The position numbers were made by a program, and so were the translations under genes. The notes under the pieces are model-generated. The model saw only the letters and a program-made list of their open reading frames with translations, was not told the origin of the DNA and did not search any database. This document shows positions 1 through 64,000 of a DNA stretch of 64,000 nucleotides, piece by piece; the first letter of the stretch is position 1, and the number at the start of each line of letters is the position of its first letter. This DNA comes from Methanobrevibacter sp. V74. GTDB lineage: Archaea; Methanobacteriota; Methanobacteria; Methanobacteriales; Methanobacteriaceae. The stretch spans positions 326,114-390,113 of the forward strand of contig NZ_CAUJAN010000004.1 of assembly GCF_963082495.1 (NCBI RefSeq). Direction: 5' to 3'.

Positions 1-547
1 TAGCAATGAAAACCTATTTAAAGACAACCTATCGTGAAATAGTTGAATGTTTGGAGCTTATGGATAAAATAAGAAAATTCCTAGGTCTTAATAAGCTACC
101 ACACTTCACAACTATTCAAAAATTCTTTGTAAAAGAATGTCAGACACCATAATTAAAAGATTTAAATGACTTAATTAATTTTTATGCATCCATCAGAATG
201 TAAAATTAGTTGCCATATGGATGGAACTGGGCACACAAGCGACTATGCTGATAAAATTATTATGCACATAATATAGAGGCAAATCACGAAAAGCTTACAT
301 TAAAAACCAATATTGCAATCAAATGTTGACACACGAATGATCCTAAAATTACGCAGCAAATAAAAGTCCAAAACATGATACACAATTCGCATTACCTTCA
401 ATCAGGCAATTAATACCATACAAACCCCCTATTACATACTAGCAGACAAAGCATATGATTTCCGAAAATAAGAAAAATGCATAAAATGAAGAAGTAGGAG
501 CATTCGACCAAATACCATTAAAAAAAAGGTGCGACAACAGGACATTA
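1..547 (+). repeat. Long direct repeat, copy 1 of dead IS segment
   Basis: This segment is nearly identical to 20495-21041, with only a few substitutions and single-base indels. Examples are one base fewer in an A-run near 119 and one C fewer near position 25. Past 547 the two copies diverge completely: this copy continues into the transposase 3' end, the other does not. Confidence 0.9.
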
Positions 548-740
548 TAGATTAAATAGCGCTACAATCCGTCTGGCATGATGTCTATGCACGAAGAATG
601 AATGTTGAAAGCGTAATTTCCGTAATAAAAAGAAGAATTTAATGGCGTTAATTCTAGTAGAAGTACAAAACTACAGAATAAAGAAACAAAACTCAAAGAT
701 GTATTATATAACATTTACAGAACCATAAAAATTTTTTAGA
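1..740 (+). pseudogene. Degenerate IS5-type DDE transposase, 3' part (copy 1)
   Basis: No open frame survives, but joining frames gives recognisable transposase pieces. There is a stretch around 210-260 reading like M-D-G-T-G-H-T-S-D-Y-A-D (first catalytic Asp), one around 440 like A-D-K-A-Y-D (second Asp), and one around 600-640 like N-V-E-S-V-I-S-V-I-K-R-R (catalytic Glu region). Many stops and frameshifts break it. The first 547 bases match 20495-21041 almost exactly, including the disabling lesions. The element runs off the left edge of the window. The IS5 assignment rests on motif memory only. Confidence 0.7.
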
Positions 741-848
741 AGAGGGTTTCTACAAGGTTAAAATAATATTATATTTTTGAAATAACAGATACTTTTATAT
801 TAACATAATTATAAATAAATTATTATATTTAATAGGAGGTTTAATAAT

Positions 849-1079
849 ATGGTTTTAGCAACTTCTAAAATATATGGAAATTATCAAACAAGTATACCTA
901 AAGAAATTAGAAAAAGATGTAATATTAATAAAGAGTATGTTATAGAATGGGATTTAACAGAAGATGGAAAACCTGAAATTAATTTTAGAAAAAGAAGAAA
1001 TTTTGAAAATTTAATAGGTGCCTTTCATTTAGATGAAAAAACTAATTCAGTTGAATTAAAAAGGAGTTTATATAAATGA
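849..1079 (+). CDS. AbrB/VapB-like antitoxin of a VapBC pair
   Basis: This is a 76-residue protein. Its N-terminus (M-V-L-A-T-S-K-I-Y-G-N-Y-Q-T-S-I-P-K-E-I-R) fits the swapped-hairpin AbrB/SpoVT DNA-binding fold: short strands, then the I-P-K-E-I-R motif. The rest is a charged tail expected to bind and block the toxin. An AGGAGG ribosome binding site lies about 9 bases before the ATG. The stop overlaps the next gene's start by four bases (ATGA), the usual antitoxin-first arrangement, so both are probably co-translated and autoregulated. A second, related antitoxin lies at 10897-11130. The family assignment is by motif and context. Confidence 0.7.
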   Translation: MVLATSKIYGNYQTSIPKEIRKRCNINKEYVIEWDLTEDGKPEINFRKRRNFENLIGAFHLDEKTNSVELKRSLYK

Positions 1080-1496
1080 AAAAATATTTTTTAGATTCTT
1101 CTTTTATTATGGCTTTAGTTTTAGATTCAGATTCTAATTATGATAAAGCAGTTAATTTAAAGTATGTTTTAAAGGAAAATTGTTTTATCAATAATAATGT
1201 TTTAAATGAAGTTTTAACATTAGCTGGAAGAAAATTAAATATTTATTCAGCTAAAGAAATTTATTATAATTTAATAGATTCTTTTGAAGTTTTAAATGAA
1301 TATTCTTTATTTAATTATAATTCAGAAAATTTTAAAATATTTGAAAATTATGTGGGTAGTAATTCAAATAAAACTAAATTAAGTTTTACAGATTCAAGTA
1401 TTATATTAACTATGAATAAATTTCAATATTTATAATTTAGTTACTTTTGATAAAGAATTTAAAAGAGTTGAAGGTATTAATTTATTGGGATTATGA
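1076..1496 (+). pseudogene. VapC-like PIN-domain toxin with C-terminal frameshift
   Basis: The main frame (1076-1435) encodes 119 residues of a PIN-domain ribonuclease. The first acidic residue is in F-L-D-S-S-F, the Glu in L-N-E-V-L, and a later Asp in F-T-D-S-S. It then stops after M-N-K-F-Q-Y-L. Shifting by +1 near base 1424 restores a typical PIN C-terminus, N-L-V-T-F-D-K-E-F-K-R-V-E-G-I, ending at 1496. The normal protein would therefore be about 140 residues, and this copy lacks the conserved T-F-D strand and last helix. The toxin is likely weakened or dead. A sequencing error in an AT-rich run or recoding cannot be excluded. The second VapC in this window breaks at the same place. Confidence 0.7.
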
Positions 1497-1555
1497 AATT
1501 TTATTTTTTTTTCTTAAGAAAGTTATTTCTGAAGGATTTCTTTTTTTTGTTTTTT

Positions 1556-1700
1556 GAGGGTGTGACACAAACATGAAATTAAAATTTTTGTCTAAATTTT
1601 TAATATTAATTTATATATTTTTTAGATTTAAACTCTAAATTTAAATGTTTTTTATTATTTGATGTTATTATTAAACATGAAATAATTGTGTCTCATCCTC
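1556..1700. repeat. Small MITE-like inverted-repeat element
   Basis: GAGGGTGTGACACAA at 1556-1570 is mirrored by the complement of 1686-1700 (GAGGATGAGACACAA), 13 of 15 matching. The interior is about 115 bases of AT-rich non-coding DNA. Related ends (GAGGATGTGACAT) occur at 54845 and 63883. It lies in the gap between the VapBC pair and the truncated Mur ligase, 20 bases from the 38-bp repeat. Confidence 0.55.
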
Positions 1701-1719
1701 TTTTTTTATTGTTTAATGT

Positions 1720-1757
1720 TGTTTTGAATAATTCAAGAGAAAACATTCAGTAAATAC
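1720..1757 (+). repeat. 38-bp breakpoint repeat, copy 1
   Basis: This is one of three identical 38-bp sequences (others at 17017-17054 and 19790-19827, same orientation). It begins TGTTTTGAATAATTCAAG and ends CATTCAGTAAATAC. Inside it are a TTGAA-TAA-TTCAA dyad and outer TGTTTT/AAAACA arms. Here the right side runs directly into a Mur ligase gene lacking its 5' part; the left side is unrelated AT-rich DNA. Confidence 0.9.
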
Positions 1758-2733
1758 TAAAGTTTGGTCATGTTCTTCTTTAGTTAATAATTTAGTTAGT
1801 GAGGCTATTATCGACGGTGTTGTTAAAGGTGAAGCAGAAAATTGTGATATAGCTATTTTTGAACTTCCTCATGGAACTATTGGACTTTTAAATAAATTGG
1901 ATTTAAAAATAGGTCTTTTAACTAATATTGCTGAGGATCATTTATCTGAGTTTGATGGTTCTCTTGAAAAGTATCAACAACGTAAACTGATTTTAGAGGC
2001 GATGAGTGAAACATTTATTTCAAATGATTCTTGTAGGAGCATTATTTCAAAAGTAAGAAATGATGCTATTTACTATGCATTAGATAAGGATGTTGACTTT
2101 AAAGGTATTGTTGGAGATGAGTCATTAACTATTGAGTATGGTGAAAATAAATTCACAGCCCCTTTTAATATGATGAGTTATTTCTTTGAAAATGCACTTG
2201 CAGCATCAGCTTTGGCTTTAACATATGGTATTAAAAAAAAGGATATTATTACTGCATTAACAGAATTTAGAGGACTGCCTGCTCATATGGAATATGTTGG
2301 TGATTATAATGGAAGAGATGTAATTCTAGATTCTGCATTTTTATATGATGGTATGAAAATTACATTAGAATATTTTAAAGACGATAACGTGATTTTATTT
2401 TTAGATCACTTTGACACGCTTTCTAAAAGGGATAAAGCCGAAGTTGGCAAGCTAGTAGGAGAATATGTGGATGTTATAATAGCTAGTGGATTTAATGAGG
2501 TTACTCAGGAAGTGGAGATTGAAGCAGCACATGAAATATTGGATGCTATTGAAAATCCGAATGCTATAAAAGTTGCTGTAGAAACAATAGAAAAAGCAGC
2601 AGAGCTTACTTTTAAATATTCTAAACCAGGAGATATTATTTTACATATGGGTCCACTTATAGCTTATGATAGACTAACTACTGTTGATAAAATTATGAAA
2701 GGGCTTGAAGAGGGAAGTAGGAAATATGAATGA
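1758..2733 (+). pseudogene. Mur ligase family protein, N-terminus missing
   Basis: The readable frame continues upstream of the first usable start (TTG 1897) to the edge of the 38-bp repeat, encoding K-V-W-S-C-S-S-L-V-N-N and then the central Mur ligase region (A-I-F-E-L-P-H-G-T-I-G, L-L-T-N-I-A-E-D-H-L). The C-terminal domain follows, ending in a motif around G-P-L-I-A-Y-D-R-L. The whole first domain and the ATP-binding GxxGKT loop are absent, so it cannot be a working ligase alone. An intact protein of this type would be roughly 100-150 residues longer. It overlaps the next ligase by 8 bases, as in an operon. The family could be a pseudomurein peptide ligase or the F430-synthesis ligase CfbE; I cannot decide which. 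Confidence 0.75.
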
Positions 2734-4249
2734 GTCTGATTTTGATAAAAACACTATTTTTGGTGTAATTGGTGTTTGTGGAGCAAATAATAATCTAATA
2801 GCTAGAATACTTTGTGAAAGAGGTTTCAAAGTTATTGGAACCGATTTGTCTCAAAAAAAAGATTGTAAGTTTGCAAATGCTTTAAATGCATATGATATAG
2901 ATGTTTTTTATGGTAAAACACCAAATGCATTTTTCAATAAGGCAGATTATATTATTCCACCAGCAAGTTTACCTAAGGATTCTGATATTTTTAAAAGAAT
3001 AAATAAACCAATTTTAGAATTAAATGACATAATTGAAATATTTAAACCAAACAAAGCAGTTTTTGGAATAACTGGTACTAATGGTAAAACAACATCAACA
3101 ACATTGCTTAAAAAAATAGCTTTTGATAATGGTATTGTTCCTTGTGAACATAATTTAGATGGAATGCAAGGTAATGCAGAATTTATCCCGATTTTGCAAT
3201 CAAGATTAAATGCGGATGTGGGAATTTTGGAAGTTGGAACATTCGGAATACCTGGCACAGTTGGCAGAATAGTAAAAAGTTCTGACATGTGCGGTGGTTT
3301 GATTACCAATATTACTCCAGATCATTTAAATGACCTGGGAAGTTTTATGGATTATGCAAATGTAAAAGGAGAATTTATATCTGAATTAAATAATCGTAAA
3401 TTAATAGTAAATGGAAATGATCCAACAATAATTGGACTTTTAAGAGAATTAAATTATCAAGGAGAACTTATTACATTTGGAGTTGATGAACTTCCAGATT
3501 CTCTAGGAATTAAAGAATGTGTTTGTGGAGAAGATATTGCCGTTAAAGAAATTATTTCCGGTTGTGGATATTACTACTGCCAATGTGGAATTACAACTCC
3601 TCAATTTGATTATGTTGCAACAAATGTTGATTTAACAAACAGGACTTTTGATTTATACACTCCAAGTGAAAAACTAACAGTAAAAATGGGAATCGATGGA
3701 CTTCACAATGTATATAATATTACTGGAGTTATTATAGCTGCTCATGAATTCTTAAAGTTACCTTTTGATAAAATTTTAAAATCAGTTGCAACTTTCACAG
3801 GTGTTAAAGGCAGAATGGAAAAAGTAGCAAAAATAAATTCAAAAAACATTTTCATAGATTATGCTCACAATCCTGCAGGAGTCCAAACAGTTTTAGGGGA
3901 ATTTAAAAAATTATTCGGGGACTTTACAACAGTTATTACAGTTTCTTCTGAATCAGGTCTTGAAGGAGATTTAGAGATTTTTAATAGTGTAGTTAAATTT
4001 TCAAAATTTATTGTTCCAGCATCATCTGCTTCTCAAAAAATTGCAAGTGAAAAATTAAAAGAAAACCCAAAATTAAACGATAAAATATTTTTAAATCATA
4101 TAAGCGAATTTGAAAAAAAAGGAACTCTTGGAGCTAGCGAAAATAATGTGCGGGATGGAATAAAAAAAGCTTTAAATTTAGATTGTGACATGATTGTAGC
4201 TATTGGAGAGGCAGCTATTAAGTTTAAAAATGTTATTTATGAGTTATAA
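2726..4249 (+). CDS. Mur ligase family protein with MurT-like Cys insertion
   Basis: This is an ATP-dependent amide ligase of the MurC-F superfamily, complete at about 507 residues. The ATP loop G-I-T-G-T-N-G-K-T-T lies near residue 115-123, followed by T-N-I-T-P-D-H-L-N-D and the C-terminal I-D-Y-A-H-N-P-A-G motif. The middle domain holds two cysteine knuckles (C-V-C-G and C-Q-C-G about 25 residues apart) resembling the zinc-ribbon insertion of MurT-type ligases. ATG 2726 is preferred over TTG 2705 because it follows a purine-rich GGAAG-type site. In this group such ligases are thought to build the pseudomurein peptide, but the exact substrate is not readable here. A decayed copy of the 3' end lies at 11649-11757. 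Confidence 0.75.
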   Translation: MNESDFDKNTIFGVIGVCGANNNLIARILCERGFKVIGTDLSQKKDCKFANALNAYDIDVFYGKTPNAFFNKADYIIPPASLPKDSDIFKRINKPILELNDIIEIFKPNKAVFGITGTNGKTTSTTLLKKIAFDNGIVPCEHNLDGMQGNAEFIPILQSRLNADVGILEVGTFGIPGTVGRIVKSSDMCGGLITNITPDHLNDLGSFMDYANVKGEFISELNNRKLIVNGNDPTIIGLLRELNYQGELITFGVDELPDSLGIKECVCGEDIAVKEIISGCGYYYCQCGITTPQFDYVATNVDLTNRTFDLYTPSEKLTVKMGIDGLHNVYNITGVIIAAHEFLKLPFDKILKSVATFTGVKGRMEKVAKINSKNIFIDYAHNPAGVQTVLGEFKKLFGDFTTVITVSSESGLEGDLEIFNSVVKFSKFIVPASSASQKIASEKLKENPKLNDKIFLNHISEFEKKGTLGASENNVRDGIKKALNLDCDMIVAIGEAAIKFKNVIYEL

Positions 4250-4279
4250 TTTACGTAATGGATAAAAAAAGAAAAAGAT

Positions 4280-4297
4280 GGAAGTTTATAAACTTCC
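4280..4297. terminator. Bidirectional terminator hairpin between convergent genes
   Basis: An 18-base perfect palindrome (GGAAGTTTATAAACTTCC) is followed by TTATTTTTT on the plus strand and preceded by an A-rich stretch that gives a U-tract on the minus strand. It sits between the convergent Mur ligase and adhesin gene ends. Confidence 0.6.
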
Positions 4298-7200
4298 TTA
4301 TTTTTTAACTTTTATAGTTACTTTTTTACTTAATGCTTGGTAGTATGCATTACCTGCAAATTTAACAGTAGCTTTGTAAGAACCTTTTTTAGTTAATTTA
4401 GTTAATTTGAAAGTAGCTTGACCTTTACTGTTTGTTTTAGCAGAATATGTTTTTTTACCTAATTTTATAGTAACTTTAACTTTACTTAAAGCTTTGTTTT
4501 CGTTGGTTTTTAATACAATAGAGTATTTTTTAGTTTTCTTTTTAGCTTTAAAGGTTACTTTTTTAGCATTCATTTTAGGAGTTGCTTTTTTAACAGTTAA
4601 TTTTGCAGTTTTAAAAGTTTCATTATAATTGGAAGTTGATGCAAATATAACTTTAACATTGTAGTTACCTGGTTTTAAATTATTAACACTAACTGTACCT
4701 TTACCATTAGTAACTTTAACATTAACTTTTTGAGATCCAATAATAACACTAACAGTACCTGATATTGGGTTAGCTAAGGTTATAGTTAAAGTTTTAGCTA
4801 CATTATAAATTTTAGAACCACCTGAAATAGTGATGGTAGGAGTAGCTTTAGCTACAGTAAAAGTAGTATTAGCAGTACTTGAGTAAGTAGTAACATTATC
4901 GCCAACAAAGTTAGCTACAGCAATATAATTGCTGGCATCTAAAATATCACTAACTTTTAAAGATCCACTGCCATTAACAACGGTTATACTATAATTTTTA
5001 TTATTAATATTTACAGTAACATTACCCGAAACATTATTTAATAAAGTAACATCAATAGTAAATCCGTTACCATAAGTAATGTCTGCAATTTTAACTGTTA
5101 AATTAGTGTCAACAGCAGTAACTTTAAGTTTAGTAGCATTAACATAAAAATGACCATTAATTTCAGTAGTGCCTATAGCAACAGCACTGTCATATGTACA
5201 ATCTTCAATAGCAATAGCATCATCAAAATTAGCAGCAGAATCAACTACACCATTAAATTTAGAATTAGTGAAAGTACAATTTTTAAAGTAAATGCCATCA
5301 TCTTCAAAATAACCAGTACCCTCACGGTAAACTAAAGAATCAGCAGTAATATTCTCAAAAATACAATTATTAAGATTTACAGCATAGTATTTATATAAAT
5401 TAACTACATTATTTGCATCAATATCTTTAAAAATACAATTGTTAAAGGTCATTGAATTTGTTTTTGCATATCCATATTCCAAAAACATTCTCGGATCCAT
5501 AGTAGTACTATAATACTTTGTCTCATTACCGAATCTCATAGGTGCAGTAAATGTACAATTAATAAAAGTAGAATTAATATTTATACCTGTATCAATACTT
5601 GTACCTGCAGCTATTGTTAAATTAACAAATTTATGAGTAACATTTGTTACACCAGCAGCACCTGATTCAAGAGGTAATTTAAGTATAACTTTGCTACCTA
5701 GACCAATTACAGTAATATTTCTGCTACACTCTAGAGGAAAATAATTGTAGTCCTCTGCAGTATATTCTCCATCTGCTACATAAATTACTCCATTATTTAG
5801 AATATCCCGGAAAGCTCTAAGAAGTGAATCTTTTCCTCCATATGCATTTTCCCAACTTTGACCATCAACAGATTCTGGATCATTAGGAGATGAAGCATTA
5901 ACATAAATAATATTGTGCCACTCTGTTAAAACATTATCATTTGACATTCTTAATAAAGATTTTACAGAAGATTTAGGAGAATTACATATGCAAGTTTCAT
6001 TATATGGGGTGGCTTGATAACTGTTGATAAATACATTATTACAGAAACAGTAATCATTACCAGTAATTACAACAGTATCAATTCCAGTTGCGGTGTGATT
6101 GACAAATAGGTTATGACAAATTTTAATATGGGGATTTCCACCAGTACCATTTTCATATGTATAAGTTGCAGCAGCAATTGCTTGGCCTATTCTTGCATAG
6201 TTTCCAGTGAAATTAGAATTACATACGGTTAAGTAACCTCCATTCAATACAGAGATGGCTCCTCCGCGACCAAGAGAAGTAGTTGAAATGTTGGTGTAAG
6301 CCTCACATAGGTTTTTGTTATAGTTAAATCTACAGGAATCTATGGTTATATTGTATTCAGAGCCATAGTTGTATGCTCCGATTGCTCCACCACCATTATT
6401 GGTAGTACAGTTGTTATTTTCAAAAGTAGAATTATATATTTTTAATTTACTGTAGGTGTATAATGCTCCACCATTCCATCCAGCTGTATTTCTTTTAAAA
6501 ATAGAATTTTGAATTTCAGTTTGAGCATTTGTATGAGTATGTATTGCTCCAGCCCACCAATTAGCATGGTTGCCGTCAAACAGAGTATTATTTACATATA
6601 AAATTCCACAATTATTAATTGCACCAGGTTCAACACTGGCACTATTATTAACAAAATTACAATCATCAACATACATTACAACACTTGTAGTACTTCCAAA
6701 AACATAATTAGAAACTGCACCATAACCAGTATTACAATTAGTAATATTGCATCCAGAAATATACATCAAATTATTAGTATTATATATAACTGAATTACGT
6801 CCTGTTGCAGTTTGAATATTATTAAAAGTACAATTTTCTAAATAAACTGTACCATCAAGTTGTAATAAATTGTTAGCATTAACATTTAAAAATTTAACAT
6901 TAATAAAATGTAAGGTTAATGCAGGATTAATGTTTAAAAACGGTGTTTTAGAAGTAGAACCTCCAGTAATATAACTGACATTACTACCAACGATGGTAGC
7001 ACTATTTTTGAACTTTATTACTTCGCCAATGGTATAAGTAGTTCCAGTTAAAGTAATATATTGACTAGTTGGGGCTTCACATTTATTTTTCAATGTATTC
7101 CAATCATATGCAGTAGTGGGTGTTCCACTAGTAGATGATATTTTAGAGTTTTCTGAAGCTAAATCATCATCTAAATTTTTTATAGTTTGAATATCATCAT

Positions 7201-7369
7201 TTGAATCATCAACATTATCAATAGATACAGAATTATCATCAAGTGTTGATTCTGCAACTACTGTATCATTAATATCTTCCGTAGCACTTGCTGTTCCAAT
7301 AAAACAGAGTAGCATCATGAGTAATGATAATATTGCTATCTTATTTAATTTAATTTTTATTCCTCCCAT
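4298..7369 (-). CDS. Adhesin-like protein, beta-helix plus Ig-like domains
   Basis: This is a secreted surface protein of about 1,020 residues. A hydrophobic signal peptide (I-A-I-L-S-L-L-M-M-L-L-C-F-I-G-T-A-S-A) is followed by an Asp/Asn-rich linker. A long right-handed beta-helix region comes next, with recurring N-x-G-x-F/N-N-S and G-G-A-I/L motifs of the polymorphic membrane protein type (about residues 85-800). Ig-like repeats and a very Lys-rich last 130 residues ending T-I-K-V-K-K follow. No membrane anchor is seen. The ATG at 7369 overlaps the purine-rich site GGGAGGA; the codon at normal spacing from that site is ATT (7354-7352). The N-terminal half is closely similar to the gene at 61146. 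It probably binds or decorates the cell wall, by family inference. Confidence 0.85.
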   Translation of the reverse strand: MGGIKIKLNKIAILSLLMMLLCFIGTASATEDINDTVVAESTLDDNSVSIDNVDDSNDDIQTIKNLDDDLASENSKISSTSGTPTTAYDWNTLKNKCEAPTSQYITLTGTTYTIGEVIKFKNSATIVGSNVSYITGGSTSKTPFLNINPALTLHFINVKFLNVNANNLLQLDGTVYLENCTFNNIQTATGRNSVIYNTNNLMYISGCNITNCNTGYGAVSNYVFGSTTSVVMYVDDCNFVNNSASVEPGAINNCGILYVNNTLFDGNHANWWAGAIHTHTNAQTEIQNSIFKRNTAGWNGGALYTYSKLKIYNSTFENNNCTTNNGGGAIGAYNYGSEYNITIDSCRFNYNKNLCEAYTNISTTSLGRGGAISVLNGGYLTVCNSNFTGNYARIGQAIAAATYTYENGTGGNPHIKICHNLFVNHTATGIDTVVITGNDYCFCNNVFINSYQATPYNETCICNSPKSSVKSLLRMSNDNVLTEWHNIIYVNASSPNDPESVDGQSWENAYGGKDSLLRAFRDILNNGVIYVADGEYTAEDYNYFPLECSRNITVIGLGSKVILKLPLESGAAGVTNVTHKFVNLTIAAGTSIDTGININSTFINCTFTAPMRFGNETKYYSTTMDPRMFLEYGYAKTNSMTFNNCIFKDIDANNVVNLYKYYAVNLNNCIFENITADSLVYREGTGYFEDDGIYFKNCTFTNSKFNGVVDSAANFDDAIAIEDCTYDSAVAIGTTEINGHFYVNATKLKVTAVDTNLTVKIADITYGNGFTIDVTLLNNVSGNVTVNINNKNYSITVVNGSGSLKVSDILDASNYIAVANFVGDNVTTYSSTANTTFTVAKATPTITISGGSKIYNVAKTLTITLANPISGTVSVIIGSQKVNVKVTNGKGTVSVNNLKPGNYNVKVIFASTSNYNETFKTAKLTVKKATPKMNAKKVTFKAKKKTKKYSIVLKTNENKALSKVKVTIKLGKKTYSAKTNSKGQATFKLTKLTKKGSYKATVKFAGNAYYQALSKKVTIKVKK

Positions 7370-7566
7370 TTAATTAAATTTTGAATTTTTTTTAGAAAAA
7401 AATAATTTAGTTAATCATTTGAATTTGATTTATACTAAATCATTAAAACTTGAATAAAATGCAATTTTATTAAATTATAGATAATTATTTATCAATGCTA
7501 TTTTACTCAATATTATATGATGTATTTAAGTAATATAAACCTAACGATTATTTGCTTTTAAAAAAT

Positions 7567-7593
7567 AGTAAAAAAAGGTCTATTTTTAGACCT
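7567..7593 (-). terminator. Terminator of adhesin-like gene
   Basis: AGGTCTA-TTTT-TAGACCT forms a 7-bp stem (7576-7593). Read on the minus strand it is followed by a run of seven T (complement of 7569-7575). It lies just past the stop at 7613. Confidence 0.6.
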
Positions 7594-7612
7594 ATACTGT
7601 TTAAATTAAGTT

Positions 7613-9655
7613 TTATAATTCATTTTTCTTGTTTTTTGTTTTATATCCTATGATTGAGAAAATTAATATAATAATAACTATTGTAATCATTTGAATATAA
7701 TTAATTCCATCTAAAGTATCTATTTTTTTACTTACCTCATAAGATTTCGAATTAGAAGCATCTAATTGACTACTTCCTTCAATTGAACCTGAAGAGGAAG
7801 AAGCACTTGTAATATCAACACCAGAAGTACCATAAGTATAATGTGATGAATTTAAATTTCCATTATGGGCTTGTGATTTAGTATTATTGGGGTTTCTTCC
7901 AAAAACATTGTTTTTATTAGTACCACCATTTCCAGAATTAATAGATTTTCCACCATTATCTCCATTTCCACTAATAGAATTTCCTTTAGTATTCATCCAA
8001 CTTAATGACAAACCTTTTCCTTTATATGGATTATCAAAATAATATTTCAACGAATTAGGGTATTCATTAGCACTCATTTTACGCACAGGTTTAGAACCAT
8101 CAGTATTATTAACGACAACATTTCTCGGTCCAATTGCATCTACTGCACGGTTTCCACAATATTTTCTAGTCTTTAAAATATTATTTGCAACAATAGAATC
8201 TGATACTATAGAATTACCACCGCCTCTAAGTGCAACTGCACGATCACTGTTAGTTGAAACATTGTTGTATTGAATATTATATTTATGATTCCCATTAGTA
8301 GGTTGAGTGTAACTTATACCATAAACATTAAATCCTTTTTCAAATTTATTTACAGTATTAACAATAATTGTATTATTAAATATTCTATCGTCAGAATCTT
8401 GTACTTCAATTCCACTTACTAAAGCCCAATAATGCTTACTTGCGACTCCAGTAACATTAATAAAATTACTAACAATATCTAATTGGGTTATACCATTGTA
8501 ATTTTGTGAATAAATACCAATATTAGGACCGTTACTATAACTACTAATGTTATTAAAAGCTATTAGTACATTTTCAGCATGACCTGTTACTTGAATTGGA
8601 TAAGCAGTACCATGTGCTTCTTTACCACCAGTAGTGCGGATATGAATATTATTGCCAACAATCATAACATCACTAGAAAAATACACATCTAAACCATACA
8701 AATAATTATCAGTACCATTTTTAGTAATATAATCACTTTCAAGGATAATATTTCTCTCAATTGTCGAATTATTGCATGCATAAATTAGTACAGCATCTAA
8801 TGTTGGATATCCTTTCTTTAAACTATTAATAACACTACATTTTATATAATTATCAGATAATCTTAGGTTGTAACATGACTCTGCTGCTAATGCTGCAACT
8901 GCATCCATACGAATACCTACAGTTCCCCAATTAACAGATCTTAAAGGAAGAGAACAAATAATATTATTACCTGAAATAAATGCATCACGAGTGTTTGTTA
9001 AAACAACACCATAATTATAACCATTTGTAATAGCGTTTCCATAGAGTTTAACTGTATTATTTATGAGTTGTAAATTAGATAATTTATAATTTAACCCATT
9101 AGAATAAATTCCATAACCTATAATATTTTTAGGAACAGTATAATTAATGTTGACATTATAAATTGTAACATTATTTGAATTTATTAAAATACAAGCTCCT
9201 TCATTATAGCTAAAATCATCATTACAAACAAAGTTTAAATTAGTTAACATCACGCCATTAGCATTTATATTAAAAACAGTATTGTAAAATAAAGTATTTT
9301 TTCCAGTAATCTTGGTATCTGTTGAATTTATAGTAAACGCGCCTAAATCATTAAAAGCACCATAAAATGTGAGTTTGCTTCCACCATAATTACTTTTTAA
9401 AACTTTATTATCATCAAAATATATTTTATAGTTTTTTTGATTGATAACATAATTTTTATCAATGTTAGATGCTTTTTTAGAATCATCAGAAGAATAAGAA
9501 ATTAAATTCGTATTTTCCACATCATCATTAATAGTTAATAAATTAGCATCATTTGTGGATGTTAAATTGTTATTTACATCTTCAAAAGCAGAAACATAAC
9601 TAATACTAACTAAAAATATAATGGATAGTGAAAATAATAATAAATATTTATTCAT
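7613..9655 (-). CDS. Adhesin-like protein with C-terminal membrane anchor
   Basis: About 680 residues. A signal peptide (Y-L-L-L-F-S-L-S-I-I-F-L-V-S-I-S-Y-V-S-A) is followed by a beta-helix region rich in N-N-I/T-I motifs. A low-complexity Gly/Asn/Ser stretch comes next (around residues 560-640), then one hydrophobic helix (I-Q-M-I-T-I-V-I-I-I-L-I-F-S-I-I-G-Y) and a short basic tail, so it is anchored in the membrane with the body outside. ATG 9655 is chosen because a GAGGGTTGA-like site lies about 8 bases upstream; TTG codons at 9661 and 9667 are alternatives. It is a clear paralogue of the gene at 52390, with the same domain order and anchor. Its precise binding partner is unknown. Confidence 0.85.
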   Translation of the reverse strand: MNKYLLLFSLSIIFLVSISYVSAFEDVNNNLTSTNDANLLTINDDVENTNLISYSSDDSKKASNIDKNYVINQKNYKIYFDDNKVLKSNYGGSKLTFYGAFNDLGAFTINSTDTKITGKNTLFYNTVFNINANGVMLTNLNFVCNDDFSYNEGACILINSNNVTIYNVNINYTVPKNIIGYGIYSNGLNYKLSNLQLINNTVKLYGNAITNGYNYGVVLTNTRDAFISGNNIICSLPLRSVNWGTVGIRMDAVAALAAESCYNLRLSDNYIKCSVINSLKKGYPTLDAVLIYACNNSTIERNIILESDYITKNGTDNYLYGLDVYFSSDVMIVGNNIHIRTTGGKEAHGTAYPIQVTGHAENVLIAFNNISSYSNGPNIGIYSQNYNGITQLDIVSNFINVTGVASKHYWALVSGIEVQDSDDRIFNNTIIVNTVNKFEKGFNVYGISYTQPTNGNHKYNIQYNNVSTNSDRAVALRGGGNSIVSDSIVANNILKTRKYCGNRAVDAIGPRNVVVNNTDGSKPVRKMSANEYPNSLKYYFDNPYKGKGLSLSWMNTKGNSISGNGDNGGKSINSGNGGTNKNNVFGRNPNNTKSQAHNGNLNSSHYTYGTSGVDITSASSSSGSIEGSSQLDASNSKSYEVSKKIDTLDGINYIQMITIVIIILIFSIIGYKTKNKKNEL

Positions 9656-9820
9656 TTTCAATTTCAACCCTCTTTATTATTCTAATTGCCATATTTCATG
9701 ACATTATTTAAATATTAAAGTAAATCAAAATAATATTAATTTTTAATATATTTCAACTAACTTTAATAATATTATTTCACATTTAAATAGTTAATAAAGA
9801 TAACTATTAATTATAATATA

Positions 9821-9848
9821 ATGGCACTTTCAAAAACTTAAGTGATTT
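9821..9848 (-). repeat. Terminal sequence of ISM1-like element (copy 1)
   Basis: ATGGCACTTTCAAAAACTTA and the bases after it are the inverse of 22757-22784 (27 of 28 matching) and of 17589-17610 in part. Here it marks the outer left end of the dead transposase at 9829-10680. Confidence 0.55.
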
Positions 9849-10680
9849 TTAGAAAATCACATTATATTTTTATTCTAATACTTAAGTTTTAGATTAAATC
9901 TTTTTAAAATTCCTTCATCTGTTTTAAATAATTTTTTAATGTATTGCTATTTTTGAGTCATTGAAGTAATTAGTGAGTTTTTTTTGAATTCTGAAATTCT
10001 GTTATGATGCATTTTTTTTCTCTTGGTTGCGTAGTGATTGGTTTAAAGAAGTTGTATACGTTTATCTAATTGTCTCTGAATCGACCAATTCTTTTAGCCA
10101 ATATTGTATTTAATTTTAAGTCGAATAAAGCTAAAAAGATACTTTCCAATTATCCATTCTCTTTTTAATCCAAAGGCTATTCCTAAATATAATAATATCC
10201 TGAAAAAGTCCATTTCATGCTTAATTTCATAATCAGACTTTAAAAATGATGTTTTCTACGTTTTGATGTGATTTCGATGTTATGTTCTTTTTTCAATAAT
10301 TTACGAATTTTTATGAAGACTTCCATTAAAATAACTATACAAAAACTCAATATGCTCAATTACAGGAATAGTAATATTTGAGTTTCCATTAACAATACTA
10401 GAAAGATCCGTATAAATTATATGGCCACATTTATTACATTTATATTTCTGAACAACACAATTCTTTTCTCCAATTTCTAAAAAAATTAATTTTCTAGAAT
10501 AAGTTCCATTTTTAACAATATCACGTGAATTATACTCCTGACAAACTACATTAACTGGCTTAAAATATTTTTTCACCTTTTCTTGTTGAAACAAACAAAG
10601 AATTATCAATAGAATTGCACCCAATTCGAATTTTATCTTCATTGGTTCGATCGAGAAAATTCTGGAATCCTTTCGTAAAG
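9849..10680 (-). pseudogene. Degenerate ISM1-like (ISNCY) transposase
   Basis: The longest open piece (10642-10301) encodes 113 residues. It contains K-N-G-T-Y-S-R-K-L-I-F-L, a Cys pair in Y-K-C-N-K-C-G-H-I-I-Y-T-D-L-S, and an N-S-N-I-T-x-P-V-I-E-H-I motif. This is the zinc-ribbon N-terminal region of transposases common in Methanobrevibacter. Downstream the frame shifts to K-I-R-K-L-L-K-K-E-H-N-I-E-I and then L-K-R-E-W-I-I-G-K-Y-L-F-S, with several stops before the terminal repeat near 9840. It is dead. The same protein family is represented by the fragment at 17055-17588. The family name is from recall, not a search. Confidence 0.6.
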
Positions 10681-10896
10681 TTTAAATTGTTTATCCAATA
10701 TAATAACTATTTGAAGTTTTTATATTTTTATTATTCATGTTAATATATTAGATTCATTTAATATATTAATTTTACTTCTTTTAAATTAGAGTAAGATTTC
10801 AATATTTGATATAAATAGTCAAATCAGATTTTCCGATAGATATAAATATTATCTGATTAAATAATAATATTCATATTATAAAAGAACATGATTATT

Positions 10897-11130
10897 ATGA
10901 CTTTAGCAACTAGTAAATTATATGGAAATGATGAGTTACATTTACCAAAAATAATAAAAGACGAATTTAAAGACTTTCCTATTGATAAAAATACTATATT
11001 TGATTGGGATATTCAAGATAATAATATAATAATAACTCCTAGACAAAAAACAACATTTGATGATGTATTTGGAATGATAGATGATGATGGAGAAGATTGG
11101 AATATAGATGAGTTGATTTATGATGAATAA
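10897..11130 (+). CDS. AbrB/VapB-like antitoxin, second VapBC pair
   Basis: About 77 residues from ATG 10897. The start M-T-L-A-T-S-K-L-Y-G-N matches the other antitoxin at 849 (M-V-L-A-T-S-K-I-Y-G-N), which is why this start is preferred over ATG 10888. The C-terminal half is strikingly acidic (D-D-D-G-E-D-W-N-I-D-E-L), suited to binding a basic toxin. No strong ribosome binding site is visible, so it may be translated from a short or leaderless transcript. The stop lies inside the start of the toxin gene (8-11 base overlap). Confidence 0.65.
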   Translation: MTLATSKLYGNDELHLPKIIKDEFKDFPIDKNTIFDWDIQDNNIIITPRQKTTFDDVFGMIDDDGEDWNIDELIYDE

Positions 11131-11543
11131 AATATTCATTGATACTTCATTTATCATACCTATTTTTAAAAAGAATGACAAGTCTAGATTAATCATTGAA
11201 AAAAATAAAGACATATTATTTGAAAATGAGTGTTATATTAGTAATGGTGTTTTAAATGAAGTAATAACTGTAGTTATGATGAAAACCAAGAATATTAAAT
11301 TAACTGAAAAAGCTTATTATTTCTTAAATGATAATTTTAATATTATCAATGAATTTGAAATAGAAAAATATAATGATAGGGTTTTTACATTATTTAAAAA
11401 ATATAATGAAAAAAATTATAAAGCTAGTTTTATTGATTGTTCAAGCATTATTATTGTTAATAACCTTGATGTTGGACTATGTTGTTTCATTAGATAAATT
11501 TTTCAATAAATTTAAAGAAATTGAGTTATTAAAATTGGAATAA
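11120..11543 (+). pseudogene. VapC-like PIN-domain toxin with C-terminal frameshift (second pair)
   Basis: The open frame (11120-11497) gives 125 residues with PIN hallmarks: F-I-D-T-S-F-I near the start, V-L-N-E-V-I in the middle, F-I-D-C-S-S-I near the end. It closes with an aberrant L-C-C-F-I-R. Moving +1 near 11480 restores V-V-S-L-D-K-F-F-N-K-F-K-E-I-E-L-L-K-L-E, ending at 11543. That is the expected last strand and helix. So this toxin, like the one at 1076, has lost its C-terminus by a +1 shift just before the conserved S/T-F/L-D motif. Confidence 0.7.
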
Positions 11544-11648
11544 ATATATTATTGCGTATTTTATTTTTAACTAATAAAATTTTTGATTTAAATGCTCTTA
11601 TTAAAAAATTAACAGAAACACAACATCTATAACTAATTATTGAGGGAA

Positions 11649-11757
11649 TTTCATTCTAAAATTGTAATTGAAAAATTAAATGATAATATATTTTTAAATC
11701 ACGATCCGATAAAAAAAACTCTTGGAGCTATAAAATAATGTTATTTATGAATTATAA
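11649..11757 (+). pseudogene. Decayed 3' fragment of Mur ligase gene
   Basis: The stretch reads F-H-S-K-I-V-I-E-K-L-N-D-N-I-F-L-N-H-x-x-x-K-K-T-L-G-A and then the bases of N-V-I-Y-E-L. It matches the last about 80 codons of the Mur ligase ending at 4249 (K-L-N-D-K-I-F-L-N-H, G-T-L-G-A, N-V-I-Y-E-L) with internal deletions. It shows that ligase 3' sequence exists on both sides of the adhesin/toxin block. Confidence 0.65.
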
Positions 11758-11771
11758 TGAAAGATAGTTAG

Positions 11772-12669
11772 ATAGGATTGGATGATTACTCATCCGCACC
11801 CTCTCGAGAACCGTACGTGTATCTTTCGATACATACGGCTCAAATAGACCTTTATCTGAAAATATTCACTTTCGGCACGAAATATCCTAAATCTTTGTTT
11901 ATTTACATACTTATAGGTCTTCTTCCAATCAGTATCAGACCATATCGTAGCGTATGATGTTGTGGACTCTAAAACAATGTTGTTTTGAGCATAACTCAAC
12001 TTTATCACCATCCTTTTAACAAACAAACATTAATAGTTTTATTTACACGTTGTCTACTCTTTGAAAGTTAGCCATGTTTCCATGCCTACCACAAAAGGGC
12101 AGGTATCCGTTCACAGTTAATAATTTCCCTGTTTTCCTGTTATCTTTCGATAATTAACGGCTTTCGCTTTTTTCAAAATCCTCTACCACCTGAAGAATTC
12201 CACTTCATTCGCAATCCGCTTACCTAAAAAAAGAGTCTTCTTTTAGGACTTCAAATGGCTTACCGGGTTAATCTCCCATCAGATACGAATAAGGTAAGGT
12301 TCGAACTTTACACCGGCAATTCTACGGGTTGTGCGTTATAAGCATAAGTAAAGTACTTATTTCCTAATTGCAATCGATAGTAGCACTCTTTATAGTGCTT
12401 TGTATCCTACCTATCGTCATTTGTCACGATGCTTGCATTCGTTCACTTTAATTAACCATTCTTATTCTTCCTCTAGCCCTGTAAAAACCTGACAACACTG
12501 GATACTAGTGTTTCATTAGACATTTTGCTCATGCAACTTCTTAGGCTCGTTACCAAGCTAAGAATTTCACAGGAGGAAATCCCAACACAACAGGGATTAA
12601 AACAACTTCATACAAGAAGTGTCTCACTGATACAAGAGTAGGGAAAAAGGAGACCCTATCCCGTCGCAC
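11772..12669 (-). ncRNA. Group II intron ribozyme with deleted ORF
   Basis: On the minus strand the 5' end reads GTGCGACGGGATAGGG at 12669, the group II intron start consensus. About 600 bases of domain I-III-like sequence follow. Domain V is clear at 11817-11784: a stem beginning GAGCCGTATG and closing CGTACGGTTC around a GAAA loop. Just after it comes a domain VI hairpin (GGATGA-GTAA-TCATCC). The total is about 900 bases, whereas introns of this class normally exceed 2 kb, because most of the reverse transcriptase is missing. The RNA parts look intact, so it might still splice if a maturase is supplied from elsewhere. The exact 3' boundary is uncertain by a few bases. Confidence 0.8.
11790..12026 (-). 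pseudogene. N-terminal stub of group II intron reverse transcriptase/maturase
   Basis: The 78-residue frame starts like an intron-encoded protein: T-D-W-K-K-T-Y-K-Y-V-N-K-Q-R-F-R-I-F-R-A resembles the conserved N-terminal W-x-x-I-x-x-x-V-x-x-L-Q-x-R-I-x-K-A region. After about residue 58 it reads straight into domain V sequence (R-F-S-R-G-C-G), so the catalytic RT, maturase and endonuclease domains have been deleted. It has no expected activity. Confidence 0.65.
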
Positions 12670-12755
12670 TTACTTAGCAAATGCTCTTTGTTAATATATT
12701 AATAATGCTTTAAATAATAATTAAATATATAAAATGTTAATATGCAGGTTTAATC

Positions 12756-15071
12756 ATGACTAGTTATATAAAACATCCTTTAATTAAAGAAAACTCTATA
12801 GAATCAAGGTTATACCAACAAGTTTTAGCGGGGGATGTTTTAAAAAAAGGAAATACTATGGTTGTTGCACCTACCGCATTAGGTAAAACTATCGTAGCTA
12901 TTCTAGTTGCAGCAGATAGATTGAATAAAGTTAAAAATTCAAAAGTTCTTGTTTTAGCTCCGAGTAAACCACTAGCAATTCAACACGAAGCTAGTTTTAA
13001 AGAATTTTTAATGGTGCCTTGTGCATCAATTACAGGAGCGGTTAAAACTGATGAGAGAACTAAACGGTGGGAAGAATCAAGAGTTGTTTGTGCTACTCCT
13101 CAAACTGTTGAATCAGATTTGCTAAAAGGTCGATATGATTTAAATAATGTTTCTTTAATAGTTTTTGATGAATGCCATCATGGAGTAGGTTCTTATTCTT
13201 ATGTTTATTTGGCATCTAGATATGTTCAAAAATCAAATTATAATTTGATTTTAGCTTTAACTGCTTCTCCAGGTTCTGATAAAGAAAAAATAAAAGAAGT
13301 TTGTGAGAATTTATTTATTCAAAATATTGTAGTTAAAACTGAGGAGGATCATGATGTAAAACCATATTTTAATCCAGTTGAAATAGATTGGGTTAAGGTA
13401 AAAATGAGCAGTGAACTTGAAAAAATTAAAAAATACGTTGATAAGGCATTAAAAATCCGACTTAAAGCTTTAAAAAATATGGGTATTATTAAAACTGTTT
13501 CTGTAAACAAAGGGGATATTTTAAAAGCTAGAGCCAAAATTCAAAGTGAAATTGGAAGAACTGCAAATCCTTCTAAAGAATCTTTTCAAGCAATTTCAAT
13601 ATTAAGTGCTGTTATTAACATTCAACATGCACAAGGCCTTATTGAAACTCAAGGAATCCAAACTTTTAATAAATATATAGGGCGTTTACGTAAAAAGAAA
13701 ACTAAAGCAGCTAAATCATTAATTTATGATGATAATTTTGGACGTGCTGTTAAACTTGCTCGTGATGCTGAAAAACATGGTTGGGAACATCCAAAACTTA
13801 GAAAAGTAACTGAAATTCTTAAAAAAGAGTTGGCTACTAGTGATGGTCAAACTAAATTACAATCTAAACGATACGAAAAAGAAGATTCTAAATCTTCTAA
13901 AATTATGGTTTTCACACAATACAGAGATACACTTGAAATGATTCATCAAAAACTAGAAAAAGAAGGAATCAAATCTGTTAAATTTTATGGACAAGCTTCT
14001 AGGGATGGGGAAAAAGGATTAACTCAAAAAGAACAAAAAGAAATCATAAAAGCCTTTAAAATGGGCGAATATGATGTTTTATTATCTACAAGTGTAGCTG
14101 AAGAAGGTATTGATATTCCTGCAGTTGATTTGGTCATATTATATGAACCGGTTCCTTCTGAAGTTAGGATGATTCAAAGAAGGGGGAGAACTGGACGTAA
14201 AAGAACTGGTCGTGTAAAAGTTCTTATAACTACGGGAACAATGGATGAGGGGTATTATTATTCTTCAATTTACAAAGAAAGTAGGATGAAAAATCAATTA
14301 ATAGATCCTGTTGTTTTAGCCGAACTTAATGAATCTGCAGTTGAAAGAATGGAAAATGAAAAAAAGATTAAAGTCATTGATAAGCCTGAAAATGAAAAAT
14401 TACCTTTGGTTTTTGCTGATTCAAGAGAAGGTAATTCTAAAGTTATTAGACATTTAAGTGAAATGGAAATTGATGTTAAAATCCAATCAATGGCAGTTGC
14501 CGATTATCAGGTAAGTGATGAAGTAGCTATTGAGAGAAAAACTGCTAAAGATTTTGTTGATTCAATTGTTGATAAAAGATTATTCAAACAGGCTCGTGAA
14601 TTATCCGAAGAGTTTAAACGTCCTTTGATGATTCTTGAAGGCGATGACTTATATTCGGGTATGATTAATCCTAATGCTATTAGAGGTTCTATAGCTTCAA
14701 TTGCACTTGACTTTGGTATTAGTATTATTCCAACAAGAAACGCTCAGGATACTGCAGCTATGATTAAAAGAATAGCTATTCGTGAACAAAGTGGTGAGAA
14801 AGTTCCTATTCAAATAAGAACAGATAAAAAACCACTGAGTTTGTTTGAACAACAGCTATTTATTATAGAATCCCTTCCAAACATTGGGCCTGTTAATGCT
14901 AAAAATTTATTGGAGCATTTTGGCTCTGTATCTAATGTTATTAATGCATCTGAAAGTGAACTTCAAGAAGTTGAAGGAATTGGTTTAAAAACAGCTAAAA
15001 GTATTAGGAATGTTATTGATTCCAAATATTTATATTTTAAAAATGAAATAAAAGAAAAGCGTCTTATTTAA
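12756..15071 (+). CDS. hef: Hef helicase/nuclease
   Basis: A 771-residue, full-length archaeal XPF/MPH1-type protein acting at stalled replication forks. The N-terminal superfamily 2 helicase has Walker A A-P-T-A-L-G-K-T (38-45), D-E-C-H (138-141), T-A-S-P-G, and a C-terminal helicase motif around Q-R-R-G-R-T-G-R. The ERCC4-type nuclease follows, with the intact V-A-I-E-R-K-T-A-K-D-F signature (about residue 590) and F-A-D-S-R-E-G. Two helix-hairpin-helix motifs (L-P-N-I-G-P-V-N-A, V-E-G-I-G-L-K-T-A) close it. Helicase and nuclease residues both look intact. Its stop overlaps the convergent stop of the next gene. The PINA-type ATPase, a branch-migration factor in other archaea, is close by. 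Confidence 0.95.
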   Translation: MTSYIKHPLIKENSIESRLYQQVLAGDVLKKGNTMVVAPTALGKTIVAILVAADRLNKVKNSKVLVLAPSKPLAIQHEASFKEFLMVPCASITGAVKTDERTKRWEESRVVCATPQTVESDLLKGRYDLNNVSLIVFDECHHGVGSYSYVYLASRYVQKSNYNLILALTASPGSDKEKIKEVCENLFIQNIVVKTEEDHDVKPYFNPVEIDWVKVKMSSELEKIKKYVDKALKIRLKALKNMGIIKTVSVNKGDILKARAKIQSEIGRTANPSKESFQAISILSAVINIQHAQGLIETQGIQTFNKYIGRLRKKKTKAAKSLIYDDNFGRAVKLARDAEKHGWEHPKLRKVTEILKKELATSDGQTKLQSKRYEKEDSKSSKIMVFTQYRDTLEMIHQKLEKEGIKSVKFYGQASRDGEKGLTQKEQKEIIKAFKMGEYDVLLSTSVAEEGIDIPAVDLVILYEPVPSEVRMIQRRGRTGRKRTGRVKVLITTGTMDEGYYYSSIYKESRMKNQLIDPVVLAELNESAVERMENEKKIKVIDKPENEKLPLVFADSREGNSKVIRHLSEMEIDVKIQSMAVADYQVSDEVAIERKTAKDFVDSIVDKRLFKQARELSEEFKRPLMILEGDDLYSGMINPNAIRGSIASIALDFGISIIPTRNAQDTAAMIKRIAIREQSGEKVPIQIRTDKKPLSLFEQQLFIIESLPNIGPVNAKNLLEHFGSVSNVINASESELQEVEGIGLKTAKSIRNVIDSKYLYFKNEIKEKRLI

Positions 15072-15814
15072 AAGTTTTCTTTTATATACTCATAACTTTT
15101 TTTAATGGAATCATTATCATTTACTTCGATGATGTAGATGCCATCATATTTTTTATCTTCAAAAGTATTGATGATACTTTTTAAATCAATAGATCCATCA
15201 CCTAAAGCAAGGTGGGAGTCATCATCACCAAAATTATCATGCATGTGGATGTGTTTAATACAATCAAAATACATTTGGTTTGTAGCATATCCAATATGAT
15301 TAGCATGACCAATATCTAAAGTCATGAACATGTCAAGTGAAGTTAATGTTTCATTTAAATCCTCTAATTTTTGATACATCATTGATTCAAAAGAAGGCAT
15401 ATTCTCAATAGCTACCATTACTCCTAAATCTTGCCCATATTCTCCAAGTTCTTTTATAGATTCATTAGATAAGTCATAAACAACTTTTTCAAAACCTCTG
15501 GCTAAAAAGGGAATTAAACCTGGATGAACAACAACACATTCAGCATTAATTTTATTAGCAGTATCTATTGTTTGTTTAATCTGTTTAATTGAGTTTTCTC
15601 TACTAAGCTTGTTTAAAGAAGCAATATTAACATCCATAAATGGAGCATGCATAGAATATTTTAAATTAAAGCTTTCTACATTGGCTATATTAATATCTTG
15701 ATTAGGGTACTGGTGTAGAATTTCAGCATATTCAAGTCCTAACTCTTCAATAAATTCTAAACTATCTTCTAATTTGTCATTTATCCCTGCTAATGTTGAT
15801 GCACCAATTTTCAT
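15068..15814 (-). CDS. TIM-barrel sugar isomerase/endonuclease IV-like protein
   Basis: 248 residues of the xylose isomerase-like/AP endonuclease 2 superfamily. Metal-site type residues are visible: E-I-L-H-Q near residue 30, V-V-H-P-G-L near 95, A-I-E-N-M-P near 135, L-D-I-G-H-A near 165, and I-H-M-H-D-N near 190, ending Y-I-I-E-V-N. It may isomerise a sugar phosphate or cut abasic DNA; the family does not settle which. Placed between hef and the PINA ATPase, a repair role is possible but is inference. It lies 7 bases downstream of the PINA stop and is probably co-transcribed. Its own stop overlaps hef's stop by four bases. Confidence 0.75.
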   Translation of the reverse strand: MKIGASTLAGINDKLEDSLEFIEELGLEYAEILHQYPNQDINIANVESFNLKYSMHAPFMDVNIASLNKLSRENSIKQIKQTIDTANKINAECVVVHPGLIPFLARGFEKVVYDLSNESIKELGEYGQDLGVMVAIENMPSFESMMYQKLEDLNETLTSLDMFMTLDIGHANHIGYATNQMYFDCIKHIHMHDNFGDDDSHLALGDGSIDLKSIINTFEDKKYDGIYIIEVNDNDSIKKSYEYIKENF

Positions 15815-15821
15815 ATCATCA

Positions 15822-17033
15822 CTATTTTTTAATTGCTGTAATTTCTAATCCCATTTCTATAGCTTCTATAATAAAATTAGATAGTTCAATTCCTTGTTTA
15901 ATTTTAATTTCTCCTTTTTTAGAGGTGGTGGCAGTAAGTAAATATTCACCACCTATACAAATATCAAAGTTTTTTCTACCATTGTCACGACCTAAATCTA
16001 AAATTAATTGTTTTTTTGTGTGAATTATGTCAATTTCAAAGGATTTTCTATTTTGAATATTTTTTTCAAGCACTTCAACACCAATACTTATTCCGATATC
16101 TTTTTCAATTTCAGCTATTCGCCTACCATTTTTACCAATGATTTCTGGGATGTGTTGTTCTTCAAAATAGATTTTAGCTCTTTCAGGTGATATTACTTCA
16201 ACTTCTACTTTTGCTTTTTTAGGTAGTATCCTTTTTATTTTCCTTAAAATTTCTTTTTCAGCTATTTTTTCAACTGATGATTTTTGTGATTGTAAATCAG
16301 TATCTTGATTTACTAAATCAACATCCATAACAATTGTTTGTTCACCATAAGTGTAGATTTCATTTTTAAGTTCTCCACTTTCAAAATCTCTAACTTCAAT
16401 AACAGGCCTTGCAAGATCTGCTTCTTTCATACCAGTTGGAACTTTAACGGTTATTTTTGTTTCATAAACATTTTTAACAGCACCATCTTCAATATAGATG
16501 CTAGTATCAACAATTGAAGGTATCACACCAAGTTCTACTCTTGAAGCTATTCTTTGAATTGCATCAATTGGTCTAGTTGCATGCACAACACCAATCATTC
16601 CAACACCAGCTAATCTCATATCTGCAAATATATTAAAATCATTATTTTTTCTTAGTTCATCATAAATAGTATAATCTGGACGAACAAGAAGTAAAACATC
16701 GGCAGTATTCTCCATACTTCCTTCAAGGGGACTGTATTGTGTAATTTCATTGGGTAATTGCAAATCTCTTGGCGATTCCATTGTTTTTACAACTTTATTT
16801 AGTTCTTCTGAGTAAAATTTAGCAATAGATTGTACAAAAGTACTTTTTCCTGCTCCTGGTGAACCGGATATTAATATTCCTTCTGCATTAGTTCTTATCC
16901 TATCCATTAGTTTATCAGATAAATGATAATCACTTAATTCAATATTAACAACAGGTTTAACTGCGGTTATTTCTAAACTTTCAGAAAAAGGCACTTCTGC
17001 TATCGAAATTCTATATTGTTTTGAATAATTCAA
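15822..17033 (-). CDS. PINA-type ATPase with KH domain, N-terminal PIN domain lost
   Basis: Intact family members are about 600 residues: a PIN domain, a PilT/VirB11-like ATPase and a KH domain. Here only 403 residues remain. The frame opens with a TTG inside the 38-bp repeat (M-N-Y-S-K), then goes straight into the ATPase (E-V-P-F-S-E-S-L-E-I-T, Walker A S-G-S-P-G-A-G-K-S-T near residue 57, D-Y-T-I-Y-D-E, G-V-V-H-A-T-R) and the KH loop I-I-G-K-N-G-R-R-I near 315. The PIN domain is nowhere upstream. In Sulfolobus the family forms a hexameric Holliday junction helicase, so a headless version may be impaired or altered. The ATPase itself looks intact. Confidence 0.85.
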   Translation of the reverse strand: MNYSKQYRISIAEVPFSESLEITAVKPVVNIELSDYHLSDKLMDRIRTNAEGILISGSPGAGKSTFVQSIAKFYSEELNKVVKTMESPRDLQLPNEITQYSPLEGSMENTADVLLLVRPDYTIYDELRKNNDFNIFADMRLAGVGMIGVVHATRPIDAIQRIASRVELGVIPSIVDTSIYIEDGAVKNVYETKITVKVPTGMKEADLARPVIEVRDFESGELKNEIYTYGEQTIVMDVDLVNQDTDLQSQKSSVEKIAEKEILRKIKRILPKKAKVEVEVISPERAKIYFEEQHIPEIIGKNGRRIAEIEKDIGISIGVEVLEKNIQNRKSFEIDIIHTKKQLILDLGRDNGRKNFDICIGGEYLLTATTSKKGEIKIKQGIELSNFIIEAIEMGLEITAIKK

Positions 17034-17054
17034 GAGAAAACATTCAGTAAATAC
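17017..17054 (+). repeat. 38-bp breakpoint repeat, copy 2
   Basis: Identical to 1720-1757 and 19790-19827. Left of it lies the beheaded PINA gene (minus strand). Right of it lies a transposase fragment that is also cut short. It supplies the TTG that opens the PINA frame. Confidence 0.9.
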
Positions 17055-17588
17055 ACAATTGGTTGTGATATTTCAACATCATGTTGTTTTTTAAGTAATA
17101 AGAGATTTCTATGAAGTCCTGCATCATAAACTGATATAAATCATCAATACAATCAGCAGCGAATGTAATATTTGAATTGTTAGAAACAGGTAAATATAAA
17201 TCAGTGTGAAAAAATTTTACCACATTTTTTAAGTTTTCATCAATTCTTAAAAATATAAGTTTACGTTTCGTAAAATTCCATTTTTAATATTGTTTGGTGA
17301 TTTACAAGAAGGACAACTTAGCAATTTTATTCTCAAAATGAATTTTGCCCCTCTTTTCTAATATAATTAGAACTATTATTAATAGATTCACATTCAAACG
17401 AGAAAGACCTTCAAATTCACGGAATTCAGAAAATTCAAGTACCAAATCAAAAAATTTAAGTCATATAGACTCCATACTATTACATAGAAATTCTATATAT
17501 TAGTTTAAGCTGATATAAACAATTTACTACTTTTAAATTAAAAATAAATAATAAATAGTAGAGAAATTTTTCATGCCACAAAAAATTC
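17055..17588 (-). pseudogene. Degenerate ISM1-like transposase fragment
   Basis: Translated in pieces, the minus strand reads K-F-F-H-T-D-L-Y-L-P-V-S-N-N-S-N-I-T-F and L-L-L-K-K-Q-H-D-V-E-I-S-Q. These are counterparts of Y-T-D-L-S-x-x-V-x-x-N-S-N-I-T and L-L-K-K-E-H-N-I-E-I in the remnant at 9849-10680. It breaks off at the 38-bp repeat, about one third into the protein. The outer element end is at 17589-17610. Confidence 0.55.
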
Positions 17589-17610
17589 AAATCACACAAG
17601 TTTTTGAAAG
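17589..17610 (+). repeat. Terminal sequence of ISM1-like element (copy 2)
   Basis: AAATCACACAAGTTTTTGAA and the two bases after it match 22757-22778 apart from one base. It marks the 5' outer end of the transposase fragment. The rest of this gap (17611-17743) holds only AT-rich DNA. Confidence 0.5.
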
Positions 17611-17743
17611 AGATTTCATATTTTACCATTCATCAATGAAATAACCCCTCTTAATCAATACTATTATAATAACTAAATTAATAAACAAAGATAAGAATAT
17701 CTATGTTTTAAAAAAATGCAGTTATAATAAATATTGTTAAAAT

Positions 17744-17777
17744 AAGGATTATATAAGTTTTAATCCTTATTTTTTTA
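17744..17777. terminator. Terminator hairpin after adhesin-like gene
   Basis: AAGGATTA at 17744-17751 pairs with TAATCCTT at 17761-17768 around a 9-base loop. T-rich sequence lies on both outer sides. It overlaps the stop of the minus-strand adhesin gene. Confidence 0.5.
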
Positions 17778-19374
17778 TTTTAATTTTAGTGTTTTTGTTT
17801 ATTGCGTAATTTTGGTTTGCTGATTTTATAACTACTTTATGTGTTCCGACTTTTAAACAACATGTGTGTAAGTGAGTTTGTCCCTTTTCATCTGTTATTA
17901 ATGTGTATGTTTTGTATTTTTTTCCTGTGAAGCATTTTACTTTGATTTTAATAAAAGGTACTGCTTTTTTGGTTTTTTTGTTGATGATTTTGATGTTTAA
18001 TTTTTTGTCTTTGTGGATTTTTGCTGTGATTTTATTTGTTTTTACAATTGTGGGGATTTTATTGATTTTAATATTAACCTTTTGGGTTGGTGATTTATAA
18101 TTGTTTAAAATATTAATATAAGCTTTATAGTTTCCTGCTTTCCATTTTGATACATTAAATTTGGCTTTTCCATTTTTATTTGTAGTTGCATAGTATGTTT
18201 TACCATTGACTTTTAATGCTAATTTAACATTGCTAATGAAATAATAATTTTTTATATCCATAAGTTCAACGGTGAAATATTTTCCTGAATTATATATGGT
18301 TTTAAAATTATCAGCATGGATAAATGCTGGAACTTTATTAACTTTAATAATCGCATTAGCACTATACTTATAAAGTTTATCATGACTACTTAATTCAACC
18401 TTGTAAATACCATCATTTAAGTTATCAGGTAACTTTAAAACACCTAAACCCTTATCATCAATAGTTAGGTTAAATATTTTATCATAACCTTTTTTAAATA
18501 TGTGTACTTTAACAATGTCTCCTTTAAATGGAATATCTCCTAAACTAAATTTAACAAGAAAATTACCTGCTGTTCCATAGTTGATGGAAAGATTATTAGC
18601 AGTTAAATGTCCTTTAGAGTTTACAACAACACAATAAAATCTAGCAGGTTTAGACGGATCATTATCATATAAATCTCCAATATAATCACCATGAACAACA
18701 CCTTCTAAAAACTTATAATGAGAAGCAGCACCCATAATTCCATGATATCCTGTGTTATTGAAGAAAAATGTATCTCGAATAGTTCCGTTTGCCCCTTCCC
18801 AATAAATAGCACCACTTCCACCATAACTTACACTATAAAATTCATTATTATATATTGATGAAGCGATTATAGTTCCATTATTACCTTTCCAATATATAGC
18901 ACCACCAGGACCACTTTCTAAAGGTTCCAAGATAGATAAATATCCCCCATTTACTTTCCCATTTATTATTCTTAAGTTTTTTAGTACTACATTGTCAGAA
19001 AGTATGTATAATGCTCTGTATTTTTTATTAGCGTCTAAAGTACTGTGCCCATTTTCACTTGTGATTGTTATGCTTTTATTAACAATTATTTGATGACCAG
19101 TACTTTTATAAGTTCCATTAAGGACAATGGTATCATTATCGTTTGCTATGTTAATTGTTTTTTGAATATCTTCAAAAGTGCTTCCATTAACATATCTAAC
19201 TACTCCACCTGTTTTTTTTAAAGGAACATTATCTATATTAGATAAATAAGAAAGATTTGGAGCATCAGTATTGTCTTCTATTATTGTATCATTAATGTTC
19301 TCATTAGCTGATACTAATCCTATGCTGAATATTAAAATAATTAATAATAATGTTGATATTAATATTTTATTCAT
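17767..19374 (-). CDS. Adhesin-like protein with Ig-like repeats
   Basis: A secreted protein of 535 residues. The signal peptide is N-K-I-L-I-S-T-L-L-L-I-I-L-I-F-S-I-G-L-V-S-A. Next comes a short beta-helix section (about 50-240) with G-G-A-I-Y-W and I-V-L-N-G-T-Y motifs. Three Ig-like repeats of about 85-95 residues follow, each with Y-x-A-x-x-x-K/N-G-K-A/G-x-A/T-x-F/L. The tail is Lys-rich, ending I-K-I-K-K, with no membrane anchor. A GGAGGAT site sits 7 bases before the ATG at 19374, an unambiguous start. It lies 15 bases downstream of the truncated adhesin at 19390, with similar Ig-like repeats, so the pair probably arose by duplication or was once one cluster. Confidence 0.85.
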   Translation of the reverse strand: MNKILISTLLLIILIFSIGLVSANENINDTIIEDNTDAPNLSYLSNIDNVPLKKTGGVVRYVNGSTFEDIQKTINIANDNDTIVLNGTYKSTGHQIIVNKSITITSENGHSTLDANKKYRALYILSDNVVLKNLRIINGKVNGGYLSILEPLESGPGGAIYWKGNNGTIIASSIYNNEFYSVSYGGSGAIYWEGANGTIRDTFFFNNTGYHGIMGAASHYKFLEGVVHGDYIGDLYDNDPSKPARFYCVVVNSKGHLTANNLSINYGTAGNFLVKFSLGDIPFKGDIVKVHIFKKGYDKIFNLTIDDKGLGVLKLPDNLNDGIYKVELSSHDKLYKYSANAIIKVNKVPAFIHADNFKTIYNSGKYFTVELMDIKNYYFISNVKLALKVNGKTYYATTNKNGKAKFNVSKWKAGNYKAYINILNNYKSPTQKVNIKINKIPTIVKTNKITAKIHKDKKLNIKIINKKTKKAVPFIKIKVKCFTGKKYKTYTLITDEKGQTHLHTCCLKVGTHKVVIKSANQNYAINKNTKIKIKK

Positions 19375-19389
19375 TATTATATCCTCCTT

Positions 19390-19806
19390 TTATTTTATTA
19401 TTTTTATATTTCTGGTACATGATATTGTGTATTTGTTGTTTGCAGAACTTATAATAACTTTATGTGTTCCTACACTTAAAATTTTTGTATTTAAATAAAT
19501 TGTACCTTTATCGTTTGTTGTTAATGTGTATGTTTTGTAGTTTTTTCCTGTGAAAACTTTAAGAAAAACCTTTATTCCCGTAATTGTTTTTCCTGTAACT
19601 TTATTTTTAATATTAGCAGTAAAATATTTGTTTGCTTTGTATTTATGAATTATATCTTTAGCATTTACTATAGTAGGTGCTTTATTTATTTTTATCGTAC
19701 TTGTTTTTGAATCAGCTTGCAGGTATTGAGTTGGTTCTCCACTCTCTATGATTACTTTATGAGTTCCGATGGATAATTTAGAGCAATGATGTTTTGAATA
19801 ATTCAA
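19390..19806 (-). pseudogene. Truncated adhesin-like gene, C-terminal Ig-like part
   Basis: 138 residues in a frame that opens with the TTG of the 38-bp repeat (M-N-Y-S-K-H-H). What follows is the C-terminal part of an Ig-like adhesin: G-T-H-K-V-I-I-E-S, T-I-K-I-N-K-A-P-T-I-V-N-A, K-T-Y-T-L-T-T-N-D-K-G. It has no signal peptide, so it cannot be exported by the general pathway. The last 60 residues closely resemble the end of the gene at 17767 (K-T-Y-T-L-I-T-D-E-K-G-Q). The repeat replaced everything upstream. Confidence 0.75.
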
Positions 19807-19827
19807 GAGAAAACATTCAGTAAATAC
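19790..19827 (+). repeat. 38-bp breakpoint repeat, copy 3
   Basis: Identical to the copies at 1720 and 17017. The minus-strand adhesin fragment lies to the left. To the right is AT-rich DNA unrelated to that flanking either other copy. Confidence 0.9.
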
Positions 19828-20218
19828 ACTACATATTTTTTCTTATTTTATTTATTTTAATATCTATTTTTTCTTCTTTTAAAAACTTTCTGAGGACATC
19901 TTTTTTATACTCTTTCTATTGGTAGGTTTACTCAAAATTATATGATTTTAACCTTGTAGAAACCATATCAAAATTTATGGTAACATCGAATTTATTTAGT
20001 TGTTTTGTCTAAATAAGTCATATAAATTCTTTATTTTTAATTTTAACATGTTTTTCATTCATTATTATTTTTCACTTGAACGTGTACTTAGCAAAAAAAT
20101 TTTTCCAAAAATGCTTAGATTTTGATTTTAAGCGATTTTATTTCTTTAATTTTTTTACACTTGAAATATAACTTACTATTATCCAAATAATGCGATAAAT
20201 AACTATATATATATTAAA
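19828..20218. other. Non-coding AT-rich gap
   Basis: No credible gene is seen. The stretch has T-rich runs and many stops in all frames, and may hold unrecognised mobile element debris. It lies between the third 38-bp repeat and the hairpin at 20219. Confidence 0.4.
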
Positions 20219-20265
20219 ATGGAGAATATATATTAATATGAAGAAAAAAATAAAATATTCTCCAT
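20219..20265. repeat. 11-bp perfect inverted repeat at the head of a dead transposase
   Basis: ATGGAGAATAT (20219-20229) pairs perfectly with ATATTCTCCAT (20255-20265) around a 25-base loop. It lies just upstream of the IS5-type remnant and may be part of its end or leader. Confidence 0.45.
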
Positions 20266-21041
20266 ATTTATTATTTGAATTCAAGACAGTTAAACCTTTT
20301 GGATTTTGGACTTAAAATTAACAAATGAACCTCAAGAAGAAAAAACTATTTTTTTCCATTGCTAAACATGAAAAAATATGCTGTTAAAATTTTGTTGAAT
20401 TAACCTATAACTATTCCAAATGGATTTTTCCAAAGTATTTCCTGTGATTACAGGCAATCTATTATGTACAATCAGCCACAATTATTCACTATTTTAGCAA
20501 TGAAAACCTATTTAAAGACCAACCTATCGTGAAATAGTTGAATGTTTGGAGCTTATAGATAAAATAAGAAAATTCCTAGGTCTTAATAAGCTACCACACT
20601 TCACAACTATTCAAAAAATTCTTTGTAAAAGAATGTCAGACACCATAATTAAAAGATTTAAATGACTTAATTAATTTTTATGCATCCATCAGAATGTAAA
20701 ATTAGTTGCCATATGGATGGAACTGGGCACACAAGCGACTATGCTGATAAAATTATTATGCACATAATATAGAGGCAAATCACGAAAAGCTTACATTAAA
20801 AACCAATATTGCAATCAAATGTTGACACACGAATGATCCTAAAATTACGCAGCAAATAAAAGTCCAAAACATGATACACAATTCTCATTACCTTCAATTA
20901 GGCAATTAATACCATACAAACCCCCTATTACATACTAACAGATAAACATATGATTTCCGAAAATAAGAAAAATGCATAAAATGAAGAAGTAGGATCATTC
21001 GACCAAATACCATTAAAAAAAGGTGCGACAACAGGACATTA
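20238..21041 (+). pseudogene. Degenerate IS5-type transposase, 5' part (copy 2)
   Basis: Pieces in different frames read I-A-K-H-E-K, P-N-G-F-F-Q, Q-S-I-M-Y-N-Q-P-Q-L-F-T-I-L-A-M-K-T-Y-L-K. They then run through the same D-G-T-G-H-T-S-D-Y-A-D region as copy 1. It stops abruptly at 21041, so the catalytic Glu part is missing. Bases 20495-21041 are the repeat shared with 1-547. Both copies share lesions such as the premature TAA after the C-Q-T-P codons, so the sequence was dead before it was duplicated. Confidence 0.65.
20495..21041 (+). repeat. Long direct repeat, copy 2 of dead IS segment
   Basis: Partner of 1-547, same orientation and near-identical. Homologous recombination between the two would delete the intervening 20 kb. 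Confidence 0.9.
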
Positions 21042-21149
21042 CTGCACTGCCTAAAATTGTCATGATTTTTTGTAGCTTACTCTTAATGCCATGTATTATG
21101 TGGGTTACCAAACATTAGTAATCTGCATATCCATTAATCAGGACAACCA

Positions 21150-21270
21150 AAACCAAATTTTCAAGAGGATGTTCAGTTAAGAAAGTTGGTTAAACCAAGA
21201 GGTTTATCTCCAAATGCTATAAAAAATTATAATCTGTTTTAGAGAAATATGTGAATAAATAATGGATGAA
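21150..21270 (+). pseudogene. Fragment of tyrosine recombinase N-terminal domain
   Basis: One frame reads Q-E-D-V-Q-L-R-K-L-V-K-P-R-G-L-S-P-N-A-I-K-N-Y-N. A +1 shift then gives S-V-L-E-K-Y-V-N-K. This is the core-binding (SAM-like) motif G-L-S-x-x-T-I-x-x-Y of phage-type integrases. Nothing else of the gene remains. Confidence 0.35.
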
Positions 21271-21313
21271 TTAAATTATTATTTCATCAACATTGTAACT
21301 TTTCAATTTAGAA

Positions 21314-21420
21314 GAGTGTCCGCCAAAACTCAAAAATTAATTTTTGACAAACACGAATAATGCTTCAATTGTAAAAATAAAGAAAATGTTGCCTAGATGA
21401 ATTGCTTTTGGCGAACACCC
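21314..21420. repeat. MITE with 15-bp inverted ends, copy A
   Basis: GAGTGTCCGCCAAAA at the left and the complement of TTTTGGCGAACACCC at the right form imperfect terminal repeats. The 107-base body is non-coding. Related copies lie at 55034-55138 and, inverted and altered at one end, at 63883-63975. All share CTCAAAAATTAATTTTTGA and a downstream ATAATGCTTCAATT. Confidence 0.75.
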
Positions 21421-21429
21421 TTTAAAAGA

Positions 21430-21678
21430 AAAAAATAAAGCATTATCCAGAACATTTAGTCGAATGTTTTGAAAAAGAATTTTTCCCAGAATATCGAAAA
21501 TTTCTCTAAAAAGATTATAAAGAAAAATTAGAAAGTACAAATAACAATAGAGAATTTCAATGGTAATACAATGCCTAAATATGAAAAAAGAAGTTATAAA
21601 ACAAGAGGATTATGGAGTGCATTAATGCACAAAAAAGATGGCTGGATAAAAAGACGAAATGAAGACCTAACAAATTGA
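21430..21678 (+). pseudogene. C-terminal fragment of a transposase
   Basis: Frame pieces read H-L-V-E-C-F-E-K-E-F-F-P-E-Y-R-K-F-L and L-E-S-T-N-N. After a shift comes N-T-M-P-K-Y-E-K-R-S-Y-K-T-R-G-L-W-S-A-L-M-H-K-K-D-G-W-I-K-R-R-N. The last part is typical of the C-terminus of ISNCY-type transposases in this lineage, from recall. Confidence 0.45.
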
Positions 21679-21730
21679 CAGTCCCGAGTTTATAGGAACA
21701 TTAAAATTAGATGTAGGTTAATTATTATAC

Positions 21731-22111
21731 ATGAAACCTAAAAATAAAAAACCTACAGAAATATATTGTGTCGAAGACTTATTTAAATATTGCTTATTTG
21801 GTCAGGAAATGTTCTCTACATTTCTAAACATTATTTCACTTAATATCGTTGATTTATTCTTAGAAATGTTTGATTTTAAATTAAATGTGGTTTATTTTGA
21901 TTATAGAGAATATGATCCGGAATTTGCTAAAACACATATCAAAAATGCTTTAGTTGAATTTAAATTTAACAAAAAATACATAATTTTCAAACAAACTTAC
22001 AATATCGCCAACTTAATTTTTCTTCTAAAAATTATTGTTTTCTATTTTATTAATATTTTATTAGTTTATTGGTTATATATCATGTTTATATTTGTTATTT
22101 TTAAAAATTAG
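21731..22111 (+). CDS. Hypothetical protein, possibly spurious
   Basis: 126 residues with no recognised family. The first 85 residues are soluble and mixed-charge (K-P-T-E-I-Y-C-V-E-D-L-F-K-Y-C). The last 35 form a hydrophobic segment (L-I-F-L-L-K-I-I-V-F-Y-F-I-N-I-L-L-V-Y-W-L) that could be a membrane helix. No convincing ribosome binding site precedes ATG 21731. It sits among mobile element debris, so it may be part of a decayed gene. Codon use is A/T-rich like its surroundings and gives no support either way. Confidence 0.3.
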   Translation: MKPKNKKPTEIYCVEDLFKYCLFGQEMFSTFLNIISLNIVDLFLEMFDFKLNVVYFDYREYDPEFAKTHIKNALVEFKFNKKYIIFKQTYNIANLIFLLKIIVFYFINILLVYWLYIMFIFVIFKN

Positions 22112-22756
22112 TAATTCAATATTTGTATTTCTTTGTTTAAATAGTTATTTGTCTTATTTAATTTTGCAAGTGCCAAAGTTGCAAATCAATTTAATTAATT
22201 CTTTCTTCATTTTATTTAAAGATAGTGAAAATTTTATTGATTTTTAAATAATTGATATTTAATTGTTTACGTTATAGAAAGTTATAATAGTTTAAAAATA
22301 GATTTTTAGTATTATACAAAGTTTTATTAAGGATTGAGGGCATATTATGAACAAAAAATACAAACCCTCAATACTATATTGGGGAAAGAAATTAATTAAC
22401 TTTTCTATTTTTCCCAATGCTGTCAATCTAAGGTTTTTTTAATTTAAGCTGTCTTATTTCTTTTTATCTCTTTCTTCGTTGGCAGTTGCTTTTATTTTAG
22501 TGCACATTATGTCTTTTTTGGCTATTTTTAATATTTCTCTTTTATTGTGTGTCGTATTTGTTTTTTATCGTCTGTTAGTAATTTTGGTATTTCTTCTTTG
22601 ATTTTGAAGACTCTTTCAAAAACTTGTGTGATAACTAATTTTTTCGATTAATCTATTCATTTAATTTTTTCAAAATAACAGATTAATTAGCTTTAAATTA
22701 TAAAAATAACTCCAAATATTAAGAAAAAGTTTTTAATAAAAAACTTGCAGATATTT
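22112..22756. other. Gap with decayed coding debris
   Basis: No intact gene. Around 22480-22640 the minus strand reads, in pieces, like K-E-I-L-K-I-A-K-K-D-I-M-C-T-K-I-K-A-T-A-N-E-E-R. This suggests the remains of a small helical protein of unknown type. The rest is AT-rich without visible signals. Confidence 0.35.
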
Positions 22757-22784
22757 AAATCACATAAGTTTTTGAAAGTGCCAT
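22757..22784 (+). repeat. Terminal sequence of ISM1-like element (copy 3)
   Basis: AAATCACATAAGTTTTTGAA and the next eight bases are the inverse of 9821-9848. Only three bases separate it from the target duplication of the IS4-type element, which inserted next to this older element end. Confidence 0.5.
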
Positions 22785-22787
22785 TTT

Positions 22788-24577
22788 GAAAGGTACCATT
22801 CCTAGAAACTTAAGATTTTTCATGTGAAATTTTTTATTAATTCTGTTTATTTGATAACGTTGTTATATTATTTTGGGATTAGGATTTGATTTTCGTAAGT
22901 TTTTTATATGATTTGTGAACAGAACTATTAAACAAGATGTGAAAACTCACTAATTTTTGGTGAAATTATTTGATTAGTGTGTTTTTTTCTTGTTTCCTGG
23001 ATGTTTATTATAAACATCCGGGGTTTTTCGTTCTGATTATTATTATTGTATTGATTTTCTTTATATTGTATTAGTTCTTTAGATGCTTCTTTTACTATAA
23101 AATCGATTATTTGCTCTCTTTTCGTTTGCGTTTCAAATATTAGGTCAAATAAGAATAAATAGATGTTTCCCGTTATTTTTGCGAAATTCGACTGATAAAT
23201 TATTTTTTCATCTTTATTTCTGGGTATTCTTGTTATATTGTTTTCTGCATGATTTTTAATTGTCATTGCTAGGTTATAAACGAATATGTGGGCGTGAAAA
23301 TCTTGTTCGATTATTGTTCTTCGAATTCCGCTGAAATCTTCGATTTCGATTAAATTTTTTAATCTGTCAAATCCAGTTTCAACTGCCCATCTTTTACCAT
23401 ATAATTCTTTTAAATCTTCTGTTGAGAATTCTTCAGATGTTAAATTTGTTGCAAGTATTTCAGGTTCGTTCTTACCAATATCTACTAATGCTATGCGAAT
23501 TTCTAATCGCCCCATCTTTCTTGCTTTTTCTTTTAAATTTTTCATCATCATCAAAATGACTTAATCTATTATTTGTTAAATTTATTTTTATAATTTCATC
23601 ATTAGTCTTCATTTGTTTGATTAAATGTCTAAATACATTTTTTGGTAGTCTTATTAAAAATTTAGAGTTTAAATCAATGGTTTTTGCCATGAGTTCGATT
23701 GATGAATATCCTCGATCGTAAATGGTAATTAATTTTGTAATGTTTAATCTTTGTTTTAAGTTCTCTAAATGTTCAATTGCTAAATCTACTTCATTTATTG
23801 TTGTTTCAACAATTTTTGCTGTTAAAATATGTTTAGAATGAACGTCTAAAAGACATGAAACTCTTGCACGAATTCTTTTTTCTTTTAACAGGTTTTCATC
23901 ACCAACAGGGAATTCTTCACGTGTTAAAGTAACATTGGGAAGATCAATAATACTTCCATCACAAGCACTAACAATATATCCTTTAAATTTTGAAAATCCA
24001 GAATATTTGCCATATAATTGGTCAATAAAAGATTCATTCATATCAATTTAAAAAAAAACTTTTGGGTCAATGAACATTCTTTGTTTTCCAATTCCTTGGC
24101 TAGAAATTGTTTTAAACTTCTTATTCAATCCTATTGTGAAAAATCTAATCGTTTCAATATAAGATGTACAGCTTCTTTGAGAAAGAATAAATGTTGTATA
24201 CTCTTTTTGAGTCATTTTTCTATCTCTAATAAACTTATTATCTTCAGTTACATATTTTTCAGATATAAAAACATCAAATAAACTGAAAAAATCTTTGACA
24301 AATCTATCATAAGAATACATCAATCCAACCCCCAATCAAATAAATTCATGATTAAAAAACTTTAATTACTTATATAAATATATATATAATTAATAATATT
24401 TAAAATAAACTATTAATAATTATTAAAATTAGATATAAATAAATTAAAATTAATTAATAAAGTATTAAAATAAATAATAACTGATTAAAGCAAAATAAAT
24501 CAAAATTAGCAATTTTCAATGAATAAACAATGATAAAAAAAATAAAAAATCTTAAGTTTCTAGGAATGGAAAGGTAC
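22788..24577. mobile_element. IS4-type insertion sequence with 24-bp inverted repeats and 9-bp target duplication
   Basis: Perfect terminal repeats: 22797-22820 (CATTCCTAGAAACTTAAGAT then TTTT) and its complement at 24545-24568. Immediately outside, GAAAGGTAC occurs on both sides (22788-22796 and 24569-24577), a 9-base target duplication. The element is 1,772 bp and encodes one transposase on the minus strand. The perfect ends imply a fairly recent insertion, yet the transposase frame is broken twice. Confidence 0.9.
22928..24335 (-). pseudogene. IS4-family transposase, interrupted
   Basis: Reading from 24335, the protein runs 95 residues to an in-frame TAA (24050-24048). It resumes in the same frame at M-N-E-S-F-I-D (24041), then shifts frame near 23550 and continues to 22928, about 470 residues in all. 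Catalytic parts are all present: the first Asp in S-A-C-D-G-S, the second in T-I-Y-D-R-G-Y, and the Y-(2)-R-(3)-E-(6)-K signature in Y-G-K-R-W-A-V-E-T-G-F-D-R-L-K. One stop and one frameshift therefore separate it from activity. The stop and the shift could be real or reading errors. Confidence 0.8.
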
Positions 24578-24655
24578 AAATAGTTTTAAATATGAACAGA
24601 AATAAAATTGTTATATTAAAGAAATTTTTATAAATCTTTATTTTGGTGATTTTAA

Positions 24656-25225
24656 TTGAATATGAAAAATGAAAAAATTGTAATGCCTGGAGATAAATTA
24701 GGAATTATAGAACAGTATCTCCCAGGAGAAGGTACTTATGATGATGATGGTGACATTAAATCCACAGTACTTGGAAATGTTAAAATTAATCAAAAAAGAA
24801 AGGTTATTTCTGTTGTGTCAGATGCAAAACCTGCTCTTTTAAAAGTAGGAGATATCGTTTACGGTCAAATTACCGATATCAAGCCTCAAAGAGCAAATGT
24901 AACAATTGAATGTATGAAAGATAATGGACGACCATTAGCTCTGCCATATATGGGTGCAATCCATATTTCACAAGCAAAAAAAGACTACTTAGAAAAATTA
25001 TCAGACGCTTTTAGAATTGGAGACATTATTCAAGCAAAAGTGATTAAAATAACTGGAGATAATGTTGATTTGGGAACTGTTGATGAGGACTGTGGAGTCT
25101 TAAAAGCAATGTGTACCCGTTGTAGAGATTACATGCACACTACACAAAAAGAAAGCGAACTTCAATGTAATACTTGTAACAAAAAAGAAAGACGTAAAGT
25201 TTCTAATAATTATGTTAATGATTAA
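24656..25225 (+). CDS. csl4: Exosome RNA-binding subunit Csl4
   Basis: 189 residues, the usual length for the archaeal exosome cap protein that recruits RNA and DnaG to the Rrp41/Rrp42 ring. The N-terminal domain (P-G-D-K-L-G-I-I-E-Q-Y-L-P-G-E-G-T-Y) is followed by an S1 RNA-binding domain (about 60-145). A C-terminal zinc ribbon has Cys pairs C-T-R-C and C-N-T-C. TTG 24656 has a GGTGAT site five bases upstream; ATG 24662 is the alternative and would shorten the protein by two residues. It heads a core transcription/RNA operon with rpoL and tfs. Just upstream is the IS4-type insertion, leaving about 80 bases for the promoter. Confidence 0.93.
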   Translation: MNMKNEKIVMPGDKLGIIEQYLPGEGTYDDDGDIKSTVLGNVKINQKRKVISVVSDAKPALLKVGDIVYGQITDIKPQRANVTIECMKDNGRPLALPYMGAIHISQAKKDYLEKLSDAFRIGDIIQAKVIKITGDNVDLGTVDEDCGVLKAMCTRCRDYMHTTQKESELQCNTCNKKERRKVSNNYVND

Positions 25226-25239
25226 TTAAGGTTGATAAA

Positions 25240-25518
25240 ATGGAAAATTTTGAAATTATTGAAGATAAAACTTTGGAACTCACTTTTGTTGTTTCTGATG
25301 AAAGTCATGGAGTTTACAATGCTTTAAGACATATTTTAATGCGAAACCCTGATGTAGAATATGCTGTTTACAACATTGATCATCCCCTTACCGGAAAGCC
25401 TGAAATGACTATTAAAACCAAAAGAGGAAAACGACCAAGAAACGTGTTGAAAAAAGCAGCTGAAGAACTCCAAAATGAAAGCTCTGAACTTAAAAAACTT
25501 TTTGATGAAGCTTTATAG
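25240..25518 (+). CDS. rpoL: DNA-directed RNA polymerase subunit L
   Basis: 92 residues, matching the archaeal Rpb11 homologue that pairs with subunit D to start polymerase assembly. The conserved S-H-G-V-Y-N-A-L-R-H-I-L and Y-N-I-D-H-P-L motifs are present. It lies 14 bases after csl4 with a GGTTGAT site just before the ATG, so it is co-transcribed. Confidence 0.95.
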   Translation: MENFEIIEDKTLELTFVVSDESHGVYNALRHILMRNPDVEYAVYNIDHPLTGKPEMTIKTKRGKRPRNVLKKAAEELQNESSELKKLFDEAL

Positions 25519-25547
25519 CTTCAATAAGTTTATTTTTATGTGATTTA

Positions 25548-25973
25548 ATGGCAGATTATAAAACTCCTTCATTAGCTACCGATATTTTTATTTATGATGA
25601 TGATTTCAATTTTATATTGATTAAAAGAAAAAATGATCCTTTTAAAGATTATTGGGCGTTGCCTGGAGGATTTGTCGAATACGGTGAAAGTGTGGAAAGT
25701 GCGGCAATAAGAGAAGCGAAAGAAGAAACCAGCATTGATGTTGAAATCAAAGATTTAGTCAATGTTTATTCCGCACCAGATAGGGATCCGAGAAGACACA
25801 CAGTAACTGTTGCATATACTGCTAAAGGTGATTTTAGAGCTCGTAAAGCAGCCAGTGATGCTAAAGATATTGGCATTTTTAATGCAGCAAAACTAGATGA
25901 AATCAACCTTGCTTTTGACCACGGCAAAATAATAAAAGAATGTTTAGTTAAATCTAAAAAAATAGATTTATAA
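25548..25973 (+). CDS. NUDIX hydrolase
   Basis: 141 residues. The NUDIX box is G-G-F-V-E-Y-G-E-S-V-E-S-A-A-I followed by R-E-A-K-E-E-T-S-I, with the metal-binding R-E-x-x-E-E intact but Ser in place of the usual last Gly. The box lies near residue 42. Family members with this layout (S-A-P-D-R-D-P-R after the box) hydrolyse ADP-ribose or oxidised nucleotides; the substrate is not certain. It follows rpoL by 30 bases in the same operon, which may be only a transcriptional convenience. Confidence 0.85.
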   Translation: MADYKTPSLATDIFIYDDDFNFILIKRKNDPFKDYWALPGGFVEYGESVESAAIREAKEETSIDVEIKDLVNVYSAPDRDPRRHTVTVAYTAKGDFRARKAASDAKDIGIFNAAKLDEINLAFDHGKIIKECLVKSKKIDL

Positions 25974-26030
25974 AGTTATATTTAAATAAGTGATTAACTT
26001 AAATATAATGTATTAAAAGGGGGAGTTAAT

Positions 26031-26342
26031 ATGGAATTTTGTCCAAAATGTGGAGCGATGATGCTTCCTAACGATGGCATTTTAAAATGTAAAACATGTG
26101 GATATTCTAATGAATTAGAAAAAAATGACATGTATGAAGTTTCTAAAGAAATTAATGCTGAAGACAATGTTAAAATACTTGGAAAGGATATTGATGTTGG
26201 CCCAATTACAAATGAAACTTGTCCGGAATGCGGAAATGACAAAGCTACTTATAAATTATTACAAACTCGCAGTGCAGATGAAGCTCCTACCCGTATCTTT
26301 ACATGTACCAAATGTAAGCATACGTGGAGAGCATACGACTAA
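26031..26342 (+). CDS. tfs: Transcription factor S (TFIIS-like cleavage factor)
   Basis: 103 residues with an N-terminal zinc ribbon (C-P-K-C-G then C-K-T-C-G) and a C-terminal one (C-P-E-C-G then C-T-K-C-K-H-T-W-R). The C-terminal hairpin carries R-S-A-D-E-A-P-T, the Asp-Glu pair that enters the polymerase active site and triggers cleavage of backtracked RNA. Full length. A GGGGGAG site precedes the ATG, and there is a possible internal promoter in the AT-rich gap after the NUDIX gene. Confidence 0.95.
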   Translation: MEFCPKCGAMMLPNDGILKCKTCGYSNELEKNDMYEVSKEINAEDNVKILGKDIDVGPITNETCPECGNDKATYKLLQTRSADEAPTRIFTCTKCKHTWRAYD

Positions 26343-26353
26343 GAGGTTTGCTT

Positions 26354-27352
26354 ATGAAAGATTCTAAAGAAAAAGAGCATAGAATTTCTAATCTCAAAGA
26401 CATGATTAATAATGTCAAAGAAGAAGATGAAATCGATAATTATGGAGATATAGAAGAAGATAACGAGCTAATCGAATATCTCAATGAAGACTCAGACAGT
26501 GATTTTGAGAAATTAGAAATTGATGATGAATTCATTTACCATCCAGGCGATGAAAACGAAAGTGCTATTAATTTAGAAGAAAACCTAATTAATGAGGATT
26601 TTATTATACAACCCCCAAAAATTGAAGATAGCGATGAAGAAAACATTGCCGATGAATATAATGAAGATTTCGTTGGGGAAATAAGTGAAAACTTTGATAA
26701 TGTCATGAATGCAAAAATTGGTGGAAAACCTATTTTAGCTATTGTAAGCGGTGCCATAGGTGTGATCTTAATCATCATATCAATATTTATTTTCCAATCC
26801 CGCAGCGAAAGAATTATCGACAATGTTGTTGCAGGAGAAACCAGCTTTGCTTTTATTATATTCCTTGCAATTGGAGCATTATTATTGATTTATAGCCTAT
26901 ACAAACTATTAGATTTTGGAAATCCATTGTCAAATATTACAAAGAGCATTGATTCAATTGAAAATGAAAAAAAAGACCCTCCTAAACCAAAAAAAGAAGA
27001 ACCATCCCCAAAAGTTATCCCAAAAAGCAAAATTCCATTAGATAAGGACTCCTACAAGGTGGGAGAATTTAATATGGATGATTTGAAATCTTCTCTTAAA
27101 AAACCTACTGATTCTACTAAAAAAGTTAAAGAAGTTGAAGAAAAATCAGAGGATATCGAAAATATTCCGCCAGCAAAAGAAAAATCACATGAAAAAAAAG
27201 ATTTGACTGCTGAAGAAATTGAAGAAAAGGAATATGAACAAGCTAAACTTGATAGTGAATCCATTGATGATATTTTCGCTGAAGTAGAAGATATGGATGA
27301 CTTAGAAATTATTTCTGTTGATTCAAAAGATAAGAAAACAAAAGAGAAATAA
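26354..27352 (+). CDS. Acidic two-helix membrane protein of unknown function
   Basis: 332 residues from ATG 26354, which follows AGAGGT. The first 125 residues are very acidic (D-E-I-D-N-Y-G-D-I-E-E-D-N-E). Two membrane helices follow around 130-155 (L-A-I-V-S-G-A-I-G-V-I-L-I-I-I-S) and 170-190 (F-A-F-I-I-F-L-A-I-G-A-L-L-L-I-Y). The last 140 residues are highly charged Lys/Glu-rich sequence, likely disordered or coiled coil. I do not recognise a family. It begins 11 bases after tfs and ends the operon before the tRNA gene. Confidence 0.75.
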   Translation: MKDSKEKEHRISNLKDMINNVKEEDEIDNYGDIEEDNELIEYLNEDSDSDFEKLEIDDEFIYHPGDENESAINLEENLINEDFIIQPPKIEDSDEENIADEYNEDFVGEISENFDNVMNAKIGGKPILAIVSGAIGVILIIISIFIFQSRSERIIDNVVAGETSFAFIIFLAIGALLLIYSLYKLLDFGNPLSNITKSIDSIENEKKDPPKPKKEEPSPKVIPKSKIPLDKDSYKVGEFNMDDLKSSLKKPTDSTKKVKEVEEKSEDIENIPPAKEKSHEKKDLTAEEIEEKEYEQAKLDSESIDDIFAEVEDMDDLEIISVDSKDKKTKEK

Positions 27353-27368
27353 TCTATTTAATTTTTAT

Positions 27369-27442
27369 GGGCCTGTGGTCTAGTCAGGAATGACACAGGA
27401 CTTCGGATCCTGAAATCGGGGGTTCAAATCCCTCCAGGTCCG
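27369..27442 (+). tRNA. tRNA-Arg (anticodon TCG)
   Basis: The cloverleaf can be folded by eye. Acceptor GGGCCTG pairs with CAGGTCC. The anticodon stem CAGGA/TCCTG encloses loop CTTCGGA, giving anticodon TCG. The T arm is GGGGG-TTCAAAT-CCCTC. Discriminator G, no encoded CCA. No intron. It reads CGA codons. Confidence 0.93.
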
Positions 27443-27443
27443 C

Positions 27444-29273
27444 TTATTCTTTAATACGAACTACAGCTTCTTTGAAAAAGTCAGGCATTAATGATCTATA
27501 CATCGGACTTTTAAATAACATGTTAATATCGCTATCTATAATGTAGGTGTAACATGAATCATCCTCAGCCCTCATTCCACGACCATATGCCTGCATTAAT
27601 GTCATTACAGTTTTATAAGCATACCATTTTTTATCACGTTTCATCCTCATATTGACTTGTTTATCGCCTAAGTATGGGAAAGGCATTTTATAAATAATCT
27701 GGAATCTGCATTTATCATAAGGCAAGTCAACACCCTCACTCATTGATGGTGAGACCAGCACTAAAGGATTTTCATCTTTCTCAAAGAAATTAAGTACCTG
27801 TTCCCTATTTTTTGAGGTATGTGATATTAATCTTGAGTTATATAAATTATTAAGAATATATTGTTGGCATTTATAACTGTGGGTGTGTATTAAACCTTTA
27901 TCCCCCTCATGTTTTTTTAGGATTTCCTCCAAGATTGGAATTGTTTTTGGAGCTGTCTTTTTAATCCTATTTGCAGACATTTTACCTGCCAAATTAAGAA
28001 TGATTGGCCTTTTTTCCTTTGTAAATGGACTATCGACTTTTATGTGATAAACTTCATTTGGATTTAAACCTAACCATTTAGAAAACATTTTATGGGACAA
28101 AATTGTTGCACTCATAAATATGACAACATCCCCATATTTAAGCAGATTGTTTTTGGCATAGTGATGAACCCTTAATGGTTTAAATGACACTCCAGTTTCA
28201 TCACTATCAATGACCCAGTTCTTAGGTTCTTTTTCAAGATTGTTTTTGAGAGTTTTAAGTCTTCCAATTGTTGACTTGATCCTATCGGCCTTGTTCTTAC
28301 TTACATCTTTTAAATCAATATCTTCATAAGCGTCTCTAATTGCATCAACTTCCATTGTCCAGTCTTCAAGCTCACCATCTTCCAAAATGGATCTGGACAT
28401 TATTTTATTAATGTCTTTTTCAAGAGTCCTATTATACAAATTGACTTCCATTGTAGCCATTAATTTATTTTCAATATTATGAGCTTCGTCTAAAATCAAT
28501 AATGAGCGAGTACCGAAGTGTTTTACATAATTCAACTCAACAATAGCATAATCATAGTTCATTAAAGTTATTGGGGAGTTTATTGCATTAGCTTTCTGAT
28601 TCCAATAGTGACAGTGATTATCCGATTGATAAAATATAGTTCCACCATGTGAATCTTCAAAAGCCAATTCTGCATCCAATGTTGGATTTTTAGCAACCCC
28701 ATAGGGACAGAAAAATTTACTTGATGTAGGTGTTGTTTTACATGCCCCCATATCGCAAGTTGACTCCAAATTATCATGAAGACATGCAAAATTTCCTCTG
28801 CCCTTAACTAATGGAAAAGAAAACTCATTGGAATATTGGGTTTGCAACTGCTTAGTCATTGTCAATATATATGCTGACCCATACATTTTAGCAAGAGTTG
28901 TAGCTATTGCAGACTTGCCTGTACCAGTTCCTGCCTCTAGAATAATATATTTATATCCTCTTTTAATTGCATCATTGATGTCTTGAATAATGTCTAATTG
29001 CCCCATTCTCGGTTCTTTGAATGGGAAATTAACTATTATATCCTCATCGATATTAGGATAAATTTCCTTTAAATAAGCAGCCGTCCCTTCATCTTGCCTG
29101 TGATCCTCAGCTGAATAAACCTCAGGAATATCATCGTCTGAAATAGATGAACTTCTAGATTTTGAAAAGCTGAATAAGTTAGTAGGTTTCTTAGGTTTAT
29201 CATTATTGTACTTTCCACAAGTACAATTGCTTTTTAGCATTCCACAATTTGGACAAAACATTGAATTTGACAT
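27444..29273 (-). CDS. XPD/DinG-type Fe-S DNA helicase
   Basis: 609-residue superfamily 2 5'-3' helicase. The N-terminus carries a small Cys cluster (C-P-N-C-G, C-T-C-G). Walker A is A-G-T-G-T-G-K-S (114-121) and the DEAH box is in L-I-L-D-E-A-H-N. Between them are four Cys near 164, 173, 178 and 189 that would hold the 4Fe-4S cluster. The C-terminal motifs S-P-S-M-S-E-G-V-D-L-P and Q-A-Y-G-R-G-M-R are intact. The likely role is nucleotide excision repair or resolving replication obstacles. The gene ends two bases from the tRNA, so transcripts converge. Start ATG 29273 gives the N-terminal zinc cluster and is probably right. Confidence 0.88.
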   Translation of the reverse strand: MSNSMFCPNCGMLKSNCTCGKYNNDKPKKPTNLFSFSKSRSSSISDDDIPEVYSAEDHRQDEGTAAYLKEIYPNIDEDIIVNFPFKEPRMGQLDIIQDINDAIKRGYKYIILEAGTGTGKSAIATTLAKMYGSAYILTMTKQLQTQYSNEFSFPLVKGRGNFACLHDNLESTCDMGACKTTPTSSKFFCPYGVAKNPTLDAELAFEDSHGGTIFYQSDNHCHYWNQKANAINSPITLMNYDYAIVELNYVKHFGTRSLLILDEAHNIENKLMATMEVNLYNRTLEKDINKIMSRSILEDGELEDWTMEVDAIRDAYEDIDLKDVSKNKADRIKSTIGRLKTLKNNLEKEPKNWVIDSDETGVSFKPLRVHHYAKNNLLKYGDVVIFMSATILSHKMFSKWLGLNPNEVYHIKVDSPFTKEKRPIILNLAGKMSANRIKKTAPKTIPILEEILKKHEGDKGLIHTHSYKCQQYILNNLYNSRLISHTSKNREQVLNFFEKDENPLVLVSPSMSEGVDLPYDKCRFQIIYKMPFPYLGDKQVNMRMKRDKKWYAYKTVMTLMQAYGRGMRAEDDSCYTYIIDSDINMLFKSPMYRSLMPDFFKEAVVRIKE

Positions 29274-29348
29274 TAAAAATATATTAGTTAGGTATACTAT
29301 AAATAATTAGTAGACAATTATTTTACAAAATTATATTTAAGTGATTAT

Positions 29349-30050
29349 ATGGCAAAGAAAGGAAAGTTAATTGGAATTGGCGTAGGCCCTGGAAATACTG
29401 AATTATTAACATTGAAAGCTGCTAATATTTTAAAAACAGTCCCAGTAGTATTTTCACCAAAATCTGCAAAAGAAAAAGAGAGCATTGCATTATCTATTGT
29501 AAGGCCTATACTTAAAGAAAGAAAAGATTATAAAAGGTTAATGATTGTAGAGCCTATTTTTCCAATGATTGAAGATAAAAAAGAACTTGAAAAAATTTGG
29601 GACAGCGCATCTGAAATGATTGCACAATACTTAAACAGCGGGAGAGACGTTGCATTTATAACCCTTGGCGATACTTCAATATTCAGCACCTATTCTTATG
29701 TGCAAAAAAGATTAATTGATAGCTATGAAATTGAAACAGTACCTGGAATTACTTCATTTACGGCTTGTGCCGCTGCTAAAAATGAGGCTCTTGTTGAACA
29801 GAATGATATTTTAACTGTTGTTCCTAAAATAGATGATAGATTAGAAGAAGTTCTAGAATATAGTGATTCTATTGTGCTTATGAAGGCATCAAGAAACACT
29901 TCTAAATTAGAATCTGCAATTGAAGCCAAAAATAGGCCTAAAAAAATCTATTCTGTTCAAAATTGTACACGTGAAAACGAAAAGATAATTGAAGGATTTT
30001 TTAATGAAAAACCCTATTTGACAACCACAATAATTAAATTTGATGATTAA
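29349..30050 (+). CDS. cbiL: Cobalt-factor II C20-methyltransferase
   Basis: 233 residues of the SAM-dependent uroporphyrin-III/tetrapyrrole methylase family. The first glycine-rich loop is G-I-G-V-G-P-G-N-T-E-L-L-T-L-K-A, with T-L-G-D-T-S-I-F-S-T-Y near 105 and V-P-G-I-T-S-F near 130. Adding the C20 methyl group is a step of anaerobic cobalamin (and related corrinoid) synthesis, needed for methyl transfer in methanogens. It stands alone, away from other cobalamin genes. The assignment between C20 and other ring methylases rests on the S-P-K-S-A and T-F-S/I-F-S-T-Y pattern. Confidence 0.88.
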   Translation: MAKKGKLIGIGVGPGNTELLTLKAANILKTVPVVFSPKSAKEKESIALSIVRPILKERKDYKRLMIVEPIFPMIEDKKELEKIWDSASEMIAQYLNSGRDVAFITLGDTSIFSTYSYVQKRLIDSYEIETVPGITSFTACAAAKNEALVEQNDILTVVPKIDDRLEEVLEYSDSIVLMKASRNTSKLESAIEAKNRPKKIYSVQNCTRENEKIIEGFFNEKPYLTTTIIKFDD

Positions 30051-30817
30051 TGAGATTTAACCTGTTGAGGTTCGATCTCAAATACGCATTTTTCATCACC
30101 CATAGTGTAACATTGAGTTTCGATTACGCTAACAGGCAATTTAAAGAATTTAGTGAATAAACCTTCAAAGATTCCGGTGTCTAAAAAGCATACCGGTTTT
30201 CCGGTTCTTGGCAATAACTTACATTCAAAACAATCATATGTTGTGATTTTAATTATCTGACCAACATCAAAGGTTAATCTGCCGAGTCCTTTTCTTTGCC
30301 AAAAATTAGCAATATTTTCCATGAAAATATATAAATCATCATCATATAACCTTCCAAAAATAGATTTGCCAATGCTATTTCCGGTTGATTGTAAAATAGG
30401 ATCTATGTTTACCCCTTCTTGAATAAGCATTGCTTTTAATGTATGGAACAATAATGTTGAAAATTCCTCATCCCCTTCGATTATATTTTCTATTAAATAA
30501 TCAGAACTAGTTTCTTCAATTTCTTTTGGTTCGGATATGTTTACAGAACCTAAATATTTGGAATTTATAAAAAATATCTTTTTTCTATTATCTATAGGAT
30601 GAACTCTGTATGAAATAATCCCATTTTCTCTTAAGCTTTTTAAATGAACTGATACGGTGGATTTTGACTTGCCTGTATTTGTTACAATTTCCTCAAACTC
30701 CATTTCGCTATCTCTAAGCATTTCTAGAATTGTCAATTTTACTGGACTTTTTACAACATTAACACCGATGTTCTCATTCAAGTTTGAAAAAATCTGAATT
30801 GGTTTTTGTTCGCTCAT
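30047..30817 (-). CDS. msvR: MsvR-like redox-sensing regulator (HTH plus V4R domain)
   Basis: 256 residues. An ArsR-type winged helix (about 20-95: L-T-I-L-E-M-L-R, K-S-K-S-T-V-S-V-H-L-K-S-L) is followed by a V4R domain. Its Cys residues (Y-D-C-F-E-C-K-L-L-P, P-V-C-F, T-Q-C-Y-T-M-G-D-E-K-C-V-F) are those that sense oxidants in MsvR of Methanothermobacter and Methanosarcina. There the protein controls its own gene and the F420H2 oxidase gene, which here lies 7.6 kb away beyond an integrated element. A GGGGGAT site lies before the ATG. The stop overlaps that of cbiL by four bases. MsvR is favoured over other V4R regulators by the Cys pattern; no search was run. Confidence 0.78.
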   Translation of the reverse strand: MSEQKPIQIFSNLNENIGVNVVKSPVKLTILEMLRDSEMEFEEIVTNTGKSKSTVSVHLKSLRENGIISYRVHPIDNRKKIFFINSKYLGSVNISEPKEIEETSSDYLIENIIEGDEEFSTLLFHTLKAMLIQEGVNIDPILQSTGNSIGKSIFGRLYDDDLYIFMENIANFWQRKGLGRLTFDVGQIIKITTYDCFECKLLPRTGKPVCFLDTGIFEGLFTKFFKLPVSVIETQCYTMGDEKCVFEIEPQQVKSH

Positions 30818-30952
30818 AACTAATCCCCCACTAGATATAACAATATTTAATTTTATTGATTAATAAAATTATCTAAAAATCAAAAATTGCTAAAATATTC
30901 AATAATATTGAAAAAAAATTAAACATACAATAAGATAAATAATGTTAAAAAT

Positions 30953-30992
30953 ACGAACTGTTCGTTTAAAACATGTAAAATAGTTCGTATAC
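30953..30992. promoter_or_regulatory. Cluster of TTCGT-type palindromic motifs (candidate MsvR sites)
   Basis: ACGAAC-T-GTTCGT (30953-30965) is a 13-base dyad, and GTTCGTATAC follows at 30983-30992. They resemble the TTCGTA/TACGAA half-sites I recall for MsvR. They lie 135-175 bases upstream of the msvR start. The same CTGTTCGT...AAAAC word recurs at 38338-38352 before fprA. The binding role is inference. Confidence 0.5.
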
Positions 30993-31225
30993 TAAAATGT
31001 TTTCATCACATACCATCAGCATATAATTTATAAGCAGTCAACACGAAACTATAACCTATATTGATTATAATTCTGTCCAGCCAAAAATTAAGTGAATAGT
31101 ATCCTGGGATTATTACTGAGGTTCAAATGGAAATTAAGATGGCAAGATTCCTGTTCGTTTTCTAAATGGAATGTTTTTCACAGCCATAACAATTGATACA
31201 ATACTCCAACAATAATTCACACTTA

Positions 31226-31246
31226 TTGAAACAATTCGTATAAAAC
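31226..31246 (+). repeat. Left att-like direct repeat
   Basis: TTGAAAC, two variable bases, TTCGTATAAAAC. It matches 38332-38352 except at the two variable positions. Confidence 0.6.
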
Positions 31247-31605
31247 TAATAAAAAAGTTCCGATACTTATCGATTCGGACCACTAAAACTCTGATACAAA
31301 CTTTATTTTTTACAAGTGATAAAATTTTTGGAAGGCATTTGTTGACACTATTATTTAATTTATATAAACAGGATAATAAAAAGGATAATAAAGCCCTATT
31401 AGGCGTGAAACATTAATTTAATGCTTATTGAAGCATTTCTGATTTATACATTTGACTTTTTTTATAGACAATTTATGTTTTAATGTTTAGCAAAATTTCG
31501 AAAAATACAAGGATTATGGACACAATTTTTTCTCAAAAAAATGAACATTTTAACAATAAATACTAATAGAAATGTTTATATATCCAAATTAACAAACTAT
31601 CAACT

Positions 31606-31690
31606 ACCCTCCACCATTGAAGTCAATTTTACGAAGTGAAATCAACATTTCACGGAGAGACAACTTTTTTTGGTGAGGCCTGAAAATCAA
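31606..31690 (+). ncRNA. Candidate structured RNA behind a strong TATA box
   Basis: TTTATATAT at 31575-31583 is a good archaeal TATA box, placing a start near 31606. There CCTCCACC (31608-31615) can pair with GGTGAGG (31672-31678), enclosing a perfect hairpin GTGAAAT-CAAC-ATTTCAC (31636-31653). No reading frame fits. It could be a small RNA of the element or a structured leader. I do not recognise a known family. Confidence 0.35.
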
Positions 31691-31742
31691 TATAGAGAGG
31701 TAAAATATCAAGAAAGTAATGAGAAAAATAGATTATAAAAAA

Positions 31743-31807
31743 GGATTATAAAAAAATAATTTTATTATGAATAACGAGCTTATAAATATTATTTTTTAAT
31801 ATAATCC
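31743..31807. repeat. Long inverted repeat in element leader region
   Basis: GGATTATAAAAAAATAAT (31743-31760) pairs with the complement of 31788-31807, apart from a two-base bulge, around a loop of about 27 bases. It lies in the non-coding 1.2 kb before the replication-like gene, where nothing else but the candidate RNA is seen. Confidence 0.5.
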
Positions 31808-32087
31808 TAAGGCCAGTCGAGAAAAATAGAAATAGTTAAACAGAGCCGACAAACTTTGTTAAAAATTAATATTTTCCAGACTTAACCTAATATCTAGTTT
31901 ATTTTAAGGAATATATAAAGATTTTCAAATCCAAAAAAGCAATGCTTATCTTATTCTAAATATTCGATAAAGGATGGAAATACTAACTTTTCTCGATACT
32001 ATTTTTATTTTTCAAAGCCTTCTGGAAAGAGCGACTTAGACTGTTGATTGTATAACTCCCAATGATGGGAAAAATAGGAGAAAAATA

Positions 32088-32210
32088 ATGTTAGAAGATG
32101 AAATAGATGGAGTAACATATGTTTATATGCCAAAGAACCTGTGGGATAGGATGTGGGAAATTTTAGATAGAATTGAAAAACTAGGGAATATATATGGCAA
32201 ACATAGCTGA
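32088..32210 (+). CDS. Small protein overlapping the element's ATPase gene
   Basis: 40 residues (M-L-E-D-E-I-D-G-V-T-Y-V-Y-M-P-K, then W-D-R-M-W-E-I-L-D-R-I-E-K-L). A GGAG site lies eight bases upstream of the ATG, and the gene overlaps the next start by 17 bases. That arrangement suggests translational coupling. The C-terminal half would form an amphipathic helix. Such small upstream proteins are common before plasmid replication genes, but the function is unknown. Confidence 0.5.
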   Translation: MLEDEIDGVTYVYMPKNLWDRMWEILDRIEKLGNIYGKHS

Positions 32211-33873
32211 ATTACCAACAAAGGATACAATAACACTTATCATCAACAAAAAGAATGTGGATAAGGTTACCTATGTATTCAAAAACAAGTACGGCAATAA
32301 GATTGGAGAATATGAAAACAGATCTCCTGCAACATTATCTTCCAGAAGTAATGTCGCAAGACAGTTCAGACAAATCATAAATCCAAAAGGTGATATGAAA
32401 CCAAACAGGTTCAACAATCAGTTCACAGAACTCAAACAGCTCCTGCAGCTTCATTATGAAAATGAACTATTAATCATTGAACAGGAAATAGCTGACAAAA
32501 AGCAAGCTGAGCAGGAAAAGGATACTGTTAAATTAAAGGAAGCTATCACCAAACTGCAATCATTGGATTATCCTTTGATTTATATTGGCAGTATTGTTGA
32601 ATGGTTTACAGCAGGTGAGCGAAACAACATATTGTATGCATTTACTGTATCAGGCCAAGTTGTTTTGGGAAGTCCAGTATCCGTAATATGTCTTGGTGAA
32701 GCAAGCAGTGGAAAATCACACATTCAGGAAACTGCATTAAGATTAATTCCAAATCACTACATTGTCAATGAAAAGAAAATCACTGAAGCTGCACTGTTCA
32801 ATCGTGCCAAAAAAGATGAGTATTTTTATGACGGCAAGATTGTCAACTATGGTGACATGGGCGGAATCAATGACCATGACTTTATGGAAGAGTCAAAAAA
32901 TCTCATGAAGGAACTGCAATCCGATGGATTTCTAAACAAGCCGTTAAGCATTCCGGATGGTGAAGGAGGATGGGACGTAAGGGATTTGAAACTTAAGGGT
33001 AGACCCTGCCTGACATACACTACAATACCCAACCACAATTTCGAGGAGCAGGAAATGAGCAGAAGCATATTCATAACTCCAAGAATGGACAACAAGGAAA
33101 TATTCAATCTCAGAAACACTGCATTGGAATTCAAGCATGGCAAAAGCTACAAAATCTTGAAACAATATGAAAGTGATGCCGAACTTGTGCCATACATGCT
33201 GCTGCACCTTAATGAAGTGTTTAAGGACATCGTAATAATAAATCCCTATGTTTACTTTGTCATTAACTTTTTGAAAAACTCAAATTTCTATAAAAGAGAT
33301 TTTGATAAGTTCAATGGCATATTGAAAACAATAACTGCCTTAAATTACTATAACCATGAAATCCATGACATTGACGGTGAAAGGGTAATCCTTACCAATA
33401 TTGCAGACGTGCAACAATTCATGAGCTTATTAAAGCCATACAGGGAAAGCATATCTGCAAACCTGGCGCCTAAAGCGGTTGAAGTTTTAAATGACATCAG
33501 AAACAATATCGATGACTGGATGGAGCAAGATGATTCAGAGGCATTGAACATGGGAATTACAACCAACCAATACTTCTCACTCCAAAATCTTGGATTGAGC
33601 AAGGATTCAGTGAAGAAATACATATATGAATTGGCAAACAAGGGATTTCTTCAGGTAACTGATCAATCCGGAAAATCCAATGTATATGATTTGACAAAAA
33701 GTGAAGTTTCATACATCAATGATGATTTAAAGCACATTGACGATACCGTACACCAAATCATCTGCCGTGAGGTTGGAGAATGGGTTATAGACATTATGAT
33801 GGAAGATAAGTTTGTAGAGGATTTAAGCATTATGAACTTTGATGATGAAGTGAAAAAGCCACCGTGGCTATAA
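32194..33873 (+). CDS. P-loop ATPase, candidate replication protein of the integrated element
   Basis: 559 residues. The first 140 residues are helical and charged. A Walker A loop G-E-A-S-S-G-K-S-H lies near 167-175. Walker-B-like Y-G-D-M-G-G-I-N-D follows near 220, then M-K-E-L-Q-S-D-G and a P-C-L-T-Y-T-T-I segment that could carry sensor 1. The C-terminal 130 residues contain a winged-helix-like stretch (N-Q-Y-F-S-L-Q-N-L-G-L-S-K-D-S-V-K-K-Y-I-Y-E-L-A-N-K-G-F-L-Q-V). This layout suits a plasmid or virus helicase of the MCM/AAA+ kind. I cannot name the family. Codon use is richer in G+C than neighbouring host genes, which suggests transfer. Confidence 0.6.
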   Translation: MANIAELPTKDTITLIINKKNVDKVTYVFKNKYGNKIGEYENRSPATLSSRSNVARQFRQIINPKGDMKPNRFNNQFTELKQLLQLHYENELLIIEQEIADKKQAEQEKDTVKLKEAITKLQSLDYPLIYIGSIVEWFTAGERNNILYAFTVSGQVVLGSPVSVICLGEASSGKSHIQETALRLIPNHYIVNEKKITEAALFNRAKKDEYFYDGKIVNYGDMGGINDHDFMEESKNLMKELQSDGFLNKPLSIPDGEGGWDVRDLKLKGRPCLTYTTIPNHNFEEQEMSRSIFITPRMDNKEIFNLRNTALEFKHGKSYKILKQYESDAELVPYMLLHLNEVFKDIVIINPYVYFVINFLKNSNFYKRDFDKFNGILKTITALNYYNHEIHDIDGERVILTNIADVQQFMSLLKPYRESISANLAPKAVEVLNDIRNNIDDWMEQDDSEALNMGITTNQYFSLQNLGLSKDSVKKYIYELANKGFLQVTDQSGKSNVYDLTKSEVSYINDDLKHIDDTVHQIICREVGEWVIDIMMEDKFVEDLSIMNFDDEVKKPPWL

Positions 33874-33891
33874 AAAAAACTATGAAGATCT

Positions 33892-34145
33892 GAAAAGACT
33901 TTTTGAAAAGTCTTTTCACAAAATGGTTTAAAATCGTTTTTAAGTTAATTGAAACATTATTTATTGGTTTTGTGGTGCTTTGTTATTTGAAAAAACCATA
34001 ATTTTAAAGATATGTGATGAAGTTTAAATACTGTCTCATGTTTTTAGAAAAATAGTCTTTTCAAATTGAAAATATCATAATAACTATTATTTAGGGTATT
34101 AAAGACTTAAAAATCCTTGTTGAAAAGACTTCGTGAAAAGTCTTC
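33892..34145. repeat. Repeated hairpins after the ATPase gene (possible origin)
   Basis: GAAAAGACTT-TTTGAA-AAGTCTTTTC (33892-33917) is a perfect 10-bp stem. GAAAAGACTT-CGTGAA-AAGTCTTC (34122-34145) repeats it. A half copy (AGTCTTTTCAAATTGAAAA) lies near 34054-34072. The 300 bases between the ATPase and the next gene hold nothing else. Confidence 0.55.
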
Positions 34146-34170
34146 ATGGTCTTTACAAATTAAATATATT

Positions 34171-34485
34171 ATGAAATCCATAAAACAACAAATAATCAAA
34201 GCTAAACAGAAAAAAATAGAAAGGGAAAATGAATTGTGGTTTGTGGATTACTGCAACAACTGCAAAACAGGACTGGCATTTAAAAATGATGTTCCCTGCC
34301 ATCATCCATATTACTGCTGGCATGAAGGCGAAGCAGCTATTGTGCAGGCAGAAATTGTCAGGATAGATGAGTATCGAAGACTACATGGATACGTTACAGC
34401 GCAAATGTCTGAAGAGTATAAACAATTAAGAAAAAGACAACGGCAATTAATATGGCACGGTAGAAGAAAATTACTAAAAGGCTAA
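34171..34485 (+). CDS. Small Cys/His-rich protein of the integrated element
   Basis: 104 residues from ATG 34171; the longer frame from 34117 would translate the hairpin and is less likely. A helical Lys-rich N-terminus is followed by a probable zinc finger (Y-C-N-N-C-K near residue 27, P-C-H-H-P-Y-Y-C-W-H near 45). A helical tail rich in Arg and Gln comes next. Probably nucleic-acid binding, but no family is recognised. It is cut off from the rest of the element by the IS630-type insertion that begins right after its stop. Confidence 0.5.
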   Translation: MKSIKQQIIKAKQKKIERENELWFVDYCNNCKTGLAFKNDVPCHHPYYCWHEGEAAIVQAEIVRIDEYRRLHGYVTAQMSEEYKQLRKRQRQLIWHGRRKLLKG

Positions 34486-34486
34486 A

Positions 34487-35860
34487 ATTATAGTTAATTA
34501 CCAAATTTTTGGTATAAATGTTTCGAGCCATTTGTCATGAACTTTTGTTTCAGAAATCGATTCATTATACGTTTCTATTGTTAAATCTCGCAGAAATTCT
34601 TTTGATTCAAGATAATAATGTTTTATTTTTCTTTTTATTTGTCTCCATATTTGTTCAATTGGATTTAAGTGAGGAGAGTATGGTGGGAGGTATATTAATT
34701 CAATAAGATGTAATGCTATTTTTTGATGAATGCAGACTTGTGGACGCTATAATTATCTAGAATTAAACATATTCTTTGTTCGGTTTGCATTTTTGTTATT
34801 AATGTCTTCTTTTTGTAACAGATTTAAAGTTATTTTTCGTCTTATTTCTCTTCTTTTTTTCACATTGTTGAGTGATTCTCTATTGCAGTGTTTTCCAATG
34901 ATTCTAGCGATTGTTGAGGTGGTATTGTCCTTATATTTTTCTAATGTTTTTAAAATTTTTGCTGCGAAAACTTCATTATCTTTGTTGTTTTTCATTAATA
35001 TTTTATCTATATCTTCATCAGTTAGATTAACATCGAATATTATTTTATTTAATATTTTTACTGTATTTTTGTTGTTTGTATTTGCTATTCTTAATTCTAG
35101 AAGTGCTATTGCAATTTCTGGTGCTGTTGATGAATTTGTGATTGTGATGGTCGAATTTCCATTTATTGTTAGTGATCCAATGGCGTTGATTTTGAATTTG
35201 TATGGATTTACAGTTTGTGTGTGTTTGGTTCCTTTTTTATATAGTGATTTTTGAGTGTAGGGTTCATTTTGGAATGATGCTTCATCAAATAAGACTATAA
35301 TATCGTGTTGTTACGTTATGTTCTTCTAAGTTTTTTTTAACTGTTCTTCAGCATCTTCAGGGGATTTTGAAAATTTAGGATATGCTTTGCTGTAATTGTA
35401 TCCTAATTTCTTTACAATTTTTCCTATTTGTTTTAAACTGTAATCTACATTAAATTTTTCATTAACAAGAAGATGTACATCTTTCATTGACATATTTGGT
35501 GTTTTTTCAATGATTTTGTCTAATTCAATTAGTTGATCATAAGTTAATTTTGATGGCCTTCCACCACCAAAAGAAGGTTTTAAACCTTCCAATCCTTCAG
35601 ATTCACATGTTTTAATCCATCTGTGAACTGTTTGATATGATTTTCCTAGAATATTCGCAGCATCAGTTATTGTATTGCCTTCACTAACAATTTTAACAGC
35701 AATCAATCTTTGATAATACCTATGATAAGCCACATAATTGCTGATTTCCTCATCTAATGCGGTTTTAGTCATTTTATTAAAAACATCAATTTTAGATTTT
35801 CCAGACATATTTTATAATTTATCCGACATCTATAATAAAAGTTTGGTTAGTAACTATAAT
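34487..35860. mobile_element. IS630-type insertion sequence
   Basis: ATTATAGTTAATTACCAAAT and the next four bases at 34487-34510 match the complement of 35837-35860 with three differences, forming 24-bp inverted ends. IS630 elements insert at TA; TA occurs just outside both ends (34483 and 35863). The transposase is on the minus strand and broken. Confidence 0.7.
34498..35808 (-). pseudogene. IS630-family transposase, frameshifted
   Basis: The N-terminal 160 residues (35808-35326) are intact: a helix-turn-helix region with N-I-L-G-K-S-Y-Q-T-V-H-R-W and G-G-G-R-P-S-K-L. The frame then shifts to a DDE_3 domain with V-L-F-D-E-A-S-F (first Asp). It shifts again around I-L-D-N-Y-S-V-H-K-S (second Asp) and Y-L-P-P-Y-S-P-H-L-N-P-I-E-Q-I-W (the Glu), ending F-I-P-K-I-W. 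At least two frameshifts make it inactive, though all catalytic residues survive in the DNA. Confidence 0.75.
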
Positions 35861-35921
35861 TCTAAATATTTCTTTTGACAATGCCAAATTTTAGATGATT
35901 ACTTTACACATCATAAAACAT

Positions 35922-37208
35922 TTATCGCAAACATCCAATTGGAACAACTTTCACTCCATCGGCTCTAGTGTAGGCCATTTCACCACCAGTAATCACTGCT
36001 AGAAAACTAGGCTCTTCCAAATCAATTTTTCTGTTTTCCACACTTTTTTTAATCAACTTTTTTAGCTTAAGTAAATTTTCTGCTCCCTTATCTATTTCAC
36101 GGTTGCCCAATTTAAATTCTATTAATGCATATCTTCCATCATTTAGATATATTACACAATCCGCTTCAAGACCACTGTCGTCATTGTAATATAACACTTC
36201 ACCATTGACTGAGCTTGAATAAACAAGCAAGTCACGTATGCACATGTTTTCAAATATGAATCCAAATGTTTCAAAGTCTTTCAGCAATTTTTCAGGTGTT
36301 AGGTTAAGGCTTGCTACAGCTATTGATGGATCAATGAATTCCTTTTTGTAAGATTTTCTGATGGTATTTGCTGAGCGAATATTTGGTGACCATGCAGGAA
36401 TGTTTTGGATGACATATAACCTTTCAAGAGCATCAATATACGAATTGAATGTAGGCAATGAAATATCTTCATATTCTGTTTTTATATCTTTCATGAGTGT
36501 TTTTTTAGTTGCCAGTGTAGATATGTTTCTAGCGTAGGATTTTAGAATAGCTTTTACTCTTTGAGGACTGCGTTTAACTCCATCCACCTCTGAAACATCA
36601 CTATTGCATATTATATCTATGTAATTTGATACTATTGCCAATTGCTGTTTTTTTGTTTTTTTGTTTAGTGATTCTGGCCAGCCCCCTCTGCAGGCAGCAA
36701 ATATTAAATCAGGTATTGTTAAGTTTGATGTTACTCCATCAATGTTTAAATCCTCATTGTCAAATAGATCCATTAATGAGATTTTTCCTGTAGATTCTCC
36801 GCTTTCATATAGGCTCATCGGACGCATTATGATTCTTTTTATTCTGCCGGCTCCCGAGTGCACGATTTTACTTTCATAAACTATTGTCGATCCGGTTAAA
36901 ATATACAGTCCATCTTCATCTGATTCATCTACCAAATATCTAACAGTACCCCATAGCTCTGGTGCCATCTGCCACTCGTCAATCAGCATTGGTTTTTCAC
37001 CTTTTAGGAGTTCTATGGGATTGGTGTCTGCAAGTTTTAAGTATGATTTTCCATGAACAGGATGTTGTAATTCCTTTAGGCTTTTACATTGCTGTTTTGC
37101 TGTGGTAGTCTTACCGCACCACTTCGGACCAGTTATTAGTACAGCACCCACGTATTCTAGAGATTCTTTTAGTTCCTGGTCTGTATATCTTGGTAAATAT
37201 TTTTTCAT
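35922..37208 (-). CDS. AAA_14/DUF4143 family ATPase
   Basis: About 428 residues. Walker A T-G-P-K-W-C-G-K-T-T near residue 24, Walker B-like M-L-I-D-E-W-Q near 70, and sensor L-T-G-S-T near 100. The C-terminal DUF4143 domain has a nuclease-like core (G-L-E-A-D-C-V-I, Y-A-L-I-E-F-K-L-G) as in PD-(D/E)XK folds. The family is widespread, horizontally mobile and poorly understood; links to restriction or plasmid maintenance are speculative. ATG 37208 is chosen over GTG 37217. It lies immediately downstream of a 23-bp tandem repeat array with TATA-like units. Confidence 0.75.
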   Translation of the reverse strand: MKKYLPRYTDQELKESLEYVGAVLITGPKWCGKTTTAKQQCKSLKELQHPVHGKSYLKLADTNPIELLKGEKPMLIDEWQMAPELWGTVRYLVDESDEDGLYILTGSTIVYESKIVHSGAGRIKRIIMRPMSLYESGESTGKISLMDLFDNEDLNIDGVTSNLTIPDLIFAACRGGWPESLNKKTKKQQLAIVSNYIDIICNSDVSEVDGVKRSPQRVKAILKSYARNISTLATKKTLMKDIKTEYEDISLPTFNSYIDALERLYVIQNIPAWSPNIRSANTIRKSYKKEFIDPSIAVASLNLTPEKLLKDFETFGFIFENMCIRDLLVYSSSVNGEVLYYNDDSGLEADCVIYLNDGRYALIEFKLGNREIDKGAENLLKLKKLIKKSVENRKIDLEEPSFLAVITGGEMAYTRADGVKVVPIGCLR

Positions 37209-37225
37209 CTTAATCACTTTTTTAT

Positions 37226-37326
37226 ATTTTTCACCAGTTTTATTTTATATTTTTCACTAAATTTATTTTATGTTTTTCATATTATAAATTTTATGTTTTT
37301 CATCAAGTTTGTTTTATATTTTTCAT
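37226..37326 (-). repeat. 23-bp tandem repeats upstream of the AAA ATPase gene
   Basis: Four units of exactly 23 bases (37226, 37249, 37272, 37295) plus a partial fifth. On the minus strand each contains (A/G)TGAAAAA(T/C)ATAAAA, that is, a TATA-like box and a start-like codon. The array ends 18 bases before the ATG. It may be an operator, iteron set or promoter duplication. Confidence 0.75.
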
Positions 37327-37415
37327 CATAGATAATCTATTGTAAAATTATGGATTTATAAAATTTTTTTTGATAGCATTCAACAAAACATGCCAAATGT
37401 TATCACTTTTCCACA

Positions 37416-38266
37416 TCAATGACATTGCCCTTCACTAACCATGTTTATGATGTCTAAAAGTTCTTTCTTCAAACCTTTCATCTCCTCAAGTTCATTTCTC
37501 ATGCTACCTACTTCTAATCTTAATGATTCATTTTCTTTTTCCATTGAGTGAACTGAGGTGATTTGATGGATAGCTTTTCAACATCAGTGTTGATTGTTAC
37601 TGCTGGCAGATGCTCGATATATTCAAATTTCAAATCATCAGGGTTTGTCATAAAATATGCTGCATCTGTTTTGTTTTTGGTCTTTCCCTGCAAATCATTA
37701 ACCTTGTCCAAACTCATACCACCATTATACAATGAGGTTCTGTTTGGCAGATATTCAGATAATGCCCCAATGTAATCTCCAATAGTCAAACTCAATGTTT
37801 CTGTTCTTGCACATCCGCTGGAACAGGAAAACAAAATTATAGCTTTCATTAAAGGAGAAGCAATTTGAAAAGCTTCTCTAATTACTGCCTTATCCGGCAA
37901 GCCCTTGAAATATATCGTAGCGGGCTTTTGAATACTTTTTTCATTAATCTTAGGTAGTGACAATATCTCTATTCATAGAATTTGTAGAAATATTTAATGC
38001 AGTTCATTTCTTTTCTGACAGTTCCTGGAGCATAATGCTGATACATGTAATGCTTATATTCGACCAATTTTGATTTTAACCGGCTATGTTTCCATTTTAC
38101 TCCATTGTTTTCGTCTTCTCGGCTTCATAAATAAGATCTTAAGGCTCATACCAAAATACTCACAGTACTTTCTCAGTGAAAGTTCATAGCTGAAGAATGT
38201 ACCCTGAGCATGGTTACAGCTTATTGAAAAATTTTTTAATAGCACGTCATCCATAATACTTAACAC
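37416..38266 (-). pseudogene. Tyrosine recombinase (integrase), broken
   Basis: Reading from 38266, an N-terminal core-binding domain (F-S-Y-E-L-S-L-R-K-Y-C-E-Y-F) continues after a shift as Y-K-H-Y-M-Y-Q-H-Y-A-P-G-T-V-R-K-E-M-N-C-I-K-Y-F-Y. It then reads L-P-K-I-N-E-K-S-I-Q (37963-37520), where S-S-G-C-A-R-T-E-T-L-S-L-T supplies the first catalytic Arg. The frame ends at 37520 without the H-x-x-R and Tyr motifs. A shifted coiled-coil tail (M-E-K-E-N-E-S-L-R-L-E) runs to 37416. The gene has at least two frameshifts and a catalytic-core deletion, so the element cannot excise by itself. Confidence 0.75.
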
Positions 38267-38331
38267 CTCTATTTCCCATAGCTATAATATCTTGAAAGAG
38301 AGCTGTTGAATACTAATAAGTATCAGAACTT

Positions 38332-38352
38332 TTGAAACTGTTCGTATAAAAC
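38332..38352 (+). promoter_or_regulatory. Right att-like repeat overlapping a candidate MsvR site before fprA
   Basis: TTGAAACTG-TTCGTATAAAAC lies just upstream of a TATA box (ATTATATATAA, about 38356-38366), about 80 bases before the fprA start. It is both the partner of 31226-31246 and a TTCGTATA-type motif like those upstream of msvR. The position fits a repressor site covering the promoter's upstream edge. Confidence 0.5.
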
Positions 38353-38430
38353 AAAATTATATATAATAGAAATAGTATAAATTATATCAAATTCATAGTT
38401 TGAATTTAAATAAATCGGAGATTGTTAAAA

Positions 38431-39657
38431 ATGAAAGCTAATGCAGAAAAAATAGCAGATGGTGTATACTGGATTGGAGTACTTGACTGGGATTTAAGAT
38501 CCTATCACGGATACACATTGGACGGAACCACCTACAATGCTTACCTTGTATTTGGTGAAGATGAAGTAGCATTAATTGATAATGCCTACCCTGGAAAAAC
38601 AAAAGAAATGATGGCACGTATCGATGATGCATTTGCTCAAGAAGGAAAAGAGGTTAAAGTTGACTACATCATCCAAAATCACGTTGAAAAAGACCACTCT
38701 GGAGTTTTAGTGGATTTACACAAAAGATTCCCAGAAGCACTTATATACTGTACTAAAATTGCAGTAAAAGGATTGATAAAACACTACCCTGGCCTTGAAG
38801 GGGCCAACTTTGTCACTGTTGGAACTGGTGATAGCTTAGATGTTGGTGGAAGAACTTTGGCATTCCTTGAAGCATTCCTATTGCACTGGCCCGACAGTAT
38901 GTTTACCTTACTCGCTGATGAAACAGGCATCTTATTCCCTAACGATGCATTTGGCCAACACTTATGTTTCACCAAAAGATTCTCAGACGAAATCCCTGAG
39001 CATGTACTAATGGATGCTGCACAAAAATTCTATGCAAACTTAATTACCCCACTTTCAAAATTAGTTCTTAAAAAGTTAAATGAAGTAGTAGAATTAGGAT
39101 TGCTTGACCAAATCAAAATGATTGCACCGTCCCACGGACAAATATGGACTGATCCAATGCAAGTAATCGGAGCTTACCAAAACTGGGCTACTGGAGTATG
39201 TGAAGATAAAATCACAATCGTATACGACACTATGCATTACTCTACCCAACAAATGGCTCATGAAATTGCTGAAGGTGCGATGTCTGAAGGTTATGATGTA
39301 GAAATCTTCTACTTACATGAAGATGAAAGATCTGAAATCGTCAAAAGTATTTTGACCAGTAAAGGAGTAGCTATTGGTGATCCCACCATTAATGACGTTC
39401 CATATCCAAGTATTGGAGACATCATGTACTATTTAAAAGGATTGTTGTTCAACAGAACCGGCATTGAAAGAAAAGCAGTTACATTTGGTTCAATGGGAGG
39501 AAAAGGAGGAACTCCTGAAGTGCTTGCTGAAGAATTAAACAACTGTGGATTTGATGTTGTGGACACTCAAGAAATCTACTTTGTACCAACTGCTGAAGAG
39601 GAATATACAAGCTATGAATTAGGTAAAAAATTAGCAAAAGCATGTAAAGAATTATAA
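38431..39657 (+). CDS. fprA: F420H2 oxidase (flavodiiron protein FprA)
   Basis: About 408 residues. The N-terminal metallo-beta-lactamase-type diiron domain has [13 protein letters not shown] and the downstream N-D-A-F-G-Q-H. The C-terminal flavodoxin domain ([19 protein letters not shown]) binds FMN. In methanogens it reduces O2 to water with F420H2, protecting the cell. ATG 38431 is preferred over TTG 38422. It is the first gene of an operon with rubrerythrin, 18 bases apart. Control by MsvR is known for the homologue in Methanothermobacter and fits the motif upstream. Confidence 0.93.
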
Positions 39658-39675
39658 ATATAAGGAGAGAATATT

Positions 39676-40089
39676 ATGGTTAAATACGAACACCAAGTTG
39701 GCATTACAAAAGACACACCTGTAGAAAAAGAAGTTCAAAACAACTTTATGGGTGAAACTCAAGAGGTAGGAATCTATTTAGCAATGTCTAGACAAGCTTC
39801 CCGTGAAGGATATGGAGAATTAGCTGAAGTATTTAAAAGATTGGCATGGGAAGAAGCTGAACATGCAGCTAGATTCTGTGAAATGAATGGAATAATCAAA
39901 CCTACCCTCAAAGAAAACATCGAATGGATGATGGATGGGGAAAAAATGGCTAACCAAGAAAAAAGAGATGCATCAGAAATTGCAGCAGAAGCAGGTATTG
40001 AAACTGCAGTTGACTTTTTTAGAGACAGCTCCAGAGACGAAGGTCGCCATTACAAAATCTTAGAAGGAATCCTGGAAAGGTACTTCTAG
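39676..40089 (+). CDS. Rubrerythrin-like diiron protein
   Basis: 137 residues of the ferritin-like four-helix fold. The Glu/His ligands are visible as [19 protein letters not shown] and S-R-D-E-G-R-H-Y. The C-terminal rubredoxin domain of classical rubrerythrin is missing, so it needs an outside electron donor. It probably reduces hydrogen peroxide. AAGGAGAG precedes the ATG. It forms an oxidative-stress pair with fprA. Confidence 0.9.
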
Positions 40090-40095
40090 ATTTAT

Positions 40096-40134
40096 GAAAG
40101 AATTTAACTATTCTTTCAATTTTTATTTTTTTTT
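40096..40134. terminator. Terminator between convergent operons
   Basis: GAAAGAAT-TTAACT-ATTCTTTC (40096-40117) is an 8-bp perfect stem followed by a long T-run to 40134. It ends the fprA-rubrerythrin transcript and lies next to the converging protease gene's stop. Confidence 0.65.
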
Positions 40135-40136
40135 AA

Positions 40137-41267
40137 TCAGATAAAACCTGCCCCCAAACTAAATACAATGACCATTGCTAAAACTACCGATAGGGCATTT
40201 ACTGTTGGTTTATACTGTTCTTCAGATAATTTGTAGCTAAGCAATATTTCAAGCATGTACCCTCCATCTAAAGGTTTCATCGGAAGTAGGTTGAATAGGC
40301 CAATTCCCAAGTTCAGCATAGCCACCCATTTGAATAGCTCAACAAGCTCGAATAAAATCCATGGAAGTGGTCCTAAACTATCATCCACCAGTTCGAAATG
40401 CTTAACTGCCTGAATTCCGAAATAGCCTAAAGATTCATTATTTGGATTGGTGCCAAGAGTTACCTGATAATTTCCCTGATCCGTTTGAATCGTTACGTTA
40501 TCCCCCGGAGCAAATGAACTTACAACCCCAACATAATCTTCTGAATTGCTGATTGTTTTATTATCAATAGCCTGTAGAACCATACCTTCTTTCAGTATTC
40601 CTTCACATGGAGAATCTGAAACAACCCTGTCAACTGCAATACCGTCCTCATCAAAATAATGTGGGATTCCCACTGATGCCAAAGACAGCAAAATTAAAGC
40701 AACGATTGCCAACGTCACATTAGCTATTGAACCTGCAGCATAAACTCTAAGTCTTGATGATTTTTTAGCTTCATTTAATTTATCCTCATCAGGTTCAACA
40801 AAGGCTCCGGGAATAATTGCAAATAATAATAACCCAATTGATTTAATTGGAATTTTTTCTCCAACAGCTTGAATGCCATGTGAAAATTCATGTATTACTA
40901 AAACTGTTGCAAGAGCTATTAATCCATAAACAAATGGAACATAAATCTGGGAACCCGGAATATCCACACCTGGAATTACGATTGAAACACTGGGAGTTTC
41001 AAAAACATTCGGCAACGTTGAAATTATCATCCATGTAATGAGTATCATAGATCCAAAAGCTACAATAATTCCTATGTTCATATACCAACGCCAAAATTTT
41101 GGTGAAAGTTTTGAGATTTTAGATATTAGCCCTCTTAACTTTTTAGTTCTCCACATTATGACAGGAAAGTTAAGTTCCAATCCATGAGCAGATAATTTTT
41201 CATGGAATATCAAGACCAACACCCAGATAACAACAAAAGCTATAAAATAATAATAAATTCCATTCAT
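40137..41267 (-). CDS. Site-2 protease family membrane metalloprotease (M50)
   Basis: 376 residues with several membrane helices. The zinc site H-E-F-S-H-G lies near residue 125 and the second motif N-L-L-P-M-K-P-L-D-G-G near 330, as in intramembrane metalloproteases that cleave anchored regulators. A PDZ-like segment (about 205-275, around G-I-L-K-E-G-M-V-L-Q-A-I-D) sits between them. The substrate is unknown. It is the last gene of the ileS-purL-moeA cluster, 16 bases after moeA. Confidence 0.88.
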   Translation of the reverse strand: MNGIYYYFIAFVVIWVLVLIFHEKLSAHGLELNFPVIMWRTKKLRGLISKISKLSPKFWRWYMNIGIIVAFGSMILITWMIISTLPNVFETPSVSIVIPGVDIPGSQIYVPFVYGLIALATVLVIHEFSHGIQAVGEKIPIKSIGLLLFAIIPGAFVEPDEDKLNEAKKSSRLRVYAAGSIANVTLAIVALILLSLASVGIPHYFDEDGIAVDRVVSDSPCEGILKEGMVLQAIDNKTISNSEDYVGVVSSFAPGDNVTIQTDQGNYQVTLGTNPNNESLGYFGIQAVKHFELVDDSLGPLPWILFELVELFKWVAMLNLGIGLFNLLPMKPLDGGYMLEILLSYKLSEEQYKPTVNALSVVLAMVIVFSLGAGFI

Positions 41268-41283
41268 TAAACGACCTCTTTTA

Positions 41284-42501
41284 CTACCAAAGTAGTGAAT
41301 CGAATAAGATTACATCAACTATATCATCCTTTTGATATCCCTCATCATTTTCGTCAATGATGATATAGCTGTTAGCCTCAACCATTGAGCGAATAATGCC
41401 GGAACCCCTATTCAACACATGTTTCGCATGGTCATCATCACTAACCGCACGTACAAAATCTGTCCTGCCCAACTGTGAAGGTATTTTGAGCTGAGATGTT
41501 CTTTTAACGTTGTGGAAATCAAAATGTCTTCCTTGCATTTCAAATAAATATTTACGGGCAAACATGTCAAACTGAGACATTGCAGCAACAGGTTGACCGG
41601 AAAATGTGAAAATCATTTTACCATTAATAATCCCAGCACCTGCAGGTTTTCCCGGCCTAATTGCAACACCATGGAATAAAACCTCACCTATATCCTCAAC
41701 TACGTCAAGGACAACATCGCCTTTGCTAATAGCTGTGCCTCCGGTAGTCATGATAACATCATAATCCTCACAATCATCTAAAATAGCTTCTCTGACTTCA
41801 TCAAAAGTATCTCCGGCATGCCAAATATCACAAATAGCTCCGGAATCTTCAACCATCGCCTTAATTGTAAATTGATTAGAATTGATTATTTTGGCATCAT
41901 CAATCTCTTCCTTAGTAGGTTCGACTAACTCATTACCTGTAATAATGAGTTTGACTTTTGGTTTTTTAAATACACGTACAGTATCATAACCTGCTGAAGC
42001 GATTAAACCTAACTCCTGATATCTAATAAACGTGTTTTTATCTAAGATTTTTTGACCTTTTTCAATGTCTTCGGATTTTGGAGAGACATTTTCACCAGGA
42101 GTTACCTGAGAATAAATTGTTAAGTCATCCCCTTCACCTGTGGTATACTCCTTCATTAAAACAGCATTAGCCCCATCAGGAACAGGAGCACCGGTAGCTA
42201 TAATGACGGCTTCACCCTTTCCAACTGTCTTATCTGAGAAATCTCCAGCACCTATTGCATCGATTATTTTAAATTCTTTAGGTGCTGAATTAGAAGCGCC
42301 GAAAGTATCTTCTGCAATTAATGCAAATCCATCCATTGCCGATTTATCAAATGGAGGGGAATTGTGAAATGCAATAATATCTTCAGCCAGAACCCTTTTG
42401 TGGGCATCGTGAATAGAAATTTCTTCAACGCCGCATATCTGTTGATTATCATAGATCAGCATTCTGGCATTGCCTAATGAGTCTAATTTTGACAAAAACA
42501 T
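41284..42501 (-). CDS. moeA: Molybdopterin molybdenumtransferase MoeA
   Basis: 405 residues, the standard length. It inserts molybdate or tungstate into adenylated molybdopterin, needed by formylmethanofuran and formate dehydrogenases. Conserved blocks visible: S-P-P-F-D-K-S-A-M-D-G-F-A, A-T-G-A-P-V-P-D-G-A-N-A-V, S-A-G-Y-D-T-V-R-V, T-T-G-G-T-A-I-S-K-G-D, and R-P-G-K-P-A-G-A-G near the C-terminal part. It follows purL by 21 bases in the same orientation, probably one transcript. Confidence 0.93.
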   Translation of the reverse strand: MFLSKLDSLGNARMLIYDNQQICGVEEISIHDAHKRVLAEDIIAFHNSPPFDKSAMDGFALIAEDTFGASNSAPKEFKIIDAIGAGDFSDKTVGKGEAVIIATGAPVPDGANAVLMKEYTTGEGDDLTIYSQVTPGENVSPKSEDIEKGQKILDKNTFIRYQELGLIASAGYDTVRVFKKPKVKLIITGNELVEPTKEEIDDAKIINSNQFTIKAMVEDSGAICDIWHAGDTFDEVREAILDDCEDYDVIMTTGGTAISKGDVVLDVVEDIGEVLFHGVAIRPGKPAGAGIINGKMIFTFSGQPVAAMSQFDMFARKYLFEMQGRHFDFHNVKRTSQLKIPSQLGRTDFVRAVSDDDHAKHVLNRGSGIIRSMVEANSYIIIDENDEGYQKDDIVDVILFDSLLW

Positions 42502-42522
42502 TAAAACTCCCCCAATTTAATA

Positions 42523-44673
42523 TTATGCCATAAATTTCTCAATGACACCATGATATGCACTGTCTAATTCTTCAAAACTAAATTCATGACCGTTAAGAAT
42601 TAATGATGTGCCTTTAACTTCACCGATGAGCTCACAGGAAACATCGATTTTTGCTAAAACATCCTCAATTGCATCGGCTTTAACAGTCAATAAGTATCTT
42701 CCATGACTTTCTGAGTATAATAACTGGATTTTATCTAAATCGTCGTCAGTCATGATTACTTCGCAACCTAAACCGGATTTAATAACCATTTCAGACAATG
42801 CCACTGCAATACCACCTGCTGAGACATCGTGAACTGCAGTAATATTCTTATCTTTATCATTAGAAATTAAATCAAGCACACATTTGCCATTAGCTACCTC
42901 TTCATCAATTCTGATTCTTGGAGCAGTCCCTTTTTCAATGCCATGAACCGTCCTGTGATATTCTGAACCTGTTAACTCGTCATATGTTTTGCCTATTAAA
43001 ATGATTTTATCCCCTTCGTTTTTGAAGTCCATGGTTCTTATATTTTCAATGTCTTCAACACCAATCACGCCAACTGCTGGAGTTGGATTGATTTTAATCC
43101 CTTCAGTTTCATTGTAAAAACTTACATTGCCACTGATAACTGGTGCATTGAAGTTTTCAGCAACAAGAGACATTCCTTCAATGGCTGTTTTGAATTGCCA
43201 TAATATTTCAGGAGTTTCTGGATTGCCGAAGTTGAGACAATCCACAACTGCATATGGTGTTGCTCCCATTGAGATTACATTTCTGATAGCTTCTGCAACA
43301 CATCCTGCAGCTCCATCAAATGGAGATAATTTAGTGTGAATGGTATTGGAGTCGGTTGTAAGTGCGATAGCAATATTTTCATCAATCCTAAGTACTGCAG
43401 CATCATCTCCAGGTTTTACTATAGTTCTTACTTGAACTTCATGGTCATATTGTTTGTAAACCCATTCTTTTGAAGCGATATTTGCAGAAGATAATAATTT
43501 AGGTAAAGACTTATGAAGGCCCGGATCTTTAAGCTCGATTTTTTCAACGTCTTCCGGAATTTCAGCTATCGGCCTTTCAATTGAAGGCGGATCTGCTAAT
43601 AAAACAGTTGGTAAATCAGCAATTTCATCCCCTTCATCTGAAATAATCATATTATTTCCTTCAATTACCTCACCAATTACAGAGGATACGATTTCATACT
43701 TATCGCAAATTTTTTGAGCAAGTCCAACATCATCGGGATTAATAACAAACACCATTCTTTCTTGAGATTCCGAAAGCATTATCTCATATGGAGTCATTCC
43801 AGTTTCCCTTAAAGGAATTGAACGTAAATCCACACGTGCTCCATTTTGAGATGCATCTGCAAGTTCTGAAATGCAGCAGGTAAGACCCCCACCACCTAGA
43901 TCCTTAACACCGCTTACATCGATTTTCTCAAGAATTTCAAGTGACGCTTCAAGCACTCTTTTTTTGGTAAACGGGTCAGCCACCTGTACAGCAGGCCGGT
44001 CTTCAGTTTCAGAGTCTGAAGTCAACTCTTCTGAAGCAAATGTCACACCATGAATGCCGTCACGACCTGTTGTTCCGCCCATCAATAGGAATACATCCCC
44101 GCAATTAGGTGCTTGGGCTCTTACGATATTTTCTTTTTCAACAAGCCCGACACACATTACATTTACAAGAGGGTTTGTTCTAAAGGATTCGTCAAATTCT
44201 ATTTCACCTGCAACGGTAGGGACCCCTACACGGTTTCCATAATCGGAAATTCCTTTAACAACATGTTCAAACAAATATCTTGATTTTTGATCATCTTCCA
44301 ATGGTCCGAAACGCAGGGAATCGAGAAGTGCTATTGGCATTGCACCCATTGATATAATATCTCTTAAAATTCCACCAATACCGGTTCCTGCCCCACCATA
44401 AGGTTCGATGGCTGATGGATGGTTGTGTGATTCCATTCCAACCGCCAATGCATATTTATCAGTTACGCTTACAAGTCCAGCATCATCACCAGGACCCAAA
44501 ATAATGTTTTCTCCTTCAGTTGGGAAAGCCTTTAAAAATCTTCTGCTGCTTTTGTATGAACAATGCTCTGAAAACATTACATCAAGCATGCCCTCTTCTA
44601 ATTCGTTCATTTCCCTTTTAAGGATTCCTTCAATATATTCTATTTCAGAATCGGCTAAAGTCATATTAAACAC
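42523..44673 (-). CDS. purL: Phosphoribosylformylglycinamidine synthase subunit PurL
   Basis: 716 residues, the length of the small archaeal/Gram-positive PurL that works with PurQ and PurS in the fourth step of purine synthesis. Conserved segments: [10 protein letters not shown] (catalytic His region), [27 protein letters not shown], then the second half with H-D-V-S-A-G-G. Start and ileS stop are adjacent (44673/44674), pointing to translational coupling. Confidence 0.95.
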
Positions 44674-47600
44674 CTAATTTTTAATTGAAATAATTACTTT
44701 TACTCCTTCAATATCCCATTCTTTGGTATAATATTTAGAATCTCTACTGCACTCTTCTGTGTCAGTTATAATTAAGCTTTTAGCTCTTACTTCATGAGAA
44801 ATAACTTCTGACTGCGGCACAATTAAATCTTTAAATTCAGATGATGTTTCAACATCTACGTGGATATTTGATTCGACATCCAAATCCAAGTCTTTTCTCA
44901 TGTCCTGAACTCTTCTTATAAGTTCACGAGCCATAGCCTCCTGTCTGATTTCCAAGGTAACGTTGGTATTTACAAATACATTTCCTCCTTCAAATTCAGA
45001 GGATACAAAATCATCTGGAAGTTCAGAGTCGAACAATACTTCTTTGGAAGACAATTCAATTCCTTCAATAACTACGCTTCCATTTGTTTCAAGTTCAGCT
45101 TTGATTTGATTGCCGTCAGCTGTTTTTAAGCCTTTTACAACTTTGCCCATGTCTCCCTTGAGTTTTGGACCTAAGATTTTAAGATTAGGTTTTGCAATGA
45201 ATGATAATTTTTCAAATTCGCTGGCCCTTAAAACTTCTTTAGCATTTGATTGATCTTTAATAATATCCTTTAACTCTTCAACGGCATTTAAGACATTTTC
45301 ATCTTGTGACACTACAGTAATGTCAGATACTGGCCATCTAAGTTTGTATTGTGCCATGTCTCTTGCTTTAATTGATGCTTCAATTACTTCACGGGCAACA
45401 TCCATTTTAGCTTCCAGTTCCTTATCTATCGCATCCCCCTCATATTCCCAGTCAAGCATGTGAATACTTTCTGGAGCTTCAGGATTTAGGGAAGTGACAA
45501 GATTTTCATAGATTTCTTCTGACACATGAGGAGCTATTGGGCATAATACCTCAATTAACTTAACAAGAGCAGTGTATAAGCTGTAATATGCCCCCAATTT
45601 ATCTGGATTGTCACTTTCAACCCAGGTCCTACCACGAATAAGCCTTACATACCAGCGGCTTAAATCTTCCAGAATGAAATTGTTGATTTTTCTTGTTGCT
45701 TTGTGGAAGAATAGGTCTTCCAAATCTTCGCCAACTTCTTTAATTAAACTGTTGGCCTTTGAGATAATCCATTTATCTTCAGCCCTTAAAATCATATCGT
45801 CCTCTCCCAATCCAATTGGATTGAAGTTATCAAGAGACATGTAAGTGGTTGAGAACACATAAACGTTCCATAAGATGTTGAACATTTTGTTAATGTTTAA
45901 AAGTTCCTCCCATACGAATTTCAAATCATCCCATGGTTTTGAGGCCCATAATAAGTAGAATCTTAAAACATCCGCCCCATACTTTTCAATGACTTCTTCT
46001 GGAGACACCACATTGCCTAATGATTTAGACATTTTATTTCCATGTTCATCCAACACGAATCCGTGCATCAATACTTTTTTATATGGACTTTGACCCATTG
46101 AAATTACTCCTGTACCAAGTTGCGAGTAGAACCATCCTCTAGTTTGGTCGTGACCTTCAGTAATGAAGTCATATGGGAACCAATCCTTAAATTTGTCATT
46201 TTCCTTTGGATAGTATAATGAAGCCCAGCCAGCTACTCCAGAATCAATCCATACATCTAATACATCAGGAATCCTTTTAATTGGATGGTTGCAGCAATCA
46301 CATTTTACTTCAACTTCATCTACATATGGCCTGTGGATAAGTTCAGCATCTGAAACATTAATTTCAGTTAATGATTCCTTTTTCAATTCATCTAGAGAAC
46401 CAATTACCTTTAACTCACCACAATCAGGACATTCCCAAATTGGTATTGGAATACCCCAGTATCTTTGTCTTGAAATTGTCCAGTCACGAGCGTTATCTAC
46501 CCAATCATGGAATCTGCCCTCTCCAGCCCATTTAGGCACCCATTCCACCTTTTCAATTTCATCCAACATTTTTTGCTTAATGTCAGTTACCTTTAAGAAC
46601 CACTGTTTTGTTGCACGGTAAATAATAGGAGACTTGCATCTCCAACATACTCCGTATCTGTGTTCAATGCTTTCACAGCGATACATCAAGTTTTTATCTT
46701 CCAAATCCTTAATTATTTGATTATTTTCATCTTTAGTAAATTTGCAAGCGTATTTTCCGGCTTCACTGTTAAAGCATCCATCCTCTCCAACAGGACAGAA
46801 AATTGGCAATCCGTTGGCCTTACCTATTTCAAAATCGTCCGGACCGTGTCCCGGTGCTGTGTGCACCAATCCTGTACCTTCACCAAGTTCTACATGGTCT
46901 CCCAGCAAAATTGTGTGAACCTTTTCAATTTCTGAGTCAAATTCCATTTGTTTTGGAACTTCGTCAGCTAAAATATAATCATAACCCATTCCAAGTAAAT
47001 CTTCGCCCTTAACTGTTTTGACGATTTCATACATTACCTCTTTTTCCTCAATGATTTGGTCTTCATCATCATTTTCAGCAGGGATTTTGGTTCTGTGGAT
47101 TTTAACTTGTTTACCTAATATGTCTTCCATTAAGTTTTCAGCCAAAATATAAGTTTCACCGTCTTTTAAGACATAAACATAATCAAATTCCGGATTTGCA
47201 CAAATTGCAAGGTTTGCAGGCAATGTCCATGGAGTGGTTGTCCAAACCAAGAAATATGTGTTTTCTTCACCTGATACAGGGAATTTAATATAAATAGATG
47301 GGTCAACCTTTTCTTCATATTCAATTTCGGCAGCTGCAAGCGCGGTTCCGCAATGAGGACACCAGCTGATAACTCTCTGGTTGTTTACAAGCAAATCCTG
47401 TTCATTGGCTCTTTTAAGCATCCACCATGAAGATTCCATGTATTTTGGATCTAATGTCATGTAGGGGTTGTTCCAGTCCATCCAAACTCCCACCTGGTCA
47501 AATTCCTTTTCCATGGCTATCTTATTTTCAATGGCGAATTCTCTGCATTTATCAACGAACTTGTCAATTCCAATTTCTTCAATTTCCTGCTTGGACTGGA

Positions 47601-47907
47601 TGTTCATCAAATGTTCCACTTTATTTTCAATCGGAAGTCCGTGCATATCCCATCCGGCTTGTCTTCTTAAGTTAAATCCATTCATAGATTTGAATCTTAA
47701 GTATGAATCTTTAATGATTTTATTCCAGGCTGTTCCTAAGTGAATTTTACCACTACAGTATGGAGGACCGTCTAAAAATGAATATCTTGGACCTTTTTCC
47801 CTAAGTTCGTTTACTTTTGCAAAAGTTTCTTCTTCTTTCCAGAATTTTTGAACCTTTTTTTCTATCTTATCATGATCATATGATTTATCTGCCTCTTTTA
47901 TTGGCAT
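44674..47907 (-). CDS. ileS: Isoleucyl-tRNA synthetase
   Basis: 1,077 residues, full length for the archaeal/eukaryal type. The HIGH motif appears as H-L-G-T (56-59), the lysine loop as K-M-S-K-S, and the editing domain between them includes T-T-P-W-T-L-P-A-N and [12 protein letters not shown]. Cys clusters (C-P-D-C-G, C-D-C-C) probably bind zinc. The anticodon-binding C-terminus is present. An AGAGGAG site lies before the ATG. First gene of the four-gene minus-strand cluster. Confidence 0.96.
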
Positions 47908-48203
47908 TATAAACTCCTCTTATAAATTTACATCAGTATAGGTTATAAATAAAAATAAAACCAATTTTTAAATAAAAATTAATTTATAATATGTATCTTT
48001 TTGTTTTAGATAATAAATAAAGGTTATGGCAATTTTGAAAAAATTCTAAAAAATATAATGCTTTATAGTTCAATTAAAATGGAAAAATGCGAATTTGTTT
48101 TAGCAGTTTCAAGATAATGCTATTGTTTAATTAATGGATAATTATGCAAAAGCACTGAATGGATTTGCATTAAATTAATATAATAAAAAAATAAACTAGT
48201 AAT
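47908..48203. other. Intergenic gap between divergent genes
   Basis: About 300 AT-rich bases between ileS and the rightward genes. They should hold both promoters. Nothing else is seen. Confidence 0.4.
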
Positions 48204-48332
48204 ATGGGATTTTCTAGAAGATATAACGGAATTATCAGATCAATCGACAATATAAGAAAAATTTACAAATTATCCAAAAAGAAAGATAAATCCAAAAAAG
48301 AGGATAAAAATGAAAATAGCATATTGGAGTGA
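48204..48332 (+). CDS. Small basic hypothetical protein
   Basis: 42 residues, strongly Lys/Arg-rich (S-R-R-Y-N-G-I-I-R-S, K-L-S-K-K-K-D-K-S-K-K-E). It overlaps the start of the DsbA-like gene by 23 bases. No clear ribosome binding site. It may be real and coupled, or chance. Confidence 0.3.
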   Translation: MGFSRRYNGIIRSIDNIRKIYKLSKKKDKSKKEDKNENSILE

Positions 48333-48975
48333 CTTTAACTGCCCCAACTCTGATATCGGATTGAACCGTGTGAAACAAGCAGCTGAAGAGTTAAATTTAG
48401 ACTTTGAATGGGAAATGAAGGCATTCGAACTTGAACCGATGCTTGAAAATACCCCCACAATTCCAACAGTTACCAAACATGCGATTAAGTATGGCCTCAC
48501 ACCAGAAGATGCTGAAGCTGAAATAAGTGAAATTGAAGAAATTGCATGTGAAGAGGGACTGAATATCAATTATAAAGATGCAAAAGTTAGTAATTCAAGG
48601 TCTGCTCACAGATTAGTTAAATTTGCACAAAAGAAAAACCCTGAAGTTACACAGGATCTTGTTTTCAAAATCTATGAAGCTAATTTCACAAATAATAGGA
48701 TTATTGCAGATATAGACGTGCTGAGTGAAATTGCTTGTGAAGTTGGTTTTAGCGAAGATGAAGTGAAAACTATGCTTTTGAATAATTCATATGATGTTGA
48801 AGTAAACATTGATGAAGAAGATGCTAGATTTAATGGCCTTTACTCAATTCCGTTTTATTTGATCATGATTAACGAAGAACAACTAAGTATTCCAGGGGCT
48901 TTTGGAAAGGAAGATTTCAAAATAGCGATGGAAGACCTGCTTAATGGTGAAATCAGATATAAAAGTTTTATTTAA
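48310..48975 (+). CDS. DsbA/FrnE-family thioredoxin-fold oxidoreductase
   Basis: 221 residues. The active-site region is D-F-N-C-P-N-S near residue 9-15, where the second Cys of C-x-x-C is replaced by Ser, as in several FrnE-like or glutathione transferase kappa-like proteins. The helical insertion (about 60-150) and the C-terminal S-I-P-F-Y-L-I cis-proline region and G-A-F-G-K-E-D-F fit the DsbA fold. It has no signal peptide, so it acts in the cytoplasm, perhaps in thiol redox control. A GAGGAT site precedes the ATG. Confidence 0.85.
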   Translation: MKIAYWSDFNCPNSDIGLNRVKQAAEELNLDFEWEMKAFELEPMLENTPTIPTVTKHAIKYGLTPEDAEAEISEIEEIACEEGLNINYKDAKVSNSRSAHRLVKFAQKKNPEVTQDLVFKIYEANFTNNRIIADIDVLSEIACEVGFSEDEVKTMLLNNSYDVEVNIDEEDARFNGLYSIPFYLIMINEEQLSIPGAFGKEDFKIAMEDLLNGEIRYKSFI

Positions 48976-49034
48976 TATTAATATTGCTTTTAAACTGTTA
49001 AAAGCTTAAATATCAGGGAAATTATAATTATTTT

Positions 49035-49325
49035 ATGAAAATTATAATTGCAAATACTTTTTTAAAACGTTTTAAAGGATTGATGGGTAAAAAAGACTTT
49101 GATGATTGCTTAGTGTTCACCGATTTAGTTGGCTCCACAATCCATACCTTTTTTATGAAATTTGAAATTGATGTTTATTTTATTGATGAAAATAAAATTA
49201 TTTTTGATAAAGTGACATTAGCCCCCTGGAAGATTTACAAACCGAAAAAACGGGCAAAATATATTCTAGAAACTAAAAAAAATAAGTTAAAATTAAAAAT
49301 AGGAGATTGCCTAAATTTTATCTAA
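49035..49325 (+). CDS. DUF192 family protein
   Basis: 96 residues. The domain signature is clear: R-F-K-G-L-M-G-K, then T-I-H-T-F-F-M-K-F-E-I-D-V-Y-F-I-D, and L-A-P-W-K-I-Y-K-P-K. Unlike many members it lacks an export signal. The function of the family is unknown. It probably follows the DsbA-like gene on its own promoter (60-base gap with an AT-rich stretch). Confidence 0.85.
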   Translation: MKIIIANTFLKRFKGLMGKKDFDDCLVFTDLVGSTIHTFFMKFEIDVYFIDENKIIFDKVTLAPWKIYKPKKRAKYILETKKNKLKLKIGDCLNFI

Positions 49326-49927
49326 CTACATCAATTAAATGGTTTTAAAGGCAAGAATATTATATTATCCTCTTAACTCTATTTGTAGTGTTAGAAATAA
49401 CAGAACATAATCTAATTATAATATCTAATTGCATCTGAAATTTGTCTTTTATTTCTCCGGGCAATGCTAACCTCAACAGGAATAATATCCCACATAACCG
49501 TGTTAATTAAAAAATCGACATTTTTGTCTTTGCAAGAATATACTAAAATCACTTAGTTTTTTCTTTCATGACATGATTGTTTTGTTGAAGTTGTAAAAGA
49601 TGAAACTAAATCCATATCTTTTTCAATTACTATTTTTCATGTCAAGTGTTGTTTGAATAATCCCCCCAGTTTTTTATTTAATGTTTGATTATTTTTAATT
49701 ATATTATTAACTAATTTTTGAGTTAATTTTAAAACATTTATTAAATAATCTAACTTTTTTTCATCTTCCATAAACCTTCCAGACTAATTTTGAATATATT
49801 TTTATCCAAAAGTTAAAAAAACATCAAAATCAGGACGTATTATAAAATTATAAAGATGAACAGTCATTTAGTGTTTTAAAGAAAAAATACAAAGCAGATA
49901 CAAAATTAAACAAAAAAGATGGAAAAA
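49326..49927. other. Gap with a decayed coding fragment
   Basis: No intact gene. Around 49440-49520 the minus strand reads, in one frame, T-V-M-W-D-I-I-P-V-E-V-S-I-A-R-R-N-K-R-Q-I-S-D-A-I-R. This looks like a broken protein of unknown family. The rest is AT-rich. Confidence 0.35.
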
Positions 49928-50620
49928 TTAAATTTTTTCCAAGATTTCATTTGGATTTTTAAAGACTTGAATATTATCAATACCTGTTAATTTACGAGTA
50001 TTTTCAATATCAATTTCCCTCATATAGATTGTAATGATTTTACCTTCTGAAATTGCATCATAGGGGCAAGAATTCCTGCACAAACCACAACCAATACATT
50101 TTGTTAAATCAATTTCAGATCGAGGAATAATGGCACCCTGTTCACAGACTAATGCTGCAACACATTCATCGCAATTTTGACATTTAGATAATTCCATTTT
50201 TGAAGGAAGAACCGTATCAATTGGACCTGAATGAATATCTACCGGCACCATATATACTGGAACGGCACCTTTACCCGCCTGAGCTACTGCATTTGTAACT
50301 AGCGTATCTGCTATTCCATAAACGATTTTTGAAACAGTGTTCGCTGTAGCTGGCGTTACTATTAACAAATCATATTTGCCTAAAGATAGGCGACCGGTTA
50401 TTGGATATGAGGATTTTTGATTAGAATCAGTGGCCAATTCACGATATTTGCCACCAGTTATACTGACAACACTTTCATAAAGTCCATACATTTTAAGAAC
50501 TTCTTCTGCTGCTCCCGATAGAAACACTGATACTTCATGCTCTTCAGATAACTTTACAGCAGTTTGCACTGATTCTCTAAGTAAATGACCAGCTCCAGTA
50601 AATGCAAAGGCAATTCTCAT
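49928..50620 (-). CDS. Iron-sulfur flavoprotein, dihydromethanopterin reductase-like
   Basis: 230 residues. The N-terminal 140 form a flavoprotein of the Dfp/UbiX-like type ([27 protein letters not shown]). A two-cluster ferredoxin domain follows ([19 protein letters not shown]). This layout matches proteins described as dihydromethanopterin reductase (acceptor), which complete tetrahydromethanopterin synthesis. An archaeoflavoprotein of other electron-transfer role is possible. It lies one base after glyA, whose product uses the same cofactor, which supports the call. Confidence 0.75.
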
Positions 50621-50621
50621 T

Positions 50622-51893
50622 TTAATCTAGTTTATGATATTGGTAAGCATCACGGTTAGAGAATGCATAATCCAAAACAGTATATTGGTTCATAAATTCA
50701 GCTACTTCAGAAGCAATATCCTCCTTATCAACCGCCACACGTTTAATAAATTGAGCAACCTCTTCCATTTCTTTTTCTTTAAGCCCCCTTCTAGTAATTT
50801 CCTGAGTACCTATTCTAATACCAGAGGGATTATCTGAATTGTCCCTGTCATCACCAGGCAAGAGGTTTTTATTTAATACAACATTATTGTCAGCTAATTC
50901 TTTTGCAATATCAGATGCCGGCCTAATTGAGCTTAAATCTACTGCAATTTGGTGGGATTGGGTGAATCCTAAATCTTCACATAATACATCAAATCCCAAC
51001 TCATACATTGCCTGACCAAGAGCTTGTGCATTTTTAATAGTTTGTTTAGCGTAAGCTTCTCCAAATTCCAACATTTCAGCAGTTGCAATACCCAAACCAA
51101 GTAAATGATGTAAGTGGTGATTGCTTACAACCCCCGGAAATACTGCATTATCAATGATTTCTTCATTTTCCTTATGAGAGAGAATGATTCCACCTTGCGG
51201 ACCAGGGAATGTCTTGTGGGTACTTCCCATCATCAAATCGGCCCCTTCTTTTAAAGGTTGTTGGAATTGTCCTCCAGCAATAAGACCTAAAACATGAGCT
51301 CCATCATACATGATTTTAGCTCCAACTTCATCAGCAGCTTCACGAGCTTCTTTGATTGGGTGCGGGAACAAGAATAAACTTCCTCCGAATAAAACAATTT
51401 TTGGTTTTTCCTTAATGATTTTTTTATTCATTGCATCAATATCGATGTTCATTACATTTTGATCCAGCGGATGGAATACTGTTTTTAATCCACGAATTCC
51501 TGCTGCACTTACATCTGCATGAGAAATATGCCCTCCAGATGGCACTTCAAGGGCCATTACTTTTTCACCGGGTTTTGCAAATCCAAAGAATGCTGCAAGA
51601 TTTGCAGTTACTCCTGAAACAGGTTGCACATTAGCATAATCACAGTCATATACTTTGCATGAAAGTTTTTTGGTTTTGTCTTCAATAATGTCAATGTATT
51701 GACATCCTTCGTAGAATCTTTCAAATGCTTGTCCTTCAGCATATCTGTGAGCAAAATCTGTTGCTAAAGCTTCAGTTACTTCTACACTTGTAACGTTTTC
51801 AGAAGCAATAAGATTAATACTATTTCTCATATATTCAGTATGTTCTTTTGCAATTTTTTCAAAATTTAAAATTTCATCATGATAATTAGTCAT
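50622..51893 (-). CDS. glyA: Serine hydroxymethyltransferase
   Basis: 423 residues, full length. A PLP enzyme interconverting serine and glycine, using tetrahydromethanopterin in methanogens. The PLP lysine lies in [13 protein letters not shown]. Other conserved parts are [27 protein letters not shown] and [11 protein letters not shown]. First gene of a pair with the flavoprotein. Confidence 0.95.
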
Positions 51894-52389
51894 TTACTAC
51901 ACCTGATATCCAATTAAATATCTATGATTAGATTTTTGTTAATCATTCAATATAATAGTTATGAAATTATAACCTAAAATAATTAAATGAACTGGGAAAT
52001 CTAAAAAATGAAAGTGAAATTAAAAAGCATTGGAGAAAATACAACCTTAATTATAATGATAATCAACAAATAGAATCAATAAACAAGCTATTTTCTGGTA
52101 ATGCGGATATGTAACCTATAAAAAAAACCACTTGATAGAATAATAAAAATTAAAAAGCATAATGATGATTCAGCACATAGCGAGATTGCCAAAACCTGAA
52201 GAGAAATATGGACTTCATTTACAACTTGAAGGATATATTAAAATTTTAAAGGATATTGGATTCGATTGAACTAAAAGTTATTTTCAATATTTTTTATAAA
52301 ATATAATATTAAATTTATTCAATATTAGTAGAATATATATAATAATAAATTTAATAAAATAAATTATAGATTCAAAAGGAGGTGTAAAA
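51894..52389. other. Gap with a short decayed frame
   Basis: AT-rich and largely featureless. At 52162-52269 a 35-codon frame reads Q-H-I-A-R-L-P-K-P-E-E-K-Y-G-L-H-L-Q-L-E-G-Y-I-K-I-L-K-D-I-G-F. It may be a fragment of a lost gene. The adhesin promoter should lie near 52300-52350 (several TATATAT stretches). Confidence 0.4.
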
Positions 52390-54612
52390 ATTAATAATTC
52401 AGCAAAAACGATATTAATATTAATACTGTTCATCTCAATGACAGCTGTGTCGGCTCAAGAGAATAATACTGCAGATTTAATTAATGTTGATACAAATGAA
52501 TGTGGTCTAACCTCATCAGCAGGTGCTGTTGAAGATAATCCACCATTAAGTGAAGTTAAAACTCCTGAAATAATTAATATTACTTCTAATAATGTTGGTA
52601 AATATTTTACAGGAGGATCCTTAAAATCCCCTCATGCATATGCAACATTATTTATATCAGAAGATCTTAAGGATTTAGGCGTATTGACTATAAAAGCAAA
52701 AAATGTTACAATTAATGGTAATAACCACATATTAACAAATACGGTTTTTTGCATTAGTGCAAATGGTGTGACATTGACCAATATTACTTTAAATGTGACT
52801 GAAGAATTTGAAAAAAATGATTATGCAGCAATATTATTATGGAAGGCAAATAATGCAAATATTTACAATACAAATATCAATTATATTACTCCAATAGATG
52901 TAAATGCATATGGGATTTATTCTGAAGGAACAAAGTTTAGATCAAATAATAATTTAAAAATAATAAACACTACCATTACCTTTGAAGGAAATAACCCCTC
53001 TGAAGGTAGGGACTATGCAGTTAGTTTAGAATTTTCCCCAAATTGCATATTTGAAAATAATACTGTTAATGCAAAATTACCATTGAGAAGCGTTGCATTT
53101 ACAGGATCAACAGCATACCTATTCTCCGAATTCGTATTAGCAATGGGAATAAGTGAATGTGATAATTCAACATTTAAGAATAACATTATTAATTGTGAGG
53201 TTAATAACAAGTCTGAATGTGAATTTCCAACACTGGATGCGGTATTTATTTGTGATTCAAAAAACTGTAAATTTATTGATAATCGATTAAAATTAACTGA
53301 TTTCAAATCATATGAAAACCAAGCAAATTACTTATATGGTTTAGATATTTACCGAACTGATAATTTACATATTGAAGGGAATAATATTCATGTTGAGACA
53401 AGTGGAGGGGCATATGCTGCAGGAACTGCTTATCCAATACAATTAACCGGACCTGCAAGGGAAATAATCATTAAATATAATGAAATATTTTCAAAAAGTA
53501 ATGGTCCAAACATTGGAATATACTCACAAAACTTCAATGGTGAAAATTATATTACTATCCTAAACAATCATATAAATGTTACTGGACTTGCAGGAGAACA
53601 TCCTTGGGCATTGGTGGCAGGAATTGAAGCACAAGACAATAATGATATTATAATGGATAACATTATAGAAATTCATAATATTCGCCAAACCACCAAAAAG
53701 GATAATTTATATGGAATATCATATTCACAACAGACAAAAGGACAACACACTTATAAAGTAGTTAATAATACTGTAATAAGTGATGGATACTACCTATCTC
53801 ATATGTTAGATGCAGAAAATACTACTGTAACTAATAATACCTTAGTCCTAACATACAAATATGCTGACACCAATTATGATCCATTTAAGCGTGGTGATGC
53901 AATTGGTAAAGATACAGATGAGATTAAAAATAATTATTTTTCAGGAAATCGTGTTATCACAATCTTTGAATATAATATAGAACAAGATGGTAATGAAATC
54001 AAGACAGATGAAGAATTCTACTATGAACCTCCAATAAATTCCGGAAATTATACTAATATAATTAACGGTAGTGGAATCGTACCTGAAAATCCAGGATTCC
54101 CTGGAGGAAATCCGTTGATTCCTGGAAGTAATCCTGGAGGGACAATAAACACTGGAGGCAATGGCAATACGGGAGGATTCAATAATCCTGATGTTGCAGA
54201 TGGTGATAAAGGGTATACTGGATTTCCTGATTTAAGTGGAGATGATGGTAAAAGTTTGTCCCGTAAATCTAGACAGGGCAGTAATGTGAAAACTGTAAAT
54301 TCCTTTAATAATCGAGGAAGTACAAGTAACTCATATAATAATCTTATATCAACTGAAAACTCAACATCAAGTGAAAATCCAAGTGTGAATGGAGTAGTCA
54401 CTAGTGGAACTGCTTCAAAATCTGCATCTTCTGCAGGTGCTGCTGGAAGTAGTGGTGCAGCACAGGCCAAATCAAAAGCATATAAAATAACAAAAAATAT
54501 TGTAGAAAACGGTCCAGATGATATAATAAAATTCATTGGAGTGGCTATAATATGTGAAATCCTACTAGTTATAGGATACAGAAAAAAAGAAACCAAAAAT
54601 TTATTAGATTAA
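52390..54612 (+). CDS. Adhesin-like protein with membrane anchor, apparent ATT start
   Basis: About 740 residues if translation begins at ATT 52390. That codon sits 5 bases after a perfect AGGAGGTG site and gives a complete signal peptide (N-N-S-A-K-T-I-L-I-L-I-L-F-I-S-M-T-A-V-S-A). The first ATG, 52438, would remove it. The body is a beta-helix region paralogous to the gene at 7613 (shared V-T-I-N-G-N-N-H, L-P-L-R-S-V, G-T-A-Y-P-I-Q-L/V-T-G, G-P-N-I-G-I-Y-S-Q-N). A Gly/Asn/Pro low-complexity stretch (about 545-610) and a C-terminal membrane helix (F-I-G-V-A-I-I-C-E-I-L-L-V-I-G-Y) follow. Likely a wall- or membrane-attached surface protein. Confidence 0.8.
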   Translation: MNNSAKTILILILFISMTAVSAQENNTADLINVDTNECGLTSSAGAVEDNPPLSEVKTPEIINITSNNVGKYFTGGSLKSPHAYATLFISEDLKDLGVLTIKAKNVTINGNNHILTNTVFCISANGVTLTNITLNVTEEFEKNDYAAILLWKANNANIYNTNINYITPIDVNAYGIYSEGTKFRSNNNLKIINTTITFEGNNPSEGRDYAVSLEFSPNCIFENNTVNAKLPLRSVAFTGSTAYLFSEFVLAMGISECDNSTFKNNIINCEVNNKSECEFPTLDAVFICDSKNCKFIDNRLKLTDFKSYENQANYLYGLDIYRTDNLHIEGNNIHVETSGGAYAAGTAYPIQLTGPAREIIIKYNEIFSKSNGPNIGIYSQNFNGENYITILNNHINVTGLAGEHPWALVAGIEAQDNNDIIMDNIIEIHNIRQTTKKDNLYGISYSQQTKGQHTYKVVNNTVISDGYYLSHMLDAENTTVTNNTLVLTYKYADTNYDPFKRGDAIGKDTDEIKNNYFSGNRVITIFEYNIEQDGNEIKTDEEFYYEPPINSGNYTNIINGSGIVPENPGFPGGNPLIPGSNPGGTINTGGNGNTGGFNNPDVADGDKGYTGFPDLSGDDGKSLSRKSRQGSNVKTVNSFNNRGSTSNSYNNLISTENSTSSENPSVNGVVTSGTASKSASSAGAAGSSGAAQAKSKAYKITKNIVENGPDDIIKFIGVAIICEILLVIGYRKKETKNLLD

Positions 54613-54639
54613 CTAATTCAATAGTTAATCACTTTTTTT
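54607..54639 (+). terminator. Terminator of adhesin-like gene
   Basis: GATTAACTA-ATTCAA-TAGTTAATC (54607-54630) is a 9-bp perfect stem followed by seven T (54633-54639). It overlaps the stop codon. Confidence 0.65.
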
Positions 54640-55033
54640 ATTTATTAGTTTCAAAGTAGTTATCAGTTAATATTCAATAATTATGGTTATTTTCATTCAT
54701 GAAGAATTGAAATTAAATATTCTTATTCATTTATAGGCAAATCATTTAAAATATCATTATCAAAGAATTCATCGTCATTGTTTAAACACAATATAAATAT
54801 TATTAGTGAATTATGGACATTTGTTAAAACTAATCTTTTAAACATGAGGATGTGACATGACTCAAGATTGTATAATTTTAAATGATTTAAATTAATCAAA
54901 TTTGGAAACTACAATTTATTTAAAAACACTAAATATTCCAAAAAAAACATCCAATAAAATAATGTCCTTTAAAATTAAATGACAGATTAAAGTGTTAAAT
55001 ATTAAAGTCCTATAAGTTCTTTAATCTTCTAAT
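54640..55033. other. Gap with mobile element fragments
   Basis: No gene. GAGGATGTGACATGACTC at 54845-54862 is an orphan copy of the element end seen at 63883 and (as GAGGGTGTGACAC) at 1556. The remainder is AT-rich and has stops in all frames. Confidence 0.4.
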
Positions 55034-55138
55034 GAGTGTCCACCAAATCTCAAAAATTAATTTTTGACAAATACATAATGCTTCAATTGTAAAATAAAGA
55101 AAATTTTACCTAAATGAATTTACTTTTGGAGAACACCC
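55034..55138. repeat. MITE, copy B
   Basis: 105 bases, same layout as 21314-21420: GAGTGTCCACCAAAT at the left, complement of TTTTGGAGAACACCC at the right, with the shared CTCAAAAATTAATTTTTGA core. Confidence 0.75.
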
Positions 55139-55188
55139 TAATAAAAATGAAAAAAAATGAAGTGATGGTTTTTTTAGTATGCATGAGT

Positions 55189-58100
55189 TTATTTTTTAAC
55201 TTTTATGACATTAGTGTTTTTAACCCCACCGTAAAATGTTTTGATTTTATACTTACCCACTTTCAAACTACCCAATTTAATTTTCGCAACACCAAAATTA
55301 TTTGTCCTAACCACATATTTCCTACCTTTAAACTTAAAAACAACCCTCTTATATTTAAGCTTCACACCCTTCTTATCCAACAATTTCGCAGAATAAATTA
55401 AAGTTTTACCTTTCCTCACAACCTTATTCTTAGTTATTAACGTTGGCTTAACTATTATTTTATTTTTAACCCTAACACCTTTATAAATAGCAGTTATCAT
55501 ATACTTACCCACTTTTAATTCAAGCCTTAAATTAACATAACCATTACCATCACTTTTCACTTTAACACTTCTTTTGTTTATTTTAATAGTGACAATTGCA
55601 TTTTTAACCGGAACATTATTATTCAATATACGCAGTTTATAATTCTTATACCCACCATAATACTGAATAACATCCTTATTTCCAAAAATCCTATAATTAT
55701 CCAACTTAACATTAAAATTACCAGCAGCCATTGCCATTGCATTAGAATCAGACCCCTGATAAGTAGCAGTGAAATTATAAAAACCATTTTTAAACTCACC
55801 AAGATTCCTAAAACCCACACCATTTACAACAACAACCTTATAAATAATACCATTAATCTCAAGAACAACATCACCAGTTATTTTACGATTATACCCATCA
55901 ACTAAATTCACATGAACCATCAAATCATCATCCTCATTAATACTGGCAATACTCACTTTCAATACACTTTCAATCTGATTCAAAATAAGAATTTTAGATA
56001 TTGTTTCTGATTCATAATTATCATCACCACAATAAGTAACAATTAAATTATAAGAACCTTTACCTAACGGACTGATCAACCATGAACTAACACCACCACT
56101 CACTGTTTTATTTCTTGGCGAATACTGACCCTGAATATGAAAAGTAACATTACCTTTAGCATCAACATTTAAAAAAGCATCAATACGAATATTTTTATTC
56201 AACACCAAAGAACTAGTATTAACCATCAATGAAGGCTTTGCTTTTTTAACATTAACCTTAACAGCATTTGTTGAACCCTGATAAATTTCATCACCATTAT
56301 ACTTTGCACTTAAAAGATATTCACCAGCAGGAATATTCCTAAACACAGCACTTACCTGATTACCAGTTAAATTCAATATTTTAACCTGATTATTTAAAGT
56401 AAACACCACAGTACCACTCGCACCAGACGTAACAGTTGCTCTCACCACAATATCCTCACCATAACTAATAAACTCAGATGCAGATACCACAATCTGAGAC
56501 AAATGAGATTTAATACTAAACTTAGTACTCACAGTCTGATTCGTATACTTACAATCCCCACCATAACATATTACCAAATCATGCTCACCTAAACTCAAAT
56601 CAGAAATTGAAACATTCACCCTACCATTCACCAATGCCTTATTAATTACAACACCATCTATTTTAAAAGTAATATTACCAGTTGCATCAACCGGCAATGT
56701 TACAATAATCGTTTCACTCACACCAAAAATAACATCCTCAATATTAACATTCATAACCGCAGGCTTTACTGTAATCACATCAAATTTAGTTATATTCTTA
56801 TAAATAACAGTCACATCATACTTACCTACACTAGTAACAACCGGCAATTTAGCAATACCATTTACATCAGTAGTTAAATATATTGTTCGATTCTGGAATA
56901 AAACAGTTAAATTAGCATGTTCATAAGGATTACCCTCACTATCAAATAAACCAATAATATAATAACCCACCTCATGCTCATTAATATCCAAACAACTACA
57001 ATTGATAACAGCCTTTCCTTCAATAAAAGTTGTCACATTCCAAGAAGCATAGGAATAATGACTATCCCCACCATAATGCACATAAATATAATTCACACCT
57101 CTCTTGAATTTAACAGAAAAATTACATGACCCATTAGTCAAATTCATAATCAACATATCATTATTAATATACAATCTCACCTCACCAGTACAATCAACAT
57201 AATCTGTTTTAACAAAAACATTACCAGTCAAATCATCATTACTAATAAACACTGACAAAGCAGTAGTCCTCATAGAAACAGTAAAAGTAGCACTGGCACT
57301 AGATTGATCATATTTTTCATCACCAGGATAAAAAACACTAACATGATATGTACCATTACTAAGATTAGTAATAGTAATCGGAGTCACAGTATTGTTAATG
57401 AAAACTGTAATATTCTCACCATTAATAGATAATTTTGCCTCCCCGCGAACATCCCCTGGATCAATTGTAAGATTAATAATTGCATCCTCACCAGCACCAA
57501 TATCCTCAACATTTAAAGTTAAATTGGTTTTCCATTTACTCACAATAAAAGTAGTATATGCAACACCACCCTCATAATACTCATCACTATCAAAAACCAC
57601 ACTAATATTATACACACCAACATTTCTCCTAATTTTTAAAATCCTCATAGACTGAGTACTGGCATCTTTAGCAAAATGTCCATTAACATATAACTTACCA
57701 TTTAATTTCGCAGAACCCGGTGAAATAGTAATAATTATCTGACCCTCTTCACCATATTTAACTTCAGGAGCAACTACACTAATATTAGTAGGTATCTTAT
57801 ACACAGAAAAAACAAAACACCGCTTCAATATTTTAAAATACTCACCATCACCACCATAATCAATCCACATAGTATAATTATTAGGTTTTAATACATCAGG
57901 AATAGTAAAACTGCACTCAGAATCTTTCAGACCCAATATAACTTTCTTATTATTATATCTCAAAGTTATATTCCCAGTCGGTTGCATGGTGAGATTTCCA
58001 TTGATTTTCACATGAAACGTTATATTCCCATCATTATATGTTATATTATTATAACATACATCCATTTCAGCAAATTCTTTACCCACATCAACCAAAGCAC

Positions 58101-60906
58101 TACTCTTAAAATTCAAAATATTACTATAAATAACATATTCACCTTTAACATGAGTATAATTGAAACTAAACGTATACTTATCTTTTAAAAGAGTGGTTAT
58201 ATTCTTATACTCACCATTCTCATCAATTGTTGTAATAGTTGTATTTAACCCAGGTGTTAATAACTTATCCCAATCATTAAAAACCATATAATCAACACCA
58301 TTAGTCAAACCCAAAGACAAAGTAATATTCCTAGTTTCATTAAGCTTAATCGGAACATACTCATCAAAATAAGGAACAAAATAATAATTAGGATTCGCAT
58401 GTATAATAACACTAGACGGATTCAAACAGTAGAAATTATAATTAATATTGCATACTCCATCCATAGTATTATATAACAAACTGCATGGGTCATGAGGGCT
58501 TCCAGTATAATATTGTGTGTTTAGCAGGTAATTGTACATATATGTTAACTTTCCAGTGTTGTAAATGTTTATTGAACCTTCACCACCCCAAAAAGCATCC
58601 CAGTCTTCCGGTTTATTGCCATCAAGAATACAACTTGTTATTTCCATTTCTCCCCTATTTTTGATTGTACCATAATACATGGCCCAATTATTATTGCTTC
58701 CTCTAGTTATGGTGTTGTTTTTTATTATTGTTTTTGTTATTGTGGCTTTTCCGGTTTCACTATTGGAAATTACTCCACTATCGATATTAATGAAATATAT
58801 GAATATTTGTCCATTTGGTTGTTTTACCTCTTTTACATCATATACTGCACTTTTAGCATGGTTATTGATGATTTCACTATTTGATATTGTCATTATTCCA
58901 TTATTGTGTACTCCAACACCAGCAGCAAAATAATCTATCCCATAGCATTCACTTATTATTGTATTATTTATTGTTAATGTTCCATCATTATAAATTCCCC
59001 CTTTACAATGAATTCCAATTCCTGATTTAGTAATAATCGAACTGTCAATACTACATTCTCCTTTATTATATATTGCTCCACCCCCCAACAAATTATTGCA
59101 TCGTGTGTTATTAATCAGTGAACTTATAATAATTAACCGATTATTATTGTATATTGCTCCCCCAGCGTTGCCCTTGGTTGTGTGAATTGTTGAATTTATA
59201 ATAGTCAAGGAATTATTATTGTATAATGTTCCTCCATCATTTCCTGTAATTTTCTGGAATGTGGAGTTTAATATTGTCAAATCCTTGTTGTTGTATATTA
59301 CACCCCCATTACTTCCTGTAATTTTCTGGAATGTGGAGTTTAATATTGTCAAATCCTTGTTGTTGTATATTACACCCCCATTACTTCCAACTACATTTTC
59401 AAACCTAGAATCAATAACAATAGATTGATTATTATTGTATATCACTCCACCATTCATTGTTTTACTGATGCTTTGTATTTTGTAGTTGTTGTATTTGTAT
59501 TTTTCACTTAATTGTTGATTAGTAGATATTATATAAATTGCTCGGCTGCTGGTTGAGATTATATTTTCAAATAAAGTATTATTTAGAGAAATTTCCCCAT
59601 CATTATATATTATCCTGTAGTTGATATTGGTGAAATTAACATTATTGGCATATAATTTTCCAGTACTATATATTATTCCTTTTAAATTAGTTGTTTCAGT
59701 TGGATAATTATAAGGCAAATAATGATTATTGTTATTGAATGCAGTATTTGTGATTTTTAATGTTTTAGTGTTGATTATCAAACCGTCATTGTCTGTTGGT
59801 CTTGTTTGGTAGAATTGATTTATATCTTCGATTTTACAATTTTCAAGTTCTAATTCTCCATTATTACTTATCAAACCAAGACTATTATCTTTAAAACTGC
59901 AATTAATTAATTTTAAATTCCCTTTATTGGAAATAATGTAGTGGTTGTTACCAATAAATGTTAAATTGACAAATGTAACTTGAGTATTGGGTTGTATTTC
60001 CAATAATGTTTGTGTTTTTTCTAAAATAAATGAAACATTTTTCCCAGTTATTGTAATATTTTTATTTATTTGTATTGTTTCTGTTGTATCTTGTATAATG
60101 TTTATATTGTTTAAAAATATGGTTCCATTATCTTTTACATAATATATGGCTTTTTTTAAAGAGTTAATAGTATTATTCCATGTTTCATTAGAAAAATATA
60201 TGTTATCTATGTTTATTTGAGTGTTGTTTAAGTTAGTTACATAAATATTTTTTATTTTTTCAAAATGTAGAGTGTTAGAATATGTTCCAAATAAATATGT
60301 TGTTAAATAACTATTGTCATGTACAGAATAATTGAATAATACATTTGCATTATACTTAACACTATTTCCAAAGATTGAGACTATTCCTAATTCAGGTAGA
60401 TTTTGTTCACCTATGTTTAGTGTTTTTATTATAGCATCGTTTTCATAAATGGTTATATTATGTGATTTAAATTCGTCAGTATGTTCCAATACTGTGAATG
60501 AGAATTGCATATTTATTGTTATGTTTCCAGTTGTTTCTAATTTTTGTGTATCATTTACAGATATTATAATCTTCGTACCATCTATTAAGAAATTTGATAA
60601 TTTATCATTGCCCCTATTATTTTGCATTTGTACTTTGTTTTCATTGCTAAAGGATTTTGTTAATATCTCATTTTGATAATTATCATCTTCTAATAAAAGT
60701 TCATGGTTAGTTTGATTTATTTTAGAGTCTTTTGATAATATTTTTTCAGAATTCTCATAATTATTTTGTATATGGTTACTTATTTCAATAGGATTTTCAT
60801 TACTTATTTCCAAACCATCATTATTGTTTTCAATTGCACTAATACTAGCCATATTCACTAGTATTAATAAAATAATGATTATTAATATATATCTTTTTAT
60901 TTTCAT
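55189..60906 (-). CDS. Giant adhesin-like protein, beta-helix and Ig-like repeats
   Basis: About 1,905 residues from ATG 60906, which is placed behind a GGGGGTAGAA site; longer frames start at 60939. The signal peptide is I-L-I-I-I-I-L-L-I-L-V-N-M-A-S-I-S-A. A beta-helix region (about 235-850) with many N-N-G/T, G-G-V/A-I-Y-N-N motifs is followed by roughly ten Ig-like domains of about 85-95 residues (each with I-T-I/V-x-V, Y-x-G-D-x-x-Y). A basic C-terminus ends V-I-K-V-K-K. A 24-residue unit is exactly duplicated inside the helix region. No anchor is seen, so it is probably held by the wall through the basic tail. TATATAAA lies about 90 bases upstream. Confidence 0.9.
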   Translation of the reverse strand: MKIKRYILIIIILLILVNMASISAIENNNDGLEISNENPIEISNHIQNNYENSEKILSKDSKINQTNHELLLEDDNYQNEILTKSFSNENKVQMQNNRGNDKLSNFLIDGTKIIISVNDTQKLETTGNITINMQFSFTVLEHTDEFKSHNITIYENDAIIKTLNIGEQNLPELGIVSIFGNSVKYNANVLFNYSVHDNSYLTTYLFGTYSNTLHFEKIKNIYVTNLNNTQINIDNIYFSNETWNNTINSLKKAIYYVKDNGTIFLNNINIIQDTTETIQINKNITITGKNVSFILEKTQTLLEIQPNTQVTFVNLTFIGNNHYIISNKGNLKLINCSFKDNSLGLISNNGELELENCKIEDINQFYQTRPTDNDGLIINTKTLKITNTAFNNNNHYLPYNYPTETTNLKGIIYSTGKLYANNVNFTNINYRIIYNDGEISLNNTLFENIISTSSRAIYIISTNQQLSEKYKYNNYKIQSISKTMNGGVIYNNNQSIVIDSRFENVVGSNGGVIYNNKDLTILNSTFQKITGSNGGVIYNNKDLTILNSTFQKITGNDGGTLYNNNSLTIINSTIHTTKGNAGGAIYNNNRLIIISSLINNTRCNNLLGGGAIYNKGECSIDSSIITKSGIGIHCKGGIYNDGTLTINNTIISECYGIDYFAAGVGVHNNGIMTISNSEIINNHAKSAVYDVKEVKQPNGQIFIYFINIDSGVISNSETGKATITKTIIKNNTITRGSNNNWAMYYGTIKNRGEMEITSCILDGNKPEDWDAFWGGEGSINIYNTGKLTYMYNYLLNTQYYTGSPHDPCSLLYNTMDGVCNINYNFYCLNPSSVIIHANPNYYFVPYFDEYVPIKLNETRNITLSLGLTNGVDYMVFNDWDKLLTPGLNTTITTIDENGEYKNITTLLKDKYTFSFNYTHVKGEYVIYSNILNFKSSALVDVGKEFAEMDVCYNNITYNDGNITFHVKINGNLTMQPTGNITLRYNNKKVILGLKDSECSFTIPDVLKPNNYTMWIDYGGDGEYFKILKRCFVFSVYKIPTNISVVAPEVKYGEEGQIIITISPGSAKLNGKLYVNGHFAKDASTQSMRILKIRRNVGVYNISVVFDSDEYYEGGVAYTTFIVSKWKTNLTLNVEDIGAGEDAIINLTIDPGDVRGEAKLSINGENITVFINNTVTPITITNLSNGTYHVSVFYPGDEKYDQSSASATFTVSMRTTALSVFISNDDLTGNVFVKTDYVDCTGEVRLYINNDMLIMNLTNGSCNFSVKFKRGVNYIYVHYGGDSHYSYASWNVTTFIEGKAVINCSCLDINEHEVGYYIIGLFDSEGNPYEHANLTVLFQNRTIYLTTDVNGIAKLPVVTSVGKYDVTVIYKNITKFDVITVKPAVMNVNIEDVIFGVSETIIVTLPVDATGNITFKIDGVVINKALVNGRVNVSISDLSLGEHDLVICYGGDCKYTNQTVSTKFSIKSHLSQIVVSASEFISYGEDIVVRATVTSGASGTVVFTLNNQVKILNLTGNQVSAVFRNIPAGEYLLSAKYNGDEIYQGSTNAVKVNVKKAKPSLMVNTSSLVLNKNIRIDAFLNVDAKGNVTFHIQGQYSPRNKTVSGGVSSWLISPLGKGSYNLIVTYCGDDNYESETISKILILNQIESVLKVSIASINEDDDLMVHVNLVDGYNRKITGDVVLEINGIIYKVVVVNGVGFRNLGEFKNGFYNFTATYQGSDSNAMAMAAGNFNVKLDNYRIFGNKDVIQYYGGYKNYKLRILNNNVPVKNAIVTIKINKRSVKVKSDGNGYVNLRLELKVGKYMITAIYKGVRVKNKIIVKPTLITKNKVVRKGKTLIYSAKLLDKKGVKLKYKRVVFKFKGRKYVVRTNNFGVAKIKLGSLKVGKYKIKTFYGGVKNTNVIKVKK
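59241..59384. repeat. Tandem 72-bp duplication in the giant adhesin
   Basis: Two near-perfect direct copies (59241-59312 and 59313-59384), each one beta-helix rung of 24 residues (S-T-F-Q-K-I-T-G and G-V-I-Y-N-N-K-D-L-T). The length keeps the frame, so slippage can add or remove rungs. Confidence 0.85.
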
Positions 60907-61054
60907 TTTTATTCTACCCCCATCCATCATTTTTCTCATTGTGGAACCATGTATAAAAATTCATATATATTTTAATATAAGTTAAGATAAGTTTATATAT
61001 GTTTTCATATATATCATAATTCATTAGATAATTATTCAAATGTATTTTAATAAT

Positions 61055-61064
61055 ATTATATAAA
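61055..61064 (+). promoter_or_regulatory. TATA box for the beta-propeller adhesin
   Basis: ATTATATAAA lies about 82 bases before the ATG at 61146, implying a leader of about 55-60 bases. An AAAGGT ribosome site is present near the start. Confidence 0.5.
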
Positions 61065-61145
61065 GGATACTTTAATATTAATATCATAAAAATTAATCAT
61101 TTGAAAAAATTGTTTAATAAAAAAACTTAAAGGTAGATAGAAAAC

Positions 61146-63761
61146 ATGAAATATAAAAACATTTTATTTTCAATAGTGTTCATCATGTTTATTGTAGGAA
61201 TCGGTTGTGTTTCTGCACAAAACATAGATGACACAAGTGATTTATCAACTAATGATGTAGATGATGCAATTCCATCTGACTCATTAAACGATGAATTAAA
61301 TACCGATGAAAGTAATTTATTATCTAATCCAACAAATCCTCCTGTGACAAGTTGGTCTGAATTAGGTAATAAAGTAAGTGGAACTAGCGGAGATGATACT
61401 GTATATATTGGAGCTAATTTAACTCCTACTGGACAAATTGTCATTAGACATAATGTAACAATTATTGGTTCTGATAATACGTATATCGGTGGAAGCAGTT
61501 CTAATAATGCTGTAAGTTATAGTTATATTCCAATCTATTCTAGTGCTAGTGGTTTATCTATAACTTTGAAAAATATAAAATTCCAAAATTGTGGAGGAAA
61601 CATCCTCATGCAATTCAGTGGAAATGGAAACTATAACATAGAAAATTGTACTTTTGAAAACTGCACTGCAACAGGAAGTCACCAATCAATTGTATACCTT
61701 AATTATGGACATGCCAATATTACTAACTGTACTTTTAAAAAATGTACAACAAGCTATGGTACAGTAAGCAATTACAATGCTGCAAGTGTCAATAATGTTC
61801 ATATGATAGTAAGAGGCACCACATTTAAAAATAATTCTGCCAGTATAGAACCAGGAGCCATTAATAATTGCGGTCAATTAATTGTATATGATTCAATTTT
61901 TGAAGGCAATTCTGCTTCATGGTGGGCTGGAGCAATACACACCCACAGCAATGCAAATACAACAATTATAAGATCAATTTTTAGAAACAACATTGCCGGA
62001 TGGAATGGAGGAGCATTATACTCATACAGTCATTTAACTGTAATTAATTCCAATTTCACAGGTAATGAAGCACATAACTCCAATGGTGGAGCTATCGCTG
62101 CAAGTAATTACGGCAGTAGCCCATATGTCAATATAGAAAATTGTAATTTTGACAACAATACTGCTACTGGCAGTGGTGGAGCTATATCTTTCGGTGGACC
62201 TAGTTTAATTGTTAATAATTCAAGATTTAACAATAATGTTGCATCTAGTGGCAGTGGTGGAGCTATAGCTTTTGGCGGATCTAGCTTAATTGTTGATAAT
62301 TCAAGTTTTAATAATAATAATGTAACTACTGGTAATGGTGGAGCTATTGGTTGTATAGGAATTTCAAATATTACTAATTCTGTATTTATATGTAATGTTG
62401 TAAAGGGTTCTGCAAATAACGGCAGAGGCGGTGGAGTCTATGGTTCTGACAGCGGCAGATTAACAGTTGATAAATGTAGATTTATTAATAATACTGCTAA
62501 GGACAATAATTCTGGTAATGCACTTGCATATTATTATACTGGAAACAGCAATACTGCAGCATACTTAACCTATACCAATAATGGATTTTATGGACCAAAT
62601 AATGGTACTGGATCTGTTTTTGTGGCGAATGACAAAGTAAACGTTGTTCAATATAACAATACTATTTCTGATTATTCCAGTAATGTTGAGCCTGAAAACA
62701 ACACAAATGGAACTAATACAGGCAATATAACAATTCCTACAGGCACTAAGATACTTCCATCTAGTTGGAATGAGGTATTAAGTGATAATTTAAACGGCAC
62801 ACCCGTTATTGTAGGTAATTATATTCTAGTCCCTGCAAGTCATAGTTTGTACTGTTTTAATCATACTAACCATGCTCTTGTTTGGAATTTCACAACTGAA
62901 TTTGGATATTTCCATGAGTTATTAGTTGAGGGAAATACTGTTTATGCTCCAGCATCATGGGACGCATTATATATCTTTAACTTGACAAATGGTGCATTTT
63001 TAACTAACGCAAACATTTATCAAGGCTCAAGCCTTTATAAACCGGTGATTTATAATAACACCATTTATATAAGCAGCGAATATGGATATGGCAACAATGA
63101 TAATCATTGGATTTCAATGATTAAACATGATTCAGATTACTATTACTATGGTAGTATTTTAGAACTTACTAATGTAACTTATGGCACACCAGCAATATTA
63201 TCCCAACCTCACATATATGGCAATACTCTTTATGTCAATACAATATATGGTTTAATTGCTTATAATTTAGTTGATGGGACAAGTCATAATATTAGCGGTA
63301 CTGTAGGTAATCCTATTATTGATGCTAATGGAACTATCTGTGTTTTATCAAATAATGGCACTGCTATTTCATTATTAAATTCCAATTTAGAGGTTATTAC
63401 TTCAACCACATTAAATGGTACTTGCAATAAGTTAATTACCGATGGTAATGGTAATGTTTACACTGTAGATGCTAATGGTCATATTTATTATGCTAGTTAT
63501 ACTAGTTCATCATTAACCTGCAGTAAAACTAATGTCACCGTTAACCCAGTTACATCAGCCATGACATGTTATAATGGAACACTTTACATTGGAGACAATA
63601 ACGGCATATTATGGGCATTTAATGTTACTAAGTTAAATTCAAACATTAAAGATAGTTTATTTTGGGCTTTTAATGCCAGTTCTGCCATTGTAGGTAATAT
63701 TGTCGTTGATGATGGTACTGTATATTTCGGCACCGATGATGGACATTTTTATGCAATATAA
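61146..63761 (+). CDS. Adhesin-like protein, beta-helix fused to PQQ-type beta-propeller
   Basis: 871 residues. The signal peptide is N-I-L-F-S-I-V-F-I-M-F-I-V-G-I-G-C-V-S-A. A beta-helix (about 65-510) follows, whose first 300 residues closely follow the protein at 4298 (N-N-S-A-S-I-E-P-G-A-I-N-N-C-G, W-W-A-G-A-I-H-T-H, A-G-W-N-G-G-A-L-Y). Then comes not an Ig-like tail but about eight blade-like repeats (530-871) of the kind N-T-V/L-Y-x-x-x-x-x-G-x-L/I-Y/W-A-F/Y-N, as in PQQ-type beta-propellers. The protein ends T-D-D-G-H-F-Y-A-I with no anchor. The propeller may bind a ligand or partner rather than PQQ. Confidence 0.85.
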   Translation: MKYKNILFSIVFIMFIVGIGCVSAQNIDDTSDLSTNDVDDAIPSDSLNDELNTDESNLLSNPTNPPVTSWSELGNKVSGTSGDDTVYIGANLTPTGQIVIRHNVTIIGSDNTYIGGSSSNNAVSYSYIPIYSSASGLSITLKNIKFQNCGGNILMQFSGNGNYNIENCTFENCTATGSHQSIVYLNYGHANITNCTFKKCTTSYGTVSNYNAASVNNVHMIVRGTTFKNNSASIEPGAINNCGQLIVYDSIFEGNSASWWAGAIHTHSNANTTIIRSIFRNNIAGWNGGALYSYSHLTVINSNFTGNEAHNSNGGAIAASNYGSSPYVNIENCNFDNNTATGSGGAISFGGPSLIVNNSRFNNNVASSGSGGAIAFGGSSLIVDNSSFNNNNVTTGNGGAIGCIGISNITNSVFICNVVKGSANNGRGGGVYGSDSGRLTVDKCRFINNTAKDNNSGNALAYYYTGNSNTAAYLTYTNNGFYGPNNGTGSVFVANDKVNVVQYNNTISDYSSNVEPENNTNGTNTGNITIPTGTKILPSSWNEVLSDNLNGTPVIVGNYILVPASHSLYCFNHTNHALVWNFTTEFGYFHELLVEGNTVYAPASWDALYIFNLTNGAFLTNANIYQGSSLYKPVIYNNTIYISSEYGYGNNDNHWISMIKHDSDYYYYGSILELTNVTYGTPAILSQPHIYGNTLYVNTIYGLIAYNLVDGTSHNISGTVGNPIIDANGTICVLSNNGTAISLLNSNLEVITSTTLNGTCNKLITDGNGNVYTVDANGHIYYASYTSSSLTCSKTNVTVNPVTSAMTCYNGTLYIGDNNGILWAFNVTKLNSNIKDSLFWAFNASSAIVGNIVVDDGTVYFGTDDGHFYAI

Positions 63762-63812
63762 AAAAATGTTAAAGAATAATTGAAAAGAGAACTTTAAAAG
63801 AGTATTGTGTTG

Positions 63813-63875
63813 ATGAGAGAGTTCCTTTTCGAATAAAAAAAAATTTTCGAAACTCTCTCATTATTATATTTTTTT
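63813..63875 (+). terminator. Terminator after the beta-propeller adhesin
   Basis: ATGAGAGAGTT (63813-63823) pairs perfectly with AACTCTCTCAT (63851-63861), followed by TTATTATA and a T-run to 63875. Confidence 0.6.
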
Positions 63876-63882
63876 AAAAGAT

Positions 63883-63975
63883 GAGGATGTGACATAACTC
63901 AAAATTTTCTTTATTTTGAAATTGAAGCATTATTTGTGTTTATCAAAAATTAATTTTTGAGTTTTGGCGAACACT
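63883..63975. repeat. MITE-like element, copy C (hybrid ends)
   Basis: Inverted relative to copies A and B. The right end (TTTTGGCGAACACT) and TCAAAAATTAATTTTTGA core match them. The left end is instead GAGGATGTGACATAACTC, the end type seen at 54845 and, less closely, at 1556. 93 bases. Confidence 0.65.
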
Positions 63976-64000
63976 GAACAATTAAAAAAAAATGTGAATA

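What the first reader, a model, noticed from the sequence alone, without database searches (positions are those of the whole stretch)
1720..19827. A discrete 38-bp sequence marks three gene breakpoints
Identical 38-bp copies at 1720, 17017 and 19790 each join a gene missing its 5' part (Mur ligase, PINA ATPase, adhesin) to unrelated DNA. Both flanks differ at all three copies, so this is not simply the end of one IS type. The sequence has an internal TTGAA-TAA-TTCAA dyad and TGTTTT/AAAACA arms. The truncated gene lies on the right of copy 1 but on the left of copies 2 and 3. This fits a site-specific recombination site or a small mobile scar that swaps or removes 5' ends, possibly shuffling surface proteins.
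Basis: partly seen in the sequence, partly recalled or inferred. Interest (0 to 1): 0.85.

Follow-up and report, generated by a model that had tools for sequence, protein, structure and literature searches.

The report
CRISPR-type array storing gene-sized DNA
The repeated 38-letter sequence is the repeat of a CRISPR-like array in a methane-making archaeon whose "spacers" are not 30-40 letters long but stretches of chromosome (0.2 to 15 thousand letters) from itself and from neighbouring species, apparently inserted by a Cas1-Cas2 pair without the usual CRISPR partner genes, which would make it a gene-capturing cousin of CRISPR.

Summary
The three 38-mers are real: three repeats (37 bp plus one chance base) of a direct-repeat array: leader remnant (19828-19952), copy 3, a 2.7-kb segment, copy 2, a 15.3-kb segment, copy 1. 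The 15.3-kb segment (1758-17016) is a 99.7-99.8% identical copy (main blocks) of one block of another genome's chromosome (G006), where the Mur ligase and PINA genes are intact; G000 keeps its own diverged intact copies (77-81%). So no gene was swapped: a foreign chunk, cut mid-gene at both ends, lies between two repeats. In relatives the same leader and repeat type stand directly downstream of cas2-cas1. Of 23 such loci with more than 300 bp downstream, 20 carry repeats at long intervals, 3 one repeat, none a canonical array. 61 intervals span 204-15,260 bp. Seven of 33 segments searched match a chromosome end to end at >=97.7% (five own genome, two G006). No donor flank printed (10 segments) shows the repeat. 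Only cas2 and cas1 are shared by the loci; sister Cas1s sit beside ordinary arrays (one with type III-A genes). Best reading: a Cas1-Cas2 module that integrates long DNA by repeat duplication, working like an integron but made from CRISPR parts. The enzymology is inferred.

The parts
1720..1757 (-). Repeat copy 1, leader-distal (37-bp unit 1721-1757)
   Evidence: leader-oriented comparison
1758..17016 (-). Captured segment 2, 15.3 kb; block of another genome's chromosome, cut in a Mur ligase (left end) and a PINA-type ATPase (right end)
   Evidence: aligned to G006:C81:13822-28484, main blocks 99.83% (9.0 kb) and 99.7% (4.35 kb), a third stretch of 1.0 kb 98.8%; intact genes there (open frames of 463 and 624 aa)
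1758..2733 (+). 5'-cut Mur ligase (C-terminal part) inside segment 2
2705..4249 (+). second, complete Mur-ligase-type gene carried in segment 2
   Evidence: own copy elsewhere 77% identical
4298..9667 (-). two large genes carried in segment 2: 4298-7369 (clusters with the adhesin-like protein of segment 1) and 7613-9667 (surface-protein-like by eye, not scanned)
   Evidence: (both present in donor)
11767..12669 (-). about 0.9-kb element with a group II intron end inside segment 2, absent from the donor, hence probably inserted after capture
   Evidence: Rfam RF00029 at 11767-11843
15822..17016 (-). 5'-cut PINA-type ATPase inside segment 2
17017..17054 (-). Repeat copy 2 (37-bp unit 17018-17054)
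17055..19789 (-). Captured segment 1, 2.7 kb: 5'-cut adhesin-like fragment and one complete adhesin-like gene (17767-19374)
   Evidence: weak Ig-like Pfam matches; donor not searched genome-wide
19790..19827 (-). Repeat copy 3, leader-proximal (37-bp unit 19791-19827)
19828..19952 (-). Leader remnant, homologous to the stretch between cas1 and the first repeat in relatives; no cas1/cas2 follows in the window
   Evidence: one alignment of repeat plus leader with G026, 164 columns, 93%; no cas hit in window; leader alignment

Best explanation
The 37-bp sequence is the repeat of a CRISPR-type array in which the inserts are long. A dedicated Cas2-Cas1 pair recognises the leader-repeat junction, joins both ends of a long double-stranded DNA piece (own chromosome or DNA from other cells) to the two ends of the first repeat, and repair of the single-stranded gaps duplicates the repeat, so the newest piece lies next to the leader. 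The window holds such an array with two pieces (2.7 and 15.3 kb) and no cas genes; another array with an intact pair stands on contig C7 of the same genome. Shown: leader-repeat-segment anatomy, association with Cas1-Cas2, absence of short spacers in the intervals measured, end-to-end donors for some segments, no repeat in the donor flanks printed. Inferred: that Cas1-Cas2 performs the insertion, how the DNA gets in, how two ends 15 kb apart are held, and what the captured genes are for (most likely retention of useful genes, as in integrons).
For: (1) Window copy 3 is followed by about 125 bp of leader homologous to the cas1-to-repeat stretch of relatives. (2) In 21 fetched loci a Cas2 gene (21 of 21) stands just upstream of Cas1; no other gene is shared so widely; Pfam/NCBIfam assign both. 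(3) Long intervals in 20 of 23 loci with >300 bp downstream, a canonical array in 0 of 23; sister Cas1s canonical in 6 of 7, distant Cas1s in 4 of 4 fetched. (4) 61 intervals, 204-15,260 bp. (5) Repeats mostly identical within an array, different between arrays, the more degenerate copies mostly leader-distal: expected if copied from the leader repeat, not if each insert brought its own. (6) End-to-end donors for 7 of 33 segments searched: own genome 335 (333 bp aligned), 440, 483, 499, 529 bp; another genome 2,112 bp and 15.3 kb. (7) Two sister genomes, each one contig, share a 4.3-kb flank (96%) up to and including the first repeat and then differ almost wholly. (8) Cas1 positions E163/H227/E242 kept in 36, 37 and 36 of 37 proteins, the exceptions being one D each.
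Against: No experiment. The window array itself lacks cas genes, so activity there needs the C7 pair acting in trans or a recent loss. No clear PAM in the donor flanks ('AC' follows 4 of 9 distal ends, too few to judge). Three clade loci (G039, G063a, G003) show a single repeat only. In G026 the nine copies on C27 form two runs of opposite orientation and the most degenerate copy is not at the distal end; two uncounted regions (G055:C7, G032:C17) also show both orientations. Several segments are composites (for example G017 segment 1, two origins), so later rearrangement also shapes arrays. 26 of 33 segments searched gave no end-to-end match of 97% or more (the tool scored at most 4 candidate places per genome, so some may be missed). 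The base of the Cas1 tree is unresolved (one clade of the long type not rejected, p-AU 0.235).
Confidence: 0.8

Rival explanations
1. Short-spacer seeding: Cas1-Cas2 inserts ordinary short spacers and homologous recombination later pulls in the neighbouring donor DNA, so long segments are secondary.
For: Captured pieces often come from the own chromosome, where homology would be available; a few segments are composites.
Against: 0 of 61 intervals are shorter than 204 bp; segments from 204 bp to 15 kb end at repeats on both sides, in 20 genomes.
Confidence: 0.08
2. Integron-like site-specific recombination by a tyrosine recombinase (a XerA-like gene lies near some loci; the name XerA is recalled).
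For: Gene-cassette-like arrays; a phage-integrase-family gene occurs within 6 kb upstream in 8 of 21 loci.
Against: It was not found in the fetched upstream stretch of the other 13 (several of these stretches are shorter than 5 kb), and its distance to cas2 varies from about 0.3 to 3.4 kb; donor flanks printed for 10 segments carry no repeat although integron cassettes carry their own site (recalled).
Confidence: 0.05
3. Decayed canonical CRISPR arrays into which other DNA has been inserted or recombined over time; no capture of long DNA by Cas1-Cas2.
For: The window array lacks cas1; leader-distal repeats are often degenerate.
Against: Leader-proximal repeats are exact in intact cas2-cas1 loci, also in single-contig genomes; seven segments match donor chromosomes end to end at 97.7-100%, hence recent; no spacer of normal size is left in 61 intervals.
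Confidence: 0.04
4. Assembly or binning artefact.
For: Many of the genomes are drafts in many contigs.
Against: The pattern is present in single-contig genomes G002, G004, G007 and G008; the two chromosomal contexts of the 15-kb block differ in the expected way (intact genes in G006, cut genes in G000, a 0.9-kb insert only in G000).
Confidence: 0.02

Closest known systems
CRISPR array with type III-A adaptation module (sister Cas1 clade in the same genus)
   Same: Cas2-Cas1 next to a leader and direct repeats; homologous Cas1 (43-47% identity); repeats homogeneous and leader-polarised in the long type
   Different: Inserts 0.2-15 kb instead of short spacers; no Csm/Cas6/Csx1 genes shared at the loci (present at G063's sister locus); donors found are host or neighbour chromosomes; the Cas2 N-terminal Asp is N, E or K in the seven M. 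smithii/Methanosphaera-group loci
Integron
   Same: Array of gene-sized pieces, many with complete genes, with some bias to read away from the leader (25 of 35 by longest ORF; not by first ORF, 30 of 54)
   Different: Cas1-Cas2 instead of IntI; the repeat belongs to the array, not to the captured DNA; many short pieces are bare gene fragments
Casposon / casposase (Cas1-solo transposon)
   Same: A Cas1-type enzyme that would join kb-long DNA with a target duplication (casposon features seen as passages of PMC4046053, and recalled)
   Different: Cas2 present, no further gene such as PolB shared by the loci, segment ends differ, the inserted DNA does not encode the enzyme

Membership tests
CRISPR-Cas array | Identical direct repeats of CRISPR size next to a leader | tested here: met
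   37-bp repeats, leader alignment
CRISPR-Cas array | cas1-cas2 adaptation genes next to the leader | tested here: met
   In relatives and at G000:C7; not at the window array
CRISPR-Cas array | Spacers of uniform short length | tested here: not met
   204-15,260 bp in 61 intervals
CRISPR-Cas array | Effector genes that use the spacers | tested here: not met
   Only cas2 and cas1 shared widely in up to 6 kb fetched upstream of 21 loci (several stretches shorter); use of a remote effector not testable
Integron | Tyrosine recombinase IntI at the array | tested here: not met
   An integrase-family gene in 8 of 21 loci only, at varying distance
Integron | Recombination site carried by each cassette | tested here: not met
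   No repeat in the 25-base donor flanks printed for 10 segments (18 ends)
Casposon | Cas1 encoded inside a mobile unit with PolB and terminal inverted repeats | tested here: not met
   Cas1 lies outside the segments, no further gene shared by the loci, ends of segments differ
Cas1-Cas2 integrase | Cas1 fold with E/H/E active site | tested here: met
   PF01867 E 4e-71, full-length match to solved Cas1 4n06, residues kept; activity not tested

The most novel reading that the evidence does not exclude
A Cas1-Cas2 pair, derived from a type III-A CRISPR adaptation module that lost its effectors and its length ruler, runs an integron-like gene bank in Methanobrevibacter (including M. smithii) and Methanosphaera. 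It copies long DNA of self, other archaeal species and (by homology of cargo only) viruses into a polarised array, and selection keeps useful cargo, notably small immunity-like genes next to toxin-like gene ends, adhesins, cell-wall and restriction-modification genes.
Probability: 0.45. Interest if true: 0.97.

Novelty: categorically new. Interest (0 to 1): 0.93.

Why it matters
CRISPR adaptation is understood as a machine that measures out about 30-40 bp (recalled). A natural Cas1-Cas2 family that takes gene-sized DNA would show that the ruler can be dropped, would be a dedicated gene-capture route in archaea common in human and ruminant guts (recalled), would explain recent mosaic chunks between species, and could become a tool for inserting or recording long DNA. 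It makes a concrete question testable: what in Cas1-Cas2 sets insert length, by comparing this clade with its canonical sister in the same genus.

Tried and rejected
Rejected: IS end or MITE (flanks differ at every copy; the repeats form an array with a leader). Invertase/shufflon: no recombinase shared by the loci; copies in one orientation in 18 of the 19 arrays that I searched on both strands (exception G026), but two uncounted regions, G055:C7 and G032:C17, show both orientations, and the G030 and Methanosphaera arrays were searched on one strand only. Loss of host genes: intact native copies exist. XerA-like integrase as the partner: not shared by the loci. PAM search: 5' flanks end catc, aact, tatt, tcaa, agag, catt, cctt, agat (left out: gtgg of a diverged alignment and the G017:C26 site); 3' flanks begin tatc, acaa, acga, taac, tata, tcaa, ctac, acct, acat; nothing convincing. 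Viral reservoir of the Cas1: no relative in viral contigs; the Mu-F-like cargo protein has none there either but a 46% match in a Methanobacteriales tailed-virus record and a 30% match to part of M. smithii tailed virus 1. My first label of the 0.9-kb insert as an IS was wrong: Rfam shows a group II intron end. Cas1 tree: base unresolved; the canonical label needs two changes. Literature searches (listings and starts of abstracts only) and passages of PMC8730458, PMC10910872, PMC4046053, PMC5294841 showed no description of kb-long spacers; subscription papers and most preprints are not in that library.

Counts: what was dropped. The 28 clade loci (20 long, 3 single repeat, 5 with 264 bp or less downstream) leave out fragmentary Cas1 hits (G036, G055, G038, second pieces in G004) and, of seven distant Cas1s found, the three not fetched. 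In three clade loci the scan also found 1-3 short-period matches 6-9 kb upstream of cas1, in low-complexity sequence, not counted as arrays. The 61 intervals leave out repeats seen in G055:C7, G035:C37, G032:C17 and G026:C12. Donor searches covered 33 of the 61 segments (G000 C7 5, window segment 2, G026 7, G017 4, G004 5, G002 7, M. smithii 4); at most 4 candidate places per genome were scored and the hit lists were cut, so donors may be missed. The Cas1 tree leaves out two partial proteins (G028, G004a) and, also G049.
Full report
OBSERVATION. The three copies are exact and far beyond chance. A fourth, with one mismatch, is solitary at G000:C1:162344: no second copy within 9 mismatches in the 20 kb fetched around it. 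Among 67 genus genomes only one other, G026, carries the sequence within 3 mismatches, in eight copies. There the 38th base varies, so the unit is 37 bp. Written from the leader side it reads GTATTTACTGAATGTTTTCTCTTGAATTATTCAAAAC.

WHAT STANDS NEXT TO IT. In G026 the copies begin 199 bp after the last codon of a cas1 gene that follows a cas2 gene (Pfam PF01867 E 4e-71 and PF09827 E 3e-15). The stretch between cas1 and the first repeat in G026 aligns with the right flank of window copy 3 (one alignment of repeat plus flank, 164 columns, 93% identity), and no cas1 or cas2 was found in the window. An alignment of 19 such stretches (the window and 18 relatives) shows conserved TCCTCA-type motifs and an A-rich end before the repeat. 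So the window is an array read from right to left: leader remnant, repeat (copy 3), 2.7-kb segment, repeat (copy 2), 15.3-kb segment, repeat (copy 1). G000 also has a locus with intact cas2-cas1 on contig C7 (85% identical Cas1) with its own array and a different repeat.

THE CLADE. Cas1 of G026 matches 32 of 67 genus genomes at E <= 0.001. In 19 of 21 fetched cas2-cas1 loci a 37-bp repeat stands about 200 bp after cas1; in the other two the contig ends there. The repeat differs between genomes but is mostly the same within an array. A more distant group (G007, G002, G066, G030, RUG020, Methanosphaera Tb.RUG.228) has other repeats 108-128 bp after cas1, again at long intervals. G007 is taken as M. 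smithii ATCC 35061 from its length of 1,853,160 bp (recalled, not a tool result). Over 28 loci of the clade (from; fragmentary Cas1 hits left out), 23 have more than 300 bp of downstream sequence: 20 show long intervals, 3 (G039, G063a, G003) a single repeat, none a canonical array; in three loci 1-3 short-period matches lie 6-9 kb upstream of cas1 in low-complexity sequence. The sister Cas1s show 16-47 canonical periods in 6 of 7 (none in G044), and four distant Cas1s, of seven found, 31-43 in 4 of 4. I measured 61 intervals in 20 genomes: 204 to 15,260 bp, the next longest 4,299. Four of these genomes are single contigs (G002, G004, G007, G008).

WHAT IS CAPTURED. The 15.3-kb window segment aligns with G006:C81:13822-28484 at 99.83 and 99.7% in its two main blocks; the donor has intact Mur ligase (463 aa) and PINA-type (624 aa) frames across the cut points and no repeat there. 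Between the main blocks a third stretch of 1.0 kb is 98.8% identical, G006 has about 285 bp not in the window, and the window has a 0.9-kb element, one end of which is an Rfam group II intron match. Near copies of that element (97-98%) lie elsewhere in G000. The native G000 genes for the same proteins are intact at C2:432-438 kb, 77-81% identical. In the G000 C7 array, segment 1 (333 of 335 bp, 98.8%) and segment 2 (440 bp, 97.7%) match the own chromosome, and segment 4 (2,112 bp, 99.9%) matches G006 again. In the single-contig genome G002, segments of 483, 499 and 529 bp match the own chromosome end to end at 100, 99.8 and 99.2%. That makes 7 end-to-end matches among the 33 segments searched; at most 4 places per genome were scored, so this is a lower bound. 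Others match partly (G017 segment 1: 91.5% to G016 over 3.4 kb and 100% to another own contig over its first 106 bp; a G026 segment about 90% to G039 over 1.2 kb; G002 segment 3 at 87% to G032), or no high-identity donor was seen. The 97.7-98.8% matches to the own genome may come from another strain.

POLARITY AND TURNOVER. Degenerate repeats are mostly at the leader-distal end; the exception is the reversed half of the G026 cluster. M. smithii (G007) and G002 share 4.3 kb of 96% identical DNA up to and including the first repeat; after it the arrays differ, except for one stretch of 0.8 kb (98.7%) and one of 0.4 kb (92%), both in opposite orientation.

CARGO. ORFs of 80 aa or more sum to about 77% of segment length (small overlaps counted twice). 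30 of 61 segments contain such an ORF cut at a boundary, against 1 of 61 for the same segments read backwards: cuts fall inside genes. Short segments are often bare gene fragments. 35 segments hold a complete ORF of at least 100 aa; in 25 of the 35 the longest reads away from the leader (p 0.017), but counting simply the first ORF gives 30 of 54, no bias. Ten segments start with a complete leader-sense ORF within 100 bp, against four in the mirror control. Recurrent families in different arrays are gene ends that resemble ADP-ribosyltransferase or phage-head-linked toxin tips together with small ORFs that look like immunity genes. Pfam support is thin: two proteins get Phage_Mu_F, one of them also ADPrib_exo_Tox at E 4e-4, below the curated cut-off; two further toxin-like proteins and the small ORFs scanned got none. 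So 'toxin' and 'immunity' are inference, and no background rate for such genes in these genomes was measured. Other cargo: flippase, MmeI-type restriction-modification enzyme, complete Mur ligase, acyltransferase, adhesin-like proteins.

ORIGIN. At G063 the sister Cas1 stands with Csm2, Csm3, Csm4, Csm5, a CARF-HEPN protein and Cas6, a type III-A set (the one sister locus scanned). At the long-insert loci only cas2 and cas1 are widely shared in the upstream stretch fetched. Cas1 keeps E163, H227 and E242 (36, 37 and 36 of 37; exceptions are D); the assignment as active site rests on alignment to solved Cas1 4n06 and recall. In Cas2 the N-terminal Asp of the seven sister loci (YDI) is D in 19 and E in 2 of the 21 close loci, and N (3), E (2) or K (2) in the seven of the smithii/Methanosphaera group. 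This is a candidate for the lost ruler, nothing more. The Cas1 tree does not resolve the base; one clade of the 26 long-type proteins is not rejected (p-AU 0.235).

MECHANISM. Best supported: Cas1-Cas2 integrates both ends of a long DNA at the leader-proximal repeat, duplicating it. The inference rests on constant linkage, repeat duplication, leader polarity, exact joins and repeat-free donor flanks. Not shown: enzymology, uptake of DNA from other species, selection on cargo, trans activity on the window array.

KNOWN OR NEW. It works like an integron but fails its defining tests; it has CRISPR parts but fails the spacer-length and effector tests; it shares with casposons only a Cas1 that would join kb-long DNA. 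My searches of an open-access library found no description (calls named in Tried and rejected); subscription papers could not be searched.

Noticed in passing
window 11767-12669: A 0.9-kb element with a group II intron 3' end (RF00029) and no ORF of 80 aa, absent in the donor block; 97-98% copies at G000:C7:22319, C1:206870 and C1:214060.
   Followed up: partly
window 1556-1700: By eye, inverted ends GAGGGTGTGACACAA / TTGTGTCTCATCCTC about 150 bp apart just left of copy 1: a small MITE-like or decayed IS element.
   Followed up: no
window 24278-24568: A 0.29-kb stretch 98.6% identical to the start of segment 5 of the C7 array; a 99% copy of that start also lies at G000:C3:367620: an unidentified dispersed repeat.
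   Followed up: no
G000:C1:162344 (L004, L016): A solitary copy of the repeat (1 mismatch) joining two different flanks; either a collapsed array or an off-target insertion.
   Followed up: partly
L013 9964-18608: In G026 six repeats form a run in the opposite orientation to the leader-proximal three, with the degenerate copy on the outer side: inverted half array or a second array that lost its leader.
   Followed up: partly
L136, L135, L139, L138 (G055:C7, G035:C37, G032:C17, G026:C12): Further long-interval repeats of the same type, some in both orientations; not counted in the 61 intervals.
   Followed up: no
segments L013inv_17071, L060_2, L066_1, L070_2, L073_2, Msm_2-4, G002_2, G002_4, L059_2: Recurrent toxin-tip-like gene ends and small immunity-like ORFs in different arrays; order of the two small genes is the same in L060_2 and L066_1.
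   Followed up: partly
G000:C11 (L122): The same genome also has a canonical CRISPR array beside a sister-clade Cas1 (46-47% identity).
   Followed up: no
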